DNA from: Blattamonas nauphoetae | Taxonomy: Eukaryota > Preaxostyla > Oxymonadida | Assembly (NCBI GenBank): GCA_033064195.1 | Contig: JARBJD010000052.1 | Coordinates: 186,001-250,000 of the forward strand | DNA length: 64,000 bases | Direction: 5' to 3' | In this document: positions 1-64,000 of the stretch, piece by piece | Layout: each line of letters begins with the position of its first letter | Numbering within the stretch: the first letter of the stretch is position 1 | Position numbers and translations under genes: made by a program | The notes under the pieces: generated by a model | Told to the model about the DNA's origin: nothing | Databases searched by the model: none | The model's input: only the letters and a program-made list of their open reading frames with translations

Positions 1-2366
1 GAAGCTCGTGGTGAGGCGCTTGTGCTGAGTGATGCTGGGATTCCGGAGATTTGTGACAGGGCAGTTTGTTCGACGAAAAGATCAGAAAATGAGGCACCAA
101 CACATTTCTCAAAACACAATCCACTCAGCGACAGAGACGCTGCTGGTGTAATTGTGAATGGGGCAGGTTGTGTCGTCTCCAAGTTGATGAAGAAGAGATC
201 AGTCAGCGTTACTGAACCTGCTGTTTCCCATCTCAGAAGCGCTCCGGTTCCTACTTTCAGCGAAGAAAAATGTGTTTTCGTCACGGAGAGCCATCCTGTT
301 GTGGTTGATATCAGATCCAAGACTGTTGTGTCTCCGCTCTCTCCGCCGAGAAATGAGCACGAGTTGATCATGACTATTCCAGTTCCGATGTGTCTGACAA
401 CTGTTTGTGATGCAACGATGAACGACAGAAACTTCAAATCCAAATTAAATCCGTTCGTTATTGTCATGAAAGTGTCGGTGAGAGCTGAAAGATCGAAAAT
501 CGGGTTTTCGTTTCCAAACGACGAGATTGTGATAGTATTCGTGTTCGCAGTGAAAGATGTCGTTTCTGCGAACAGGCCAGCCTCAACCAGCGCCTTGTCA
601 GTTGATGAACTAAGTTGTTTGTCCATCGCGTAGCCCAGTGTCTTGCAGGGCAGGAAATAATTCATTCCACATCCAGCTTGGTCACTCGCTTCTGTTCGTA
701 CGCTGACGATGAGAGATGGTTTTCGGAAGACGGACGAGAGGAGTCTGCCACTCGAGAAGCGGATCGTGTGGTGTGTGTGTGTCGAACCTGTGTTGATGAC
801 GATCTTTGGATCTTCTGAATTCGAGAAGCAGTTAGTGAAGGCACCAGGGTGTGCAAGAGTGTTGTTCCACTCTTCCGTATCCCTCCAAAAGAAGAGGTCG
901 TTCCCAGCCACGCAGCTGTTTGCAGGATCGTCGGCGATAGGTCTCACTGCTGTCGCTGTGTTGTTGAAGAAGATGCAGCTGAACCAGTTGATGACGGGTG
1001 TTCCGCTGGTGGTTGAGTACAGAATTGCTCCTCCCGCTTGGGCAGTGTTGGAGTTGAAGAGGATGTTGGAGTGTGTGATGTCTGCGAGAATAACGTCGAA
1101 GTCGATCGCTCCACTGGTTCCGAGTGATCCCGCTGTGAACCCATCCTCAAATCGGAGGTTGGACAAGATCGAGTTCTCTGGTGTGAATCGGACGTGCAAA
1201 GTTGGAATTGCGTTCTCGGCCGTATTGCGTGTGCAATTCGTGTGTGTCACGCTCAACTTACTCGCATTCCAAAATGCGCAAGCGCCAGCACGGTACAAAG
1301 AAGTAGACTGATCGAACACAGTCATGTTCACAATCAATGCGTGAGCAGCGAATCCGTTGAAATACACAGATCCTCCATACACGTTTGTTGTGTCGTGTGA
1401 GCAACCGCATTTCCGAAACGTGCAGGACGAGAGCGACAACGAACCCACATCGTCCGCATGAATCGCTCCTCCATTAGCTGTCGATGCCACGTTAGTCCAA
1501 GTGCAGTTGATGAAGGTGTGAGATGCGGTGAGGACGGTACGGCTCATTGAGTGGTTGTCCTCGGTGGTTGCGTCGGTGTTGGTGAGGCATCGGAGGATGC
1601 TTGTGTTTGCCATGAAGAAGGAAGAGAAACGGCTCATTGCTGGGAACAGTCCACCTGTGAGAACGTTGTGGCTGTCTTTCACGTATGTGCCGACAATGCT
1701 GACATTCCCTGGACGAGCTGAAATGGATCGATGGAGTGGTGAATATGAAGTTGATATATTGGCGATGTTCATGTTTAGGAGAGTGACATTCGAGACGGTA
1801 GTGGAAATAAAGAGTGGACTTTCAGCAGAAACATCCATATTCGAGAGAGAGGACGAGCTGAAGGTGACGGTGGACTCTGACGAGATTGACGTGACAAGAG
1901 AAGGTGTTGGCATATTTTGACATGTCAAATTAAATGAGCAACAGCTGGTGAGAAGGGAGCCAGAGTTGCATTCCAATGGTGAAGCAGATGTGGGGATCGA
2001 GATTCTGCAACTGTCCAGCCGGCAGAGAGAGAAAGCTTGGACTCTCAAAGATCGGCAAAAAGTCGGTTTCAACCAGAAACTGGACATGGTTGTTGTGGAG
2101 TTCGCGATATCAATCAGACTTCCTGAAGCAAGACGGCCTTCGACAACTTGAGTCTTGGAGTCAGGCAAGCCGAAGAGAGTATAACTTCTGGACTGCAATA
2201 CGAGAGTATCTGTTTGATATATGTGATGTGGAAAAGTAAATATTGTGAATGTTTCGGATTTGTTCGAGTTCGAGTGCAAAAAAAGTGTTGTCTCCAACGA
2301 CGGAAAAATTTTCAGTGGCCGGTCAACAGCGAGTGATGAAGAGACCAGGAAAGGGAGAATCAGCAT
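1..2366 (-). CDS. Secreted beta-helix surface protein, partial (runs off left edge)
   Basis: One open minus-strand frame runs from an ATG at 2366 to the left edge (about 788 codons, no stop), so the C-terminus is outside the window. It begins MLILPFLVSSSLAV, a plausible signal peptide. The body is Ser/Thr/Asn-rich with many N-glycosylation-type NxS/T sites and short alternating hydrophobic stretches such as LSLSSCTFRKC and GGAIHADD, typical of right-handed parallel beta-helix repeats. A motif CGMNYFLPCKTLGYA occurs about two thirds through; the same C..(2-6)..PC(R/K/Q)(T/S) pattern recurs in the surface-protein genes at 4.3-6.6 and 11.2-18.2 kb, so these belong to one family. Role inferred: cell-surface or secreted protein. 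A TGA lies in frame just upstream of the chosen start, near 2400. The exact function is unknown. Confidence 0.75.
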   Translation of the reverse strand, partial: MLILPFLVSSSLAVDRPLKIFPSLETTLFLHSNSNKSETFTIFTFPHHIYQTDTLVLQSRSYTLFGLPDSKTQVVEGRLASGSLIDIANSTTTMSSFWLKPTFCRSLRVQAFSLCRLDSCRISIPTSASPLECNSGSLLTSCCSFNLTCQNMPTPSLVTSISSESTVTFSSSSLSNMDVSAESPLFISTTVSNVTLLNMNIANISTSYSPLHRSISARPGNVSIVGTYVKDSHNVLTGGLFPAMSRFSSFFMANTSILRCLTNTDATTEDNHSMSRTVLTASHTFINCTWTNVASTANGGAIHADDVGSLSLSSCTFRKCGCSHDTTNVYGGSVYFNGFAAHALIVNMTVFDQSTSLYRAGACAFWNASKLSVTHTNCTRNTAENAIPTLHVRFTPENSILSNLRFEDGFTAGSLGTSGAIDFDVILADITHSNILFNSNTAQAGGAILYSTTSGTPVINWFSCIFFNNTATAVRPIADDPANSCVAGNDLFFWRDTEEWNNTLAHPGAFTNCFSNSEDPKIVINTGSTHTHHTIRFSSGRLLSSVFRKPSLIVSVRTEASDQAGCGMNYFLPCKTLGYAMDKQLSSSTDKALVEAGLFAETTSFTANTNTITISSFGNENPIFDLSALTDTFMTITNGFNLDLKFLSFIVASQTVVRHIGTGIVMINSCSFLGGESGDTTVLDLISTTTGWLSVTKTHFSSLKVGTGALLRWETAGSVTLTDLFFINLETTQPAPFTITPAASLSLSGLCFEKCVGASFSDLFVEQTALSQISGIPASLSTSASPRA

Positions 2367-2710
2367 TGCCAATAAGGAATATAGGGTTGGACGATTTGTT
2401 CACTGGTTTGTTGGAAAGATCAAACCATAATTTGAGGGAGATCACCATTTCTCTCAGAATCACATTTCTCAATGAAAAGTTGGAAAGTGTGAAAGAACCA
2501 GCTTCCTACATTCAGGATTATCACGTGAACTGAAATAATGTGTAAAATGACGGAAAAAGTGACGATTAAAGTCAAATCAACAAAAATATCATTCTGAAAG
2601 CCTCAGAACGAGATTGACATCTATTTAAGGTGTTTCTCGTGAACTCTTCTTGTTTTGTAACAGGGTATAAAACAAGATTAAATGCGAATGATCCCAAATG
2701 AAAAACTTGA
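2367..2710. other. Intergenic gap between two minus-strand genes
   Basis: About 340 bp between the start of the surface-protein gene and the 3' end of the alpha-solenoid gene. Short open frames overlap here on both strands, but none has a family signature and the base composition is AT-richer than the flanking genes. No RNA gene, TIR or promoter motif was recognised. Confidence 0.4.
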
Positions 2711-3232
2711 TCAAAACCACATGGATATCTTGTTCTCCACATTCGATCCGAGAAGCCCTGTGATGATAATACAATAATCAACAATAAAATGACCAAAAGT
2801 TCCACCTTGATCGCGGAACAATAGCTGTTCGAGAATGTCTTCGACACCTTCCGAAAAAAGTGTTTTGGTTGTCCGTGTCCCTAACTTTCTTGCTTCTGAA
2901 CCATCTTTAGTCCATTCTTCCAGCGAATACTTAATGTCGCCGAGAGTTGTGCTGAGAGGATGATTGCTTTCGGCGAACGAGAGAAAACTTGTGAATGTCA
3001 TCACAATCGGAGAAGCGAGAAGAAATTCCAATGTCGGACGATGGAATGGGCCTGAAAAAAGAAGTTTGCCCAAAAGATTCATGAGAGAGCCAGTCTGGTC
3101 TCGACTGAGGATGTGTTGATGTGAGATCAGAAACGCCAGAAAATGAGACGATGAGAGGACAACCTTTTGAAAGAGGAGTTCACGATGATTCCACTTTTCG
3201 ACTGAAGTAATGATGCCGAGGTTCTTGAGATA
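2711..3232 (-). pseudogene. 3' half of alpha-solenoid gene 1 (displaced by transposon)
   Basis: The frame ending in TGA at 2711 encodes the C-terminal part of an alpha-helical solenoid-like protein (LKNLGIITSVEKW ... EDILEQLLF). It aligns by eye with the end of the plus-strand gene at 54.1-55.7 kb (for example GVEDILEQLLF against GFLEGLEQTLL). Its 5' half lies at 8703-9517, and the two halves are separated by a pogo-type element (3233-8700) flanked by a TA duplication. Reading from ...FPSY at 8703 straight into LKNLG at 3232 keeps the frame, so the split is due only to the insertion. I see no other damage in this half. The cellular role of the family is unknown. Confidence 0.65.
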
Positions 3233-3430
3233 TAGTCTGGACAAAACCCGATACTTTGATAAAACCCGATACTGTTTCGGTGTTGATCTAGACACATCAT
3301 TTATTTTTTGGCTTCTTTCTCCCGTTTTACGAAATATGTTGGATTCAAAATAGGTCATAACTGGAGAATACTTGAAAATGAAGTGAATCAAATATATTAC
3401 GTGCAAAATTGATACTTGCCTGCGATAGAT

Positions 3431-3822
3431 TCAGGATTCTTGTTCATCATCATCACGCACCATCTCACGCCGATTGATCCTTCTCCGAGGTTCGGGACAC
3501 GCTCCCTCACTTTCAGATCGGGAGTGGCTTCGACGTCGACGTGGAGTTGGTCGTCCCCTCAGGATACTTGATTGAGAATCGCGAGAATTACGATCGCGAC
3601 GAACTGCAAAATCCGTGATGAGTGTCTGTTTCCGTCCAGGTAATTTTACAGTGTCGTGAAAAGTTGTCAACAGTGATCCGTGATTTGTTACGACCTCATC
3701 GGGAGGTAGAAACGAACTTGGTTTCATGTTGAGGTTGGTTCGAGTGCGAAATTCTTCAAGAAAGGTAATATCAATTTGAGGACAAAATCTTTTCAGATTC
3801 TGCACAGCCGCTTCGAGCGAAA
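3431..3822 (-). pseudogene. C-terminal end of the pogo-type transposase, displaced by hAT insertion
   Basis: This minus-strand frame starts inside the hAT duplication and reads ISLEAAVQNLKRFCPQ, ending in TGA at 3431 with an Arg/Ser-rich tail. The main transposase frame at 7.2-8.5 kb stops with ...CYPISL exactly at the other copy of the 8-bp duplication. The two join in frame across the hAT element, so this is the last roughly 125 residues of the same transposase. Confidence 0.7.
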
Positions 3823-6800
3823 TAAGGAGGAGCAATTGTCCGGACAAGGCAAGGCGCTGTCCGTCCTCGGACAGCGCCTAATTAGGAGGTCACTCCTCAT
3901 AAGTCTCAACAATGGGAACGATCAACTCTTTTCGACGAAAATTGACTATACTGGAAAATTGAATCAAAAATCATGAAGTAAGTGTGAAGTCTTTGTCTTT
4001 CTTTATCATGGTCTCCTCAATTGTCAATGCTTCACTTTTTTTCATCTCACCACCGCACACAAGGCGATCTCGATCATAATCAAGCCATTCACATCTGATG
4101 GATAGATCATTTACACTCCAGTTAAATTGGACTGTTTACATGCTGACACAGCCTCAAACCTTGTCATCCCAGTCGACAAGGATTCAACACCTTCCAAACC
4201 CAGCTTTTAAGCGAAAGATGAAGTGAATTCGCTTCAGATCGCCTGAACGCCTTCCGTTCTGAACCCAAAGATTCAGTTGTATGTTCCAGTTGAACCTGTG
4301 CGTGTGAAAGGAGTTCAATCTCATGTCGGGAAAATGTATCACTCCGAACTGACACTTCTCAAATATTCATCGAACCCAGATTCTGAATTTGCTTTTCTTC
4401 GAGTGAATGAGAATGGCGAGTGCAGACTGACACTTCTGTCAGTCCTCGTCCAGCCGTCATCGCCGTCGTTTGAGTTCATCTCCTCCACTCCTTCCATAAC
4501 ATCAGTCAATGTAGAATCAGATGGATGCAGCTGGTCGAATGGCCTTCATCGTCTGATAAACACCACGGCTGTCATAGTGTGCACGTTTTCCAACCCTGAC
4601 CGAAATCTTGGAACAACAGATCGATCGCCTCCATCGTCTGGTCTTCAACTTGTTGTTCAACGACGAAACAGGCACCTTTCAGTTCAACACAACTCTGAAA
4701 GTACTCCATCACATCGTTCACTGTGGATCCACTGAAGATCAAACCTTGACTCCGATGCAATCAGCATCACTCTGTGGAATGTCATCAATCACTTCGCCAC
4801 ATACTCTGTACGACGTCCTTCGACTGATCCAGAACATACATCATCCTTTCTCTCCACGTCCGAGAGGGAGCATGAACATGGGGTCATTGACGATGTCATG
4901 TTTGCCGGAGTTGTGGAGATCATGGAAGAACCACCTCGTGTCACAGCATTGAGCGTGTGATGCACTTCGGACAAAGCGTTCATCACGTTGGAAGGCATCC
5001 ACTTTCCGCCGACATTCAATTTCAGGTTCTTCTCGGACTGTCTTGATATCATGCCCTCGCCAAGTCTCAAGAGCAACATCGATGCAACGGTGTACAATTT
5101 CCGTGCATCATCGTCAAGTTCAACCAAAGCTTTCTCGATTGTTCCAGCTCAACAAGCCATCTCTTATGCCGATGCCATGGAAACTGTTGCATTTGATTGT
5201 CGTTTCGATTTTGAAGCAGATCATGTTAACGCCAGCCGTGGAGTGGTGTACTTTCCAAACGCAGCTGCCATCACGTCTGTCTCCCTCGTCGCCACACCAA
5301 GTCCGACTTCGTTCTGGTTGAAGGTCGTGGGAGAGAATTTCGAAGCCGGCGATCGGTTTCGGATGTCGATTGTGGAGTCTGCGGAATCAAACGCTGCGTT
5401 TGTGTTCGAAGTGATTGTTGAGATGAGTGGGAGTGAAGATGGTCAGTCGGCGCCGTTCGAGGTTGGTCGGCCGTCCACTCTCGCATTCGGGAGGAACTAC
5501 TCCGTCGCCAACCACACTCTCGTCTCGCAGGAAGAGTTTCTGGTTCTGACATCGGAGACATTCACGACACCGTCCAAGCCAGCGCAGATGGAGATTTTTG
5601 TGGATGGGAAGACGGGAGTGGATGGAGCTGGGTGTGGAGGAGTGAGTGCTCCGTGTCGGACACTGGACAAGGCATTATCACACGTCGAGTCGACTGTGAT
5701 CGAAACAGTGAAAGTGTCAGTGGCGAACGTAGTGACGCTCTCGACCTCTCACATCCTCCCTGCTGACATTGTAATGGTTGTGGATCAGAATGGAGAAACT
5801 GGTTCGATTTGGGTTCCATCCGACGCGTCGACAGCCTCTCCTCTTCCAACCACATCGAACTCGGAGTCAGTGGACGAAATGGGAGTGTGTGAATGGGAGA
5901 CGGGGCTTGTGAAAGTGTCGGGAGAGTCGATTGTGGTGATCGGGAGCAACTTGTCTCGGATCCATCAGGGAGTGTTCTTCATGGCGAACTCGACACTGAC
6001 ACTGCTAAACTCGCATCTGCTGTCAAACTGGGCTGGACTGGACAAGTTCCCATCACTCGAACGAAACGTGCGATGTGTGAAGGAAGGACGGATTGATGTT
6101 GTGTCAGACGAGGATGCGAACAAACAAGCGTCTCTGCGCTGGATCTCGTCGGATGGGTGTTCTGTGGTGATTGGGAAGGAAGAGTCGAAGTCGCCGTTTG
6201 TGATGCCAACATTAAATGTGAGGTCGAGTGGGGAGAGCAGAAGAGGATTGGTGATGCTGTGAAAGTGAGGATTGTTGGGGAGCAGCTGATTCCGTGTGCT
6301 CACGTTGAAACGTGCACTGACACTTTGATTGTTCTGAATGTGACGTTGGACGAGATTTCGCTGGAAGCGTCGAATGAGTGGGAAGGGCGTCTTATATTCG
6401 GGTCATCTTTGGTGACAGAGTCATTCGTTGTGAAGCAGAGTGTTCGGGAAGTGCGAAGTTAGAACGCGAAGAAAGCAATGTCGTGGGCGATTCCTGTTGT
6501 GGTTGCAGTTGTTGCCCTCTTGATCGTCATCATCGTCATCATTGTGATTGTGTGGCGTCGTCGGCAGAACAAGAAAGAGGAAGGGCAAGAAATGGCTGAC
6601 GCCGATCGCGTTGAGATGGACAAGAAAATGGTGGTGGCAGTGACGATCCGCCGTACTATCCCCGCCCACTGTCCGTCATTCATCTTGAACTCGACATCAC
6701 CCGCTCCACCATTTGAATGTAACCGATTCATGTTTTTAATTTCCATTTCACAATTGTCTCTTTGCATATTCACTCTCTCACAACAGAAACGAACAACGAA

Positions 6801-7234
6801 CCTCGTTGATGAAATACCAAGAGCAAGACCAAAGGTATAAACCAGGACAAAAATGAGCGGGTGAGATGTGTTTGGGTCAGATCGTCCGAAGTCCGGGACA
6901 GGACAAATTTGTCCGTTTTCATCTGATCACATCTTGATGGTGAAGCAATTCATTCATTTCGTTTTTTCAAAAAAGGAGAGAATGTCCATGATCGGACACG
7001 TTTGGACATTTCAGCAATTAATGGGTCATTTTGTCCGAATTCTCTATGAGTGTTTCTCATCGCGATTTTTAGACAAATAATGAACAAGAAATAGATTTGA
7101 AATGTGATCATGACAGAATAGATGAGTTTTCACAGCTTCTCATAGCAATCACCGCACCTCTTTTTTAACTTGGACGTGGCCTCCGTCCGATGTCCGAGGA
7201 CAACAAGGTTTTGTCCGTCCGTTGCTCATCCTTA
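3823..7234 (+). mobile_element. Non-autonomous hAT-type element carrying surface-gene cargo
   Basis: The left end is TAAGGAGGAGCAA and the right end read inward is TAAGGATGAGCAA, a 13-bp TIR with one mismatch that resembles Ac-like hAT ends. An exact 8-bp duplication GAGCGAAA flanks it (3815-3822 and 7235-7242), the length typical of hAT. Subterminal regions at both ends are rich in GGACA/TGTCC motifs (3838-3880, 6885-6910, 7175-7225), possibly transposase binding sites. No transposase was found inside. The interior holds a decayed piece of a beta-helix surface-protein gene, so this resembles a Pack-type element that has captured host sequence. Confidence 0.82.
4277..6640 (+). pseudogene. Decayed 3' part of a beta-helix surface-protein gene (hAT cargo)
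   Basis: Plus-strand open segments encode pieces of the same surface-protein family as the genes at 1-2.4 and 11.2-18.2 kb. The best segment (4988-6262) has Ig-like stretches such as FWLKVVGENFEAGDRF and the motif GCGGVSAPCRTLDKAL. The frame then shifts near 6.2 kb (to EQKRIGDAVKVRIVGEQL). After an in-frame TAG at 6460 it continues with a membrane anchor, AMSWAIPVVVAVVALL, an Ile/Val-rich helix and an Arg-rich cytoplasmic start WRRRQNKK. Upstream (4277-4990) the frame is broken at least twice more. It has no start or signal peptide, so it is a captured fragment rather than a working gene. It does show what the C-terminus of the family should look like. Confidence 0.7.
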
Positions 7235-8479
7235 GAGCGAAATTGGATAACAGCCACATCGATTAAATGAGGCTAAAATCGAAGAAGATTTAAACGCTTC
7301 TCTCAGAGCGTCAGGAAGTGCCTTCGCGAGATTCGTGCGATATTCGACTATGCTCGACGTCAATGGAGGAACGAATAATCTTTTGAGTTGTTGCTTCAGA
7401 TTCGAGAAAACAAACTGATCACACACCTGAAGAATGTGCGAGGTGTGAGATGGGTAGAGGAGTATGTGGATGTGGTTTTGTTGACAGAGAGAAATGATTT
7501 CCGGATTTCGCCTTGTAAGATGCCCATCCATCAGTAGGAGTGCATTCCGATTGGTCTTGTGGATTTGTTGCCGAAATGCGACGATTTCTGGAATGATGTG
7601 ATTTGACATAATTTCGATGTATGTTTTCGTATTCATCCATCCTGACTCGTTGTATTCGACATGAATGTGCTGTTGTGGACATTTTTCGAATTCTTTTACG
7701 GGAAGCTTGGACGGCCATAGTAAAATGGGATCAAGATGGATTCCAGTGGAATTGACCGTTCCAACGAGTGTCGCATTTTGTACGCGAGAAGCGGAAGGAA
7801 TTGGAGGACATTGTTCGCCAGCAAAGTAAACGACCAGAGAAGAATTGTCCTCTCCGATCCGGAGAGATGATTCGTCCAAGTTGAATATCAAGTCATCGTG
7901 GATGTTTTCCAATCTCACAGTACTCTCCAGCAGTTCGTACCAACCGACAATGTTAGCAAGAGTGGATGCTTTCAATCGGTCTGGGTCTAAATATCCGGGT
8001 TTCATAGAGTCGAGGAGAGAATGACGTTTTAGGAATGCGTTGACATTCCACATACTCAATGACGGGTGATCAGGATTGAATCTAGGACTCTTTGAATAGA
8101 TGATATTCATCTAAAAACGGAAAAAAAGTGAAAAAAATAAGACTTCTTGGAGGATCTCCGCTTTTTTCATCGGTTTTTTCTCAGCGATCTTGGTCAGAAT
8201 TTTATCATACAACTCATTTTCGTCTTGAGTTGTCAATAGTGTCGGTCTTCCATCTTTTCCTGGTGGGCGATTTTCTTTTTCCGCTCTCCTTCCTCTCTTT
8301 AGTGCCGCTTCGCTGCAGACTCCGGCTTGGACGACAGTATCAAGCGTCACGTTCTGTTCTGCGTAAATCTTTAATCCTCTTTCCACGCGAGATGGAAGTG
8401 ATCTGATGTCACTTCCACTCATGAGATGTGAAACATCTCGTGGTGAAAGTGGAGGCGAGATCGGGCTGTCCTTTTCCAT
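7235..8479 (-). CDS. pogo/Tigger-type DDE transposase, N-terminal and catalytic part
   Basis: Exon 1 starts at an ATG (8479) and encodes a DNA-binding helix-turn-helix region (KIYAEQNVTLDTVVQAGV). A 33-bp GT..AG intron (8111-8143) follows, then exon 2 with a DDE_1-type endonuclease: DLIFNLDESS (first Asp), NALLLMDGH (second Asp) and LLYPSHTSHILQVCDQFVF, the hallmark segment that carries the third acidic residue in pogo/Tigger/CENP-B-like enzymes. It lies inside matching TIRs with a TA duplication, so it is the element's own transposase. A TAA provided by the right TIR of the nested hAT element cuts the reading frame after CYPISL; the rest is at 3431-3822. As it stands it is truncated, but the catalytic motifs are present. 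Confidence 0.82.
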
Positions 8480-8702
8480 TGTTGTGGGTCTGATCACATT
8501 TCACTTCATCAACATTCACAATTACCAGTTCTGGTTTTCAAATGATGATCGTTTATTACTCATTCTTCCACTTGAAAACAAAAAGATGAAATGATGAAAA
8601 GTGATTGTGGAGGAAATGTCATCAACAAAAAAATGATGGACACCAGCGGTACCACGGAGGGTATCGGGTTAAATCAAAGTATCGGGTTTTGTCCTGACTA
8701 TA

Positions 8703-9517
8703 CGATGGAAAGGCGAGGAAGACGCTATTTGTGACAATGGCGATCAGTCTGTCGATTATCCATTGATTTTGAGATATTGGCAATGTTTGAGGTTGAATGA
8801 TCGTGAGGAGATTGGGAATGAGATCTGATTGCACCAGAAATAGTCTATCTGTCGGTGATGAGGCGAAGACAATTGATTTGATGAATGACAATGTTGCCGA
8901 AACCACAGATGAATGAGGAAATGACAGGAGAGTGAGAAGGCTCTCAGGAAAGGCAGAAGGTGGTCCGAGAGATGAAGGAACGAAGCTGGAGAGATTTCTA
9001 TTTGAATTGTCCAATTGGTTCCATTCAAATTCGATATTGTTCAGAAACTGGACGGCTTTGTCTTGAAGTGGTTTGTCAAATGGATGTTCAGCTTTCACAA
9101 GGGCAACAAGTGAACACAAAATTGTCGATTTGTCCTCAGAGGAGATTCTTGATTGAGGATCGAAAGTGAGCAAAAGAAGATGATCTGTCATGACATTAGA
9201 ATGTCCATCGGGTGAATGAGATGGATATGCATCAGTGATTGAGTTTAAAAAATCTGATTCCTCTTCCATGGAAAAACATGTGAGGATCACCCCATTGATT
9301 GTCACTTCGGCATAAAGATCATACTTCCCCGGAGTTCTAAAACAGACTTGTTGTTTCCTAATGTCGATACGAGAAAATCATGAGGGGAAAAAGTGAAGTG
9401 TTTGTAAGTTGAACAGAGGAGGCAAACCTTCGAAACAAATTGTTGTGGCTTGATCGATCTCAACAAGAATGTTTGCAGAGCATCCTCAAGTATGATGCGA
9501 TGGATATCCTTCATCAT
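8703..9517 (-). CDS. 5' half of alpha-solenoid gene 1 (host gene, split by transposon)
   Basis: The gene starts at ATG 9517 (MMKDIHRIILEDAL). An intron of about 70 bp (near 9358-9427) separates exon 1 from a second exon encoding KYDLYAEVTINGVILTCF and a helical solenoid region, for example SLVALVKAEHPFDKPLQDKA and SATLSFIKSIVFASSPTD. The latter closely matches SAALSFIGSCLCYCSPTN in the gene at 54.1 kb, so these are paralogues in a family I cannot name. The frame stays open to the TA at 8701-8702, where the pogo element begins; the remaining codons are at 2711-3232. It is transcribed divergently from the membrane-protein gene that starts near 9.6 kb. Confidence 0.65.
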
Positions 9518-9566
9518 TCCACTTTTGTTCTTTTGTCATCTTTTCTATCTCCGATTGATCTCAGAA

Positions 9567-11050
9567 TACCACAAAACTCAACAAAGAATGTGAAACCGTC
9601 CTTGTTCTCATTCTTATCCTTTCATTTCTGTTCCCCATCCCTTTTCTTGTCACTCGAGCGATGAAGGAGGTGAAGAACGGAATCCCTCCGTCCAGTCCCT
9701 TCCCGTGGTTTCTCCCAGACTGCCTCATGAGCGTTCTGATCCTCATTCTCGTCTGGCGATTCTGGGTTCCGCCGAGATCGGAAACATATAAACATTTCAA
9801 AGTGGGCATCATCACTGTCACATTCTCTGTCCTTCTCTTCTTCCTCTTCGAACTATTCGCAAACCACCGTCTCACCAACCAGCTCTCCCTCGCCCAAAAC
9901 ACACCAATCCCACCACGCGCTCGAATTCCACTAAAAACCCTTCTTGCTGCTCAGGGTGTTGTCCTCGCCTTCATTCTACCTGAATTATTCTCATCACAGC
10001 CAGACGCACCCGTCCAGTCACATTCAAATCACAATAAAAAGGAACGCTCTTCGGAAATTGCGTGTGTTCATTTATCCTTGTTCATCTCATCCATCTCCCA
10101 TTTCTTTTCGCAGAATTCATCCGTATTCGTTGGATTTTCATTCCTCTTCCACTTTTTCTCATCCCAATTCTTCTCATTGATATGATGCCGAAGACATACT
10201 TGGCATGGGTTTAGTATGTCGGGTCGAAAAAAAGTATGTCGGGTCGGAAAACTGATGTGTTGTTTTCCTGATTTATGCCTGGTGAAGAAAGAATATTGAT
10301 AAAATAATGATTGAGTGGGATACTATGAATCATTATAACGTTGTTTTCATTTCATGAGATGACTTTTCACAAGGGACTGTCGAGAAAAAACATGGAAAAC
10401 TTTCACTTTTTCTTTGTCAATTTTTTCTCTCTATTGTCAACAAAAAGTGAATTTTCCCTTCAATATACATCCATTTGTGAGATTATAACAATATTCTATT
10501 ACTTGTTCGATCATAGATTTTGAATCGACCTAGAACACAAAACAGTGAAACAATGAGATGAGGATCGTAGTGAATCAGAGACATTTTTCTCAATCATTCA
10601 GCTGCGAAACGATGATAATGTCAACAAAAATGAAGAAAATCACAATAACATCTTGATTTTGAAAATGATATATGAAATAAAGTCGACCCGACATCCTAAA
10701 CCTTCAACCCGATATACTAAACCCAACCCGACGTACTAAACCCAACCCGACATACTAAACCCAAGCCACATACTTCCTCCTCGAACTAGGCCCATACACG
10801 TTGTATGCAGTATACTTCGTCCCCTTCTTCAGCGTCTTCTATCTCATCGGAGCACTCATTGCCGACGGTGTCATCTCGTTAACGTTCTATGTCGCGACTC
10901 TTCATGTATTTGTTCCGGTCCTCGGAGGGGTTGGGTATTTGTTATATGATCTTGTTTTGGAGCCGGTCGAGAAGTCGACAGAAATCAAAGGGTGTCACCA
11001 TCGCACATAGGATTATACCCTGCTTTTATTTCAGTTTTGTGACACGTAAA
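9567..11050 (+). CDS. Multipass membrane protein, exon interrupted by a MITE
   Basis: Hydrophobic plus-strand exons: VLVLILILSFLFPIPFLV upstream of the first ATG (9661), then LMSVLILILVWRFWV, VTFSVLLFFLFELFA, then after an intron ending near 10112, WIFIPLPLFLIPILL, and after the inserted element VYFVPFFSVFYLIGAL and FVPVLGGVGYLLYDLV. That gives about six or seven membrane helices. The hydrophobic run before 9661 lies just after a possible splice acceptor at 9566, so a short first exon may lie upstream, or translation starts at 9661. The 566-bp element (10202-10767) interrupts the frame after MMPKTY; removing it with one copy of the 8-bp duplication restores PKTYFLLELGPY. A last short intron near 11001-11036 probably precedes the stop. 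The family is not identified, and internal intron borders are approximate. Confidence 0.5.
10202..10767. mobile_element. 566-bp MITE with 8-bp target duplication
   Basis: The left end begins GGCATGGGTTTAGTATGTCG and the right end read inward is GGCTTGGGTTTAGTATGTCG. The flanking 8-bp duplication ACATACTT is exact (10194-10201 and 10768-10775). The right end contains about four tandem copies of a roughly 20-bp unit built on ACCCGACATACTAAACCC; the left end has two. There is no coding capacity. An 8-bp duplication with GG-starting ends would suit a Merlin-like or hAT-like family, but I cannot assign it. It sits in an exon of the membrane-protein gene. Confidence 0.82.
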
Positions 11051-11149
11051 TAACAAAAACAGTTCTGAAATGGAGAATGAGATCAACAGTAAGAACAACA
11101 AAAACGAACATCACACTTCTGTGCAGTTGGTAATGAGCGCTTCTTTTGC

Positions 11150-11516
11150 TCATCCAGTCCGAAGGACAACACTCCCGACACTTTCATGGTCTGCCGACAT
11201 TCGCCGCCTGTCTCCCATCAAATGGAATCCCCGACCAACCAACACTCCTCCACTCCACCCCTCCCACTCCACCCACATTCCGACGCACGAACACCCACAC
11301 ACCTCCACTCCCACCAACTCCACTCTCTCCCCCACTCGCCCTCCCACAACCACAAACCCTGCTCCTCCCACACACATCCCCTTCCCTCCTCTTTTTGACG
11401 AAGACCACGCTGAGTCAGTGTTCTCCAATCGGCAGCGGACGAACGAGCTGAGCGAGAGGTCGCACGAGGAGAGAGAATGTCTGGTCGACTTCAGCTCAAC
11501 CAGCACACACCCTCCC
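11150..11516 (-). pseudogene. Displaced 3' end of the giant beta-helix gene
   Basis: The minus-strand frame GGCVLVELKSTRHSLSSC... runs from the MITE edge at 11516 to TGA at 11150. It continues in frame from GGSVGGG at 12272 of the giant surface-protein gene if the intervening MITE and one 8-bp duplication are removed. It keeps the Ser/Cys/Gly pattern of the family at first but turns Gly/Val/Trp-rich and has no membrane anchor, so the true C-terminus may lie beyond or be lost. Confidence 0.5.
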
Positions 11517-12271
11517 AGGGATTCAAATTTGCCAAGAATCGATATCGTGAATCGCTTTGATTTCATTTCACGTATTTTGATGAAAAACTAATTTCTAAAT
11601 CAACTGTGAATGAAAATTAAAGAAATCGATTGACGTTCAGAGAAAACACAAGGACCCGATCATGAAAGCATGAATATCATCGTCAATATGAATCAATCGA
11701 TCAGAAAACCCAAATAACAAATCGATATCTACCTAAAAGCCAGAAATTCTGCATTTCTCGATGGGACAGTGTTGAGATCTACACTAATCTCGACAGCGAA
11801 TCATCGTGCTCTGTGGTCTCTTTGCATGGACATGTTCCATCGTTCTCGCAAGAAAAAGTGATAAATAGTATTACATCTTTTGCTGTATGTTTTTCTTCTC
11901 TCTTTTCATTCTTGATCCTGGTTCCAAACGAACCGAAAAATGTGCGCAGATTTTCACGATGAATACAAGTACCTGAATTGTCAAAGCGAAATGATGGATG
12001 ATTCTAGATGAAAAGATTGAATTTTTCAATTGATAACGCAATTCATTTCACATAGATCGGTTTTCGTCAGAACAACATTTTTGAGAGAACTCTTCACTCA
12101 AGGATCGTTTTGTCAAAAGGACAGGAAAAAGTGAATCTGAAATGAAGAGAAAGAGATGACGTGAAAATCACAACGAGGGAACATTTCTTTGACTATGCTC
12201 CCCCGACTCCCCGACTGGCCAACCCCGACTCCCCGACTCAAAACGTGAGTCGGGGCAAATTTGAATCCCTG
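11517..12271. mobile_element. 755-bp hAT-like MITE in surface-protein gene
   Basis: The ends are perfect inverted repeats beginning CAGGGATTCAAATTTGCC, with the CAGGG start typical of hAT elements. The flanking 8-bp duplication CACCCTCC is exact (11509-11516 and 12272-12279). The interior is AT-rich and non-coding, with a short CCCCGACT repeat at 12190-12255. It interrupts the minus-strand surface-protein gene and supplies the stop codon at 12238. No other explanation is needed for the 700-bp non-coding stretch here. Confidence 0.85.
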
Positions 12272-15200
12272 CACCCTCCTCCCACACTCCCGCCCTCCCA
12301 ACTCACTTCTCCAAACCGCACACGAGTCACACACTCCGAGAACGTGCATTTCGTGATCTTGACTCGCGTCCCACATCCCATCACTCGAATCACACTTCCG
12401 AACGCCACTCCGGAGCAGCGAGTGAAGGCTGTGTTGTGGACCGTCACTGTTCCTTCTGTCCTTCCCCACACCACACACCCTCCACCGAACGACGCCGATG
12501 TGAACGAGCACGACGAGAGGTCGAGTGAGGCACACGTGGACACTTTCACAATCCCTCCCTTCCCAACAAAAGACACGGACTCGCACTCAAGATCGAACAC
12601 TGTCAGCGACGACGAGCCAGCCAGGCAAATCAAAGAATGGCTGATTGGTTCCGATGTCCGAAGAGAACACGACTCCAGAATCAGCACAGACGACGACGTC
12701 AGAATGAAGACGGCTTCGACAGATCGATGGGAGGAGTGCAGCGACACAACCAGAGACGACAGAGTTAGTGATTGCTTGTCCAGTGTGATCATTCCTTCCT
12801 TCTCCTTTCTCTCGCTTCCTTTTGATTCCACAATGAGACACTCCATCTCGCTTCCTTCACTTTCTCCCACAATCTCCATCTCCAACCCTTCCCTTCCCAC
12901 CATCTCACTCTTCCCTCCGATCCTTCCCTTCCCAACCAAAACAACGCGAACATCCTCACTTTGTCCTTTCGCTCGTTCCAGACTCTGCCAGATCGTCTCA
13001 AACGGAGAAGAACGTGTTCCGTCCCCAACATCGCTCCCTCGCCCACTCGACGACACAAACATCTCAAGTCTTTCGGGAGGGACGAGATAGAAGCGCAGAG
13101 AGACGATGATTTCCCACATCGAAGAGAATGTCATGAAGATCTCGTGCGTCTCGTCCGCGAGAGCCTGCGGCAGATCTGTCCATTTTGAGGGTTTCAGAAG
13201 GAGAGACAAGTCGTCACCACAAACGTACAGCTGAGACGGAGTGGTTGTTGTGAATGCCACGTTGCGGACGGAGTAGTCGAGCGAGAGGGGACACTCTTCC
13301 ATGTTCAGGAAGACAGCTGTGCCGCACGTGTCGAATGTCAGAGTGTCCAGTGTGGACGAGGAGACATCTTTCAGAACTGCCGAGATCACTGTCCCGTTCT
13401 CTGTGTCCCCTTTGGCTGTCGTGCGAGTGATGTATTCGAAATTCGAGTTGGCCACTTTCATCGTTGCGCTTGTCTGTCCTCTGATCAACGCATCGTGCAA
13501 GTTGGGCATGTTCGTCGCGTTGAAGTCATCAATTTCGAGAGCGCCTGATGTTTTGGCAAAGACGAGAGGGCAGGGAAGGGATGCTGAACTTGTGAATGTG
13601 CTTTGGGAGACAACCAGCTTTCCAGATGCAATCAGAAGATACGCTGTGTCCGAGTTCCGAGCAGACGAGGACGATGCGGTCGAGATGGCCAGGTTGGTCA
13701 GAGTGAGTGTTGGGGTGGACGAGGTGATGGAGAGGGAGGGTGTGGACACGAGAACGAGAGAGGAACGAGGCAGTTCTTCTTTCGAAGTGATCGTCATTGT
13801 CTGAAGAACAGCAAACTCGGTTTTGATGGTCAGAGCAGAGACAATCTTCACAGACGAGAGCGACGGTGCGTTTTGCTTCAACTGACTCAGAGTCTTGCAG
13901 TTCACGAAGAGATGGCCGCATTGTGTGATGTCGTCGGAGTCGATCGTGTCGTCCACAAACCCTTCCGTTGTTGGAGAATGCAGATATTGGAGGAGAGGCA
14001 TGATAAGGTTTGTGTGAGTGGACGACACGGCAATGGAGTCCTTCAGAGCTTCGTTGACAGGTGATGCAGAATAAGCAGATGGGAAGAGAGTTTTGTCGTT
14101 GAACGACGTGAGATCACCATCCATGTACACATCCTTTCCAAACTTTCCAGATCCACACGAATTGGCATCAGTTCCTGTTCCAAAAGAGGCTCCAGCGATG
14201 TTGAATGTTCCGCTAGTCAATTCTGTCAAGTCGAGCGAGATCGCGCCTCCGTTGCTGGCAGACGAGCATTTCGAGATTGTTGAGCTTTGTGTGGAGATGA
14301 CGAAAGAGCCAGCGACGACGTTCACGTTCAGCGCTCCTCCTCTTCCATTCGATGAACAAGCTGCGAAGCCACACGATGCGATGGTCAGAGTGTGTCCAGA
14401 AGCAGTCAGAGTCGAGTGGACTGCTGCGCCGCTGCTCGTGCTGGCGATGTTGGTGAAGTGTGAGTCTGTCAACTGAACTGTTCCGCCTGTCTGCACAATC
14501 ACACTTTTGGCGAACGACAAAGGAAGAGCTGTTCCATCGATTTTCACTTTCGACAGGGCGAGTGAACCTCCAGTGACAGAGACGAGTGGACACGTCATTC
14601 CACTCACATCCGACAGCACTTCAGAGAGTGTGGTGAACGAGATGGAGAGCGAGTGGGCTTTCACTGCGAAGACAGCCTCGGAGAAGAAGTTAGTCAGCGA
14701 CGAGACATCGACTGTCGTGTCGGCGAGGACGAGTGAGGCAAATGAAGTGTCGACAAGGCTGGTGGCGGAAGAAGCATCAGTCCCAGCTGCGAATTTGATC
14801 GTTGAGCGGGTCACAGACTGGCTGAACGACGATACAGTCACAATCTTCAGAATCGACACAACCTCAGCTGGTGTGTCAGTGGTTGAGATTTTGGTGTTTG
14901 AAGTGAATGAGGAGGAAGTGGAAGTGAAGAGAGTGACTGCGGATTCGACGGTGGCTGTTCTGGGAGCTTTGATTTCAGCGAGTGTCAGAGGAGACGGATC
15001 AATCGGTGATGGATCTGCATTCGACGAGCCAAACGAGATCGGTCCCACACTCAATCTCGACGATGGAGACGTTGATGTGAGTGAAACGAAGGTGGCTGTG
15101 GGAGTGCCTGTGAATTCGCAGTCAGACAGTTTAACCGATCCAACTTCGATGGAGTCTGAGTTGATGTCGAAGACAGCCGAGGCAAAAGAAAGATCAGTCG

Positions 15201-18200
15201 CTTTCAGCTCGTCTGCAACAATCGTTCCTGTCCCAGACACAGCCACCAGCTGATTCGCTTTGATTCGAGTTCCACTTGTGTGCGACTTGAACGTGCATTC
15301 TGTCAGAACCAGATTCCCACTTGTCAGATTCAGAAGTGTTTTCGTCTGCGAGGCCACATTCTGAGTGAACGTGAAATCCATTCTTGTGAACTTCACACTT
15401 CCTGAACAGCTCAGTGAATATCCAGCGTCGAGTTGGATGACGGCTGAGCCAGTGTCTGCATTTGGACGGAACGAGGAAGATTTGACTGTCACGTCGCCCT
15501 TCAGAAGACCAGCACCAACCACAACCACAAAGTGCCCGTTCAATTCTGTGTTTGTCTGCTGATTGGCTGCTCCGCGGATCGACTGGCACGGACTGGCTGC
15601 CTTTCCACAGCCAACTGCATCGTTCGGTTGTGTGGAATCCACAAACACCATCTTCAGCTGGACGAGGTATTCGGGAATGCCGACTTCAGCGATGCCGTAA
15701 TCGCCTCCTCTCGACTCGCATCGGAAGCGAGTGTTGTCTGAAGTGTTGTCCTCCCACTCGATCGCGAATTTGGCTGACGTCAGAACGCGCTTGTCCAGCG
15801 ACAGGTCGGCAGCGGAGATGAACACGTCTTTCGCTTTGGTGGCTTCGTTGGATGTGAAGTGGAGATCGGAGAGGACGAAGTCGGCGGTGTCTGCTTCGAG
15901 GAAGAGATGGATCGCGCCTCCAACTCCACTTCCATCGCTCAGCTTGCAGCTCGTGAATGACGACGACGAGATCGAGACGGAAGACGAGCTCGACACAGAT
16001 GCAGAGATCGCTGGGCCGTTGTCGAGGTTGGAGAGGATGTTGCAGAAGCTCGACTGAGTCACAATGAGCGAGCCACTCACAACACTCATCAATCGACCGT
16101 TCTGCTCACTGCCTGTGCCAACCAGAGCACAGCTGGCGATCTCCACTGTTCCCCCTCCATCCACCTCAACCAGATTCCATCCATCCGAACTCAGCGCTGA
16201 CAGCTGCACGGTCATTTCGGAGAGAGTCGCTGTGCCTGTCGTCACGAAGATCGCAGCGTTGTAAGCTGGCGACGTGAACTCCACTTTCGTTCCCGTGCTG
16301 TCTTCGCGCTGGCCTTGTCCTTCGAATGTGATGTCGCGAGAGGCCACGAAGACATAATTCTCGATGTTGGAGCCCTCTGTCTTGAACTCGCCTTCCTCGA
16401 TGACGATCGTGTATCCTGTTTGGATGAAATGACCAGCGTTGGAGACGGTTCGACACGGATTCCATTCGCTTCCACACATTGGAGAATCAGTGCCAGTCGT
16501 CGAAACAATGAGATTGATGGATCGGAAGGCATGGTCCAGGTTTTGGAGAGATGCTCGTCCAAATCTGATATTTTGAGTGTCACGACTTTGGGTGTCTGTC
16601 ACCACGCCTTCAATTCGTGAGGTGTAATCAGTGTTGAGACCTTGAAAGAAGTCCGGGATGGCTTGGTCATCACTTATCATCTGTTCTAAGATGGTTCCAA
16701 CTTTGGCAAACATGATATGACCACCTGAATTGCCTGTGCCGATTGTTTCATTCACTGGAGAGAATAGACATAATAACGATGAGGTTGGTAAGGTGAAAAA
16801 AAAGAGAGATTTGCCCCAATGGGAGCAGAATCTGAACTCGAGACGAGAAATACAACAAACCTTTCGTGCCAATGAACAAGCAAAACGCGAGTCTGAAATG
16901 ATCAGGCAGAACAGCTGGATTGTCAGCGTTGTTGACGAAGATGCCTCCGCCGAAGGAAGGAGCCGAGCAATCCTGAAAGAGAGAATCCACAATCTGATGA
17001 TTCACTTTGAAATGGATGAACAGCGCCCCTCCTCCTCCATTTGCATGTTGTGCTGTGTTGCTGCTGTCTCCGCTGAATTCGACCTTTTCCGACCATTTCT
17101 CGATGGTGGAAGAACACTTCTCGAACTGCGATGCGAGAACGGTGAGTTTCGTGTTCAATCCGCAGAATATCGCTCCCCCATTCCGTCCTCTGCAGTTTCG
17201 GAACACGCAGCGGTCAGCCTTCACCTCGTCGCCCGAACTGAACACGGCCCCTCCGTCGCCCATCGTTCCCGACGACAGGTCCTCAAAACGACATCTCTCC
17301 AGCGTGAGTGTTCCTGCTGTGATGCAAATCGCGGCGCCAGAACCGCGGTCTGTTTGTGAAATGTCGATGAAGACATCGTTGGTGTACGTCGCACTCGAAG
17401 CGAGTTCGATGCGGTCAGTGTATGCCACCCCGTTTCTGAGATGAAGGAAGGAGGAGTTCAGGACGAGGAGTGACTCTGCGCTGTCGAAGTCGGTCAGGGC
17501 GCCTTGGTAGGGCATTTCGGAGTGCTCAAACGTCGTCGCCACAACAACCACAGACGAGCTTGTATTTCGGCAGTGTTGACGGGAGGGTGTGTTGGAAAGA
17601 AGAGATGTGGTGATATTTCGGAATCGGGAGGACGAGAGGTGGACGGTGGAAGACGGGCCGGACAGCAAGAACGGGGTGTTCAGATCAAGCGATAGGGATT
17701 CGAAATTAAAACCAGAAAGTAATACCCGCGATCCATTTTGCGTAGACGAGATCAGAGGAGCAACAAGAGCTGCGTTGCTGAGGATGTCCATACGGATCGA
17801 CGAAAGTGTCAGCGAGCCCCCATTCGATATGAAGGTTGGGGTCATCGACGGCTTCAGACAAATTGAACAGAGGTGCAGCAAGAGATGGCTGTCGGATGAA
17901 ATCAACGCAATTGGTTGATCACAACGTGGGTGAAAACCAAGATTGTTCGAAACAAAAGTCGAGTTTCGAAGATCGAACATAAAGGAGGATTTGACATCGG
18001 AGATAAGACGAGCAAATAAAGATCCAGACAGTGTGATGATTTGGTCATGCAATTCGACATTGCTTGCGACTATCGAAGAATTGACGTTCAAGCGCCTTGA
18101 CTCGGAAGAAAGACGGTGACGTGGATCAAACAAAGAGTCAAAGGAATTTAGGGAGGAATCCATTGCGAATGCGTTGAGAACGACGAGGAGGAGAACCGTC

Positions 18201-18202
18201 AT
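12238..18202 (-). CDS. Giant secreted beta-helix surface protein
   Basis: Two long minus-strand exons are joined by a 106-bp GT..AG intron (16755-16860; ...FIGTK then VNETIGTGNSGG). The start at 18202 gives MTVLLLVVLNAFAMDSS, a signal peptide. Nearly 2,000 residues of Ser/Thr/Gly-rich repeats follow, with recurrent segments such as NGGGGALFIHF, SFGGGIFVNN, GSGVGGAIHLF and CSSASNGGAISLDL, the GGA(I/L/V) turns of parallel beta-helix adhesins and polymorphic outer-membrane-like proteins. Motifs MCGSEWNPCRTVSNA and CGKAASPCQSIRGA divide it into sections and link it to the genes at 1-2.4 and 4.3-6.6 kb. The present stop lies inside a MITE (11517-12271), so the current product lacks its native end. 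Expected location: outside of the cell or the surface membrane. Binding partner unknown. Confidence 0.8.
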
Positions 18203-18457
18203 TGAAATCTTTGATTTTCAATCTTGACTAATAATGCGCTGGATCTACTTGACAATCTCAACAATCGAATGATATACCCAAGAATAGCTTCAGTACAGAG
18301 GGGGAGTCAACTTCGTTCCAAAGAACGTGGAAGAGTGTCAAACACGACGATGGAACGTCTCGACGTGAGAATGAGTGAACAGAAACGAATGCGAACAGTG
18401 AAGTGAAAAAAAACAGTGTTCATCACAAGATGATGTCATTTTGACTGAATCCGGTTT

Positions 18458-20872
18458 TTACATCCGCTTCAGCCACATTACTTCAACAGATTGATTCTCG
18501 GAACGGAATCCAGTGGTGATTGCGAGGCAGATCGGAGAAGGGATGCGAGTGAAGATCCCAGGCTGCTCCTCGTTGCAGATCAGCAATTTTGCTTCTCTCG
18601 TCAGCATATTCACTCGAATCGCTGCTGTCTGTCCAATGTGACCGATCTTCATGTTTGTTCCTGCTGGCTTGTATTCTTTTGCTGCTTTCCACATTCTGCC
18701 ATTTTGAAGAATGAAGTCTCCACCTAATCCATTCTTGAAATCTCCACATCGAGATTGAGTGGCTTTGTCGGGAAGAGGGTCTTTAAGATACCCGAGTGCT
18801 GAAAACAATGAAGAGAACGATGAACACACCCACATTCAGATCTTCAAACAGAATTCTGATTTTGAGTTCCCACTCTCCCTCACTGATTGGTAGTGTGAAC
18901 GCGGTTCTCCATCCACTGTCCAATTTTGTTTGTTGGATGAGATTGGTTGGAGTGAGAGTGTGAGACTTTCCATCCAATTTCATCATCGATTCAGTTCCAA
19001 CCCAAATCGGAAGATTTTCAAGTTGGAGTTTCAGTTTGTTTACAGTTCGTGTCAAATGCATGATTTCTTTCTGCGAATCTACTGTCACCTTTCTTACCAC
19101 TCGTAATTCATCCTTAACTCGGACTGATTCAGCGATGAGTTTCCGCTTTTCCCATTCAGCAAGAGTTTTCTTAGTTGCAACCTTCGACATTTCCTCCTCG
19201 GTCTTGATCGTGAGTTCCTGCAGAGTATCGTAGTCGGCTTCTGTTTTCAATTTTTCTTCCTCCATTTTCGCTCGCTCTCCTTCCGCTTTCTTCTTCTCTT
19301 CCTCCATCTTCGCTCGCTCTCCTTCCGCTTTCTTCTTCTCTTCCTCCATTTTCGCTCGCTCTCCTTCCGCTTTCTTCTTCTCTTCCTCCATTTTCGCTCG
19401 CTCTCCTTCCGCTTTCTTCTTCTCTTCCTCCATTTTCGCTCGCTCTCCTTCCGCTTTCTTCTTCTCTTCCTCCATTTTCGCTCGCTCTCCTTCCGCTTTC
19501 TTCTTCTCTTCCTCCATTTTCGCTCGCTCTCCTTCCGCTTTCTTCTTCTCTTCCTCCATTTTCGCTCGCTCTCCTTCCGCTTTCTTCTTCTCTTCCTCCA
19601 TTTTCGCTCGCTCTCCTTCCGCTTTCTTCTTCTCTTCCTCCATTTTCGCTCGCTCTCCTTCCGCTTTCTTCTTCTCTTCCTCCATTTTCGCTCGCTCTCC
19701 TTCCGCTTTCTTCTTCTCTTCCTCCATTTTCGCTCGCTCTCCTTCCGCTTTCTTCTTCTCTTCCTCCATCTTCGCTCGCTCTCCTTCCGCTTTCTTCTTC
19801 TCTTCCTCCATCTTCGCTCGCTCTCCTTCCGCTTTCTTCTTCTCTTCCTCCATTTTCGCTCGGTCCGCTTCCGATTTCTTCATTTCCGCTTCCGCTGTTT
19901 TCTTCTCTTCTTCCATCTTCTTCCGAGACTGTTCTGCTTCTCTTCTGTCTGCATTCGCCTGATTCTCTCTCTCCTCCGCTCTCTTCTCTCGTTCTTTCGA
20001 TTCCGTCAGGTTGTTTTCTGCATTCTGCTTCTCGATCAATAACTGTTGTATTCTGGCTTCAGCTTCTCTCCTTGCGATTTCACTTGTCTGTTCTCGTTCT
20101 TTCCATCTCTCCACTTCTTCTTCAGCTTCCCTCTTCTCCTCCCGTTCCTTCGTCAGCATCACCTCCATCTCTGCAACGATGTCTTTCCTCTCTTTCGTCA
20201 GTTTCTCCTTTTCATCCTTGAATTGTAGTTCGAGAGTGGAGATTGTGCGGCTGAGTTTGTCGTTTTCTTCTTTTTGCATCGAAATGGTTTGCGTGTTGTG
20301 AAGAGCGGCTTCTTCCATCTTTATTTTCTCTTCTTCCATCTTCCGCAATTTATCTTGGGTTTCGGTCAATATCCCCTCCAGTTCTTTGTTGCGTTTCTCC
20401 ATCTCAGAAGCTCGTTCTCTGAGTTCAGTGAGCGATCCTTCCATCGCTCCGAATTCTTCTGTTTCCACTGTCATGAGTGGACCATCTTGGACTGAATCGA
20501 AAAGAAGAAGGCATTTTCTAACTCGAGCTTGGATCTGTTTCGAGAGATCTGGTGATTGGGAGAAAGTGGAGAGGGTCGACTGCAGAAATCGTTTATTTGG
20601 CAGAGGGACATCTGAATCTGACAGAAGTGTCAAAATTTGTGATATTTGATCCAATAGTTTGCACATAAGGGTTTCATCTTTGGAGTCCCATTCGCGAATG
20701 AGGAGAGGGATCTGGTTCCAGTGTGGCGTGTTCATTATCATTAATACGTTCGTCTTCCAACTCGATACTTCGTTCATCACTGATTCAATTGAGATGGGGC
20801 CCTATGAAGAAAGGATATAACATCACTACATTGTGAGAGAAGAGGAAACACACAGTCGGTTTGAGGGCATCG
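18458..20872 (-). CDS. Solenoid/coiled-coil protein with C-terminal SPRY-like domain
   Basis: A short exon (FNSSFDALKPT, near 20840-20872) is spliced to GPISIESVMNEVSSW (an in-frame ATG also lies at 20777). A helical N-terminus (NKRFLQSTLSTFSQ) recalls the solenoid genes. A long coiled coil follows, with about 14 exact copies of the 14-residue unit AKMEEEKKKAEGER. A 35-bp intron just below 18835 ends in TTTTCAG. The last exon (GDFILQNGRMWKAAKEYKP ... VEVMWLKRM) has the look of a SPRY/B30.2-like fold, as in the kinase gene at 34.5-39.8 kb. The stop is TAA at 18458. More 5' exons may lie between 20.87 and 21.18 kb. Inferred role: structural or scaffolding protein. Confidence 0.65.
19262..19862 (-). 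repeat. 42-bp coding tandem repeat, about 14 copies
   Basis: A 42-bp unit encoding AKMEEEKKKAEGER on the minus strand is repeated about 14 times. Copies are nearly identical; the visible differences are synonymous C/T changes, concentrated in copies near the two ends of the array. The unit is four heptads per two copies, so copy-number change lengthens the coiled coil without breaking its register. Confidence 0.9.
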
Positions 20873-21357
20873 AACGACGAGTTAAACTGAAAAGATATGA
20901 GATTAAGGAGAAAGTAGATGAAAAAGGGTCTGGTGAGAATAACGAAGCAATACATTGGGTATGTGAACAATTGATGGAATCATGTTGATGAAGGAAGATC
21001 GACTCACAATTTTTTGGGTGTGATCGTCCAAAGAGCCGTTTGAAGTTAAACAAACCGTGTTGATTCATCCAGACCCAGAAATCGAGTGAAATGCAAGGAA
21101 TGAGATTCAAGAAAGAAAAACAAAATAGAAAACGTGGATCCACTTCCGCATGAAAATTCTCCATCGCTAATCCCTTCCCCATCTCCTGATAGAGAGAACA
21201 TGGTTTTTAGAGCATTTATTTTTCATTTTTCTGCTGCCCACAATCTCACGCTGTGCGACATCAATAAATTGCAGATACAAATGGTTGAGTATGAAAGTAT
21301 TGCTTGTTAATGATCGCAGCAGATAAATCAAAAATAAATGCTCTGAAAAACGCTGTT

Positions 21358-21990
21358 CTATCGAACAGGAGACGGGGCTGGGATAGGTGATGGCGAATTC
21401 TCACTCGGAAGTGGCTTCCCAAGCAGGTAGCTTTCGAGTGCATAAAAATGGAAAATTGCCTTATAATCTTCTGAGTTTGGATCAAGTTGAGGTGTCACTT
21501 GGTTAGGATCGATGTCTTTCCATACGTCGAGTGGGTTTTGAACTTCCCCTTTCTTCAGTACCTGGACCTTGAGGAGGACACGAGCCGCAAGGCCGCCGCT
21601 GTAATTGAAGGTTTGGACCATGTAAAACTCCCTCTGGGTGAAGTGGATGAGTTTGCTGTGGATTTCATAGCGGGTTCCGAGACGCAATTGTCGACGATAA
21701 CGACAGCTGACTTCAGTCACAACGGGATTCATGCCTAATCTACCGAGAGAGGCTAAGAGCTTTCCACGAGTCATAAATGTCCAGCGTGCTAGCTCACATA
21801 ATTGAAGGTATTGAGCGTTGTTGACGTGGAGGAACATGTCGATGTCTGAAAGACCGACTCTGGATTTCCATGTGTGCTCATATACATCAACGGGATTGTC
21901 TTTGTCCAAAAATTTTCCACAAAAGATATTCCAGGCAACACGAGGGAAATAAGACATGTTGGATTTGAGATCGTCCCACACCATAACCAT
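21358..21990 (-). CDS. Hotdog-fold acyl-thioesterase, THEM6-like
   Basis: A single open frame of up to 210 residues. The segment VGLSDIDMFLHVNNAQYLQLCELARW is the 4HBT_2/THEM6-type hotdog signature (D-x-D-x-F-x-H-x-NN-A-x-Y), followed by the beta-sheet segments SCRYRRQLRLGTRYEIHSKL and REFYMVQTF. Such proteins are thought to hydrolyse or bind acyl-thioesters; the substrate here is unknown. Possible starts are ATG 21990, 21984 or 21957. The first overlaps the start codon of the divergent coiled-coil gene in the shared tetranucleotide CATG. It ends with a Pro/Ser-rich tail and TAG at 21358; a TGA follows ten codons later. Confidence 0.8.
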   Translation of the reverse strand: MVMVWDDLKSNMSYFPRVAWNIFCGKFLDKDNPVDVYEHTWKSRVGLSDIDMFLHVNNAQYLQLCELARWTFMTRGKLLASLGRLGMNPVVTEVSCRYRRQLRLGTRYEIHSKLIHFTQREFYMVQTFNYSGGLAARVLLKVQVLKKGEVQNPLDVWKDIDPNQVTPQLDPNSEDYKAIFHFYALESYLLGKPLPSENSPSPIPAPSPVR

Positions 21991-24900
21991 GAGTTCGAAT
22001 TCATCTCTTCCTCCTCCACCACCGCCACTTTCAATCCTTTCATCACAACCGCATTCCTCTTTTCGATCATCTTACCAGACATCTTTGTCTGTTAACTCAT
22101 CAAAATCTCACACTGTCACAAATCAATCTCCGTCTCGAAAGAACGAATGGGATGACCAATCATGGAAAGAACTCCGGAGATCACGCCTCAAAGCAGATCT
22201 ATCGGAGATGAACAAATTTACTTCGGACCCTGTCGAACAAGTCGACAAATCTCGGAACAGAAAACTAAGATTCGACGAATCACCGAGAGTCAACGAAAAG
22301 CCCAACCAGAAAGTCTCTCACCGAGCAACAACTCAAATTGATGAAGAGATTGAAGAGAGGATACGACGGGCTGAAGCTATCAGAGCACAACGCAAGCTTC
22401 GGGAATCGCGTGAGCAAAATCCAGACATTACCACGTCTGAAGAGCCTCAAGTATACTCCAGAGAAGTACTGCCGTCAGACTGTCGTTTTTCACAGATCCA
22501 AACCGTTGAACACGAGCCCACTCAGAATCGAGTCGCTCCAACACTTGAACCGTCAGATGGCCGTCTGAAGAATTATTTGCGCCGAACAAACCTGCCACCT
22601 GAGACCTTTGAAGATGTTTCCTCTCGCAGTGTTGATGAAGAAATGAAAGAACGGGAAGACAAAGAAAGAAAAGCTCGAGTGGAAGAAAGACTTCGGCGTG
22701 TGCGAGAAGAAAGGGAGCGACGACAACAAGCGGCGGAAGAAGAAAAGAAACGACGGAAAATGGAAGCTGAAGAAGAGGAAAAGAAGAGAAAGGAGCTGGA
22801 GAACCGGATTCGAGAAGAGGAAGAATCTCGCTTCCAAGCTCGCCTTTTGGAGAGACATAATCGTTTGGAAAAGAAAGAAATCACGACTGCTCATTCATAT
22901 GGTGAAGACCAAAGCAACGATTCAGGTAATCGATTGCTGAAGTTCAAAGAGGAGAATCAACACGAAAATCGACGAGATTCGATCCAGGATGATGAGCTCG
23001 ATGAAGTGGAAGAATTATCCGAGCAATCTTCGTCTGCTCATCCACATCACAATGTAAAACGTCATGATGCAGAAATATCGCTCCCAAGACGAACAGAGCG
23101 AAAAACGAATCAGACGAGGATGTTCCCTCTCTCAGCGTCTCCACATCGAAAAGGACGGCAAGAAGAGAACTCTTTGGAACATCGGTGGATCAAAAAGGAG
23201 GAATGGCACGAAGATTCGGGAGTTGACGATGACATTGAGCTGAACGAATCGGACGAAGAAATTCTGGAGCAAATCACAAAACATATCAACAGTGGTGATG
23301 AGCAACCTCAGAATAGGACCAAGGTGCAGCCTTTCACCCCAAAGAAAGATCCACAGAGATCGATAGAGTGGAGGGAGGAACCGTCGATCCGTCCGCTCCC
23401 ACTTTCTCATGAAGACGACAACAGCTTTTCATCATCCCTGCGCCACTCAACACCAGTGCGACTAAATCGGGGAAGTCTGACGGAGCGGACCCCGCCCTCT
23501 GCTTTTCGAAAAAACTCGGGTGTTCGATCTCGACCGAAGATCAGCTTCGAAATGGATCAGCCGGCGATTTCTGCTGTTGGTCGGAGAAATCTAACATCGG
23601 ATCCGGTCGTTCCACCGACTACTAGTTTCCATACTCTTCGCCAATCAACACCCCTTCCAACTCGCACTTCCTCCGCCAGATCTCCCACACGCACTCTTTC
23701 CTCTCCTCACCGTCCACCTCATTCCACTCTCCAACGGCCTGTGTCAGCGCATGCCTCTCCGGCACGCTCTTTTCAGACTCAATCAGCAGTGTCTGGAAAA
23801 CAGCGAAATGCCGCGTCATCCACGCCGCATATGAACAATCGAACACCAACACGACTCTCAAAGGGACGAAAATTGATGACACTGGAAGAGCAGATCCTGG
23901 CAGAGATTGAGGACGAGCGGAAGCGAAAACAAGAAGAAGCGAAAGCAAAGGAAGAACAGGAAAGAACGGCGCGAACAGAACAGGCTCGACAACAAGCGCA
24001 AAAGCGAGCGATTGAGCGGACACGTCAGATGAAGGAAAAGATGAGAAATGAAGAAGAGGAAAGGAAGTGGAAGGAAGACGAGAAGTGGAGACGACGCGAT
24101 GCTGAACTGAAGCGTTTCTTCCAACAGAAGGAATATGAAAAGAAGATCATGGAACAAGAAAAAGAATTGATTCGATTGAGAAAAGAGGAGGAGCGTCGAA
24201 GGAAGGAGGACGAATGGAGGAGAGCGGAAGAGGAGAGGAAGGCTCGAGAGGAAGAAGAGAGGAGGAAGGAAGAGGAAGAGAGAAAGCGGCAGTTGGAGAT
24301 GGTTCGAAAACAGAAGAAGGAAGAAGAGAAGCAGCATCAGGTTGAGCAAAAGAGAAATCAGATTCGAACTCGGCAGACGCGAAGGATGGTTGTCGGACAC
24401 ATTCCAAGCGAACAGAAAGAGAACGAGGGAGAAAGACAAAGAGAAGAGGAGAGAAAGAGACGAATTGGAATTACAGCACAACAATCACACACTCCCGTTC
24501 GACGAACAGCACTGAGGGAGCCGAGGGAGACCACACAACCATCCAAACCAACACCGAAACAAGCAACACCATCGCTCTCGCACCCACTCTCATCCGAAAG
24601 GAAGACATCGCGTCCAGTCACTGCGAATGCTCAGCGAGACCCAACACCAACCCAAAAACGGGCAACTCGACCAGTGTCAGCGACGACACCGAAACAAGAG
24701 AGCAGACTAACACGCACTCCAACACCAACACGACCAAAATCTGGTCAACTCGCACCGACACCGAAATCTCTTCCTAAACACACTGCGACTCCCACTCAAG
24801 TTCGACAGCCAGCACGGAAGAGAATTGGAAACGGGCCGAATTTTGAGATTGTGATGAAAGAAGAGAAGGAACAGCACTCGCCTCCCTCAGTCTCCACCAC

Positions 24901-25105
24901 TCGACACTCTCAACTTCGTTCTGATCGCCAGATTGCTCAGACTGGGAAACAATCGCCGTTTCGGGAGACTCTGGGAGATGGTGCGATTGGGAAGTCGCCG
25001 ATTCGGGCTCAGCATGATTTGGTTGTTTCGATGTCACCGAATGTCGATGAATCGGAGTTGGAATTCTTCAAGCGATTGGAGAGAGCTCTGAAGTTTGAGG
25101 GATGA
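21989..25105 (+). CDS. Long charged coiled-coil protein, full copy A
   Basis: An intronless open frame of about 1,040 codons. I prefer ATG 21989 (MSSNSSLPPPPPPLS); an in-frame ATG at 21956 would add 11 residues. Architecture: Pro-rich start, Lys/Arg/Glu helices (about residues 100-310, EERLRRVREERERR), an acidic/Ser linker (DELDEVEELSEQSSS), a basic Ser/Thr/Pro-rich middle (SSARSPTRTLSSPHRP), a long coiled coil (about 625-840, EEERKAREEEERRKEEEERK), and a basic Thr/Pro tail. This pattern suits a cytoskeletal or microtubule-associated protein (inference only). The stop is TGA. Its 3' two thirds are duplicated at 27.35-29.41 kb and a 3' remnant lies at 33.27-33.73 kb. Confidence 0.8.
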   Translation: MSSNSSLPPPPPPLSILSSQPHSSFRSSYQTSLSVNSSKSHTVTNQSPSRKNEWDDQSWKELRRSRLKADLSEMNKFTSDPVEQVDKSRNRKLRFDESPRVNEKPNQKVSHRATTQIDEEIEERIRRAEAIRAQRKLRESREQNPDITTSEEPQVYSREVLPSDCRFSQIQTVEHEPTQNRVAPTLEPSDGRLKNYLRRTNLPPETFEDVSSRSVDEEMKEREDKERKARVEERLRRVREERERRQQAAEEEKKRRKMEAEEEEKKRKELENRIREEEESRFQARLLERHNRLEKKEITTAHSYGEDQSNDSGNRLLKFKEENQHENRRDSIQDDELDEVEELSEQSSSAHPHHNVKRHDAEISLPRRTERKTNQTRMFPLSASPHRKGRQEENSLEHRWIKKEEWHEDSGVDDDIELNESDEEILEQITKHINSGDEQPQNRTKVQPFTPKKDPQRSIEWREEPSIRPLPLSHEDDNSFSSSLRHSTPVRLNRGSLTERTPPSAFRKNSGVRSRPKISFEMDQPAISAVGRRNLTSDPVVPPTTSFHTLRQSTPLPTRTSSARSPTRTLSSPHRPPHSTLQRPVSAHASPARSFQTQSAVSGKQRNAASSTPHMNNRTPTRLSKGRKLMTLEEQILAEIEDERKRKQEEAKAKEEQERTARTEQARQQAQKRAIERTRQMKEKMRNEEEERKWKEDEKWRRRDAELKRFFQQKEYEKKIMEQEKELIRLRKEEERRRKEDEWRRAEEERKAREEEERRKEEEERKRQLEMVRKQKKEEEKQHQVEQKRNQIRTRQTRRMVVGHIPSEQKENEGERQREEERKRRIGITAQQSHTPVRRTALREPRETTQPSKPTPKQATPSLSHPLSSERKTSRPVTANAQRDPTPTQKRATRPVSATTPKQESRLTRTPTPTRPKSGQLAPTPKSLPKHTATPTQVRQPARKRIGNGPNFEIVMKEEKEQHSPPSVSTTRHSQLRSDRQIAQTGKQSPFRETLGDGAIGKSPIRAQHDLVVSMSPNVDESELEFFKRLERALKFEG

Positions 25106-25367
25106 ATTTGGCTGTCTTTTTCCTCACTTCATTGTCTTCATTTAAATACTATTTTCCTCGAACCCTCGTGTCATCAGTTTGTCTCACTTTTCTGCTCAAT
25201 CTATGGGCCAAGATCGCCATCATTCTACTGATTTTGGATTGTGATAAACTGATTCGATAATCGGAAGGAGAGTACATGTGTAGTGGTTGAATGGACAGAA
25301 AAATACGAACAAAAACGAAAGTGCAGAGAGATAGGGATTCTCTCCACGATCAGGTGGAAATAGTGTG

Positions 25368-27265
25368 TTAATCTGAAGTTCTGGAAGAATGTTCCAGAGA
25401 TTGTGTTTCAGACCCGGAGAGACTCAGCAACTGCATCGACTCGTTGAGGCTGGAAGGGACTTCGGCCACTTGTTGGATCTTTGTGGGAGATTGGTGAACT
25501 TCAACATAGTGTGGCGAGAGATGCAATACATCAAACAACATTCCACATGTGGGGCAAGGGATTAATGGTAGTGGAGGTTGGGCGTCCTTTCCATTTCCCT
25601 CTTTGATCATGCCTTGAACCGCTGGAGCTGATTCTGGCAGATTCTTCTTTGGACTCAGTTTGAACGGAGCTTCAGATGATTGGCGGGGCAAATATCCAGA
25701 TGGAGAAGCAGAACCAGGAAATGGGATCGCATTGTCATTCGCATCTCCGAGAGTAACACAGTATTGGTTGTCCGCGGCTTGATATGAATCGTAGGTAAAA
25801 TATATCTCTTGTGGTACTCTGTACACGGCAGCAGCCTGAATGTCGTGGTCCGTCTCTGAAAGATGGACAGATAGATCATCCAGATATGTGCCCAAATCGC
25901 TGTATTCTCCTCGTAAATCTTTCCATTCGGAAAATGGGAATTCACAATTGTCTTTGGACAGATGTGCGAACCAATCATGTCTCAATAAGGCATTGTTTGT
26001 CGTTTCAAGACGTCCGTCCGGATTATAGCATAGTGTTTGGGCGAGAAAAGAACGACAAGTACCTGTGAGGTCTGGTCTTGTGAACTGAGGTATGTGCTCT
26101 TTGTCAATTTGGAAGGTAGTTGTTTGACCATTTCTTGTGGCAAACGGGTGCCTGAATTGAAAATCAACCCAGAAATACGATGATACCGTCCTTCTAGAAG
26201 AACGAAGAGGAGGCATCCCAATGCCCACACATCCGTCTTATGGGAATACAGTTCCCCTCGCAGTGCTTCGGGAGACTATGAAAAGAATTGAGTGATGTGG
26301 AAATATACTTTGTAGGCTTCATTTCTGATGAGATGAATAAATGAAGAATGTCAATGGCACACCCTGGATTTGACAAGATGACGAGGCCGTTCGCATCTGG
26401 TTGCGGTTTTTCTCGAGAAAGTCCAAAATCTGACAGGAGGGCACGAACTTGCTTTTGTGCCGGATCTATCCGGTCAGAAATGAACAGAATGTTGTCTGGT
26501 TTGATGTCCCTAACAAAATTCGGCACCAAAAACACTCAAACCGATGGATGATGTTTTTCTTGTGAAGTTCGGTCAGCCCGTGAGCTTCAGAAGTCAACAT
26601 CAACAAGAAAGAGACAGACCAATCATGTAGATTATTCGCTTCGCATCGTGTTCCCCGAGTGGTTGACTGAGATGTTTACTGAGGAGACTCTTAAGATTCT
26701 TCATCAAATGGTGAAAAAAGTAGCGAGATAGACTCCCTGATCGGCATAGTCCATGAAGAAGACCATTTGTCTCGTTGATGTAAATTTGACCTTTTCATGA
26801 AAGCGCGTGAGGTATCGTGGATCACATCCACTAGAACACATCAAACAGAATGAAAAAACCTGAGTTTGTCCCCAATTTCCCACTCCCGAGTAGGATGGTG
26901 TTGAGGTAGATTGGGCAGAGCTGGATTGGGTTGAGCTTGATTTGGTTGAGGTGAAGTGGTTCGATACGATACAATCTTGGCAGCTTGGATCCGATTATCA
27001 TCACGCTTCACATAATACACACTGAACAGAACAGATCAATCAAAGTGAAGAAAATACCGGCCATAACACCCTTGTCCTGCCAGGAGAAGAGAGCTGAGAA
27101 TAAAAGTGACACACCCAGAGGATAATAACTCTGAAAAATCTGTGAAAAGAATGGAAGAATAAACCCTACACTTTTGGTTGGTGAGAAGGGACAGATCTCT
27201 TCTGGAATAATGACTGTATTCGCGGTCTGGGACTCAGACTGGACAACCTCAGTACCGGAAGACAT
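25368..27265 (-). CDS. Serine/threonine protein kinase with Cys/His C-terminal motif
   Basis: An intron-rich gene starting at ATG 27265 (MSSGTEVVQSES). After small introns the glycine loop reads LAGQGCYGRVYYVK, then AAKIVS (VAIK-type lysine), HKKNIIHR spliced to DIKPDNILF (catalytic loop), LLSDFGLSRE (DFG), and SPEALRGELYS with TDVWALGCLLFVLLEG. All residues expected of an active kinase are visible. The C-terminal region has CPTCGMLFDVLHLSPHYVEVH, a C2H2-like zinc motif. Splice borders are GT..AG and introns are around 30-50 bp. The stop is TAA at 25368, and a TGA lies six codons further in both this gene and its truncated copy at 32.7 kb. It is convergent with the coiled-coil gene. Confidence 0.75.
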
Positions 27266-27349
27266 GAACTGTCAGCGGAAAATTATGGAATCAAGTTCAA
27301 GGTTCCATCATTCACCAAATATGATATCGTTCTGAGTGATGGCCCTTCA

Positions 27350-29414
27350 GCCACATCACAATACAAAACATCATGATGCAGAAATATCGCTCCCAAGGCG
27401 AACAGAGCGAACCTAAAATCAGACGAGGATGTTCCCTCTCTCAGCGACTCCACATCGAAAAGGAAGGCAAGAAGAGAACTCTTTGGAACATCGGTGGATC
27501 AAAAAGGACGAATGGCACGAAGATTCGGGAGTTGACGATGACATTGAGCTGAACGAATCGGACGAAGAGATCCTGGAGCAAATCACAAAACATATCAACA
27601 GTGGTGATGAGCAACCTCAGAATAGGACCAAGGTGCAGCCTTTCACCCCAAAGAAAGATCCACAGAGATCGATAGAGTGGAGGGAGGAACCGTCGATCCG
27701 TCCGCTCCCACTTTCTCATGAAGACGACAACAGCTTCTCATCATCCCTGCGTCACTCCACACCAGTGCGACTAAATCGGGGAAGTCTGACGGAGCGGACC
27801 CCGCCCTCTGCTTTTCGAAAAAACTCGGGTGTTCGATCTCGACCGAAGATCAGCTTCGAAATGGATCAGCCGGCGATTTCTGCTGTTGGTCGGAAAAATC
27901 TCACATCAGATCCGGTCGTTCCACCAACTTCCAGTTTCCATACTCTTCGTCAATCAACACCCCTTCCCGCTCGCACATCGTCCGCCAGATCTCCCACCCG
28001 CACTCTTTCCTCTCCTCACCGTCCACCTCACTCGACTCTCCAACGGCCTGTGTCAGCGCATGCCTCTCCGGCACGTTCATTTCAGACTCAATCAGCAGTG
28101 TCTGGAAAACAGCGAAATGCCGCGTCCTCCACACCACAAATGACCAATCGCACGCCAACACGACTCTCAAAGGGACGGAAATTGATGACACTGGAAGAGC
28201 AGATCCTGGCAGAGATTGAGGACGAGCGGAAGCGAAAACAAGAAGAAGCGAAAGCGAAGGAAGAACAGGAAAGAACGGCGCGAACAGAACAGGCTCGACA
28301 ACAAGCGCAAAAGCGAGCGATTGAGCGGACACGTCAGATGAAGGAAAAGATGAGAAATGAAGAAGAGGAAAGGAAGTGGAAGGAAGACGAGAAGTGGAGA
28401 CGACGCGATGCTGAACTGAAGCGTTTCTTCCAACAGAAGGAATATGAAAAGAAGATCATGGAACAAGAAAAAGAATTGATTCGATTGAGAAAAGAGGAGG
28501 AGCGTCGAAGGAAGGAGGACGAATGGAGGAGAGCGGAAGAGGAGAGGAAGGCTCGAGAGGAAGAAGAGAGGAGGAAGGAAGAGGAAGAGAGAAAGCGGCA
28601 GTTGGAGATGGTTCGAAAACAGAAGAAGGAAGAAGAGAAGCAGCATCAGGTTGAGCAAAAGAGAAATCAGATTCGAACTCGGCAGACGCGAAGGATGGTT
28701 GTCGGAAACACTCCAAGTGAACAGAAAGAGAACGAGGGAGAAAGACAAAGAGAAGAGGAGAGAAAGAGACGAATTGGAATTACAGCACAACAATCACACA
28801 CTCCCGTTCGACGAACAGCACTGAGGGAGCCGAGGGAGACCACACAACCATCCAAACCAACACCGAAACAAGCAACACCATCGCTCTCGCACCCACTCTC
28901 ATCCGAAAGGAAGACATCGCGTCCAGTCACTGCAAATGCTCAGCGAGATCCAACACCAACACCAAAGCGGACGACTCGACCAGTGTCAGCGACGACACCG
29001 AAACAAGAGAGCAGACTAACACGCACTCCAACACAAACACGACCAAAATCTGGTCAACTCGCACCGACACTGAAATCTCTCCCAAAACACACTGCGACTC
29101 CCACTCAAGTTCGACAGCCAGCACGGAAGCGAGTTGGAAGTGGGCCGAATTTTGAGATGGTGATGAAGGAAGAGAAGGAACAGCACTCGCCTCCCTCAGT
29201 CTCCACCACTCGACACTCTCAACTTCGTTCTGATCGCCAGATTGCTCAGACTGGGAAACAATCGCCGTTTCGGGAGACTCTGGGAGATGGTGCGATTGGG
29301 AAGTCGCCGATTCGGGCTCAGCATGATTTGGTTGTTTCGATGTCACCGAATGTCGATGAATCGGAGTTGGAATTCTTCAAGCGATTGGAGAGAGCTCTGA
29401 AGTTTGAGGGATGA
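27350..29414 (+). pseudogene. Coiled-coil gene copy B, 5'-truncated duplicate
   Basis: Homology to copy A begins abruptly near 27350 (copy A position near 23040) and runs to the same TGA. The first roughly 360 codons, including the start and first helix region, are missing. From 27429 the frame is open for 661 codons and differs from copy A at scattered positions only, for example RRMVVGNTPSEQ for RRMVVGHIPSEQ. No promoter-bearing 5' end was copied. It may be silent or use the internal ATG at 27429. Confidence 0.7.
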
Positions 29415-29667
29415 ATTTGACTGCTTTCATTTTTTCTCATTTCATTATCATCATTTTGGTCATTCTTTTCATCGAACCCTCGTGTCATCAGTTTGTCTCA
29501 CTTAACTGCTCAATCAATGGGCCATTGATCGCCATCATTCTGCTGATTTTGGACTCTGAGAAACTGATTCAATGGTGTGAAGGAGATTACATGTGTAGTG
29601 GTTGAATGGACAGAAAAACACGAACAAAGACGAGAGCGTAGAAAGACAGGGGTTCTCTCCACGATCA

Positions 29668-32600
29668 TAGTGCCTCCACAAACCCGTCAAAAATATATAA
29701 ACCCGTTTTTATTCACCTAGACCCAGAATTCGAACTATAGTGGAAAAAAGTCATCTTATATATTCCTAGAAATGCATTGGTGATGGTATTGAGAGAGAAA
29801 TTGCACTTGATATTGATTGATGAAATGAGAATGGATCTAAAGAATGGGTAGTGAGGATGTAAGATGGCTGAAGAGCGCGTGTCCACAGGGGATGACCGTG
29901 TCTCAGTCTCGATCTGTTGTCAGAACGAGAAGAAGACACAGAAGGACAGGACGACGAGATCCTGAAGAGGCAGAGAGAGACAATGAAGAGAGAGGAGTGA
30001 AGAAAGATGGCAGAAGAGCAATAACGATGAGAAGAGGAGAAGAAACACAAACCACATTCTCGATGAAGTATTCCTTCATTTTGAACGTTTCGAAGCATTC
30101 GCTGATCCTTCACATCTAGTCGAGAACGCTCTTCTGCCCATCCGTGTTCTCGTTGGCGGCGGTGAGCGAAGCGACGGTGCCGACTTGGCTGGAAATGTAT
30201 TTGTTGAACTTGCGAGCCTGCTCGACCACTCTCCGCTCCATCTCCTTCTGCTGCTTCTCCACGTCGTGTTCTGTCACCGGCTGCATGTTCCGCTTCGATC
30301 GTTGTTTGCGAGGGGTCATGCTGGGCACGTGCTTGGCGGGCGAGAGAGGTGCGAGTGACAGCTTCTTTCCCCTCTTCGTTTTGGCTGGCTAAGCAAGAGT
30401 GGGAACTTGGAGTGGCTGGATTGTCGTTTGGGACTGCAGATCGCTTCGGGTCCGCCGCAACTGTGTCTTGTTCACTTCCTCACCCTTCTCCAGCGCGTAG
30501 GAGTACTCTCTCACCTTTCTCATGTCACTCTCAGTGAAGTGCATCATATACGATCCGATCTTGTCGCCGATGTCGTCCAAGTAGTGCGGTTGGTGTGAAG
30601 TGACGCTGGCAGGCTTGAATTTCTCGATTGAGGAGAGTTGTGCAGCTGACTCGCTCACTCCAATACATTCTGTCTGCTTGTCGGTCGTGATGAGCCAGTC
30701 TTTGGAGAGAAGGTGCTCCAGTTCTGCGTTTTGGGCAAGGAGGGAAGAGACCTCGAAGGAGAGGGTGTCGATGCTGAAGGGAAGAAAGGAAAACAGAAAG
30801 GAGAATGATTGAGGAGAGAAGGGCATGAAAGAACGAAGAGCAAAGACGATGAATGAGATGAGATGCACACCGCTGGTTGGATTCGTCGAGTGACTGGTTT
30901 GTTGCGGTCAGGTTGGCTTTGAGTGTGTCTCGCTCAGTCGTGAGCTGATCAATGTTCGTGTGGAGTGTCTCGATGGAATGGCTCTTCTCTTTGTTCATCC
31001 CAATCCACTCATCCACCTCCCTCTTCGTCTCCTCCAACCGCGTGTTGTTCTCCCGCTCCATCTCCATCTTCTGCCTCGTCTACTCCAAACTCTTTTCCGG
31101 CGTGTTTTTGTCTGTGGCCAGCGAAGCTGCCTCGAACTTGGAACTCTGACATTGTTTCGGTCAGTCGAGCGTTCTCCTCTGTGAGACGAGTCAGTTCGGA
31201 GTGTTCCTCAGCCGAGACTGAACCTATTGTTCGTAGTTCTTTTTCATACTTCGCCTTGTCAGCCGAGCGCTGTCGTTCTACTTCGACGAGTGTTGCTTTC
31301 AAAGAATCGATTATTCGCAACAGATCTGCATTCGATGCAGAAGATGCGGATGTGTCGACGAGTTGTTCTAATTCCTGTTTCAGAGATGAGTCGACACTGC
31401 CATCCTTCTGCTTGACCACTCCAATCTGCTGTTCGGCATCACTGTCCAATTCATTTGGAGAGAGACGGTGCTCTTCGGCTGTTGTTGGTGCTCATGTGAA
31501 CTGCCTCGTTGCGACATGTGCATCTGAAGACGTTGTTGGCGGGGTGTGTCGTGTCAGATCAGCCGGACGAGTTGTGTTTTCCTGTTTGGGTTTTGGGTCC
31601 AGTTCAATCAAGTCGCTGTTGTCAGAATCATCCTTCTTGTCCTCTTCCTTCCGCTCTGGCTCGTCCTGCTTCCCGCGAGGAGCAATTGGTGGGTGGGTGG
31701 AGCAGGGTGAGGGGAAGCATAGCTCGCTTTGGGATCGGAGGGAGAGTTGCAACTGTTGCTCTTGTCGACTCGCTGGTCATCTGAAAAACACCCTGAGGTG
31801 GATGAAATGGGGTGATATCTTTGGTGACCTCGCTTTCTGGTGGGCCTGAGGCTGGATCACAAGGGTTCTGATGAGATGGATTCCTGGACCTGCCGGCGGG
31901 CGAGCTCGGTGGTGAGAGACCCTGCAAGAGAAGGAGTGCCGCGACGACTTGTGTGAAGGTGCGTATGAGCGTCTTCTCCGAGAACTCCTTCGCGACGTCG
32001 ATTGCGTGCCTCACTGACTGGCTGTCTGGGAGGTGGCCATGAAGTCGTACTCGGCGGCGTTGGAGATCATCTCGAGCGCGTTGTCCATGTCGCTGTACCT
32101 CATCAGTCCCGCGCATCACCAGTCGCACAAGGCCAGATGACGCCCCCACGGGCAAAGGTGGGCTGGCCAGAGTTCTTTGTATAGGATTCATTGACTCGGC
32201 AACATGTGTTAAATCATGTAAAAGAGTGTCCAACATGATCTGAATGGTGATAAAGCAAGTTTACAACACGAATTGATTGTGTCACGGTTCGTGTGATATT
32301 CTCTTCATTCATGGACAAACATCGAACAATGGATGACTTTTAATCGTCTGGTGATGTTTGTTCCTCCAAATTCTCAATTAGATCTCCGGAGAACGAATTG
32401 ATCATTGACTTTTGTGTTGGTGGTTGATGAGCTTGTCGATAGATGTGGTAATCTTCTGAAAAAATAGTGGTGGTGATGGAGAAGAGGTGGTAGACGGGAA
32501 ATTAGACATCGACGATCTTATATTCTGAGAGAGAGGGGGAGTTGAAATTAGATACCCATTCTTTGAAATTGAGTTCGACACAATTAAAATCAGATGCAGA

Positions 32601-32726
32601 TAACCTAGATATTGCAACTCGTTTCTAATTCACCTAACTTTGACTCACTGCTGAGATATTAGGATTATTAAGTTCTTTTCGAATAAAAACGGGTTTATAT
32701 TTAAAAACGGGTTTGTGGAGGGTCTA
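29668..32726. mobile_element. 3.06-kb TIR element with 3-bp TCA duplication
   Basis: The left end reads TAGTGCCTCCACAAACCCGT and the right end read inward is TAGACCCTCCACAAACCCGT; both continue to a second AAACCCGTTTTTATTC motif. The flanking TCA is duplicated (29665-29667 and 32727-32729). The paralogous empty site is present in unit A near 25340-25365 (CTCCACGATCAGG), which confirms the borders. The interior holds a decayed host-like coiled-coil gene and no recognisable transposase. Two further members of this TIR family are at 38635-39278 and 55111-55430. Confidence 0.85.
30117..32236 (-). pseudogene. Decayed intron-bearing coiled-coil gene inside the TIR element
   Basis: Minus-strand segments read HTNIDQLTTERDTLKANLTA, then across a clean GT..AG intron of about 95 bp IDTLSFEVSSLLAQNAELEHLL, then TESDMRKVREYSYALEKGEE, and after a stop TPRKQRSKRNMQPVTEHDVE. 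Upstream pieces (VDTSASSASNADLLRIIDSL) are separated by a frameshift near 31.13 kb, a TAG, and a TGA at 31492-31494. The intron and the coiled-coil pattern show it was once an ordinary host gene. I do not recognise the family. It is captured cargo. Confidence 0.55.
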
Positions 32727-32744
32727 TCAGTTTGAAATAGTGTT

Positions 32745-33092
32745 TTATTCTGAAGTTTTGAAAGGATGTTCCAGAGAATGTGTTTCAGGTGGTTGGAGGT
32801 TCAGCGACTGCACCTGCGCGTTGATGGATGAGACGTTGGAAGTGTTTTCGGTTTCTTGTTGCGGATTGTTGTGAACATTCGGAGAATCCGTGTGATGGCG
32901 GTCAATCTGGTGCACTTGGTTATCTGGTCGTGGGTTCTCATTGTCATTCGCCTCTCTGAGAGGAGGACTGTGTTCGCAGGCCGGGGCTTGAGATAGGTCG
33001 AGTTTCCCTGACTGCATCGCGAAAGGCAGTGTTTTTCCCGGATCATGATATATGTGAGGATCTTCGAACAGAACAGTCGGTTCCCATCGCAA
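32745..33092 (-). pseudogene. C-terminal tail of kinase copy B
   Basis: The frame ends ...LEHPFKTSE with TAA at 32745, matching ...LEHSSRTSD of the kinase at 25.4 kb. Only the low-complexity tail remains; no kinase motif is present and the upstream edge stops near 33092. Together with the truncated coiled-coil copy B it forms the second unit of a tandem duplication, now separated by the 3.06-kb TIR element. Confidence 0.6.
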
Positions 33093-33267
33093 CTAAATGA
33101 TTTCCACTACATTGCAGTTCTCAGTGGACTATTTCACTTTTCTGAATTGGAGCGGAGAAGAACTCAACTCTGAACATGAATAGGCAGTGATCTTTCGATC
33201 TCTCGTTGTCACTTTGAAGATCCACAACAGCAATGAAGATTCTGGACAGTCTGACAGATATCTGTTC

Positions 33268-33734
33268 AGTCATTACGAATGCTCAGCGAGAAGCAACACC
33301 AACGCCTAAACGGACGACTCGACCAGCGTCAGCGACGACACCGAAACAGGAGAGCAGACCAGCACGCACTCCAACACAAACACGACCGAAATCTGGTCAA
33401 CTCGCACCGACTCCGAAATCTCTCCCAAAACACACTGCGAATCCCACTCAAGTTCGACAGCCAGCACAGAAGAGAGTTGGAAACGGGCCAAATTTTGAGA
33501 TTGTGACGAAAGAAGAGAAGGAACAGCACTCGCCACTCTCCTCTTCGTTCTGACCGACAGATTGCTCAGACTGGGAAACAATCGCCGTTTCGAGAGAATT
33601 CTGGAGATGGGGCGATTGGGAAGTCGCCGATTCGGGCACAGCATGATTTGGTTGTGTCGATGTCACCGAATGCTGATGAATCTGAGTTGGAATTCTTCAA
33701 GCGATTGGAGAGAGCTCTGAAGTTTGAAGGGTGA
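33268..33734 (+). pseudogene. 3' remnant of coiled-coil gene, copy C
   Basis: About 150 codons matching the basic Thr/Pro tail of copies A and B (TPKRTTRPASATTPKQ ... QVRQPAQKRVGNGPNFEI). A deletion and frameshift near 33.53 kb separate it from the conserved last exon portion (ending in the same FEGxx-TGA region at 33731). It is followed by the same 3' flank as A and B (GTGTCATCAGTTTGTCTC). This is the third and most reduced unit. Confidence 0.65.
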
Positions 33735-33978
33735 ATTTGATTGTTTTCCTTTTATTTCACTTCATTGTCTTCATTAAAATCTTATTTTCCTCGAACCTTT
33801 GTGTCATCAGTTTGTCTCGCCTTTCAGCCCAATCTATGGGCCATTGATCGTCAACATTCTGGTGATTTTGGATTCTGAGAAACTGATTCAATGGTGTGAA
33901 GGAGAGTACATGTGTAGTGGTTGAACGAACAGCAAAATACGAACATAAATGAAAGCGAATAGTGATTGAGTTGGATCT

Positions 33979-34530
33979 TTAGATGCTTTTCGAGTGGACC
34001 TGCGCGGATATGGAGGGATCGTCTGATCGTGCGGAAAAACAGTCAGACGCAGAATCGCGACATGTGGCGTCAACAATCTGTTTGACCGGAGTTTGAGAGG
34101 ATGCTCCAGTGGATGTTTCGACGCGTGTCTCACCTTCAGGATCGGGGATGCTCATCGACTGGATCGCCGCGGGGAGGCTGGAGTGGATATTGTCAGAGCT
34201 TTCGACTGCAGTTTCCAATGAAGTTGGGATGGATACAAGGCTGGAAGCAGTACGTTGGGCCGGACCTTGAGAGGAATCGGTTATGTCTGTCTCCATCGCA
34301 AACAGCTGTGCATGACTCGCAACAGGATATGATGGATGTCGCTGGGGATCTTTTTGGCCTGGGTAAGTGTTTGACGCAGATTTTGGGACTTGTGGAGACA
34401 GCATGGGTTGTGGTGAACGACCCTCGCTATCTTTCGCTGGTGCTGATCTTTGCTTTGGTGTCGCTTCTTCGAGAGTTGGATGGGATTGGTGGGTTGCCGT
34501 TGTTGATAGGATGGTTTCATCTAGTTTCAT
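33979..34530 (-). pseudogene. C-terminal tail of kinase copy C
   Basis: A minus-strand Ser/Thr/Pro-rich frame (HSSLPAAIQSMSIPDPEGET ... VHSKSI, TAA) sits downstream of coiled-coil remnant C exactly as the kinase tails sit in units A and B. SLPAAIQSMSI resembles SSLNESMQLLSL of the intact kinase tail. It overlaps, on the other strand, the 5' edge of the kinase/SPRY gene, so a rearrangement joined them. Confidence 0.45.
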
Positions 34531-37500
34531 CCTTCAGATCGTCCAATCACAAAGATCAGTGAAGGAGCCTTTGGTCAAGTTCTGAAAGTGGTGCATGAGC
34601 GGAGTGGAGTTGAATATGCGGTGAAGGTGCTGCCAATGCTGAAAGAAGGGGACAAGGGGCGAGTTTCTCGTGAAGTTGAGATGTTGACTCGTTTTGCCCA
34701 TCCTCGGATTGTCCGTCTTCATGAGTCGATAGACATGGGAGGACACCAGGCGATTGTGATGGAGCTTGGGACTCGAAGTTTGAAAGATTTGATCATGGAA
34801 TATGAGAAACGAAACGAATTGATTCCTCTTCCTGTTTGTCTCTTCTTGTTTTCTTATTCTTTGATATTTTCTGAAATTCTGCTTTTTCTCGTTGTATTAT
34901 TGTTGTGGATGTGTTTTCAGTTGACGGTGATGATTCTGTCAGACATTTGCGAGGGTCTTCTGTGGATGCACACTCACTCATCAGGATCGACAGCACATGG
35001 AGATTTAAAGCCGGAGAATGTTCTACTTCGCTTTCATAATCGGGCATTTCTTTGTTTGTCGGATTAATTTTCTTTCATATGTCATGTTTCCTGGTTCAGG
35101 TGATCTTGGTGGTTCAGCTCCTCTGGATCAACAGCTGACGTCGTCGATTGCAGAAATGGGGACATTTGAATACAACTCACCGGAGCGAGCGATGGACAGC
35201 AAAGGGATGGCAACACCAGCGAGTGATGTTTGGTCGCTTGGAGTTCAGGCGTATCGGATGGTGACAGGGAAATCACTGTTTGAGGGATTGCACCTCTTGC
35301 AGATGACTGTTGCCCTTCACACATTCGACGAGACCAAGATTCCTCTCCTTATCGACCCGTCCGTAAGGGATGTTCTTCTGAAGATGTTGGAACCTGTCTG
35401 TTCTTCACTTTTTTCGCCAAGCAATCCTCCATTTTTGTTCTCTTGGACTGATTCTCTCAGAAAGTTGCACTCCGAGCAACAACGACGGCTCTCTTCGAAG
35501 GTGGTCTTTTGGAGCGAATGCTTGGCCCAGAAACGGCTCTGTCGAAAATGAAGGACATTCAGCTTGCAACTCGCGCGAACGAGATCAAACAATTGTCGAG
35601 TGATGCTCAAGTGAAAGAGACAACGATGAAACTGGAGATGGAAAAGCAGAAGCTGTTAGAAGAGACGCAAGAACTGGAACACCAACTGAGATTGCTTCAA
35701 ATGCCACTTCAACGAACTCGTTCGCGAAATGCTGAATTGGAGAAGGAAGAGGAACTTGAGCAGCATCAGAATCTCCTCGCCACTCACACCTCACCGATCC
35801 CGATTGATCCTGAAGACAATGTCCTCTCAACGAGTCATGAAATGCCTGCTCTCCGGTGGTTCAAAGGCGACAAACACAATAAAGACGAAACGTCTTTTTT
35901 TGAAGTTTCTGGAAACACACTCACTCGAACTAGTTTTGACTAGGCCCAAGAATGGAGTACCATCCTTCTCGACGAGCCAGTCTCAGAAGGAGTTGTCTCC
36001 ATTGCTATCACCGTTCTCGCGACTCCAAAAGGCAACTGTTTGTGTTTCTTTTTCTGAGAAGTGTTTAGATTCTGAAGAAAGGCTGATGATTGGCCTCGTC
36101 GATGCTTTTTCTCGCAATTTAATCACTTATGATAAGCTTGGAGACTCTCACCCACGTTTGTCAACTTATTCCGATTCTTTCTTCTTTCCTTCTCGTCAGA
36201 TTCCATCGCCCTCGCTCCAAGAAAGGGATCCATCCACCTCTGTCTTCCATCCACCGAACAACGAGAGACTCAAATTTCTCTCGCTACTGGGTTTGGTGAA
36301 GGAGACCGAGTGGTGTTGGAGGTGGACATGGACGCGAGGCCACGCACAGCTGTGTTCATCATCAACGGAACTGTCCCTCTCACATTTGTGTCTGGTCTCC
36401 CTCCCTCGATCCGATTTGGAGTGTGTCGTTCGTCATCCTCATTTTCATTGTTTTCAGTTTTCGATGAAGAACGAGGGAGTGTCGGTTCGTTACGATGGAA
36501 TGTCTCGTCTAAAGCAAGCGACGCCACTGCGAAGAGTGAATGAGATCGAATGGAATCCTGAAGATTTGAGGGACAGTGAGGACATGTACATGAACGGAAA
36601 TCGAGCCAACGTGTTAACCATCCACCCCGAAATGCCATCGCTCGTGTTCACAGATCCCTCGCACTTCAGAGTGGAAGACAACCTACTCACATCAACTGGT
36701 CTGGCCACGAATGAGAGACTTTGGCGAATCAAACCCAAGTGGAGCTCCTTCCTCATCTCGGAACCCATTCATGAAGGAATTGTGGCTGTTTCGTTCACAT
36801 TTCTCTCGGTAGATAATCCGGATACCGAGTGTAGATTCGGACTTATTGATGGCACGACACTGATCCCTGAAAAAGGACAGAAACTCGGAGATGTCAAAAG
36901 TATGTCTCATACGTGTCGCTGTTTAGTCTTCTACTCTTCTCATCGATTTCTCAGACTCGATCGCTCTCTCTTCGACGGGTGAACTGCATTTCTTGGGGTC
37001 ACATGAAGAGAACCGTCACCTTGTTTCTTCTGGCGTCGGAAACAATGAGTCTCTTGTCGTCGAAATCAACATGGACTCGAATCCTCGCACAGCCCAGTTC
37101 TTCGTCAACGGTAAGTCAGCCACTGCTGTCGTTGTTGATCTTCCCGAATCCGTTCGAGTTGGAGTATGCTGTCGTTCCATTTCTCCATTTCATCTCTTCC
37201 GTTCTCCTCTTCACTCTTCATTCGTCTTTGGTCTCCTTCATCTCAGTTCTCAGCGAAGGGTGTTGGAATGCGAGTTCGGTTTGACAGAATCACAACTCTC
37301 AGCGAAGGAAATCCCTTTACAGATCATCTAAACGAGTTTAAATGGTCGGATACAGATCCACTCCAAGTTGCTGAAACAGAAGAAGGGAAGAGTCACTACG
37401 AAAGTGAGGATGACAACCAGGTTGACGAAACTGATGCTCACAAGAAGAGAATCCAGCTCATTCCGATGAAGCTGCCAGAACTGCTTTTCACAAACAAGTC

Positions 37501-39809
37501 GCATTTCATCGTCCGAAACAATGTCCTCACTCGGACAGAGAAAGGACCAGACAAGAAAGGACGAACCAGACCGAGCACTGTCCTGTTTTCGGAGCCAATC
37601 TCGAAGGGCATCGTTTCTGTCACTTTCTTTGTGCTGACACTTGCCAAGTCAGTTGGTCTGTCTCTTCTCCTTCGTCATTGTCTGCAGAACAAGAGGGATT
37701 CATCTCTTTCGGTTTTCTCGACAGTCGTGTCATGGTTCCACACCTTGGTCTCGTTTTAGGGGAGGATGTGGCAGGTTAGTTAATCCGTTCGATGATCACT
37801 TTCTCTTCTCGCTCTTCATCCAGATTCCATGAGTCTCTCGACGGTAAAGGGACATCTCCACGTTTTCCACAAATCAAAACTGGAAGAAGATTGCCATTCT
37901 TCTGATCCCAAAAACAAGGATCGCTTTGTGATGGAGGTGAACATGGACTCGACTCCACGCACAGTCCAATTCTTCGTGAATGGACAGGCCGGGCAATGCT
38001 ATGTGAGTGGGATTCCAGAATCAGTGAGAATTGGTGTTTGTTATCTCCTCATTTTGTTTCATCACTCGTTCAGTTCTCAGCTGATGTGATGGGAACCTCA
38101 CTGGAAATCACAAGTATCATCCACTCCACCCAAGCGACTCCTGTGACAGACACAATGAAAGAGATCAAATGGACCGACACGAAAGAGTCGCTGAAGGAAA
38201 GGAAGGAAAACAAATCCCAACCGATTCGGAGTGAAGCAGAAGGATCGATGCCTGCTCTCCTCTCCCGAAATCCGGAACACTTCAAGATTGAGGAAAATGT
38301 GATCACTCGGACTGCTTTCGGTTCGAATGGACTCAACGCGCCGTTCAGCACAGTGATGTTGGATGGAGTGGTTGAGAGGAGGATTGTGGCTGTGGCAATC
38401 ACCATCCTCGCTCTTCCTCAAACTGAATGTTTGCTCGTCTCTTTCCCATTCTCTTCAGGTTCGTGTGGAGTTGTCATGGTTGGTTGTCTGCGTGCGAATC
38501 AACCTCTCCCCGAAGACCCGCAAGGACTCGGATGTCACACTGAAAGTCTATCTTTGTTTCTTTCATGGTTTACCCAACTAAATTTGGCTTTTGATTTCGT
38601 TCTCTCTTATTTAGATTCGTTTTCTCTCAGCTCATAGTAGTGTTAGAAACCCGCCCGCGTTCAGAAAGCCGCAACGGGAGTCCAAAAAACCGCAACCGAA
38701 CGATCTTCGTCATAATCACGTTCTTTCACCATTTCTTCACATTGCCCTCTATTTTTCTCACTTTTCCGAATACAATAAAACACAAATAACTGTGAAGTGA
38801 CGAAACCAACACAGATCATTCTCGAGATGGTTCGCTGGCATCATATCCCTCTTCATTCTGGATTTGTTGTCGTGCACATCGTTCTTTGTTGACAGTTGAC
38901 GTGGGCAATGTGTCTTTTTCGTTTCATTGTGTTCTCTTCTTCCTCAGAATCCTTTTCGAACAAATTGATGGAAAACGATCATTTGAGTTGATTGAGTGGT
39001 CCTTTTGAGGAGGGTTCTTTGTCCGGAAACACTTTTTCTTCAGAAGGATCTCATGAATCAGATCCAGTGTTGGATTTGACACATCTTGATTTGAAAACAG
39101 GCCCATTGCCTCCAAGTTCACTTCTCTCTGATGGATTCTTGTTTTTATTTCATCATAAAATGCGCTTTAAGTCAAATAAAAGAGGATATGAGAGAAAGAT
39201 AACACATCATGAAACAAGTGGCGGTTTTATCACGCTGGTTGCGGGTTTATGGACCAGAGCGGGTTTCTAACACCACTATCATTTGGTGGAATGGTCCACC
39301 ATTCGGAGAGTAATGAGAAAACGAAACCATGTCATTCTCCTCTCAAAATTGGAGATCAGGTCGTGTTGGAGGTGGACGCACGCTCTGATCCAGTTTCCTC
39401 TCGCTTCTTTGTGAATGGGAAAGCTGGACAGAACGAGATTTCTGTTTCGTATTCCAGATTGAAGATCGGAGTCTGATCTTTCTATTTCTCTCGTCATCTT
39501 CCTTATTGATATCATCTTCTTCAGTTCTCCCTCGCTGGTCTAGGGACATCAATCCGAATTGACGTCCTCACGGAACTCGACAACCCTCTTGTGAATGTCA
39601 CCGATCTCATTGACATTTCTAAAACCAAACCGAATCTGACCACTCTATCATCGCCAACACGGATGAAAGTGCCAGCTCGAGACCATCCTGATTATCAACC
39701 ATTCTTCGAGAAATTGAAGAGTGGGAAGTCTAAAATAATCATGGAAATTGAAATGAAAGAGAAAGGACTGAATCATGAGGTACTGTTTGACCCGGACATG
39801 CTTGTGTGA
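34530..39809 (+). CDS. Protein kinase with coiled coil and four SPRY-like repeats
   Basis: An intron-rich gene. The kinase domain shows ISEGAFGQVLKVV (glycine loop, first Gly replaced), YAVKVL, HGDLKPENVL (catalytic loop), AFLCDLGGSAP across a roughly 45-bp intron (DLG in place of DFG), FEYNSPERA and SDVWSLGVQAYRM. A coiled coil (KMKDIQLATRANEIKQL) follows. Four related modules come next, each with a core like VVLEVDMDARPRTAVFIING, LVVEINMDSNPRTAQFFVNG, FVMEVNMDSTPRTVQFFVNG and VVLEVDARSDPVSSRFFVNG: SPRY/B30.2-like repeats with conserved intron positions. An in-frame TAG occurs at 35941-35943 in module 1. A 644-bp TIR element interrupts the exon of module 4. The first exon was not found; kinase tail C abuts it. 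Stop TGA at 39809. Inferred role: signalling kinase with substrate-recognition repeats. Confidence 0.65.
38635..39278. mobile_element. 644-bp TIR element in an exon (TCA duplication)
   Basis: The left end reads TAGTAGTGTTAGAAACCCGC and the right end read inward is TAGTGGTGTTAGAAACCCGC. TCA is duplicated (38632-38634 and 39279-39281). Internal copies of the CCGCAAC motif follow each end. It has no coding capacity. Removing it with one TCA gives the exon DSFSLSSFGGMVHHSESNEK, which matches the start of the other modules (DSIALAPRKG, NSIALSSTGE, DSMSLSTVKG). It belongs to the same TIR/TSD family as 29668-32726. Confidence 0.85.
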
Positions 39810-40017
39810 TGAACTGTCTCAAAATACACTTTGAGACTACTTTTGATTCAGTTGTTCACACCCACTTCACGTTTTATTTCTCTCAATTTGTCTCACCTAG
39901 TCGAATTTTGCATAAAAATCTAAAATCATGAGTTAGAAGGTGAGTTAGTCAGAGAACTTGAAAGAAATCGAAGAATGAATCACTGAAATGAGGGTACACG
40001 TGAAGCTGATAATCCAT

Positions 40018-40593
40018 TCAGAGGGTGGGATTCTTCGCTGCAGTTGTCAGTTGTGCCTCCACTGCCACATCTTTCGAGTGTGTTGTGGCAAGCTTGTCGG
40101 TGAGTCTCTTCCCCATCGCCAAAGTCTCTCCGAGTATTTGTGTCAACTCAGAAATCGTCGTGGCTTGGTTCTCCATCGTTTGTTGCATCTGCCTCTTCTC
40201 CAGTTGGAGTCGGCTCATCTCCCTTTCGAGTCTGGCATTCTTTCATCAAAATAATGAGAAAAGCGGATCTTCATCATCTCCATTGCCAGATATTCGTGAT
40301 TGATCTGACGGATCTCACCTGAAATTGATCTCATTTCAATTCTAGTGTTTAGAATCCTTTGAAAATTTCTGAAACATAATAGAATACTAACTTGTTGTGT
40401 AAAGAAAAAAAATCAGAATTTTATAGTGTCCATATCTGTCGATTTTTCTTTTTTTGGAATATCTTCGGATTCGTCAGCTCCAGTTGGACTATCTCGAATC
40501 ATTTTCTTCTTAGCAGCAAGTTGACGTCTAAGAATTTGGATTTCCTCTATTTCCGTTGTCGAAAGCAGCACAGGGGCATTGTGTGATATTCGG
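40018..40593 (-). pseudogene. Coiled-coil gene fragment, truncated by the foldback element
   Basis: Two minus-strand open pieces, IEEIQILRRQLAAKKKMI (40413-40593) and LEREMSRLQLEKRQMQQTMENQ (about 40018-40240), are separated by an AT-rich stretch with splice-like ends. Both are Lys/Glu/Gln-rich coiled coil. The 5' side is cut at 40593, where the inverted-repeat structure begins. I do not recognise the parent gene. Confidence 0.4.
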
Positions 40594-42449
40594 GTTACAG
40601 TCGGTCGGACTGTTGAGTAATTTGTGTAAATCTCAATGAAATGATGCAAATAATATATGAGCGTGGAAAAAAATCAAATTTTACTGAATTCAGATTTAGT
40701 TGTTGAGTACACATAAGAAAGGTGAATTTATAGATTTCAAGCCTGATCGCGCATGAAATGGCCTTTCTAAGATCAGCACATTTTTGCACACTTTTTATTG
40801 CAAAACAAGTTCAAAGACAGGGAAAGGATGGAAAACAACAAAAAAAGAGGTCTCTATGTGAAACAATGGACAAAATACATCCATTAAAGAGAAAAATTGA
40901 AAAAACGTGAGATTTCAGAGTTGATCGTGACAACTTCTATGTTTTTATGAAATTGAAAAAAGTTCAGAAATGATGTATTTAGGGATGATAAACGAAGAAA
41001 GATAATTTTTTAGGAGAATTACTGCGTCAGTACGATTTTGTGACGCGAGGATTATTTCATTGAGAACTACACATTTGTAACTCGTCACATCAAACGTGCC
41101 ACTGTAGAATTCTTTGTTTTCACGAAAATGAAAAAAGTGTCAAACCTCCGTCTAAGTCGTGTGTCGGTATTCGATGTTCTTTCAAAAAGATCATTCAGAA
41201 TTTCATAGAACATTTCATACATCGTTGTTTTGCTCATTCATCACCTGTCTTTGTCATCGTGCTCTGAGAGAATGAGGAGAGTACTCAATTGGAAAAAATG
41301 AGACAATATTGGACGATACCGTGTCAACGTATTGTTGACCTATTGTGCTGTGCGCATTCAATGGTCTCATGCAATCAGCTTGCGAAAAACGACGAATCAG
41401 TCGAGGAGGAGAAAAATGGTCTACTTTCGTTGAATCTGAAACTGGAGTGCTAGACACGATAAAAGAGGACTAGATAAGAGATATATCCTGAAATCAAACC
41501 TAAATTGTTGATAGAGAGTCTACAATAGCACATCGTTAGACGATCCAATCAACACACTGATATTCATTAGCAAGGTTGAAATCTCAAGGTATCCCTCTCT
41601 TTGTCAGCTTTCCTGTGTAACTTTCTCAACCTGAGGCCTATATATTGGTGTTATCCCATCCATTAGTTTGAACGGGATTTGAATCACAACTCTTTGTCAA
41701 CTCCTGTTTGACTACGAGGACGATGTCTTTTATCATCCAAATAACAGATTTAGTTTGAGACTTTAAACAATTTACTAATTCGACATACAATTTGAAAGTG
41801 TAGATTCCAAGATTGAGACAAGGAGTGAAATCAAAATTAGTGGATATTGGACAGATTCATCACACTTTAACAAACAATCATTGAAGAACTCTCAATTCGG
41901 ATGATCAGCATTGAATCGAGTCTCAGGAAATCAGATGATTGTGTTGATTGGGTTGTCAAACGATGTGCTATTGTAGACTCTCTATCAACAATTTAGGTTT
42001 GATTTCAGGATATATCTCTTATCTAGTCCTCTTTTATCGTGTCTAGCACTCCAGTTTCAGATTCAACGAAAGTAGACCATTTTTCTCCTCCTCGACTGAT
42101 TCGTCGTTTTTCGCAAGCTGATTGCATGAGACCATTGAATGCGCACAGCACAATAGGTCAACAATACGTTGACACGGTATCGTCCAATATTGTCTCATTT
42201 TTTCCAATTGAGTACTCTCCTCATTCTCTCAGAGCACGATGACAAAGACAGGTGATGAATGAGCAAAACAACGATGTATGAAATGTTCTATGAAATTCTG
42301 AATGATCTTTTTGAAAGAACATCGAATACCGACACACGACTTAGACGGAGGTTTGACACTTTTTTCATTTTCGTGAAAACAAAGAATTCTACAGTGGCAC
42401 GTTTGATGTGACGAGTTACAAATTACTCAACAGTCCGACCGACTGTAAC
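40594..42449. repeat. Long inverted-repeat (foldback) structure
   Basis: The arms are 40594-41555 and 41941-42449, reverse complements at the same coordinate sum throughout the inspected stretches, apart from a 449-bp MITE present only in the left arm; the inner ~15 bp of each arm match imperfectly. The spacer is about 385 bp. The outer ends read GTTACAGTCGGTCGGACTG. A 67-codon frame starting VSSTPVSDSTKVDHF is therefore present twice in opposite orientation (41254-41457 and 42039-42242); nothing suggests it is a gene. No target duplication was found at the outer ends, so it may be a foldback transposon or an inverted local duplication. Confidence 0.85.
40624..41072. mobile_element. 449-bp MITE, copy 1 (4-bp duplication ATTT)
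   Basis: The TIR is GTGTAAATCTCA at the left and GTGTAGTTCTCA read inward at the right. ATTT is duplicated on both sides (40620-40623 and 41073-41076). The opposite arm of the foldback carries the same sequence without the element and with a single ATTT-equivalent (42420-42423), a direct empty site. There is no coding capacity. A second 449-bp copy at 53318-53766 is almost identical; I noticed one base difference. Confidence 0.9.
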
Positions 42450-42660
42450 ACAGCGAGATGAGAGGTGGAGAACCGTGATCTTTCCTTTCTCTTGGTGTAG
42501 TGTAAGATTGAAAACTCCCGCTCGACAGGTACTGACGTTGCAGAGATTGTTTTCAGAGAGATCAAGATTGGATTGATCGCAGACAACTTGTTGAACAGCT
42601 CATTTTCAAGCAGAAGATCCAGTACTTGCGACACAGTTCTTTCCGGGGTTCGAAAATAGA
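42424..42660 (-). pseudogene. hAT transposase C-terminal dimerisation fragment
   Basis: The minus-strand frame ERTVSQVLDLLLENELFNKLSA ... KTISATSVPVEREFSILHYT KRKERSRFSTSHLAVLQ carries the hAT C-terminal signature (S-x-P-V-E-R-x-F-S and the downstream R-x-S-x-x-x-L). Only this end is present; upstream it is stopped and downstream it runs into the foldback arm. It may be the missing C-terminal piece of a hAT element like the one at 48.3-50.2 kb. Confidence 0.6.
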
Positions 42661-42973
42661 TTTAATACTGCGATTTGAGATATTTCCATTTACGATGTTA
42701 AGTTGTCCTGTCCTCCTCGCTTTTTGTCCTCCCTCCACTTTTTCGTGTCCGATTCTGAAATAGAAGGATAAGTGCTATTTTGTGGCGTTTTCGGTGATAA
42801 CAATGAATTTTAAGGCTGTTTTTGGCTCCTCGTGGTGATAGAAGTGACACTGAATGAATTAGAGGTCAAAACATATATTATGGTTTGATCAGAATCTGAA
42901 TAATCTCAAATTGTCTTATTTGATCAAATTTCATATATGAAATGGAAGCAAACATCTTTTCCAATCCCTCATC

Positions 42974-44140
42974 TCACATATTTCCTCGGTTCTCGACTGC
43001 CTTGTAACAAAAAATGCTGTGATAAAAGATGAAATCAGCTGTGTCTTCTGACACTTCGTTTGGAAGTGTCGAGTATGTTAAACGTGAAATATGTTCTTTT
43101 TTTTGTATCTGACAGCGAGAGAAGGTCGATAGAAGAGAGCGTGGTTGGCTGAGTGGACAAACACAATCGAGAAGGAGCGAGCGCTCGAAATTCTGTCGTT
43201 GTTGTAACCAGATGGTCAGTGGTATCGAATGAATGCGAAGCTGTTCAAATGAGAAGATGGCAGAGATCTCGACGAAGGGCAAGATGTTCTTATCCTCCAA
43301 ATCGCTCGTCCGAAGCTGTTGGATAGTGGCGTCCATCTGGAGGTTGGTGAAGTTCCAAGTGGAGAAAGATGAGCACAGAGTAGATTGAGTTCGGCGGGAG
43401 GACCTCGTTCACAGCTGCGCTTTCGAATCTCGTTTTCGCAGCATCTTAGGCATCCCGATCGTGCTCCTCGCTGAAAACGGCGTTGGCGGCGGAGTGAAGT
43501 CTGGTCAGATATGGTTTTCAGCATTTCCTGGATGTTCTGGAGGCAGTTGAGGCGTTTCAGAGAAATGACGTTCGGGGGAGCTGGAGTTGGTGATTCCGTA
43601 GATCAAAAACAGGTTGGGCATGTCTCGTGACGGAGTGTGTTGGAATCCTGTGAAGACTGACAGTCTGTCGAAGATGAGAGTGTTGGGCGACAAGCCTTTG
43701 GTGAAGTGGGAGTTGGAGAGGAGTAAGATGCTGTCTGTGAGATAGAAGAACCCGCTTGCGCAGAGAATCTCCAAGAACACTCGATTCACCAGCTCGTGGT
43801 GTCAGCTAAAGACGAGTAAATTTGGTCTGTCATCATCGATCAGGTGGCGCTTCGCGGTGTGGATCTGATGTAGCCTTCCATTGAAGTTGCAATTCCTTCC
43901 CGACAGACACGTGTCGCCATTCCGATTTGGAGCGACAACCACAGCGACAGGTTCAACCGATTTGCACTTCCGAAACTGTCTCGATCCCTCTGCGACGAAG
44001 AGAGCGGCACGAGAAGGAATCTGTGAAGACGTTGTGATTGAAGCGGAAGAGGACGTTCATCACATCTGCTGTCTTTCCCATAATCAGCCTCTTCTCCAAA
44101 GGCGGGTCGAGCAGAGTCATATTTTGAGTCTTCAATTCAT
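42974..44140 (-). pseudogene. Broken gene, possibly a GBP/atlastin-like GTPase
   Basis: Minus-strand pieces in shifting frames: GKTADVMNVLFRFNHNVFTD (P-loop-like GK-T/S at the start), VAVVVAPNRNGDTCLSGR, NRVFLEILCASGFFYLTDSI and FEQLRIHSIPLTIWLQQ. The order and the GK motif resemble a dynamin-superfamily GTPase such as GBP/atlastin, but the evidence is thin. At least two frame changes are needed, so it is decayed or contains introns I could not place. Confidence 0.25.
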
Positions 44141-44386
44141 CATCAAAGTGTGCTTGTCATGACATCTATTGTTGACGATTGACTTCGAAGAAGGTTCTAT
44201 AAAAAGGGTACACAACAAACGCAAATCACACTGATGTTTTGAATTATCGGGTTTTGCATTCGGAGATTGTGTTCATAGAACTGTCAATCTCGTGAACATT
44301 TTCGCATCCGGATGAATGGACCTCGAGAGTGAGGCATGAGTTCAGCACCCAGAATGTTTGGCTTCACAGAAATGTTACGATTTCCC

Positions 44387-46070
44387 TTATTGTATCTTCA
44401 ACCACTCGCGTTCTTGCTCCTTCGCCCATTCGTGCTCTTGCTCCTTCGCCAATTCGTGCTCTTGCTCCTTCGCCCATTCGTGCTCTTGCTCCTTCGCCCA
44501 TTCGTGCTCTTGCTCCTTCGCCCATTCGTGCTCTTGCTCCTTCGCCAATTCGTGCTCTTGCTCCTTCGCCCATTCGTGCTCTTGCTCCTTCGCCCATTCG
44601 AGCTCTTGATGCTTCGCCCATTCGTGCTCTTGCTCCTTCGCCAATTCGTGCTCTTGCTCCTTCGCCCATTCGTGCTCTTGCTCCTTCGCCCATTCGAGCT
44701 CTTGCTCCTTCGCCCATTCGTGCTCTTGCTCCTTCGCCAATTCGTGCTCTTGCTCCTTCGCCAATTCGTGCTCTTGCTCCTTCGCCCATTCGTGCTCTTG
44801 CTCCTTCGCCCATTCGTGCTCTTGCTCCTTCGCCCATTCGTGCTCTTGCTCCTTCGCCCATTCGAGCTCTTGCTCCTTCGCCAATTCGAGCTCTTGCTCC
44901 TTCGCCAATTCGTGCTCTTGCTCCTTCGCCCATTCGTGCTCTTGCTCCTTCGCCCATTCGTGCTCTTGCTCCTTCGCCAATTCGAGCTCTTGCTCCTTCG
45001 CCAATTCGTGCTCTTGCTCCTTCGCCCATTCGTGCTCTTGCTCCTTCGCCCATTCGTGCTCTTGCTCCTTCGCCCATTCGAGCTCTTGATGCTTCGCCCA
45101 TTCGTGCTCTTGCTCCTTCGCCAATTCGTGCTCTTGCTCCTTCGCCCATTCGTGCTCTTGCTCCTTCGCCCATTCGAGCTCTTGCTCCTTCGCCCATTCG
45201 TGCTCTTGCTCCTTCGCCAATTCGTGCTCTTGCTCCTTCGCCAATTCGTGCTCTTGCTCCTTCGCCCATTCGTGCTCTTGCTCCTTCGCCCATTCGTGCT
45301 CTTGCTCCTTCGCCCATTCGTGCTCTTGCTCCTTCGCCCATTCGAGCTCTTGCTCCTTCGCCAATTCGAGCTCTTGCTCCTTCGCCAATTCGTGCTCTTG
45401 CTCCTTCGCCCATTCGTGCTCTTGCTCCTTCGCCAATTCGAGCTCTTGCTCCTTCGCCCATTCGTGCTCTTGCTCCTTCGCCCATTCGTGCTCTTGCTCC
45501 TTCGCCAATTCGAGCTCTTGCTCCTTCGCCAATTCGTGCTCTTGCTCCTTCGCCCATTCGTGCTCTTGCTCCTTCGCCCATTCGTGCTCTTGCTCCTTCG
45601 CCCATTCGTGCTCTTGCTCCTTCGCCAATTCGAGCTCTTGCTCCTTCGCCAATTCGTGCTCTTGCTCCTTCGCCCATTCGTGCTCTTGCTCCTTCGCCCA
45701 TTCGTGCTCTTGCTCCTTCGCCCATTCGAGCTCTTGATGCTTCGCCCATTCGTGCTCTTGCTCCTTCGCCAATTCGAGCTCTTGCTCCTTCGCCAATTCG
45801 CGCTCTTGTTCCTTCCTCGCTATCCACTCAAGCATCATCCTTTTCCTTGACTTTCTTATACTTTCTTTTTTGTATTTGCCTTGTAGTGTCTGTTGGGACG
45901 ACATTCTTTGCATCAAGTTCCCATGAGTTCGCGTGATGATTCATTATCGCCGTAACTGCAAATAATTGGTCAGACTCCTTTTGGATAGGATTTGCAAGGA
46001 TTCTCGGATGATCAACAAGTGCGTTGGAGATCATGAGGATGATGGAAATTGTCGACCCAAAAATGTCCAT
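44387..46070 (-). CDS. Repeat-bearing coiled-coil protein (8-residue repeat), doubtful gene
   Basis: A minus-strand frame from 45916 reads MMQRMSSQQTLQGKYKKESI RKSRKRMMLEWIARKEQERE, then about 58 tandem copies of the 8-residue unit EWAKEQEH (variants L for W, L for H), ending in TAA at 44387. Upstream, in another frame, ILMISNALVDHPRILANPIQ KESDQLFAVTAI looks like a real helical domain. I favour this frame because the non-repeat N-terminus is a plausible charged helix that runs into the repeat in phase. The repeat is open in other frames too, so coding is not proven. Confidence 0.35.
44412..45816. repeat. 24-bp tandem repeat array, about 58 copies
   Basis: The unit is CTCTTGCTCCTTCGCCMATT plus CGNG. 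Copies differ mainly at three positions (CCCATT/CCAATT, GTG/GAG, and rare GATGC for GCTCC). Several blocks of copies recur in the same order, for example 44570-44900 and 45050-45380, so the array grew by duplicating blocks as well as single units. There is no intervening unique spacer, so this is not a CRISPR. Confidence 0.95.
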
Positions 46071-46138
46071 GCCTTGATGAGAATTCCAACGTACACGTTT
46101 AGGAGATGCTTACACTTGAAATAGGTCAGAGACAGACA

Positions 46139-47056
46139 TCAAAAAGCGAGAGAAACAGTCATCAGATTGTGTTGGGGGAGATCCGATGGTGGCGTCCATC
46201 TGGAGGTTGGAGATGTTCCAAGTGGAGAGAGGTATTTCATTGCTTTCTGTCCTTGGCATGCACTTGTGTACTTTTGGACTTTGTTTGAGAAATGTTCGCT
46301 TGCGATGGCGCCTGTTGACTGTGTCTCAACCTTGAATGCTTTGGCGTAGCAGGCTTGATTGGAAGAGACGAAACACTGCTGAAACCACGGACAGACACGA
46401 ACGGACTGGTTTTGCGGGTGATTTTTGGTGGTTGACGGAGAGAGTGAGAAGAGATGGTGAAGAAGCATGTCGATCCGTGCGAGGCTTTGGTTGGACTTGT
46501 GAAGTCCTGAACAACGAAAAAGTCGGAGTAGGTTGGAGAGGAGCTGGCTTTGCGGGAGAGAAAGAGACATTTGGAGTGGATTGGGTGGGGATGACAAGTG
46601 ACAGTGATGACATGCTTGCGGCATCCGCATTAAGAGCAGGTGTTTGTATTGCAGTATTTCCCATTTCATCTATCTCAACTTTGCTATGTACTTCGAAAAC
46701 AGCTGAGCTGAATGTCACCATTGAAAGAGAGTTGTTCAGGTCTGGTCGGCGAGCTGTGTTTAGTTCGTTGGCCAGAGTCATCGAGATCATTGATTGCTTC
46801 ACCGCTGATGAGACTGGGGTTTTCATAGCTAGGGTTTGTGAAAGCGTGTATTTTTGAACTTTCAGGGAGATTAGCGGAGTCGTGGATAGCATCGCACATG
46901 TCTAGCCAGGAAACTTGATTTGGGGGACATAAATGGGTTCTTTCGGTTTGACAGCCCATTTTGAGTGGGATATTCATGCGAAAGTGGTCGAGAACTCTCA
47001 CGGGAACGCCAAGAAAGGCGAACCCCCAAATGATCTATATGTCGGTATTTAGCCAC
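46139..47056 (-). other. Fragmentary coding-like region, unidentified
   Basis: Minus-strand open pieces include QVSWLDMCDAIHDSANLPES and SLSLVIPTQSTPNVSFSPAK, while 46336-46857 is also open on the plus strand. No domain is recognisable and frames change several times. A stretch at 46181-46226 repeats a segment near 43324-43368 (GGCGTCCATCTGGAGGTTGG), suggesting both derive from one parent gene. Best read as decayed gene pieces. Confidence 0.3.
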
Positions 47057-48300
47057 GTCTGGTCATTGGGGACGAATGAGCTTGTCATTCCAATGAAATG
47101 AAATACAGTAAGATCAGCAAATATTGTGGTGTTTCAGACGTTGGTCATATCTGTGTAGAACGAGGGCTGGAAGTCGGAGTTCAGGAAAAGGAGGAGAGAT
47201 ATCGCGAGGCAAGCGATGATCAGATTTTGGGGAGAATTTTTTAAGGAATACAGTGAGGATGTAAAGAACCACATTTGTCAACATGACGAGTAAATTGAAG
47301 CTGTAAGTTTGGGATGTGAAGGGGTTTGATAAATGAGGTCATATGAACGGAATTAATTCAAACAGCAAGTTCTCTCGATGGAGCTGCTGTGTGAGCGACT
47401 CAGAAGCTCGCCACCGCGATCTCCGTTTCAGATTGGAGTGTGATCAAGATATCTATGATATACCCATTATGAGAAATAGGACAATACGAGGATGAAAACA
47501 ATGGAGAGGCATACTGACATTGTGAATCTTTAGTATCTCATTTCATTCGGTGGAGTCCATTTGAGATCGAATTGAGATCGAGTCACCTATTTCTGAGAAA
47601 TGAAGAGAAAGTGGATAAGGAGAGTGAAAAAACAATTAAGATGAATACAGATACTGTGAAATATCCACATTTCACTTCATTGCTACGCAATCAAGAGTGA
47701 GAAGTGGGGAATATTTTGTGTCGGACAGATCTCCACGAATCTGAATTCTACCAAGAAGAAAATGACTGAAAGTCAGACGAGGAAAGTATTGGATGGAAAA
47801 GTGAACTCAAATAACGTGGTAAGAGATCCTGAAAGAAAAGAGTGGACAATCATACGATGCGATGGGTGCGATGATCAGATCAAAGGACAGGACAGGACAG
47901 GACATGTCCGATTTGTCCTCTTTTGAGTTAAGTGCAGAAGTTGGATGAACTAATTGAGAGAAAGTTCCAGTATGAATATAAGGTGCTTGTCCGATTTTGT
48001 CTTACTCTGTCCTCTCTTGGGCCGATCGTCCTATAAACTCCTATTTAGGAGTTTGTAGGACAGAGCCTCTACAGCTCGTGATTCGCCACCAAATCGGTTT
48101 TCACGCACTTTGACGCCCTTTTCAACAATTTTAGACGTGGATGAACGAATCTTGAATGATAAAGTTCACTATAGTGCCAGAAAAAGACAACGCAAATTTG
48201 TCGGTACGGAATCGTCTTTTAGAGACATTCTTAGGCGTAATACTGAGCAAAATGAAGACAAAGAGTGTTTTGCGAGCAGAGAGAAGGTGAATTCAGACGA
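47057..48300. other. Non-coding stretch with GGACA-rich repeats
   Basis: About 1.2 kb without a convincing gene. At 47884-47925 a run of GGACAGGACA units is followed by TGTCC motifs, and near 48025-48060 a short palindrome (AACTCCTA/TAGGAGTT) is surrounded by TGTCC/GGACA. The same motifs occupy the subterminal regions of the hAT element at 3823-7234, so this is probably the 3' non-coding end of the hAT element whose transposase starts at 50199. I could not fix its terminus. Confidence 0.4.
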
Positions 48301-48324
48301 AATAAATGCATATCAAGCTGGATT

Positions 48325-50199
48325 TCAGAATCGGACAAGACCTCTGTCCTCTGTCCTCATGATTTGGTCACTTGTCCGTCCGCTTAACATCATAAATTTC
48401 CATTGGGTCAGGACGTGTCGGTGAAGCAGAGGAGGGATGAATCGTTTCAGTTTCTCTGCTGCTGAGAGAATGGCCATATCTGTGACTGGAGAATCTGGAA
48501 GAAGGAGAAATTCGTGTGGGAGAAAGTTCAGATCGGTACAGTCGTCATTTTCGAAGAATAGTCGATTGAGCTCGTTGATGAGATCTGAACGCATGTTCAA
48601 CACCTCAAGAGCAACGTCGTGTAGTTTATCTGCATAGTCTTCAGGTGCTTGATTTTTCACAGCTTCCAAAAGGATTGGGGTGAGATTCTCAGCAGTCATT
48701 GAGCGAAGATGATGTTGAAGTGTTTGAACCACAATCTGACTTTGATGAGGTGTCATCTCGTTTGCTTGAAGGATTTGAAGTGGACCAGCAGTCATTTTCA
48801 GTATGTAATTGAGCCCCTCAAGTCGGAGAATGTTTTCATTTTTTCCAAAGAAAGAACACAATTCCCGAATGCGTGGGTCGGTTTCTGTTTTGTGAATCTC
48901 ACAAATGATTTCATGGTATTCCAACACTTGCGATACTGACACCGAGTACGTGCTCCATCGAATTTTCAATGGTTTTGACAATGATCTTGTCGGGAGATGT
49001 CGACGAGCGAGTTCTGTGGTGAATTCTTTCTTCTTTTGGTGGGATTTGGTAACTGAATGAATCAACAGGTTGGCATTGTTGATCAGGAGCTGAGAGATTG
49101 GATGAGCAGGTGAATCAAAAGAATGCTTCAGACTCAGATTAAACCGGTGAGCAGAGCAGTGATGGTGGAGAATATGACGATACTCGTTTTGGAGTTGCCT
49201 AACAAACCCTTTGTGCGACCCGATCATGGCGGGATCGCCATCGGAAGTGACACAGACAATTTGAGAGATGTCGATGGATGCGTTCGTCATGATTGTTTTG
49301 AAAGTTGTATAGAGTTGAACTCCAGTCGATCCTGCAGTCATTTCTTCGAGTCCCACCAGGACTGTTTCTAGTCGTGAATTATGCACATATTTCAGGTTCA
49401 CACAGAGAACCGTCGTTGAAGTCCTGTCAGTTGATGTATCCAGCATTACGGCCAGTGGGGTTCGATCTGTGATCTCTCCTTTGATTTTTTTGAGGTAAAA
49501 TAGATCGATACTGTCGGCAATGGACCAAAACAATGCCATGTCAGAAATTTTGGTTCTTCCGACAAAGTGTGGATTGTTCACGGAATTCAACAAATCTGTT
49601 GTTGAGTTGAATTGACTGCATGCATTTCGTTCGTGGGCGATAAAATTGACCGCTTTGACTTGGTTGATCTTGTGCTGGTTCAGCGATTTTGTATCTTCGA
49701 CTGGGAGTTGAACTGGAAGGACAGAGTGTTGTTTGATCCATCGTGCTACTGCATCTTTGTGCGTATCGGATTGGACATGGCCGAGCACACTATTAGAGGA
49801 CGTTGGATTGGCTTTCACAGTGATGTAATGATCTCGTGTCTTTGGGATGTCGTTTTGAGAGAACGAACAAATTCTGCAGATAATCCCTCCATCTGACAGT
49901 GAAAAGCAGGATGCATTGTCCGGTCCGATGCATTCTGGTCGGTTCACCCACGTTGGATATAGATGCCTTGCTCGTTCCGCTGGGGTCAGTGTTTCATTTC
50001 TTGTCTCTTTTGACTCATCCTCCTTCCCGATGTCATTTACGAGTTCTTGATTGTCAGATAGCTCAGATTGATTGAAGCTGGTGAGCTCATCATCATCATG
50101 AATCATTGCAACCTGTTCCTTGGTTTTATCTGAGCGCTTCTTCTCTTGATAGATGCTGTATTGCAAGAGAGTGAGCTGTTTACTCCTGTTTTCGGACAT
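48325..50199 (-). CDS. hAT-like transposase lacking the usual C-terminal end
   Basis: Start at ATG 50199 (MSENRSKQL). An N-terminal BED-like zinc finger, CRICSFSQND ... HVQSDTHKDAV, is followed by an RNase H-like fold: PLAVMLDTSTDRTSTTVLCV (first Asp), CVTSDGDPAMIGSHKGFV (second Asp region) and HHHCSAHRFNLSLKHSF. This matches the hAT/DUF4371-type domesticable transposases with a C-terminal all-alpha region. It stops (TGA) without the hAT dimerisation motif SxPVERxFS, which is found alone at 42.4-42.66 kb. It lies 110 bp from the 3' end of the solenoid gene. It may supply transposase for the non-autonomous element at 3823-7234 (shared GGACA motifs; inference). Confidence 0.75.
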   Translation of the reverse strand: MSENRSKQLTLLQYSIYQEKKRSDKTKEQVAMIHDDDELTSFNQSELSDNQELVNDIGKEDESKETRNETLTPAERARHLYPTWVNRPECIGPDNASCFSLSDGGIICRICSFSQNDIPKTRDHYITVKANPTSSNSVLGHVQSDTHKDAVARWIKQHSVLPVQLPVEDTKSLNQHKINQVKAVNFIAHERNACSQFNSTTDLLNSVNNPHFVGRTKISDMALFWSIADSIDLFYLKKIKGEITDRTPLAVMLDTSTDRTSTTVLCVNLKYVHNSRLETVLVGLEEMTAGSTGVQLYTTFKTIMTNASIDISQIVCVTSDGDPAMIGSHKGFVRQLQNEYRHILHHHCSAHRFNLSLKHSFDSPAHPISQLLINNANLLIHSVTKSHQKKKEFTTELARRHLPTRSLSKPLKIRWSTYSVSVSQVLEYHEIICEIHKTETDPRIRELCSFFGKNENILRLEGLNYILKMTAGPLQILQANEMTPHQSQIVVQTLQHHLRSMTAENLTPILLEAVKNQAPEDYADKLHDVALEVLNMRSDLINELNRLFFENDDCTDLNFLPHEFLLLPDSPVTDMAILSAAEKLKRFIPPLLHRHVLTQWKFMMLSGRTSDQIMRTEDRGLVRF

Positions 50200-50282
50200 C
50201 AAAAGTGAGAAAAAGCGCACAAATTAAGAAATAAGAGACAAATATTGAACTACTTAATTTGGTAACTGATCTCACCTCCAAA

Positions 50283-50318
50283 AGGCGAAGGTGAGGTCGA
50301 CAGACCTCACCTTCTGCC
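50283..50318. other. Perfect hairpin between hAT transposase and solenoid gene
   Basis: Two complementary arms around AAGGTGAGGTC / GACCTCACCTT lie between the 5' side of the transposase gene and the TGA of the solenoid gene, with further CTCACCT copies on both sides (50272 and 50330). It could be a terminator-like hairpin or the subterminal palindrome of the hAT element. Confidence 0.4.
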
Positions 50319-50327
50319 TAATTTATC

Positions 50328-53300
50328 TCACCTAATAAATGTCTGTCCATTGGGATCGTTGTTTTGACCGAACTGAGTCAGTAATGATGTGTCAAGCAAA
50401 CATTCCACAGCACCCACCACATCCTCCAGACCTTCCTCTCGAAGACAGACACGCATCTGAACGGCTGTCTGCTCGATGGAGGGATCGAAGGGTGGGCGGA
50501 AGAGGATGGAGAAGAGTACCATCTTCCACAGAGTTGGAAGGTAAAACTCGACGATGACAATTCGAGACGAGATCGGACACTCAATCATCCCATTCATTGT
50601 CCACATCGCAGCAAACTGAAGATTCTCGAAGAACGAGAGACTCAGCTCGGATGGAGTCGAGGCTTCCTCGGATTGAGGAGTGAGTGCATCTCGTCTGTTC
50701 CCGTCCAGAAACGCCCAACAAACGAAACCGATGTCCACTTCGCGAGAAATGACTATATTCTTTGGAAGAGTTGTGAGAATACGAAAATTGAATGTTGAAA
50801 GGAGTAATTCAGCAGTGTCAATCAAATGTTTGGTCCATCTTTTCTCCTCTCCTTGTTCAACCTGCGCCTGTCTCGCTCTGTGGAAGGGGATGGAGTTGAA
50901 TAGAAGACGTGGAAGGCGGACCGCACTCTCCAAAGCCAGCTTCAATCGAAGTGTGCGATGGAGGTAGTCACTCGCCTGAATGTTGATGTGGTCTCGTTTG
51001 CTTTGATTGTTTTGTTCGAAGTCATTGCCAAATCGAATGATCCACTCGGCTCTGGCGATCTGGCTCCTCAGAATGTCGTCCAACACAGAGTGTTCGGTCG
51101 GGAAAGAAGGCGACGTTGGGATGAAGTGGAAGGGACTGAGATGTCGGAAGGAACCAGTGTGGATCGAGCGGCGATGGTGAGGATCATGAAACCGAAATGA
51201 TTCTTGGTTGAACCCGAAGAGAGGCTGCAATGGTGTGAGGATTGGAAGGAGGGAGAGACGGAGAGGAGAGAAATTGATGTGCTGGAACAGATGTTGGAAC
51301 ATGTCGAGGCCATCTCCAAGAAAGTGGAGATGATGATCGATGTCATCGTCTCCCTTGAGAGCGATCTCTGGTTGTCGATACATCAGAAACACTCGGCTCA
51401 CAGTCTCACCATATTCCACAGCGATCCCTCCAATTCTTTGAAGAAAGATCGTCGTGTTGTCGCCTGAATATTCAAGAAGATCGGCGATCACACGAATCAG
51501 TTGCAGAACCAGTCTCCACGCCTCGGCGGCCACTCGAAATCTGTCGAGACGCTTCCCCAACCGGACAAGGAGCGAGGAGTGTTTGGAGAGGAGTGAGGTC
51601 AGCTCATCGGAGTCAGGCTTAACTTTCACGACGGTGAGAGTGCAGGCACGAAGGATGAAGAATGCTTCGTTGTTGTCAGTCTCGTCGGAGAGGACGGAGA
51701 GAAGAGGGACGAGTGGATTGCACAACTTGAACAAGAATCGATCATTCGATGACACAATCATCCAAATCTGCATCACAATCTCTCTCCGTTCCCCCACGCC
51801 ACTCTCCAACCGACCAACCAGCTCGGCCAGAATCGGTCTGCACAGCTCGGCCGCCTCATCCGAAAACGGGCCGAGCTGTTCCGGTCCTCTTCCAGCCGTC
51901 GACCACCGCACACCGTATTCCACACTCCGCACAAGCTGAGGTGGGAGCGATGGGCCGAGTCGGGCGAAGAAGAGAGCCACTTTTCGGACGAGGTCGGGGG
52001 TGATCACGCGTGGGATTATTTCAGTAAAGTCTGAAAAGTCGAGAAGGTGGAAGATGAGGAAGCATTGCGAGGAGAGGTCGGCGTGGGGAAGGAGGAGGAA
52101 GACGAGAGACACGGTGGACTCCACGTCCATCCGCACTGTTTTGGTGAACACTGAGCCTGACTGCCATTCCTCGTATGTTGGTTTGAGCCAGCAAGTCAGT
52201 GTCAGACAGATTCTGAACAGGTGCGATTTGCTCGTTTTGTGATTGGTCGGTTCAGACACACTGTCGTTGGTGGAGTCAGAATCGTTGTTGGGTGTGAATG
52301 TCGAATCAGTCAGCTGGTCGTTGGATTGGAGACAATCACATTCAGCCGAGAAAAGCACAGAAATCAACAAGCACGCCACTCGATGGAGGAAGATTGCTGG
52401 AGTTGATGCGACTTCTTGAAGCTGTCTAAAGTGGACAGATCGAGGATACTCCACACTTTCTGGTTCTTGTTCCGTTTCTTCAGACTTAGTCTCGTCATCT
52501 GTTTCTCCATCACTCTCTTCGTTGTTTTCTGCCTCGTTTGATTCTTTGTCTCGTTCCTCCTCTGTCTCTCTCCTTCCCAGCAACATCAACACTCCTTCAG
52601 CAAAAGACAGAGTGTCTTCTTTCTGCCTTCCCTCGCCCAGCCACTCCATCTCCAAATCTCCACGTCGAACCTCTCGCTCCAACAGAAGGCTCTCCAACTC
52701 TCTTTCGGATATCTGAAACATGCGGGCCAGGAGGTTTCGAGCTGGTTTGTGGAACTTGTAGTCCGACACGACGCTGAGCAGAGACAGAAAAAGTACATCA
52801 AAGGCGAGGTCTGTTCTGGCTGATGAATCAACGTCATTCCTGTTTGTGAGATCGGGAGGAGTGGAAAGATATCGAGACAGATCGTGGATGGAGAAGCGTG
52901 TGTTGATCTCATCGATGGCAGCGATGAGAAGGGGCGTCGGTCGAGTGAGGATGATTTGGGAGGGTGCAGAAGGATCAGAAGAAGGCTGGCAGCTGTCGAC
53001 GAGAAACTCCATCAAATACCACTTCAAATGGTACTCCCGCATTGCTCTTAGCATCAGTCCGAGTCCAACTGATTGCAAAGAGAATTGACAGAGAAATGTG
53101 TAGAACTGGACGAAATGATGAGACAAAGCGAGGACACACGGATTCGGATAGTTCTGAAGGAGTGATGCCGTTAGATCGAGCGAGGATGATGCGAGAAAGG
53201 ACATTGACCAACATAGTCTCACAATTTTCGGATAATGGGGATTGTTCTACGAGAATGAAAACGAGAACGAAAACAGACCAAGAATCAAAAGACAGTCCAC

Positions 53301-54143
53301 GACGCATTTGGCGAGATGTGTAAATCTCAATGAAATGATGCAAATAATATATGAGCGTGGAAAAAAATCAAATTTTACTGAATTCAGATTTAGTTGTTGA
53401 GTACACATAAGAAAGGTGAATTTATAGATTTCAAGCCTGATCGCGCATGAAATGGCCTTTCTAAGATCAGCACATTTTTGCACACTTTTTATTGCAAAAC
53501 AAGTTCAAAGACAGGGAAAGGATGGAAAACAACAAAAAAAGAGGTCTCTATGTGAAACAATGGACAAAATACATCCATTAAAGAGAAAAATTGAAAAAAC
53601 GTGAGATTTCAGAGTTGATCGTGACAACTTTTATGTTTTTATGAAATTGAAAAAAGTTCAGAAATGATGTATTTAGGGATGATAAACGAAGAAAGATAAT
53701 TTTTTAGGAGAATTACTGCGTCAGTACGATTTTGTGACGCGAGGATTATTTCATTGAGAACTACACAGATGCTGAAACAATCAACTAATAACGAGGCACA
53801 CGATACGGTTGGGAATGAAATATTGACTGAACGGCTCAGAGAAGCCATCTTCGAACCATCCAACATTCTCGTCTGTTACAATTCCTTCAGATGCTGAAAC
53901 ATGAAAATATGGCTCAAGCAATGATCGAGTGGACGTACCTCGGAGATGATCGAGAAGAAATTGAATTGTATCCTCTTGGAAGAGAGCGAAGGTGTTTCGG
54001 AGAAGGGTCTGTTCCTTGGTCTGACGAGATGAGAATGAAACTGGCCATGCAAACTGTGGGGGAACAAGGAATGATTGATTGATTCCAAGGATTACCTTGA
54101 CGATCAAACATGTCTGAATCTTGAAGTGATTGGATCTAACCAT
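50328..54143 (-). CDS. Large alpha-solenoid protein, exon interrupted by a MITE
   Basis: The start is ATG 54143 (MVRSNHFKIQTCLIVK), then short introns (42-45 bp; donors GTAATCC and GTACGTCC, acceptors CCACAG and TTTCAG) give KFAWPVSFSSRQTKEQ, ASEGIVTDENVGWFEDGFSE and HLAKCVVDCLLILG. The last exon (about 53225-50328) is open for over 960 codons with repeated amphipathic helices, such as LVRKVALFFARLGPSLPPQL and RVAAEAWRLVLQLIRVIADL, plus an acidic loop (EESDGETDDETKSEETEQEP). The pattern suggests a HEAT/ARM-like solenoid; I cannot name it. The 449-bp MITE at 53318-53766 lies a few bases into one exon. The border at 53.25 kb is not fully resolved. Stop TGA. Confidence 0.6.
53318..53766. mobile_element. 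449-bp MITE, copy 2 (4-bp duplication AGAT)
   Basis: Same element as at 40624-41072: identical length, same orientation, same TIR (GTGTAAATCTCA ... TGAGAACTACAC). AGAT is duplicated at 53314-53317 and 53767-53770. It lies inside an exon of the minus-strand solenoid gene, five bases after a 3' splice site. Near-identity of the two copies points to recent movement. Confidence 0.9.
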
Positions 54144-55676
54144 GATTTTTGATTCTTCAAGTCTTAGCTTCAATCTTTCTCAAAATGAAGACATCACTTC
54201 AACTTCTTGTCAGTGGAGCGATCATCTGGGACGTTCCGTCCTCAAAACCCCGGTCATTCAAATCGTCGATAGATCGAACCATATAATTGTTTGGAATCGT
54301 ACCCTTCCCAGGAAAGACCAACAAATGAAAATTATCACATCCAGGAAACTCTCTGTTTCTCGTCATTATCGCAAGAATGTTCCAAAATTATCTCCATTCC
54401 TGAACTGGACTCCAGATTCTGAAATCACTGTAGATTCGGTGGCAGAAGTCTTTCGCTCTCTAGTTTCAATGATCGAGGATGGCTTCCCATTAAATGAAGA
54501 ACTTATCAGCAACGCTTCCCAATTTCTTTCTTCAATCAATCACTCAATCAACTTCGACAAATTGTTACCGGCCATTGGACGATATTCAGTGGACTATGCT
54601 GATGTGATTGTGGAAAAGATAACCATTCTCCTGTCTTTGTCCCATCCATCGATATTCAGTGCGGCTCTCTCCTTCATTGGAAGCTGTCTCTGCTACTGTT
54701 CACCAACAAATTGCATGGGACTTGTCTATTCCAAACTCATTCCCAGAATCCTCTCGATTCCGCACTTGCGAGATCTTTCTGTGCTCGATGATGAGAGTGT
54801 CCTGCACAGCCTCTTCACACTTATCTTCTCATCAGCTGTGCTCTCCTCTCACAAATTTCTGGGCTCGCTCCCAGCCAATTCCCACGTTGACCCTCACTCT
54901 GTCCGAGATGTGTTGTTGCACGATGTATTGATCCCACTTGAACCCTTTCTCGTCCAGATCAGTTGCAATCGTCGTCTTCTTCCGTGGATCCTTGAAAACA
55001 ATGACCTTTACCGATTTTTGGTCAATCTTTTTGATGCGAGTACATTCCACCAATCATCGCTGGATTTTGTTTGTTCTTCTTACATGCCAATGGTCTTCCA
55101 GTCACTTCTCTCAAAACCCGTTTTTATTCGATTACATTCTGATTTTCAACTATAGTGCTAAAAATTTGTTTTCTAATCTCTTAAAAACATGTTTTCAATC
55201 GTTCATTGAGAGAGAGAATTACCATAAATCACTCTAAACAATGACGCAGTTGATGAAGAATGGGGAACAATACTAACTCTCCGCCGCTTCTTGATTGTTA
55301 AAACCAGGCTAGATCATGGTGTTTATGTCCAAAAAGTCAAATTTCAAAAGGTAGCTTAAAATGAAATGATAATAGAGTATATTTCGAATTATTTCGGGTT
55401 TTTACGCAGAAACGGGTTTTTCAGAGCACTCTCAGCAAATTGGAGAACAGGAGAGACGAAATTGAACGCAGATGGAGGATTGTGTTGCAGACACTGGAAC
55501 AGGAAGGGTTTCTCGAAGGACTTGAACAAACACTGCTTCACCACAACTTGTCGAGAACTGGAAGGGGTGTGAGGTTCTATTCATTCTTCCTCATGAACCA
55601 TTCGGGATCAAACTGTTGCAGGCCTATAGGGGGTGTACTAATTATGTCCCCTCAGGTTTTCTACATATACAGTGAG
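54142..55676 (+). CDS. Alpha-solenoid gene 2, paralogue of gene 1, exon interrupted
   Basis: Start ATG 54142 (MIFDSSSLSFNLSQNED). An open helical protein includes SEITVDSVAEVFRSLVSMIE, LSLSHPSIFSAALSFIGSCL and VLLHDVLIPLEPFLVQISCN, aligning by eye with gene 1 (8703-9517 joined to 2711-3232). The frame runs ...VFQSLLS into a 320-bp TIR element. Removing 55111-55430 with one CTC restores QSLLSKLENRRDEIERRWRI, continuing to GFLEGLEQTLLHHN and TGA near 55676. The start codon overlaps that of the divergent gene in the tetranucleotide CATG. Function unknown. Confidence 0.65.
55111..55430. mobile_element. 320-bp MITE of the AAACCCG family (3-bp duplication CTC)
   Basis: The left end begins TCAAAACCCGTTTTTATTCG; the right end read inward is AGTGCTCTGAAAAACCCG. 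CTC is duplicated (55108-55110 and 55431-55433). The left part (AAACCCGTTTTTATTC ... AACTATAGTG) matches the start of the 29668-32726 element beyond its first motif, so the left terminus is shortened. It is non-coding and sits in an exon of alpha-solenoid gene 2. Confidence 0.7.
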
Positions 55677-57090
55677 TGAAGATGGAAAACAAGACCAGGC
55701 AGGAGCTTACACCGAGCCAGCGGACAGACTAAAGTTCGAATTTTACTTCAATATTGCTTTATTCACGAAAAACCATCTTTTTCATGTCTCCTCCTGCTTT
55801 GTTTTCACAGATTCACTCATTGATTGATGAAAAGAATAGTAGTGTATAAGTCGATTAACGATACCTCCGAGGTTCACTGTTAGCACGGAATAAATGAATT
55901 TCAACCTCAAAAACCTACATTTCCTGACCCTTCGATTTTGATGAATTTTGGACCTGATTCTTACTTTATTTTGATAAAATGAGCTCCAAAAATGGATTGC
56001 AGACGATTCAGGGTCAAATCAATCGGCACGATCATGTCGATGTTGTACATCAATCCAATTGACTGGACCAGGTGGCCCAGGTGGATCGCGAAATCAAATT
56101 GGTTTTTTATTTTTGGAGGTCCACATCGGCTCTGAAGAGCCTAAGCTTCGCGAAGGTCCATAAGTCCACAAAGTCCACGGCGCAGGGACATGCTCAGAAT
56201 GCACCAGAATGACGTGCACTACCTCCCCATGCATCTGTGGTATTGGTGGATTGTTTTGGTCAAATATGAATTTTTCACTTTTTTCATCACTATATAAGGT
56301 AAGTAAAAAATCGATTTTTTTAAAATTAACCTTAATTTTTGCGATCATCCAAAATTGTTCTGACAAGGTTAATATCGGTCTGACGTGTTTATATACGATG
56401 TGTTTCGTGCGATCTGAGAAGTATTTCTGAAGTTATGGGTGATCTCAAAATTAACGCTGATTTATTTTTTATCGATTTTTTTAATTTGTATATGAAGAGG
56501 AGATCCAGACAAAGTTTGAAAAATACAAATTTGAGCTTTGACCACAAAATCCTCTTCCAAGGTCAATCCCGATCTGCTGAGTTCATTTCTGATGTTTTCA
56601 GAGCGATCTGAGCAGTAGTTCTTGAGATATGGGTGATCCAAAAATAAACGTCAAACTTTTTTAACTTTCTGATTTTTTAATTTGTATATGAAGAGGAGTT
56701 ACAGAACAAGTTCAAGTACAGAGCCCTCGACGTAGTGTTCCAAGATACTCAGGCAAAATGGTGCCCTGGTGACTGATGCGCAGAACGATTTGGAGGTTGG
56801 ATTGGAGACGGATGATCGAAAGATTGTCCCCGGGGTTCATGTTGGCAGCACTTAGATGTGCCCGTGAATCATGCCCACCCAAGACTTAACCCTTCAAGGA
56901 CTTCGCCAGCAGCAGTCATTTAGAAGGATCGCGATAGAACGATCCCCAAAGGAGTATCGGGGTGTCTATAGGAAGCTCGTACGAACGTGGGAAGGCTCTT
57001 CTCTTCGGTTATTTTTGTATTGTTCGATTCATGGACTTCAAGAAATAACGTTAAACTTTTTTTATTTTTCATTTTTTTAATTCGTATAAA

Positions 57091-57696
57091 ATGACAAACC
57101 TCTTAACACCAGGCAAACTAATTGACATCTTAAATAATGAACAATTAATTCTGATCACTGAACCTGTCCTGAATCGTCGTGGAACATCGTATCTGACACA
57201 GGGAACTTTCGAATATGCAACCGAAGATAAACCAGATGACATTTATCAAGTATACATCACATCATTCGTTAAAGGAGCCCGACCGCATCGAAATCCCACT
57301 CTGTATCACAGATTTGATGATTGTTGCACGAAAGAGAAATTCACTGAGTCCTTGCACAGTGAGAATTGTGAACTCGTTGATGAATACAAACGATCTGAGT
57401 CTGTGGTGAGGTATCTTCATGAAGGTGTTGAATGGAGGATTAAACCATCAGACTGGATGAAAGGAGTAAGAACACACGAGATGAAGCGCAAACACTACAC
57501 TCAATCATTTGTTGAAAACGAATTGAGAAAATACAATTGTGAACTCGTTGGTGAGTACCAGAAAGTAATGGTTCCTTTTCACTATCGGGTTGTTGGAGAG
57601 GATAAAGTTTACAAAGTGAGACTTGATGAATGGTTTAAAGCAAAGAGAAAACCACACCTAAGAGGTAAAACAAACAGCTCAAAAGTTGAGGAATAA
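57091..57696 (+). CDS. Unidentified 201-residue protein of the virus-like element
   Basis: An intronless frame from ATG 57091 to TAA. It contains two internally similar halves (CTKEKFTESLHSENCELVDE YKRSE and YTQSFVENELRKYNCELVGE YQK), each ending near the pattern W-R/Y-x-x-x-x-D-W/E-W, so it looks like a duplicated small module. The family is not recognised. It is preceded by the T-rich leader shared with the polymerase region. Confidence 0.55.
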   Translation: MTNLLTPGKLIDILNNEQLILITEPVLNRRGTSYLTQGTFEYATEDKPDDIYQVYITSFVKGARPHRNPTLYHRFDDCCTKEKFTESLHSENCELVDEYKRSESVVRYLHEGVEWRIKPSDWMKGVRTHEMKRKHYTQSFVENELRKYNCELVGEYQKVMVPFHYRVVGEDKVYKVRLDEWFKAKRKPHLRGKTNSSKVEE

Positions 57697-57829
57697 GTTG
57701 ACCATTTATTTTTGCACACATTGCTTGAACAAGAATAACTGAGAGACAAAAAGGATATTGACATTGGAGATGGTGGATGTTGTGGTTGATGAATAGGTGT
57801 TGGATTTCATTGGTGTATTCTAATGGCGA

Positions 57830-58600
57830 TTGACTGGCCCAGGTGGCCCAGGTGGATCGCGAAATTAAATTGGTTTTTATTTTTGGGAGGTCCACAGGTC
57901 CACATGTCCACAATCTAGTTAGAAATAAATAAACTGTTCGTTGTGGGTTTTTCTTTTATGCTCAAAGCTGTCATATTACATCAATTATATGTAGTGTGGA
58001 CTTTCTATTTTGATGCTACAATTATCTCCATTTGTCTTAGGTCATAAATAAAACAGAAGAGAACTGCTGTAGAGAATCATCAATTTGAGAGCAATTCTGA
58101 GCTCCTGTGGACTTGTGGACTTGTGGACCTGTGGACCTCCCAAAAATAAAAACCAATTTAATTTCGCGATCCACCTAGGCCACCTGGGCCACTTTTGGAC
58201 AGTCAATAGTTATTCAAAATCATCATCAGACATTAGTTCTTTGCTCATTGCTGTCATATTACATCAAGGATATGTATTGTGGACTTTCTATTTTGATGCT
58301 ACAATTATCTCCATTTGACTTAGGTCATTAATAAAACAGAAGAGAAATGCTGTAGAGAATCATCAATTTGAGAGCAATTCTGAGCTCCTGTGGACTTGTG
58401 GACTTGTGGACCTGTGGACCTCCCAAAAATAAAAACCAATTTAATTTCGCGATCCACCTAGGCCACCTGGGCCACTTTTGGACAGTCAATAGTTATTCAA
58501 AATTAGCATCTGTCATTAGTTCTTTGTTCAAAGCTGTCATTTTCCATGAATTATTTGTATTGATGCAGTTATCATCATTGCCCAACAACACAGAATAAAC
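57830..58600. repeat. Inverted and direct repeats with GTCCACA modules
   Basis: A block of about 110 bp built on AGGTCCACAGGTCCACA next to a CGCGAAATTAAATTGG segment occurs at 57830-57915 in one orientation and at 58090-58200 and 58373-58483 in the other; a related partial copy is at 56065-56175. The two reverse copies belong to a direct repeat with a period of 283 bp (58085 and 58368). The block lies in the gap before the polymerase region and could be an origin, a regulatory array or a remnant of element ends. Confidence 0.8.
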
Positions 58601-58640
58601 GCGAAACTTTTTTCTTTTCTGTTTTTTTAATCTGTTTAAA
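58600..58640 (+). promoter_or_regulatory. T-rich leader directly before the polymerase region
   Basis: The pattern CGNNAAACTTTTTT, a short T/C run, TTTTTTAATCTGTTTAAA and then ATG also precedes the gene at 57091 (57050-57090, with TTCGTATAAA). Related copies stand at about 56455-56500 and 56640-56690 before short non-gene segments. Position and repetition suggest a promoter/initiator or late-gene type element specific to this unit. Confidence 0.5.
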
Positions 58641-61600
58641 ATGCAAACTCCTTTGAACTCTGTAGTATCTGCCATCACAAAACTCAAACAACTATTTCCC
58701 AACACTACCTTTGAATTCAAGGATAAATATGGTCAAGATCGTCAATATGATCCAAAGAGCAGAAACTATCAACATCAGAATGCTTATCTCATGTCCATGC
58801 TTAGGAATCCAGACGTCGGATATCTTCAGTCACCTCCTGGCGAGACTCTTTCAACATTTCTGAGCAAATTAGAAAACCAACGACTGATGACGTCTGAAGA
58901 TCAGCATGAACACAAGAGGATTGATGAAGAAATGAAAGCAGAAATCCAAAAGATGAAAGCAAATCCAAGAGTGAACAAAGATGATTTGAAAAAGCAAGTG
59001 TTCAAGATCACAAGGAAACTAAAGTCGATTGAAGAGAAGCTGATGGATCACTGGATGAAGAATCTGTTGATCATTCAGAAGAAAAATGAACAGATGGAAT
59101 CAAGAAAAGTGAAGGAATTTGATGGTTTTGATCAATGCATCTTACTCGCTGTACCACGAAACAAACTTGCCTTTAATGAATGTCTGACGAATGCACGAAG
59201 GAAATTCAAAAAGAATGAGATCGAGAAAGTGAGTGACAATGGAAAACCTTATCAGTTGTACTTCCATAATCATCTGAAGAACATTGAAGAAATCACAACC
59301 TTCATCAAAGCAGTGTACGATAAAGAGAAGGATCGTCCATTCAAGATCAGCATTGACTTCGGAAAGATTGTTGAGAGAAACGATAAAGATGAGACAACAT
59401 ACAAGGATTTCAGACCAGAATTGGAGAACACATCGAAGAGTTTCCCAACAGTGATTCGAAGTGAAGCAGACATCAATGAGTATTCAAAATATGCAATCAA
59501 TCTTATCAAAGAATCACAAGAGAGAACTCTGATGGATACAAAGACAATGTTCATTGCTTTTCATTCAATTCTGGTTGCAGTCTATCGATTTCCGGTTGCA
59601 GGAAAAGCAAATACATTACTCACCATCCCCATGAAGACACGAAATATCAAGTACGTTGATTCACCATACAATATCTGTTTCTTTCAAGCAGTTTCCCACA
59701 AAACACTTCCAGATACTCCAGGGAATAGAATTCCATCGAATACCAGAAATGCTGAAGCTCACAGATTATTTGCTAAGTGTAAGAATCTTATCAATCCCAC
59801 ACAACAACAATTAACCGAGCACCGACGCAATTACCCTGGATTTGATATTGCATCAGACATGGAAGAAACAATGAAAATTCTAAACTATACAGTTCACATT
59901 TATGAATATGATGAAGACAAGAAACGATACTTTCTCAGTCAATCCTATGTCAACGAAAACGATGATGCTCTGGTTGTCCCAATTCTCATGGTTCCTCTCA
60001 CTGCAACTCTTGTTCATGTCATGTTCATTTCTGATCCTGAAAAACTCACTGGATACAAACTCTGTCCATACTGTCAGTCTAGAGGATTCCAAGTGAAGGA
60101 TTCACAATTCAAACGGAATTATGAAAGACATCTTGCTGAATGTAAGGAACTTGATGGAAAACACGTGAAGAAGATCTCACTGGACAGGACACCAAGACCA
60201 TACGTTCCACATATCCTCAACAACAGAACGAATGAATTTCTGATGGCACAATAGAGACAAGACGAGTTCAAACCAACACAATTCTACATCACATACGATT
60301 TCGAAACCATGGAAGATCTCATTCTTGACAACTTGTTTTCTGATGACAACACACAGATGATTTCACACTTGAAACCTCTCTCCGTTGCATCAGCAATTAA
60401 AACAAAATTAGGAGTGAAGTCAATCTACTTTGATCTTCGAGATGGAAAAGACTTTGTGAAGCATTGGATCAGAGAACTCTTCAAGTTTGCAGAAACAGTA
60501 AGAGAGAACAATATGTATGAAGACCCAGAGATTCCTTCTCAGAATGAAGTCAGCGTCATTGGATTCAACAGTTCCAGATTTGACATCAATCTCATCTTCC
60601 GTGATCTCGTTGACAAGGATTGGAAAGTGGTGAGCTTTCTTGGATCCACAACAAAGTACAAACAAGTTTTGATCAGACACGAGAAAACGCAACAAGTACT
60701 TCGCTTTATTGACATGATGTCATACACAGGACCAATGACATTGGATAATGCAGTGAAGGCTTTTGGAGGAAACACCACTCTTCAGAAATCATTCTTTGCT
60801 TACGAATCTTTTGATTCATCAGACTACGACGCAGTGCTGAGCAAACAAGAACCATTCTCCAAATATGAGTTCTATTCCAGTCTGAACAACAGTGAAATGT
60901 CTGACAGTGATTATCAATTATATCTTGATGATTGGAACAAGCAAGGATTCAAAAACAGATGGGACTATCTGAAATTCTACAACATCAGAGACGTCGAATG
61001 CATGATTGCACCACTTGACAATCTGATTGATCTGAACTTCCAGTACAAAGTGGATATATTGCACAATCTCTCACTGTCAGCCAATGCTTCAGCAATCAAG
61101 TATGCATGTGCCTACAAGGACTTTGATATTGATGCTGACTATAATGAATGTGACGAATCTGGTCCAATCAAGATCACGAAACAGTACTGGAAGTACAAAG
61201 TTGAAGGATACAGGTACCAAGACCAGAAAGCTCATCGCAATACTACCAACAATGTCACTGAATCAGACTTTGAGTGGTTCGTTGGTCAATGCAAAAAAGT
61301 TTGCTATATCTGCAAATGTCACTTCACACAAGCAGTGCGACCAACGTTAGACAGAATCGACAATACAAAAGGTCATTCAAAAGAGAACGTGAAGATCTGT
61401 TGTGATTACTGCAACACCTACAAGTCAGACCATGATGAACATCTCACGAGATTGAGAATTCAACTGAAGAAGTATTGTATCTGGAAATCACTTCCAATGA
61501 CTCTGACACATGAGCAAACATATCACAAGTTGAGAGCAGCTGTAACTGGTGGATTATCGAATGTTCAGCATCGACAGAACATCAAAGATGTGACTCCAAT

Positions 61601-63023
61601 CAATCACTTCACATACGAAGACGGAGTTGTCAAATCTTCAGATACAGAACACATCATGACTCATGTCTGTGGTGTTGATTTCAATTCACTGTACCCAAGT
61701 GCTTTCTCATCAATCAAGAACAAGAACAATCCATACACCAAACACAGAATGTACATGCCTGGAAGATGTCTGTACACTGCAACAGGAGATAAAGAATGTC
61801 GGGAGATCATCGAGAACAAGAATCAGAAGACATTGTTCGTTGCAGAACTGAAAGGACACATCGATGAAAAGTACATCAATGATTTCATTAACTTCCCACC
61901 AATCTTCAGAAACATTGTTGTCAATACGACAGAAGAGAACATTGGAGAGAAGACCTATTCGTTGATGAAGAAACATGGATTGAAGACTGATGATAAGCAA
62001 AGAAAACTCACTCAACTCTTGAGCACACACGATCAGTATATGTTCTTTTCGACATACTATCTGTGGTTCCTCATCGACTATTGCCACTTCATCGTCGACG
62101 AAATCAAAAGTGTGATGGTCTTTTCGAGACATGCTGGATTTGAACCATTCGTGACCTCATTCATGAATGATCGGATAGAAGCAATGAAGGTTGGAAACAA
62201 AGGAAAGGAACAATTCTGTAAGACCAACCTCAATGGAAGTTACGGATACGATGGAATGAACACTGAGAAGTACAACTCAATCACAATCTGCAAGGAGAAG
62301 AGAACATACTTAAAGCAAATGATGAAAGGATTTGTAGCGACAAGAGAGATCAATGAGGACAACTACATCGTGATTGAAGACAGAGAGAAAGCATCATGCA
62401 AAACATGTCTGCAAGAAGCAGTGTTCACACTCGACAATGCCAAGTTCTGGTATGTGAATTTCATCTTCAATTTCATGTACAAGTGTCTAGACATGACTAA
62501 GATTCATTTCTGTGAGGGAGACACTGACTCTGCATACTGGGCAATATCTGGTGATCCGAATGCTGGAATCCATCAACAATTTGAATATGTGATTGTTGAC
62601 AAGGAATTCTATGATGCACACAAATACGAATGGTTTCCCAATCCTGAAAAAGGAGTTGATGATGAGAAGAAACTGTTGGGATTAGCAATTGAGAAGGAAG
62701 GTGAACAGATGATCTGTCTCGCACCCAAGTGCTACTCTCTCGATGAGAAATGTAAGATCAAAGGAGTGTCTCTGAAGAAAACAAATATCACGAGTGACGA
62801 CTATGTGAAGTGCCTCAATGGTGAGAAAACAGTAACGACAACATTGAACTTTCAAACGAGAAGAGTTCTTTCTGACGATGACAGCAATGGATTTGAGATT
62901 GCGAAAATACAACAACAGAAACTCAGTCTCAGTGGAATACATCTGAAAGCAATCGTTCTTGAGAATGAATCATGTCCTCCATTCATTCATGGATTGAAAG
63001 CAACTGATTATATAATTGAATAA
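58641..63023 (+). other. DNA polymerase family B region of the virus-like element
   Basis: The region encodes a large N-terminal segment and family B polymerase hallmarks: an exonuclease motif (YDFETME), DFNSLYPS (motif A), NGSYGYDG (motif B region) and GDTDSAYW (motif C). The motif order and spacing fit protein-primed polymerases. Between the exonuclease and palm parts lies an HNH-like zinc segment with CYICKCHF and CCDYCN pairs around LDRIDNTKGHSKENVKI. A C4/C2H2-like CPYCQSRGF finger occurs earlier. The region carries about one apparent break and otherwise looks well kept. Confidence 0.7.
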
Positions 63024-63046
63024 ACGCAAACTTTATTTTTGTAGAA

Positions 63047-64000
63047 ATGAGTAGACCGTATTTGAATTCAACACAAATTGATCGAATAGTGAAGAACCTC
63101 CTGGACAATTCGCGCCATTCTCAGACAAAAATATACAAAGTCACACTTACGTTTTCCCAGATTTTACCAACCTATCATGTCAATGATTCCAATGGAAATT
63201 ACGACGCAAATGATGAGACATACTTCAATGATTGGCTGAATGGAGAATTACCTCCTGATTTAAACATTGCTGATGGAAAAATTGTAGTTCAAAGATTTGT
63301 GAAACGATTCACCGGATGGATCCTCAGTAACAACGATGCAAGACAAGCATACAGAGCATATCAACGATATTATCAGGAAGCACAGAATAGTCATTTTAAT
63401 CAACCACTAGCAATCGTCATTCCAACACAACTTCCCCAACCAATTGCTATTGAACCTCCGGAATCTCCAATCATTCCTGGACAGAAGAGAAACCCGACAT
63501 CAATTGGTTCAGAATATGAATTCCCGATGAAAGAGTTGAGGTTTGAAGATGATGATCCACTGATCCCCAAGTCACCAGATCCACCAACAATTGTGAAGAT
63601 TGACAAAGGTTTTGTGCCAATTGTGAGAGAGATCAACAAGGTCGAACCGACGACAAGGCAAGTACTGGGAATGTTGGAACAAGTGAAAGGCTATTTTGAT
63701 CATCAACAGAAGGACAATTCAGAGGAGGAACAAATCAAAGCAGAGAATTCAATGATGGACAATCAACATAAAATGGAAAAATTCATTGACAAACAGATCG
63801 TTGAATCAAAGAAACTGAATCGAAATATGTTTATTCTTTCACACGTCAGCAGAACTCTCGGAAATGACGAAACTGAGTTCATTTTAGCACATCCAAAACA
63901 AATACCATTTGGTGGAAGATCATTTCAGGAATGGTACGATGAATATACTCATCGATGGGATACTGCACATCCGAGGAAAATCCAGAGGGAAAAAGGAGAT
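63047..64000 (+). CDS. Unidentified protein of the virus-like element, partial
   Basis: From ATG 63047 the frame is open for 318 codons to the window edge. It begins MSRPYLNSTQIDRIVKNLLD. A Pro-rich linker (LPQPIAIEPPESPIIPGQ) is followed by a helical, Gln/Lys-rich part (MLEQVKGYFDHQQKD). I do not recognise a family. It follows the polymerase region by 23 bp behind a short AAACTTTATTTTTG leader, so it belongs to the same unit. Confidence 0.5.
   Translation, partial: MSRPYLNSTQIDRIVKNLLDNSRHSQTKIYKVTLTFSQILPTYHVNDSNGNYDANDETYFNDWLNGELPPDLNIADGKIVVQRFVKRFTGWILSNNDARQAYRAYQRYYQEAQNSHFNQPLAIVIPTQLPQPIAIEPPESPIIPGQKRNPTSIGSEYEFPMKELRFEDDDPLIPKSPDPPTIVKIDKGFVPIVREINKVEPTTRQVLGMLEQVKGYFDHQQKDNSEEEQIKAENSMMDNQHKMEKFIDKQIVESKKLNRNMFILSHVSRTLGNDETEFILAHPKQIPFGGRSFQEWYDEYTHRWDTAHPRKIQREKGD

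Follow-up and report, generated by a model that had tools for sequence, protein, structure and literature searches.

Recent landing of DNA transposons mostly accounts for the interrupted reading frames in this stretch of the Blattamonas nauphoetae genome, and a recent burst of several transposon families, in a genome that is dense in coding sequence and has large gene families, is, very probably, their best explanation. The window, by which we mean the whole 64,000-nucleotide stretch that was analyzed, corresponds to positions 186,001–250,000 of contig C468 of this oxymonad, and our searches covered the 88.3-Mb, 837-contig genome. The genome report gives 88,537,989 bp, 879 contigs and 25,221 genes, and describes a gene prediction that took RNA-seq intron hints and transcripts as input (PMC10703272). 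For a relative, Monocercomonoides exilis, the coding share of ten full-length chromosomes is given as 62.6% on average (PMC8767320).

According to our explanation, ordinary DNA transposons of several families would have inserted into genes, most of them very recently, each duplicating its target. As the flanks would have had too little time for decay, taking out an element together with one copy of the target-site duplication (TSD) would bring the old frame back. The interrupted gene copies would most likely be truncated or non-functional, and they would be tolerated since paralogs exist, tolerance via redundancy being a step that we infer. The frame restoration thus needs no special explanation, as the deletion simply recreates the earlier allele, and a frame restored in this manner should not be taken as evidence of removal by the cell. 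The window documents a recent multi-family DNA-transposon burst in an oxymonad and yields a set of defined sites where transposon removal from RNA could be directly tested, with element-free counterparts existing for some of them.

Elements and target sites

The features considered are the following:

3233..8700: E1, pogo/Tc1-mariner-like element; TSD TA; inverted ends; host is a minus-strand gene of a large family
7232..8110, minus strand: open frame with part of the E1 transposase (DDE_1), a Pfam match
3823..7234: E2, 3.4-kb element; 8-bp TSD GAGCGAAA; inverted ends; nested in the E1 transposase gene
10202..10767: E3, 566-bp element; 8-bp TSD ACATACTT; inverted ends; plus-strand host gene
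11516..12271: E4, 756-bp hAT-like element; 8-bp TSD CACCCTCC; inverted ends; in the minus-strand gene BLNAU_8249
12241..17791, minus strand: BLNAU_8249 model (1815 aa), end inside E4
29668..32726: further element, 3.06 kb, TCA-flanked
38635..39278: E5, 644-bp element; TSD TCA; inverted ends; 4 nt downstream of a 3' splice site inferred by eye
40624..41072: second E6 copy; TSD ATTT; located in an arm of the inverted repeat at 40594–42449
53318..53766: E6, 449-bp element; TSD AGAT; inverted ends; minus-strand host gene
55111..55431: E7, element remnant; left end lost, edges uncertain by a few bases

A first-pass annotation of this DNA had listed seven elements with terminal inverted repeats, each interrupting a coding exon. 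Inverted ends and matching TSDs are found in E1–E6, while the left end of E7 is gone. As E2 sits in the transposase of E1 rather than in a host gene, six host sites remain. The end and the 8-bp TSD given for E4 were correct, with the start moving from 11517 to 11516, and two TSD-flanked elements (29668–32726 and 40624–41072) come in addition to the earlier list.

The annotation had also held that removing each element with one duplication restores the frame. This is borne out for E1, E4 and E6, for which the frame across the emptied site agrees with protein relatives; in the case of E6, which lies 5 nt into an inferred exon, downstream of an inferred 3' splice site, both the splice site and the short exon were read by eye. 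At E3, the open frames of the two sides join up, and the flanking DNA can be aligned to that of a paralog, albeit with gaps close to the site; the flanks of E2 are open in matching frames. At E5, the reading as exon covers the right flank only. E7 allows two readings, as CTC, which restores the family frame, or as TCA/TCA, the TSD type of its sisters, which also matches by letters and gives a different frame. Of the four E7 sisters examined, three extend about 27 bases further at the left (few of these bases are shared by the fourth), running to CAGTGCTC-type ends that are absent from the window copy, and duplications in three of the four read as TGA, TCA and TTA. With its left end lost, the TSD of E7 itself is thus not safely readable.

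The view that the flanking exons show little other decay does not hold at E7. When emptied by the CTC reading, its gene has two conserved stretches that are separated by 14 residues, against 34 in all eight relatives (six determined by script and two counted in printed rows), which points to decay, or at least to a 20-residue loss, beside the element.

Age of the insertions

Near-identical sisters elsewhere in the genome were found for five of the seven elements (E1, E2, E3, E5 and E6), in agreement with the earlier suggestion of very recent insertions. E1, the TA duplication of which was confirmed, has at least 18 other full-length places at 99–100% identity (40 of 77 candidates scored), and E2 has at least five others at 100% over its full length and two further ones at 99% over its bases 1–3248 (40 of 294 candidates scored). 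The nearest sister of E3 is 99.5% identical, and the exact 8-bp duplication is present in 10 of the 10 best copies of this family. E5 is found at 100% in at least seven places including itself, one of them over 642 of 644 bases (40 of 98 candidates scored), with TCA, TGA and TAA as the TSDs of the family. For E6, with 40 of 257 candidates scored, the 41 matches listed comprise at least 40 full-length places at a rounded 100%, itself included, and one match that is 80% identical; of 30 copies, 29 have an exact TSD, which takes the form ANNT in 28 of them.

E4 and E7 differ from these. E4 has no close sister (its other matches are partial, at 69–90%) and is therefore dated only by a paralog that lacks the element. 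E7, being decayed and 97–98% identical to its best sisters, is not among the freshest.

Element-free counterparts and the interrupted genes

Recency is also suggested for E4, since a duplicate of its gene lacks the element. This inverted copy lies on the same contig and has CACCCTCC just once at the site, with no element; its identity is 96% over 1429 bases in one flank (12272–13700) and 92% over 383 columns, with a 14-bp gap, in the other. The host gene of E3 has paralogs on contigs C190 and C831, and the C190 paralog, which has no element, can be aligned across the emptied junction at 80%, with gaps close by. The genes at the E1, E6 and E7 sites are members of large gene families, for which only more distant relatives were seen. 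On this contig, no gene model was found within 530–1687 aa for the host of E6, nor within 188–597 aa for that of E7.

The recency of the insertions would also allow them to be heterozygous or polymorphic, with intact alleles present in the same culture, and this possibility, while compatible with a recent burst, we consider rather unlikely. In three flanks that were searched, in an assembly that hides alleles where it is collapsed, other places reached at most 92% (9000–10200), 84% (39279–39800) and 81% (54150–55110) identity. The 96% copy of 12272–13700, being on the same contig, is a paralog.

Among the interrupted host genes, the one for which an annotation was found is that of E4. The published model of BLNAU_8249 runs into E4 and stops there, while its element-free paralog BLNAU_8242, 88% identical, continues past this point (residues 1930–2007 match window positions 11515–11282). 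Judging by this model, which may be ab initio, the predicted BLNAU_8249 protein is truncated by the insertion. The alternative of a plus-strand gene at E4 was dismissed, as the host is the minus-strand BLNAU_8249; a frameshift due to the 14-bp difference between the two gene copies was likewise dismissed, as this difference falls in an intron of BLNAU_8242, read from its protein.

Removal from RNA or DNA

The first-pass annotation had offered, as an alternative to recency, that the cell removes the elements precisely. For splicing, we took each element together with one duplication and examined every register on both strands. None of the elements, with E7 taken in both readings, can form a GT-AG or GC-AG intron on either strand, and precise splicing of the seven was accordingly rejected. 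E3 (plus strand) and E6 (minus strand) offer AT..AC dinucleotides only, without the U12 donor motif. On the gene strand, at least one frame of every element is closed by a stop in the first 150 bases, and in E5 a stop is the first codon in the host's read frame. As the inserts are also present in the assembly and the E4 gene is truncated by its insert, precise removal is left without support, and nothing in our data requires it. That removal is absent is what we infer, whereas the TSDs, sisters, element-free counterparts and truncated gene model were observed as such. If removal did occur, exonic transposons in a protist would make a strong case of host rescue.

Three forms of removal should nonetheless be considered. 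Splicing-competent elements (introners), where the spliceosome takes out the element with one TSD, are described with inverted ends and TSDs within genes (PMC9860276), and the window elements share these features, but their junctions form no precise introns. While AGGT or its complement ACCT, found in 3 of the 29 exact E6 TSDs, would on one strand be compatible with a precise GT-AG intron, the joined flanks of the AGGT copy are open for 99 codons only, and together with the lack of GT-AG or GC-AG borders in all seven elements this makes such removal very improbable.

Animals possess "SOS splicing", in which an element marked by its repeats is excised from the mRNA. By analogy, the protist might recognize paired terminal repeats, without splice-site motifs, and so strip its RNA of exonic DNA transposons belonging to several unrelated families; insertions into exons would then be nearly neutral, and the diverged elements seen in long open frames would represent old survivors. 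The clear inverted ends of six of the seven elements fit such excision, as does the lack of depletion of exonic copies described below, but the annotated E4 gene was read into its element (in a model that may be ab initio), and we regard both this mechanism and its consequence of near-neutral insertions as highly improbable, if slightly less so than introners. A search for CAAP1 (PF15335), a protein with a role in SOS splicing, gave no match; as the control searches gave none either, this absence shows nothing. "SOS splicing" was not met in our non-exhaustive literature searches.

The least probable form, to which we assign almost no weight, is somatic DNA elimination as for the internal eliminated sequences (IESs) of ciliates. 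Paramecium IESs have a TA target and Tc1-like ends, and E1 has both; however, the elements are present in the bulk assembly, and the four TSD classes (TA, TNA, ANNT and 8 bp) would need separate excision. Oxymonads are not known to have two kinds of nuclei.

Occurrence of the copies in open frames

An element copy was counted as lying in a long open frame if a stop-free stretch of at least 150 codons, within 700 bases, ran across the emptied site, which is a crude test as introns break such stretches. By this measure, 10 of 13 E3 copies are in long open frames, as compared to a fraction of 0.594 for positions at the same loci (p = 0.26), and 14 of 20 E5 copies, as compared to 0.481 for TNA positions at the same loci (p = 0.07). 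For E6, the count is 4 of 10, against 0.625 at ANNT positions of the window outside elements, given without a p value; four E6 copies have open frames of more than 200 codons. Block-shuffled window sequence yields 0.051. Of 30 loci in each of the E3 and E5 families, 17 and 10, respectively, were left out of the counts, one as a repeated place and the others for want of two complete ends, the required duplication or 350 bases on each side; the E6 count covers those 10 of 40 listed places that were taken with 350-base flanks.

E3, E5 and E6 copies are thus in open frames about as often as the controls, with no clear excess and no depletion, and targeting of exons was accordingly rejected. As elements, the inserts exceed chance, whereas their presence in exons shows no clear excess. 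Some of these results count against recent insertion: exonic copies show no depletion of the kind expected from selection acting on older insertions, the E5 share is somewhat above its control, and some diverged elements of the E3 and E4 families are in long open frames. For E3, two of three diverged copies are so placed (232 codons at L015 and 175 at L019, with 118 at L018), and for the E4 family 4 of 9 other complete places are, after 8 of 19 loci without a complete element and one repeated place had been left out.

Relation to known transposon classes

E1 resembles pogo/Tc1-mariner elements in its TA duplication, inverted ends and transposase (DDE_1 match, E = 5.3e-14), although this copy differs in having a nested 3.4-kb element in the transposase gene. 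The Pfam search of the window frames gave no match for 14 of 15. E4 shares with hAT elements the 8-bp TSD and the CAGGG-type ends, a hAT motif, but is only 756 bp long with no transposase seen and is presumably non-autonomous. E5 and E7 may be PIF/Harbinger-like, as E5 and the sisters of E7 have a 3-bp TSD, while the targets here are TNA and the usual PIF/Harbinger target is TWA. E6 is short, near-identical between copies and high in copy number, as is a MITE with a 4-bp TSD, and differs in targeting ANNT.

The interior of E2 (query 1050–2823) matches loci on C46, C69, C246 and C701 at 77–95%. It resembles a host gene family, as if a host gene fragment had been captured (Pack-type). That E2 might hold an intronless gene copy seems less likely, as the gaps (121 bp with 17 shared, 73 with 5) have the look of differences in repeat units. 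The interior of the 29668–32726 element also looks like host coding sequence.

Further copies and repeats

The second E6 copy lies in a long inverted repeat (40594–42449) with 489-base arms that are 99% complementary, and the opposite arm holds the empty site. Elsewhere in the genome, the E6 copy at L104/L105 (C265), with the TSD AGGT, could form a precise GT-AG intron if its context is coding; the flanks of that at L122/L142 (C150) match the end of the 29668–32726 element, the window having the empty site near 32691. At 57835–58474, a 79-base stretch is followed downstream by two inverted copies that are 97% complementary to it.
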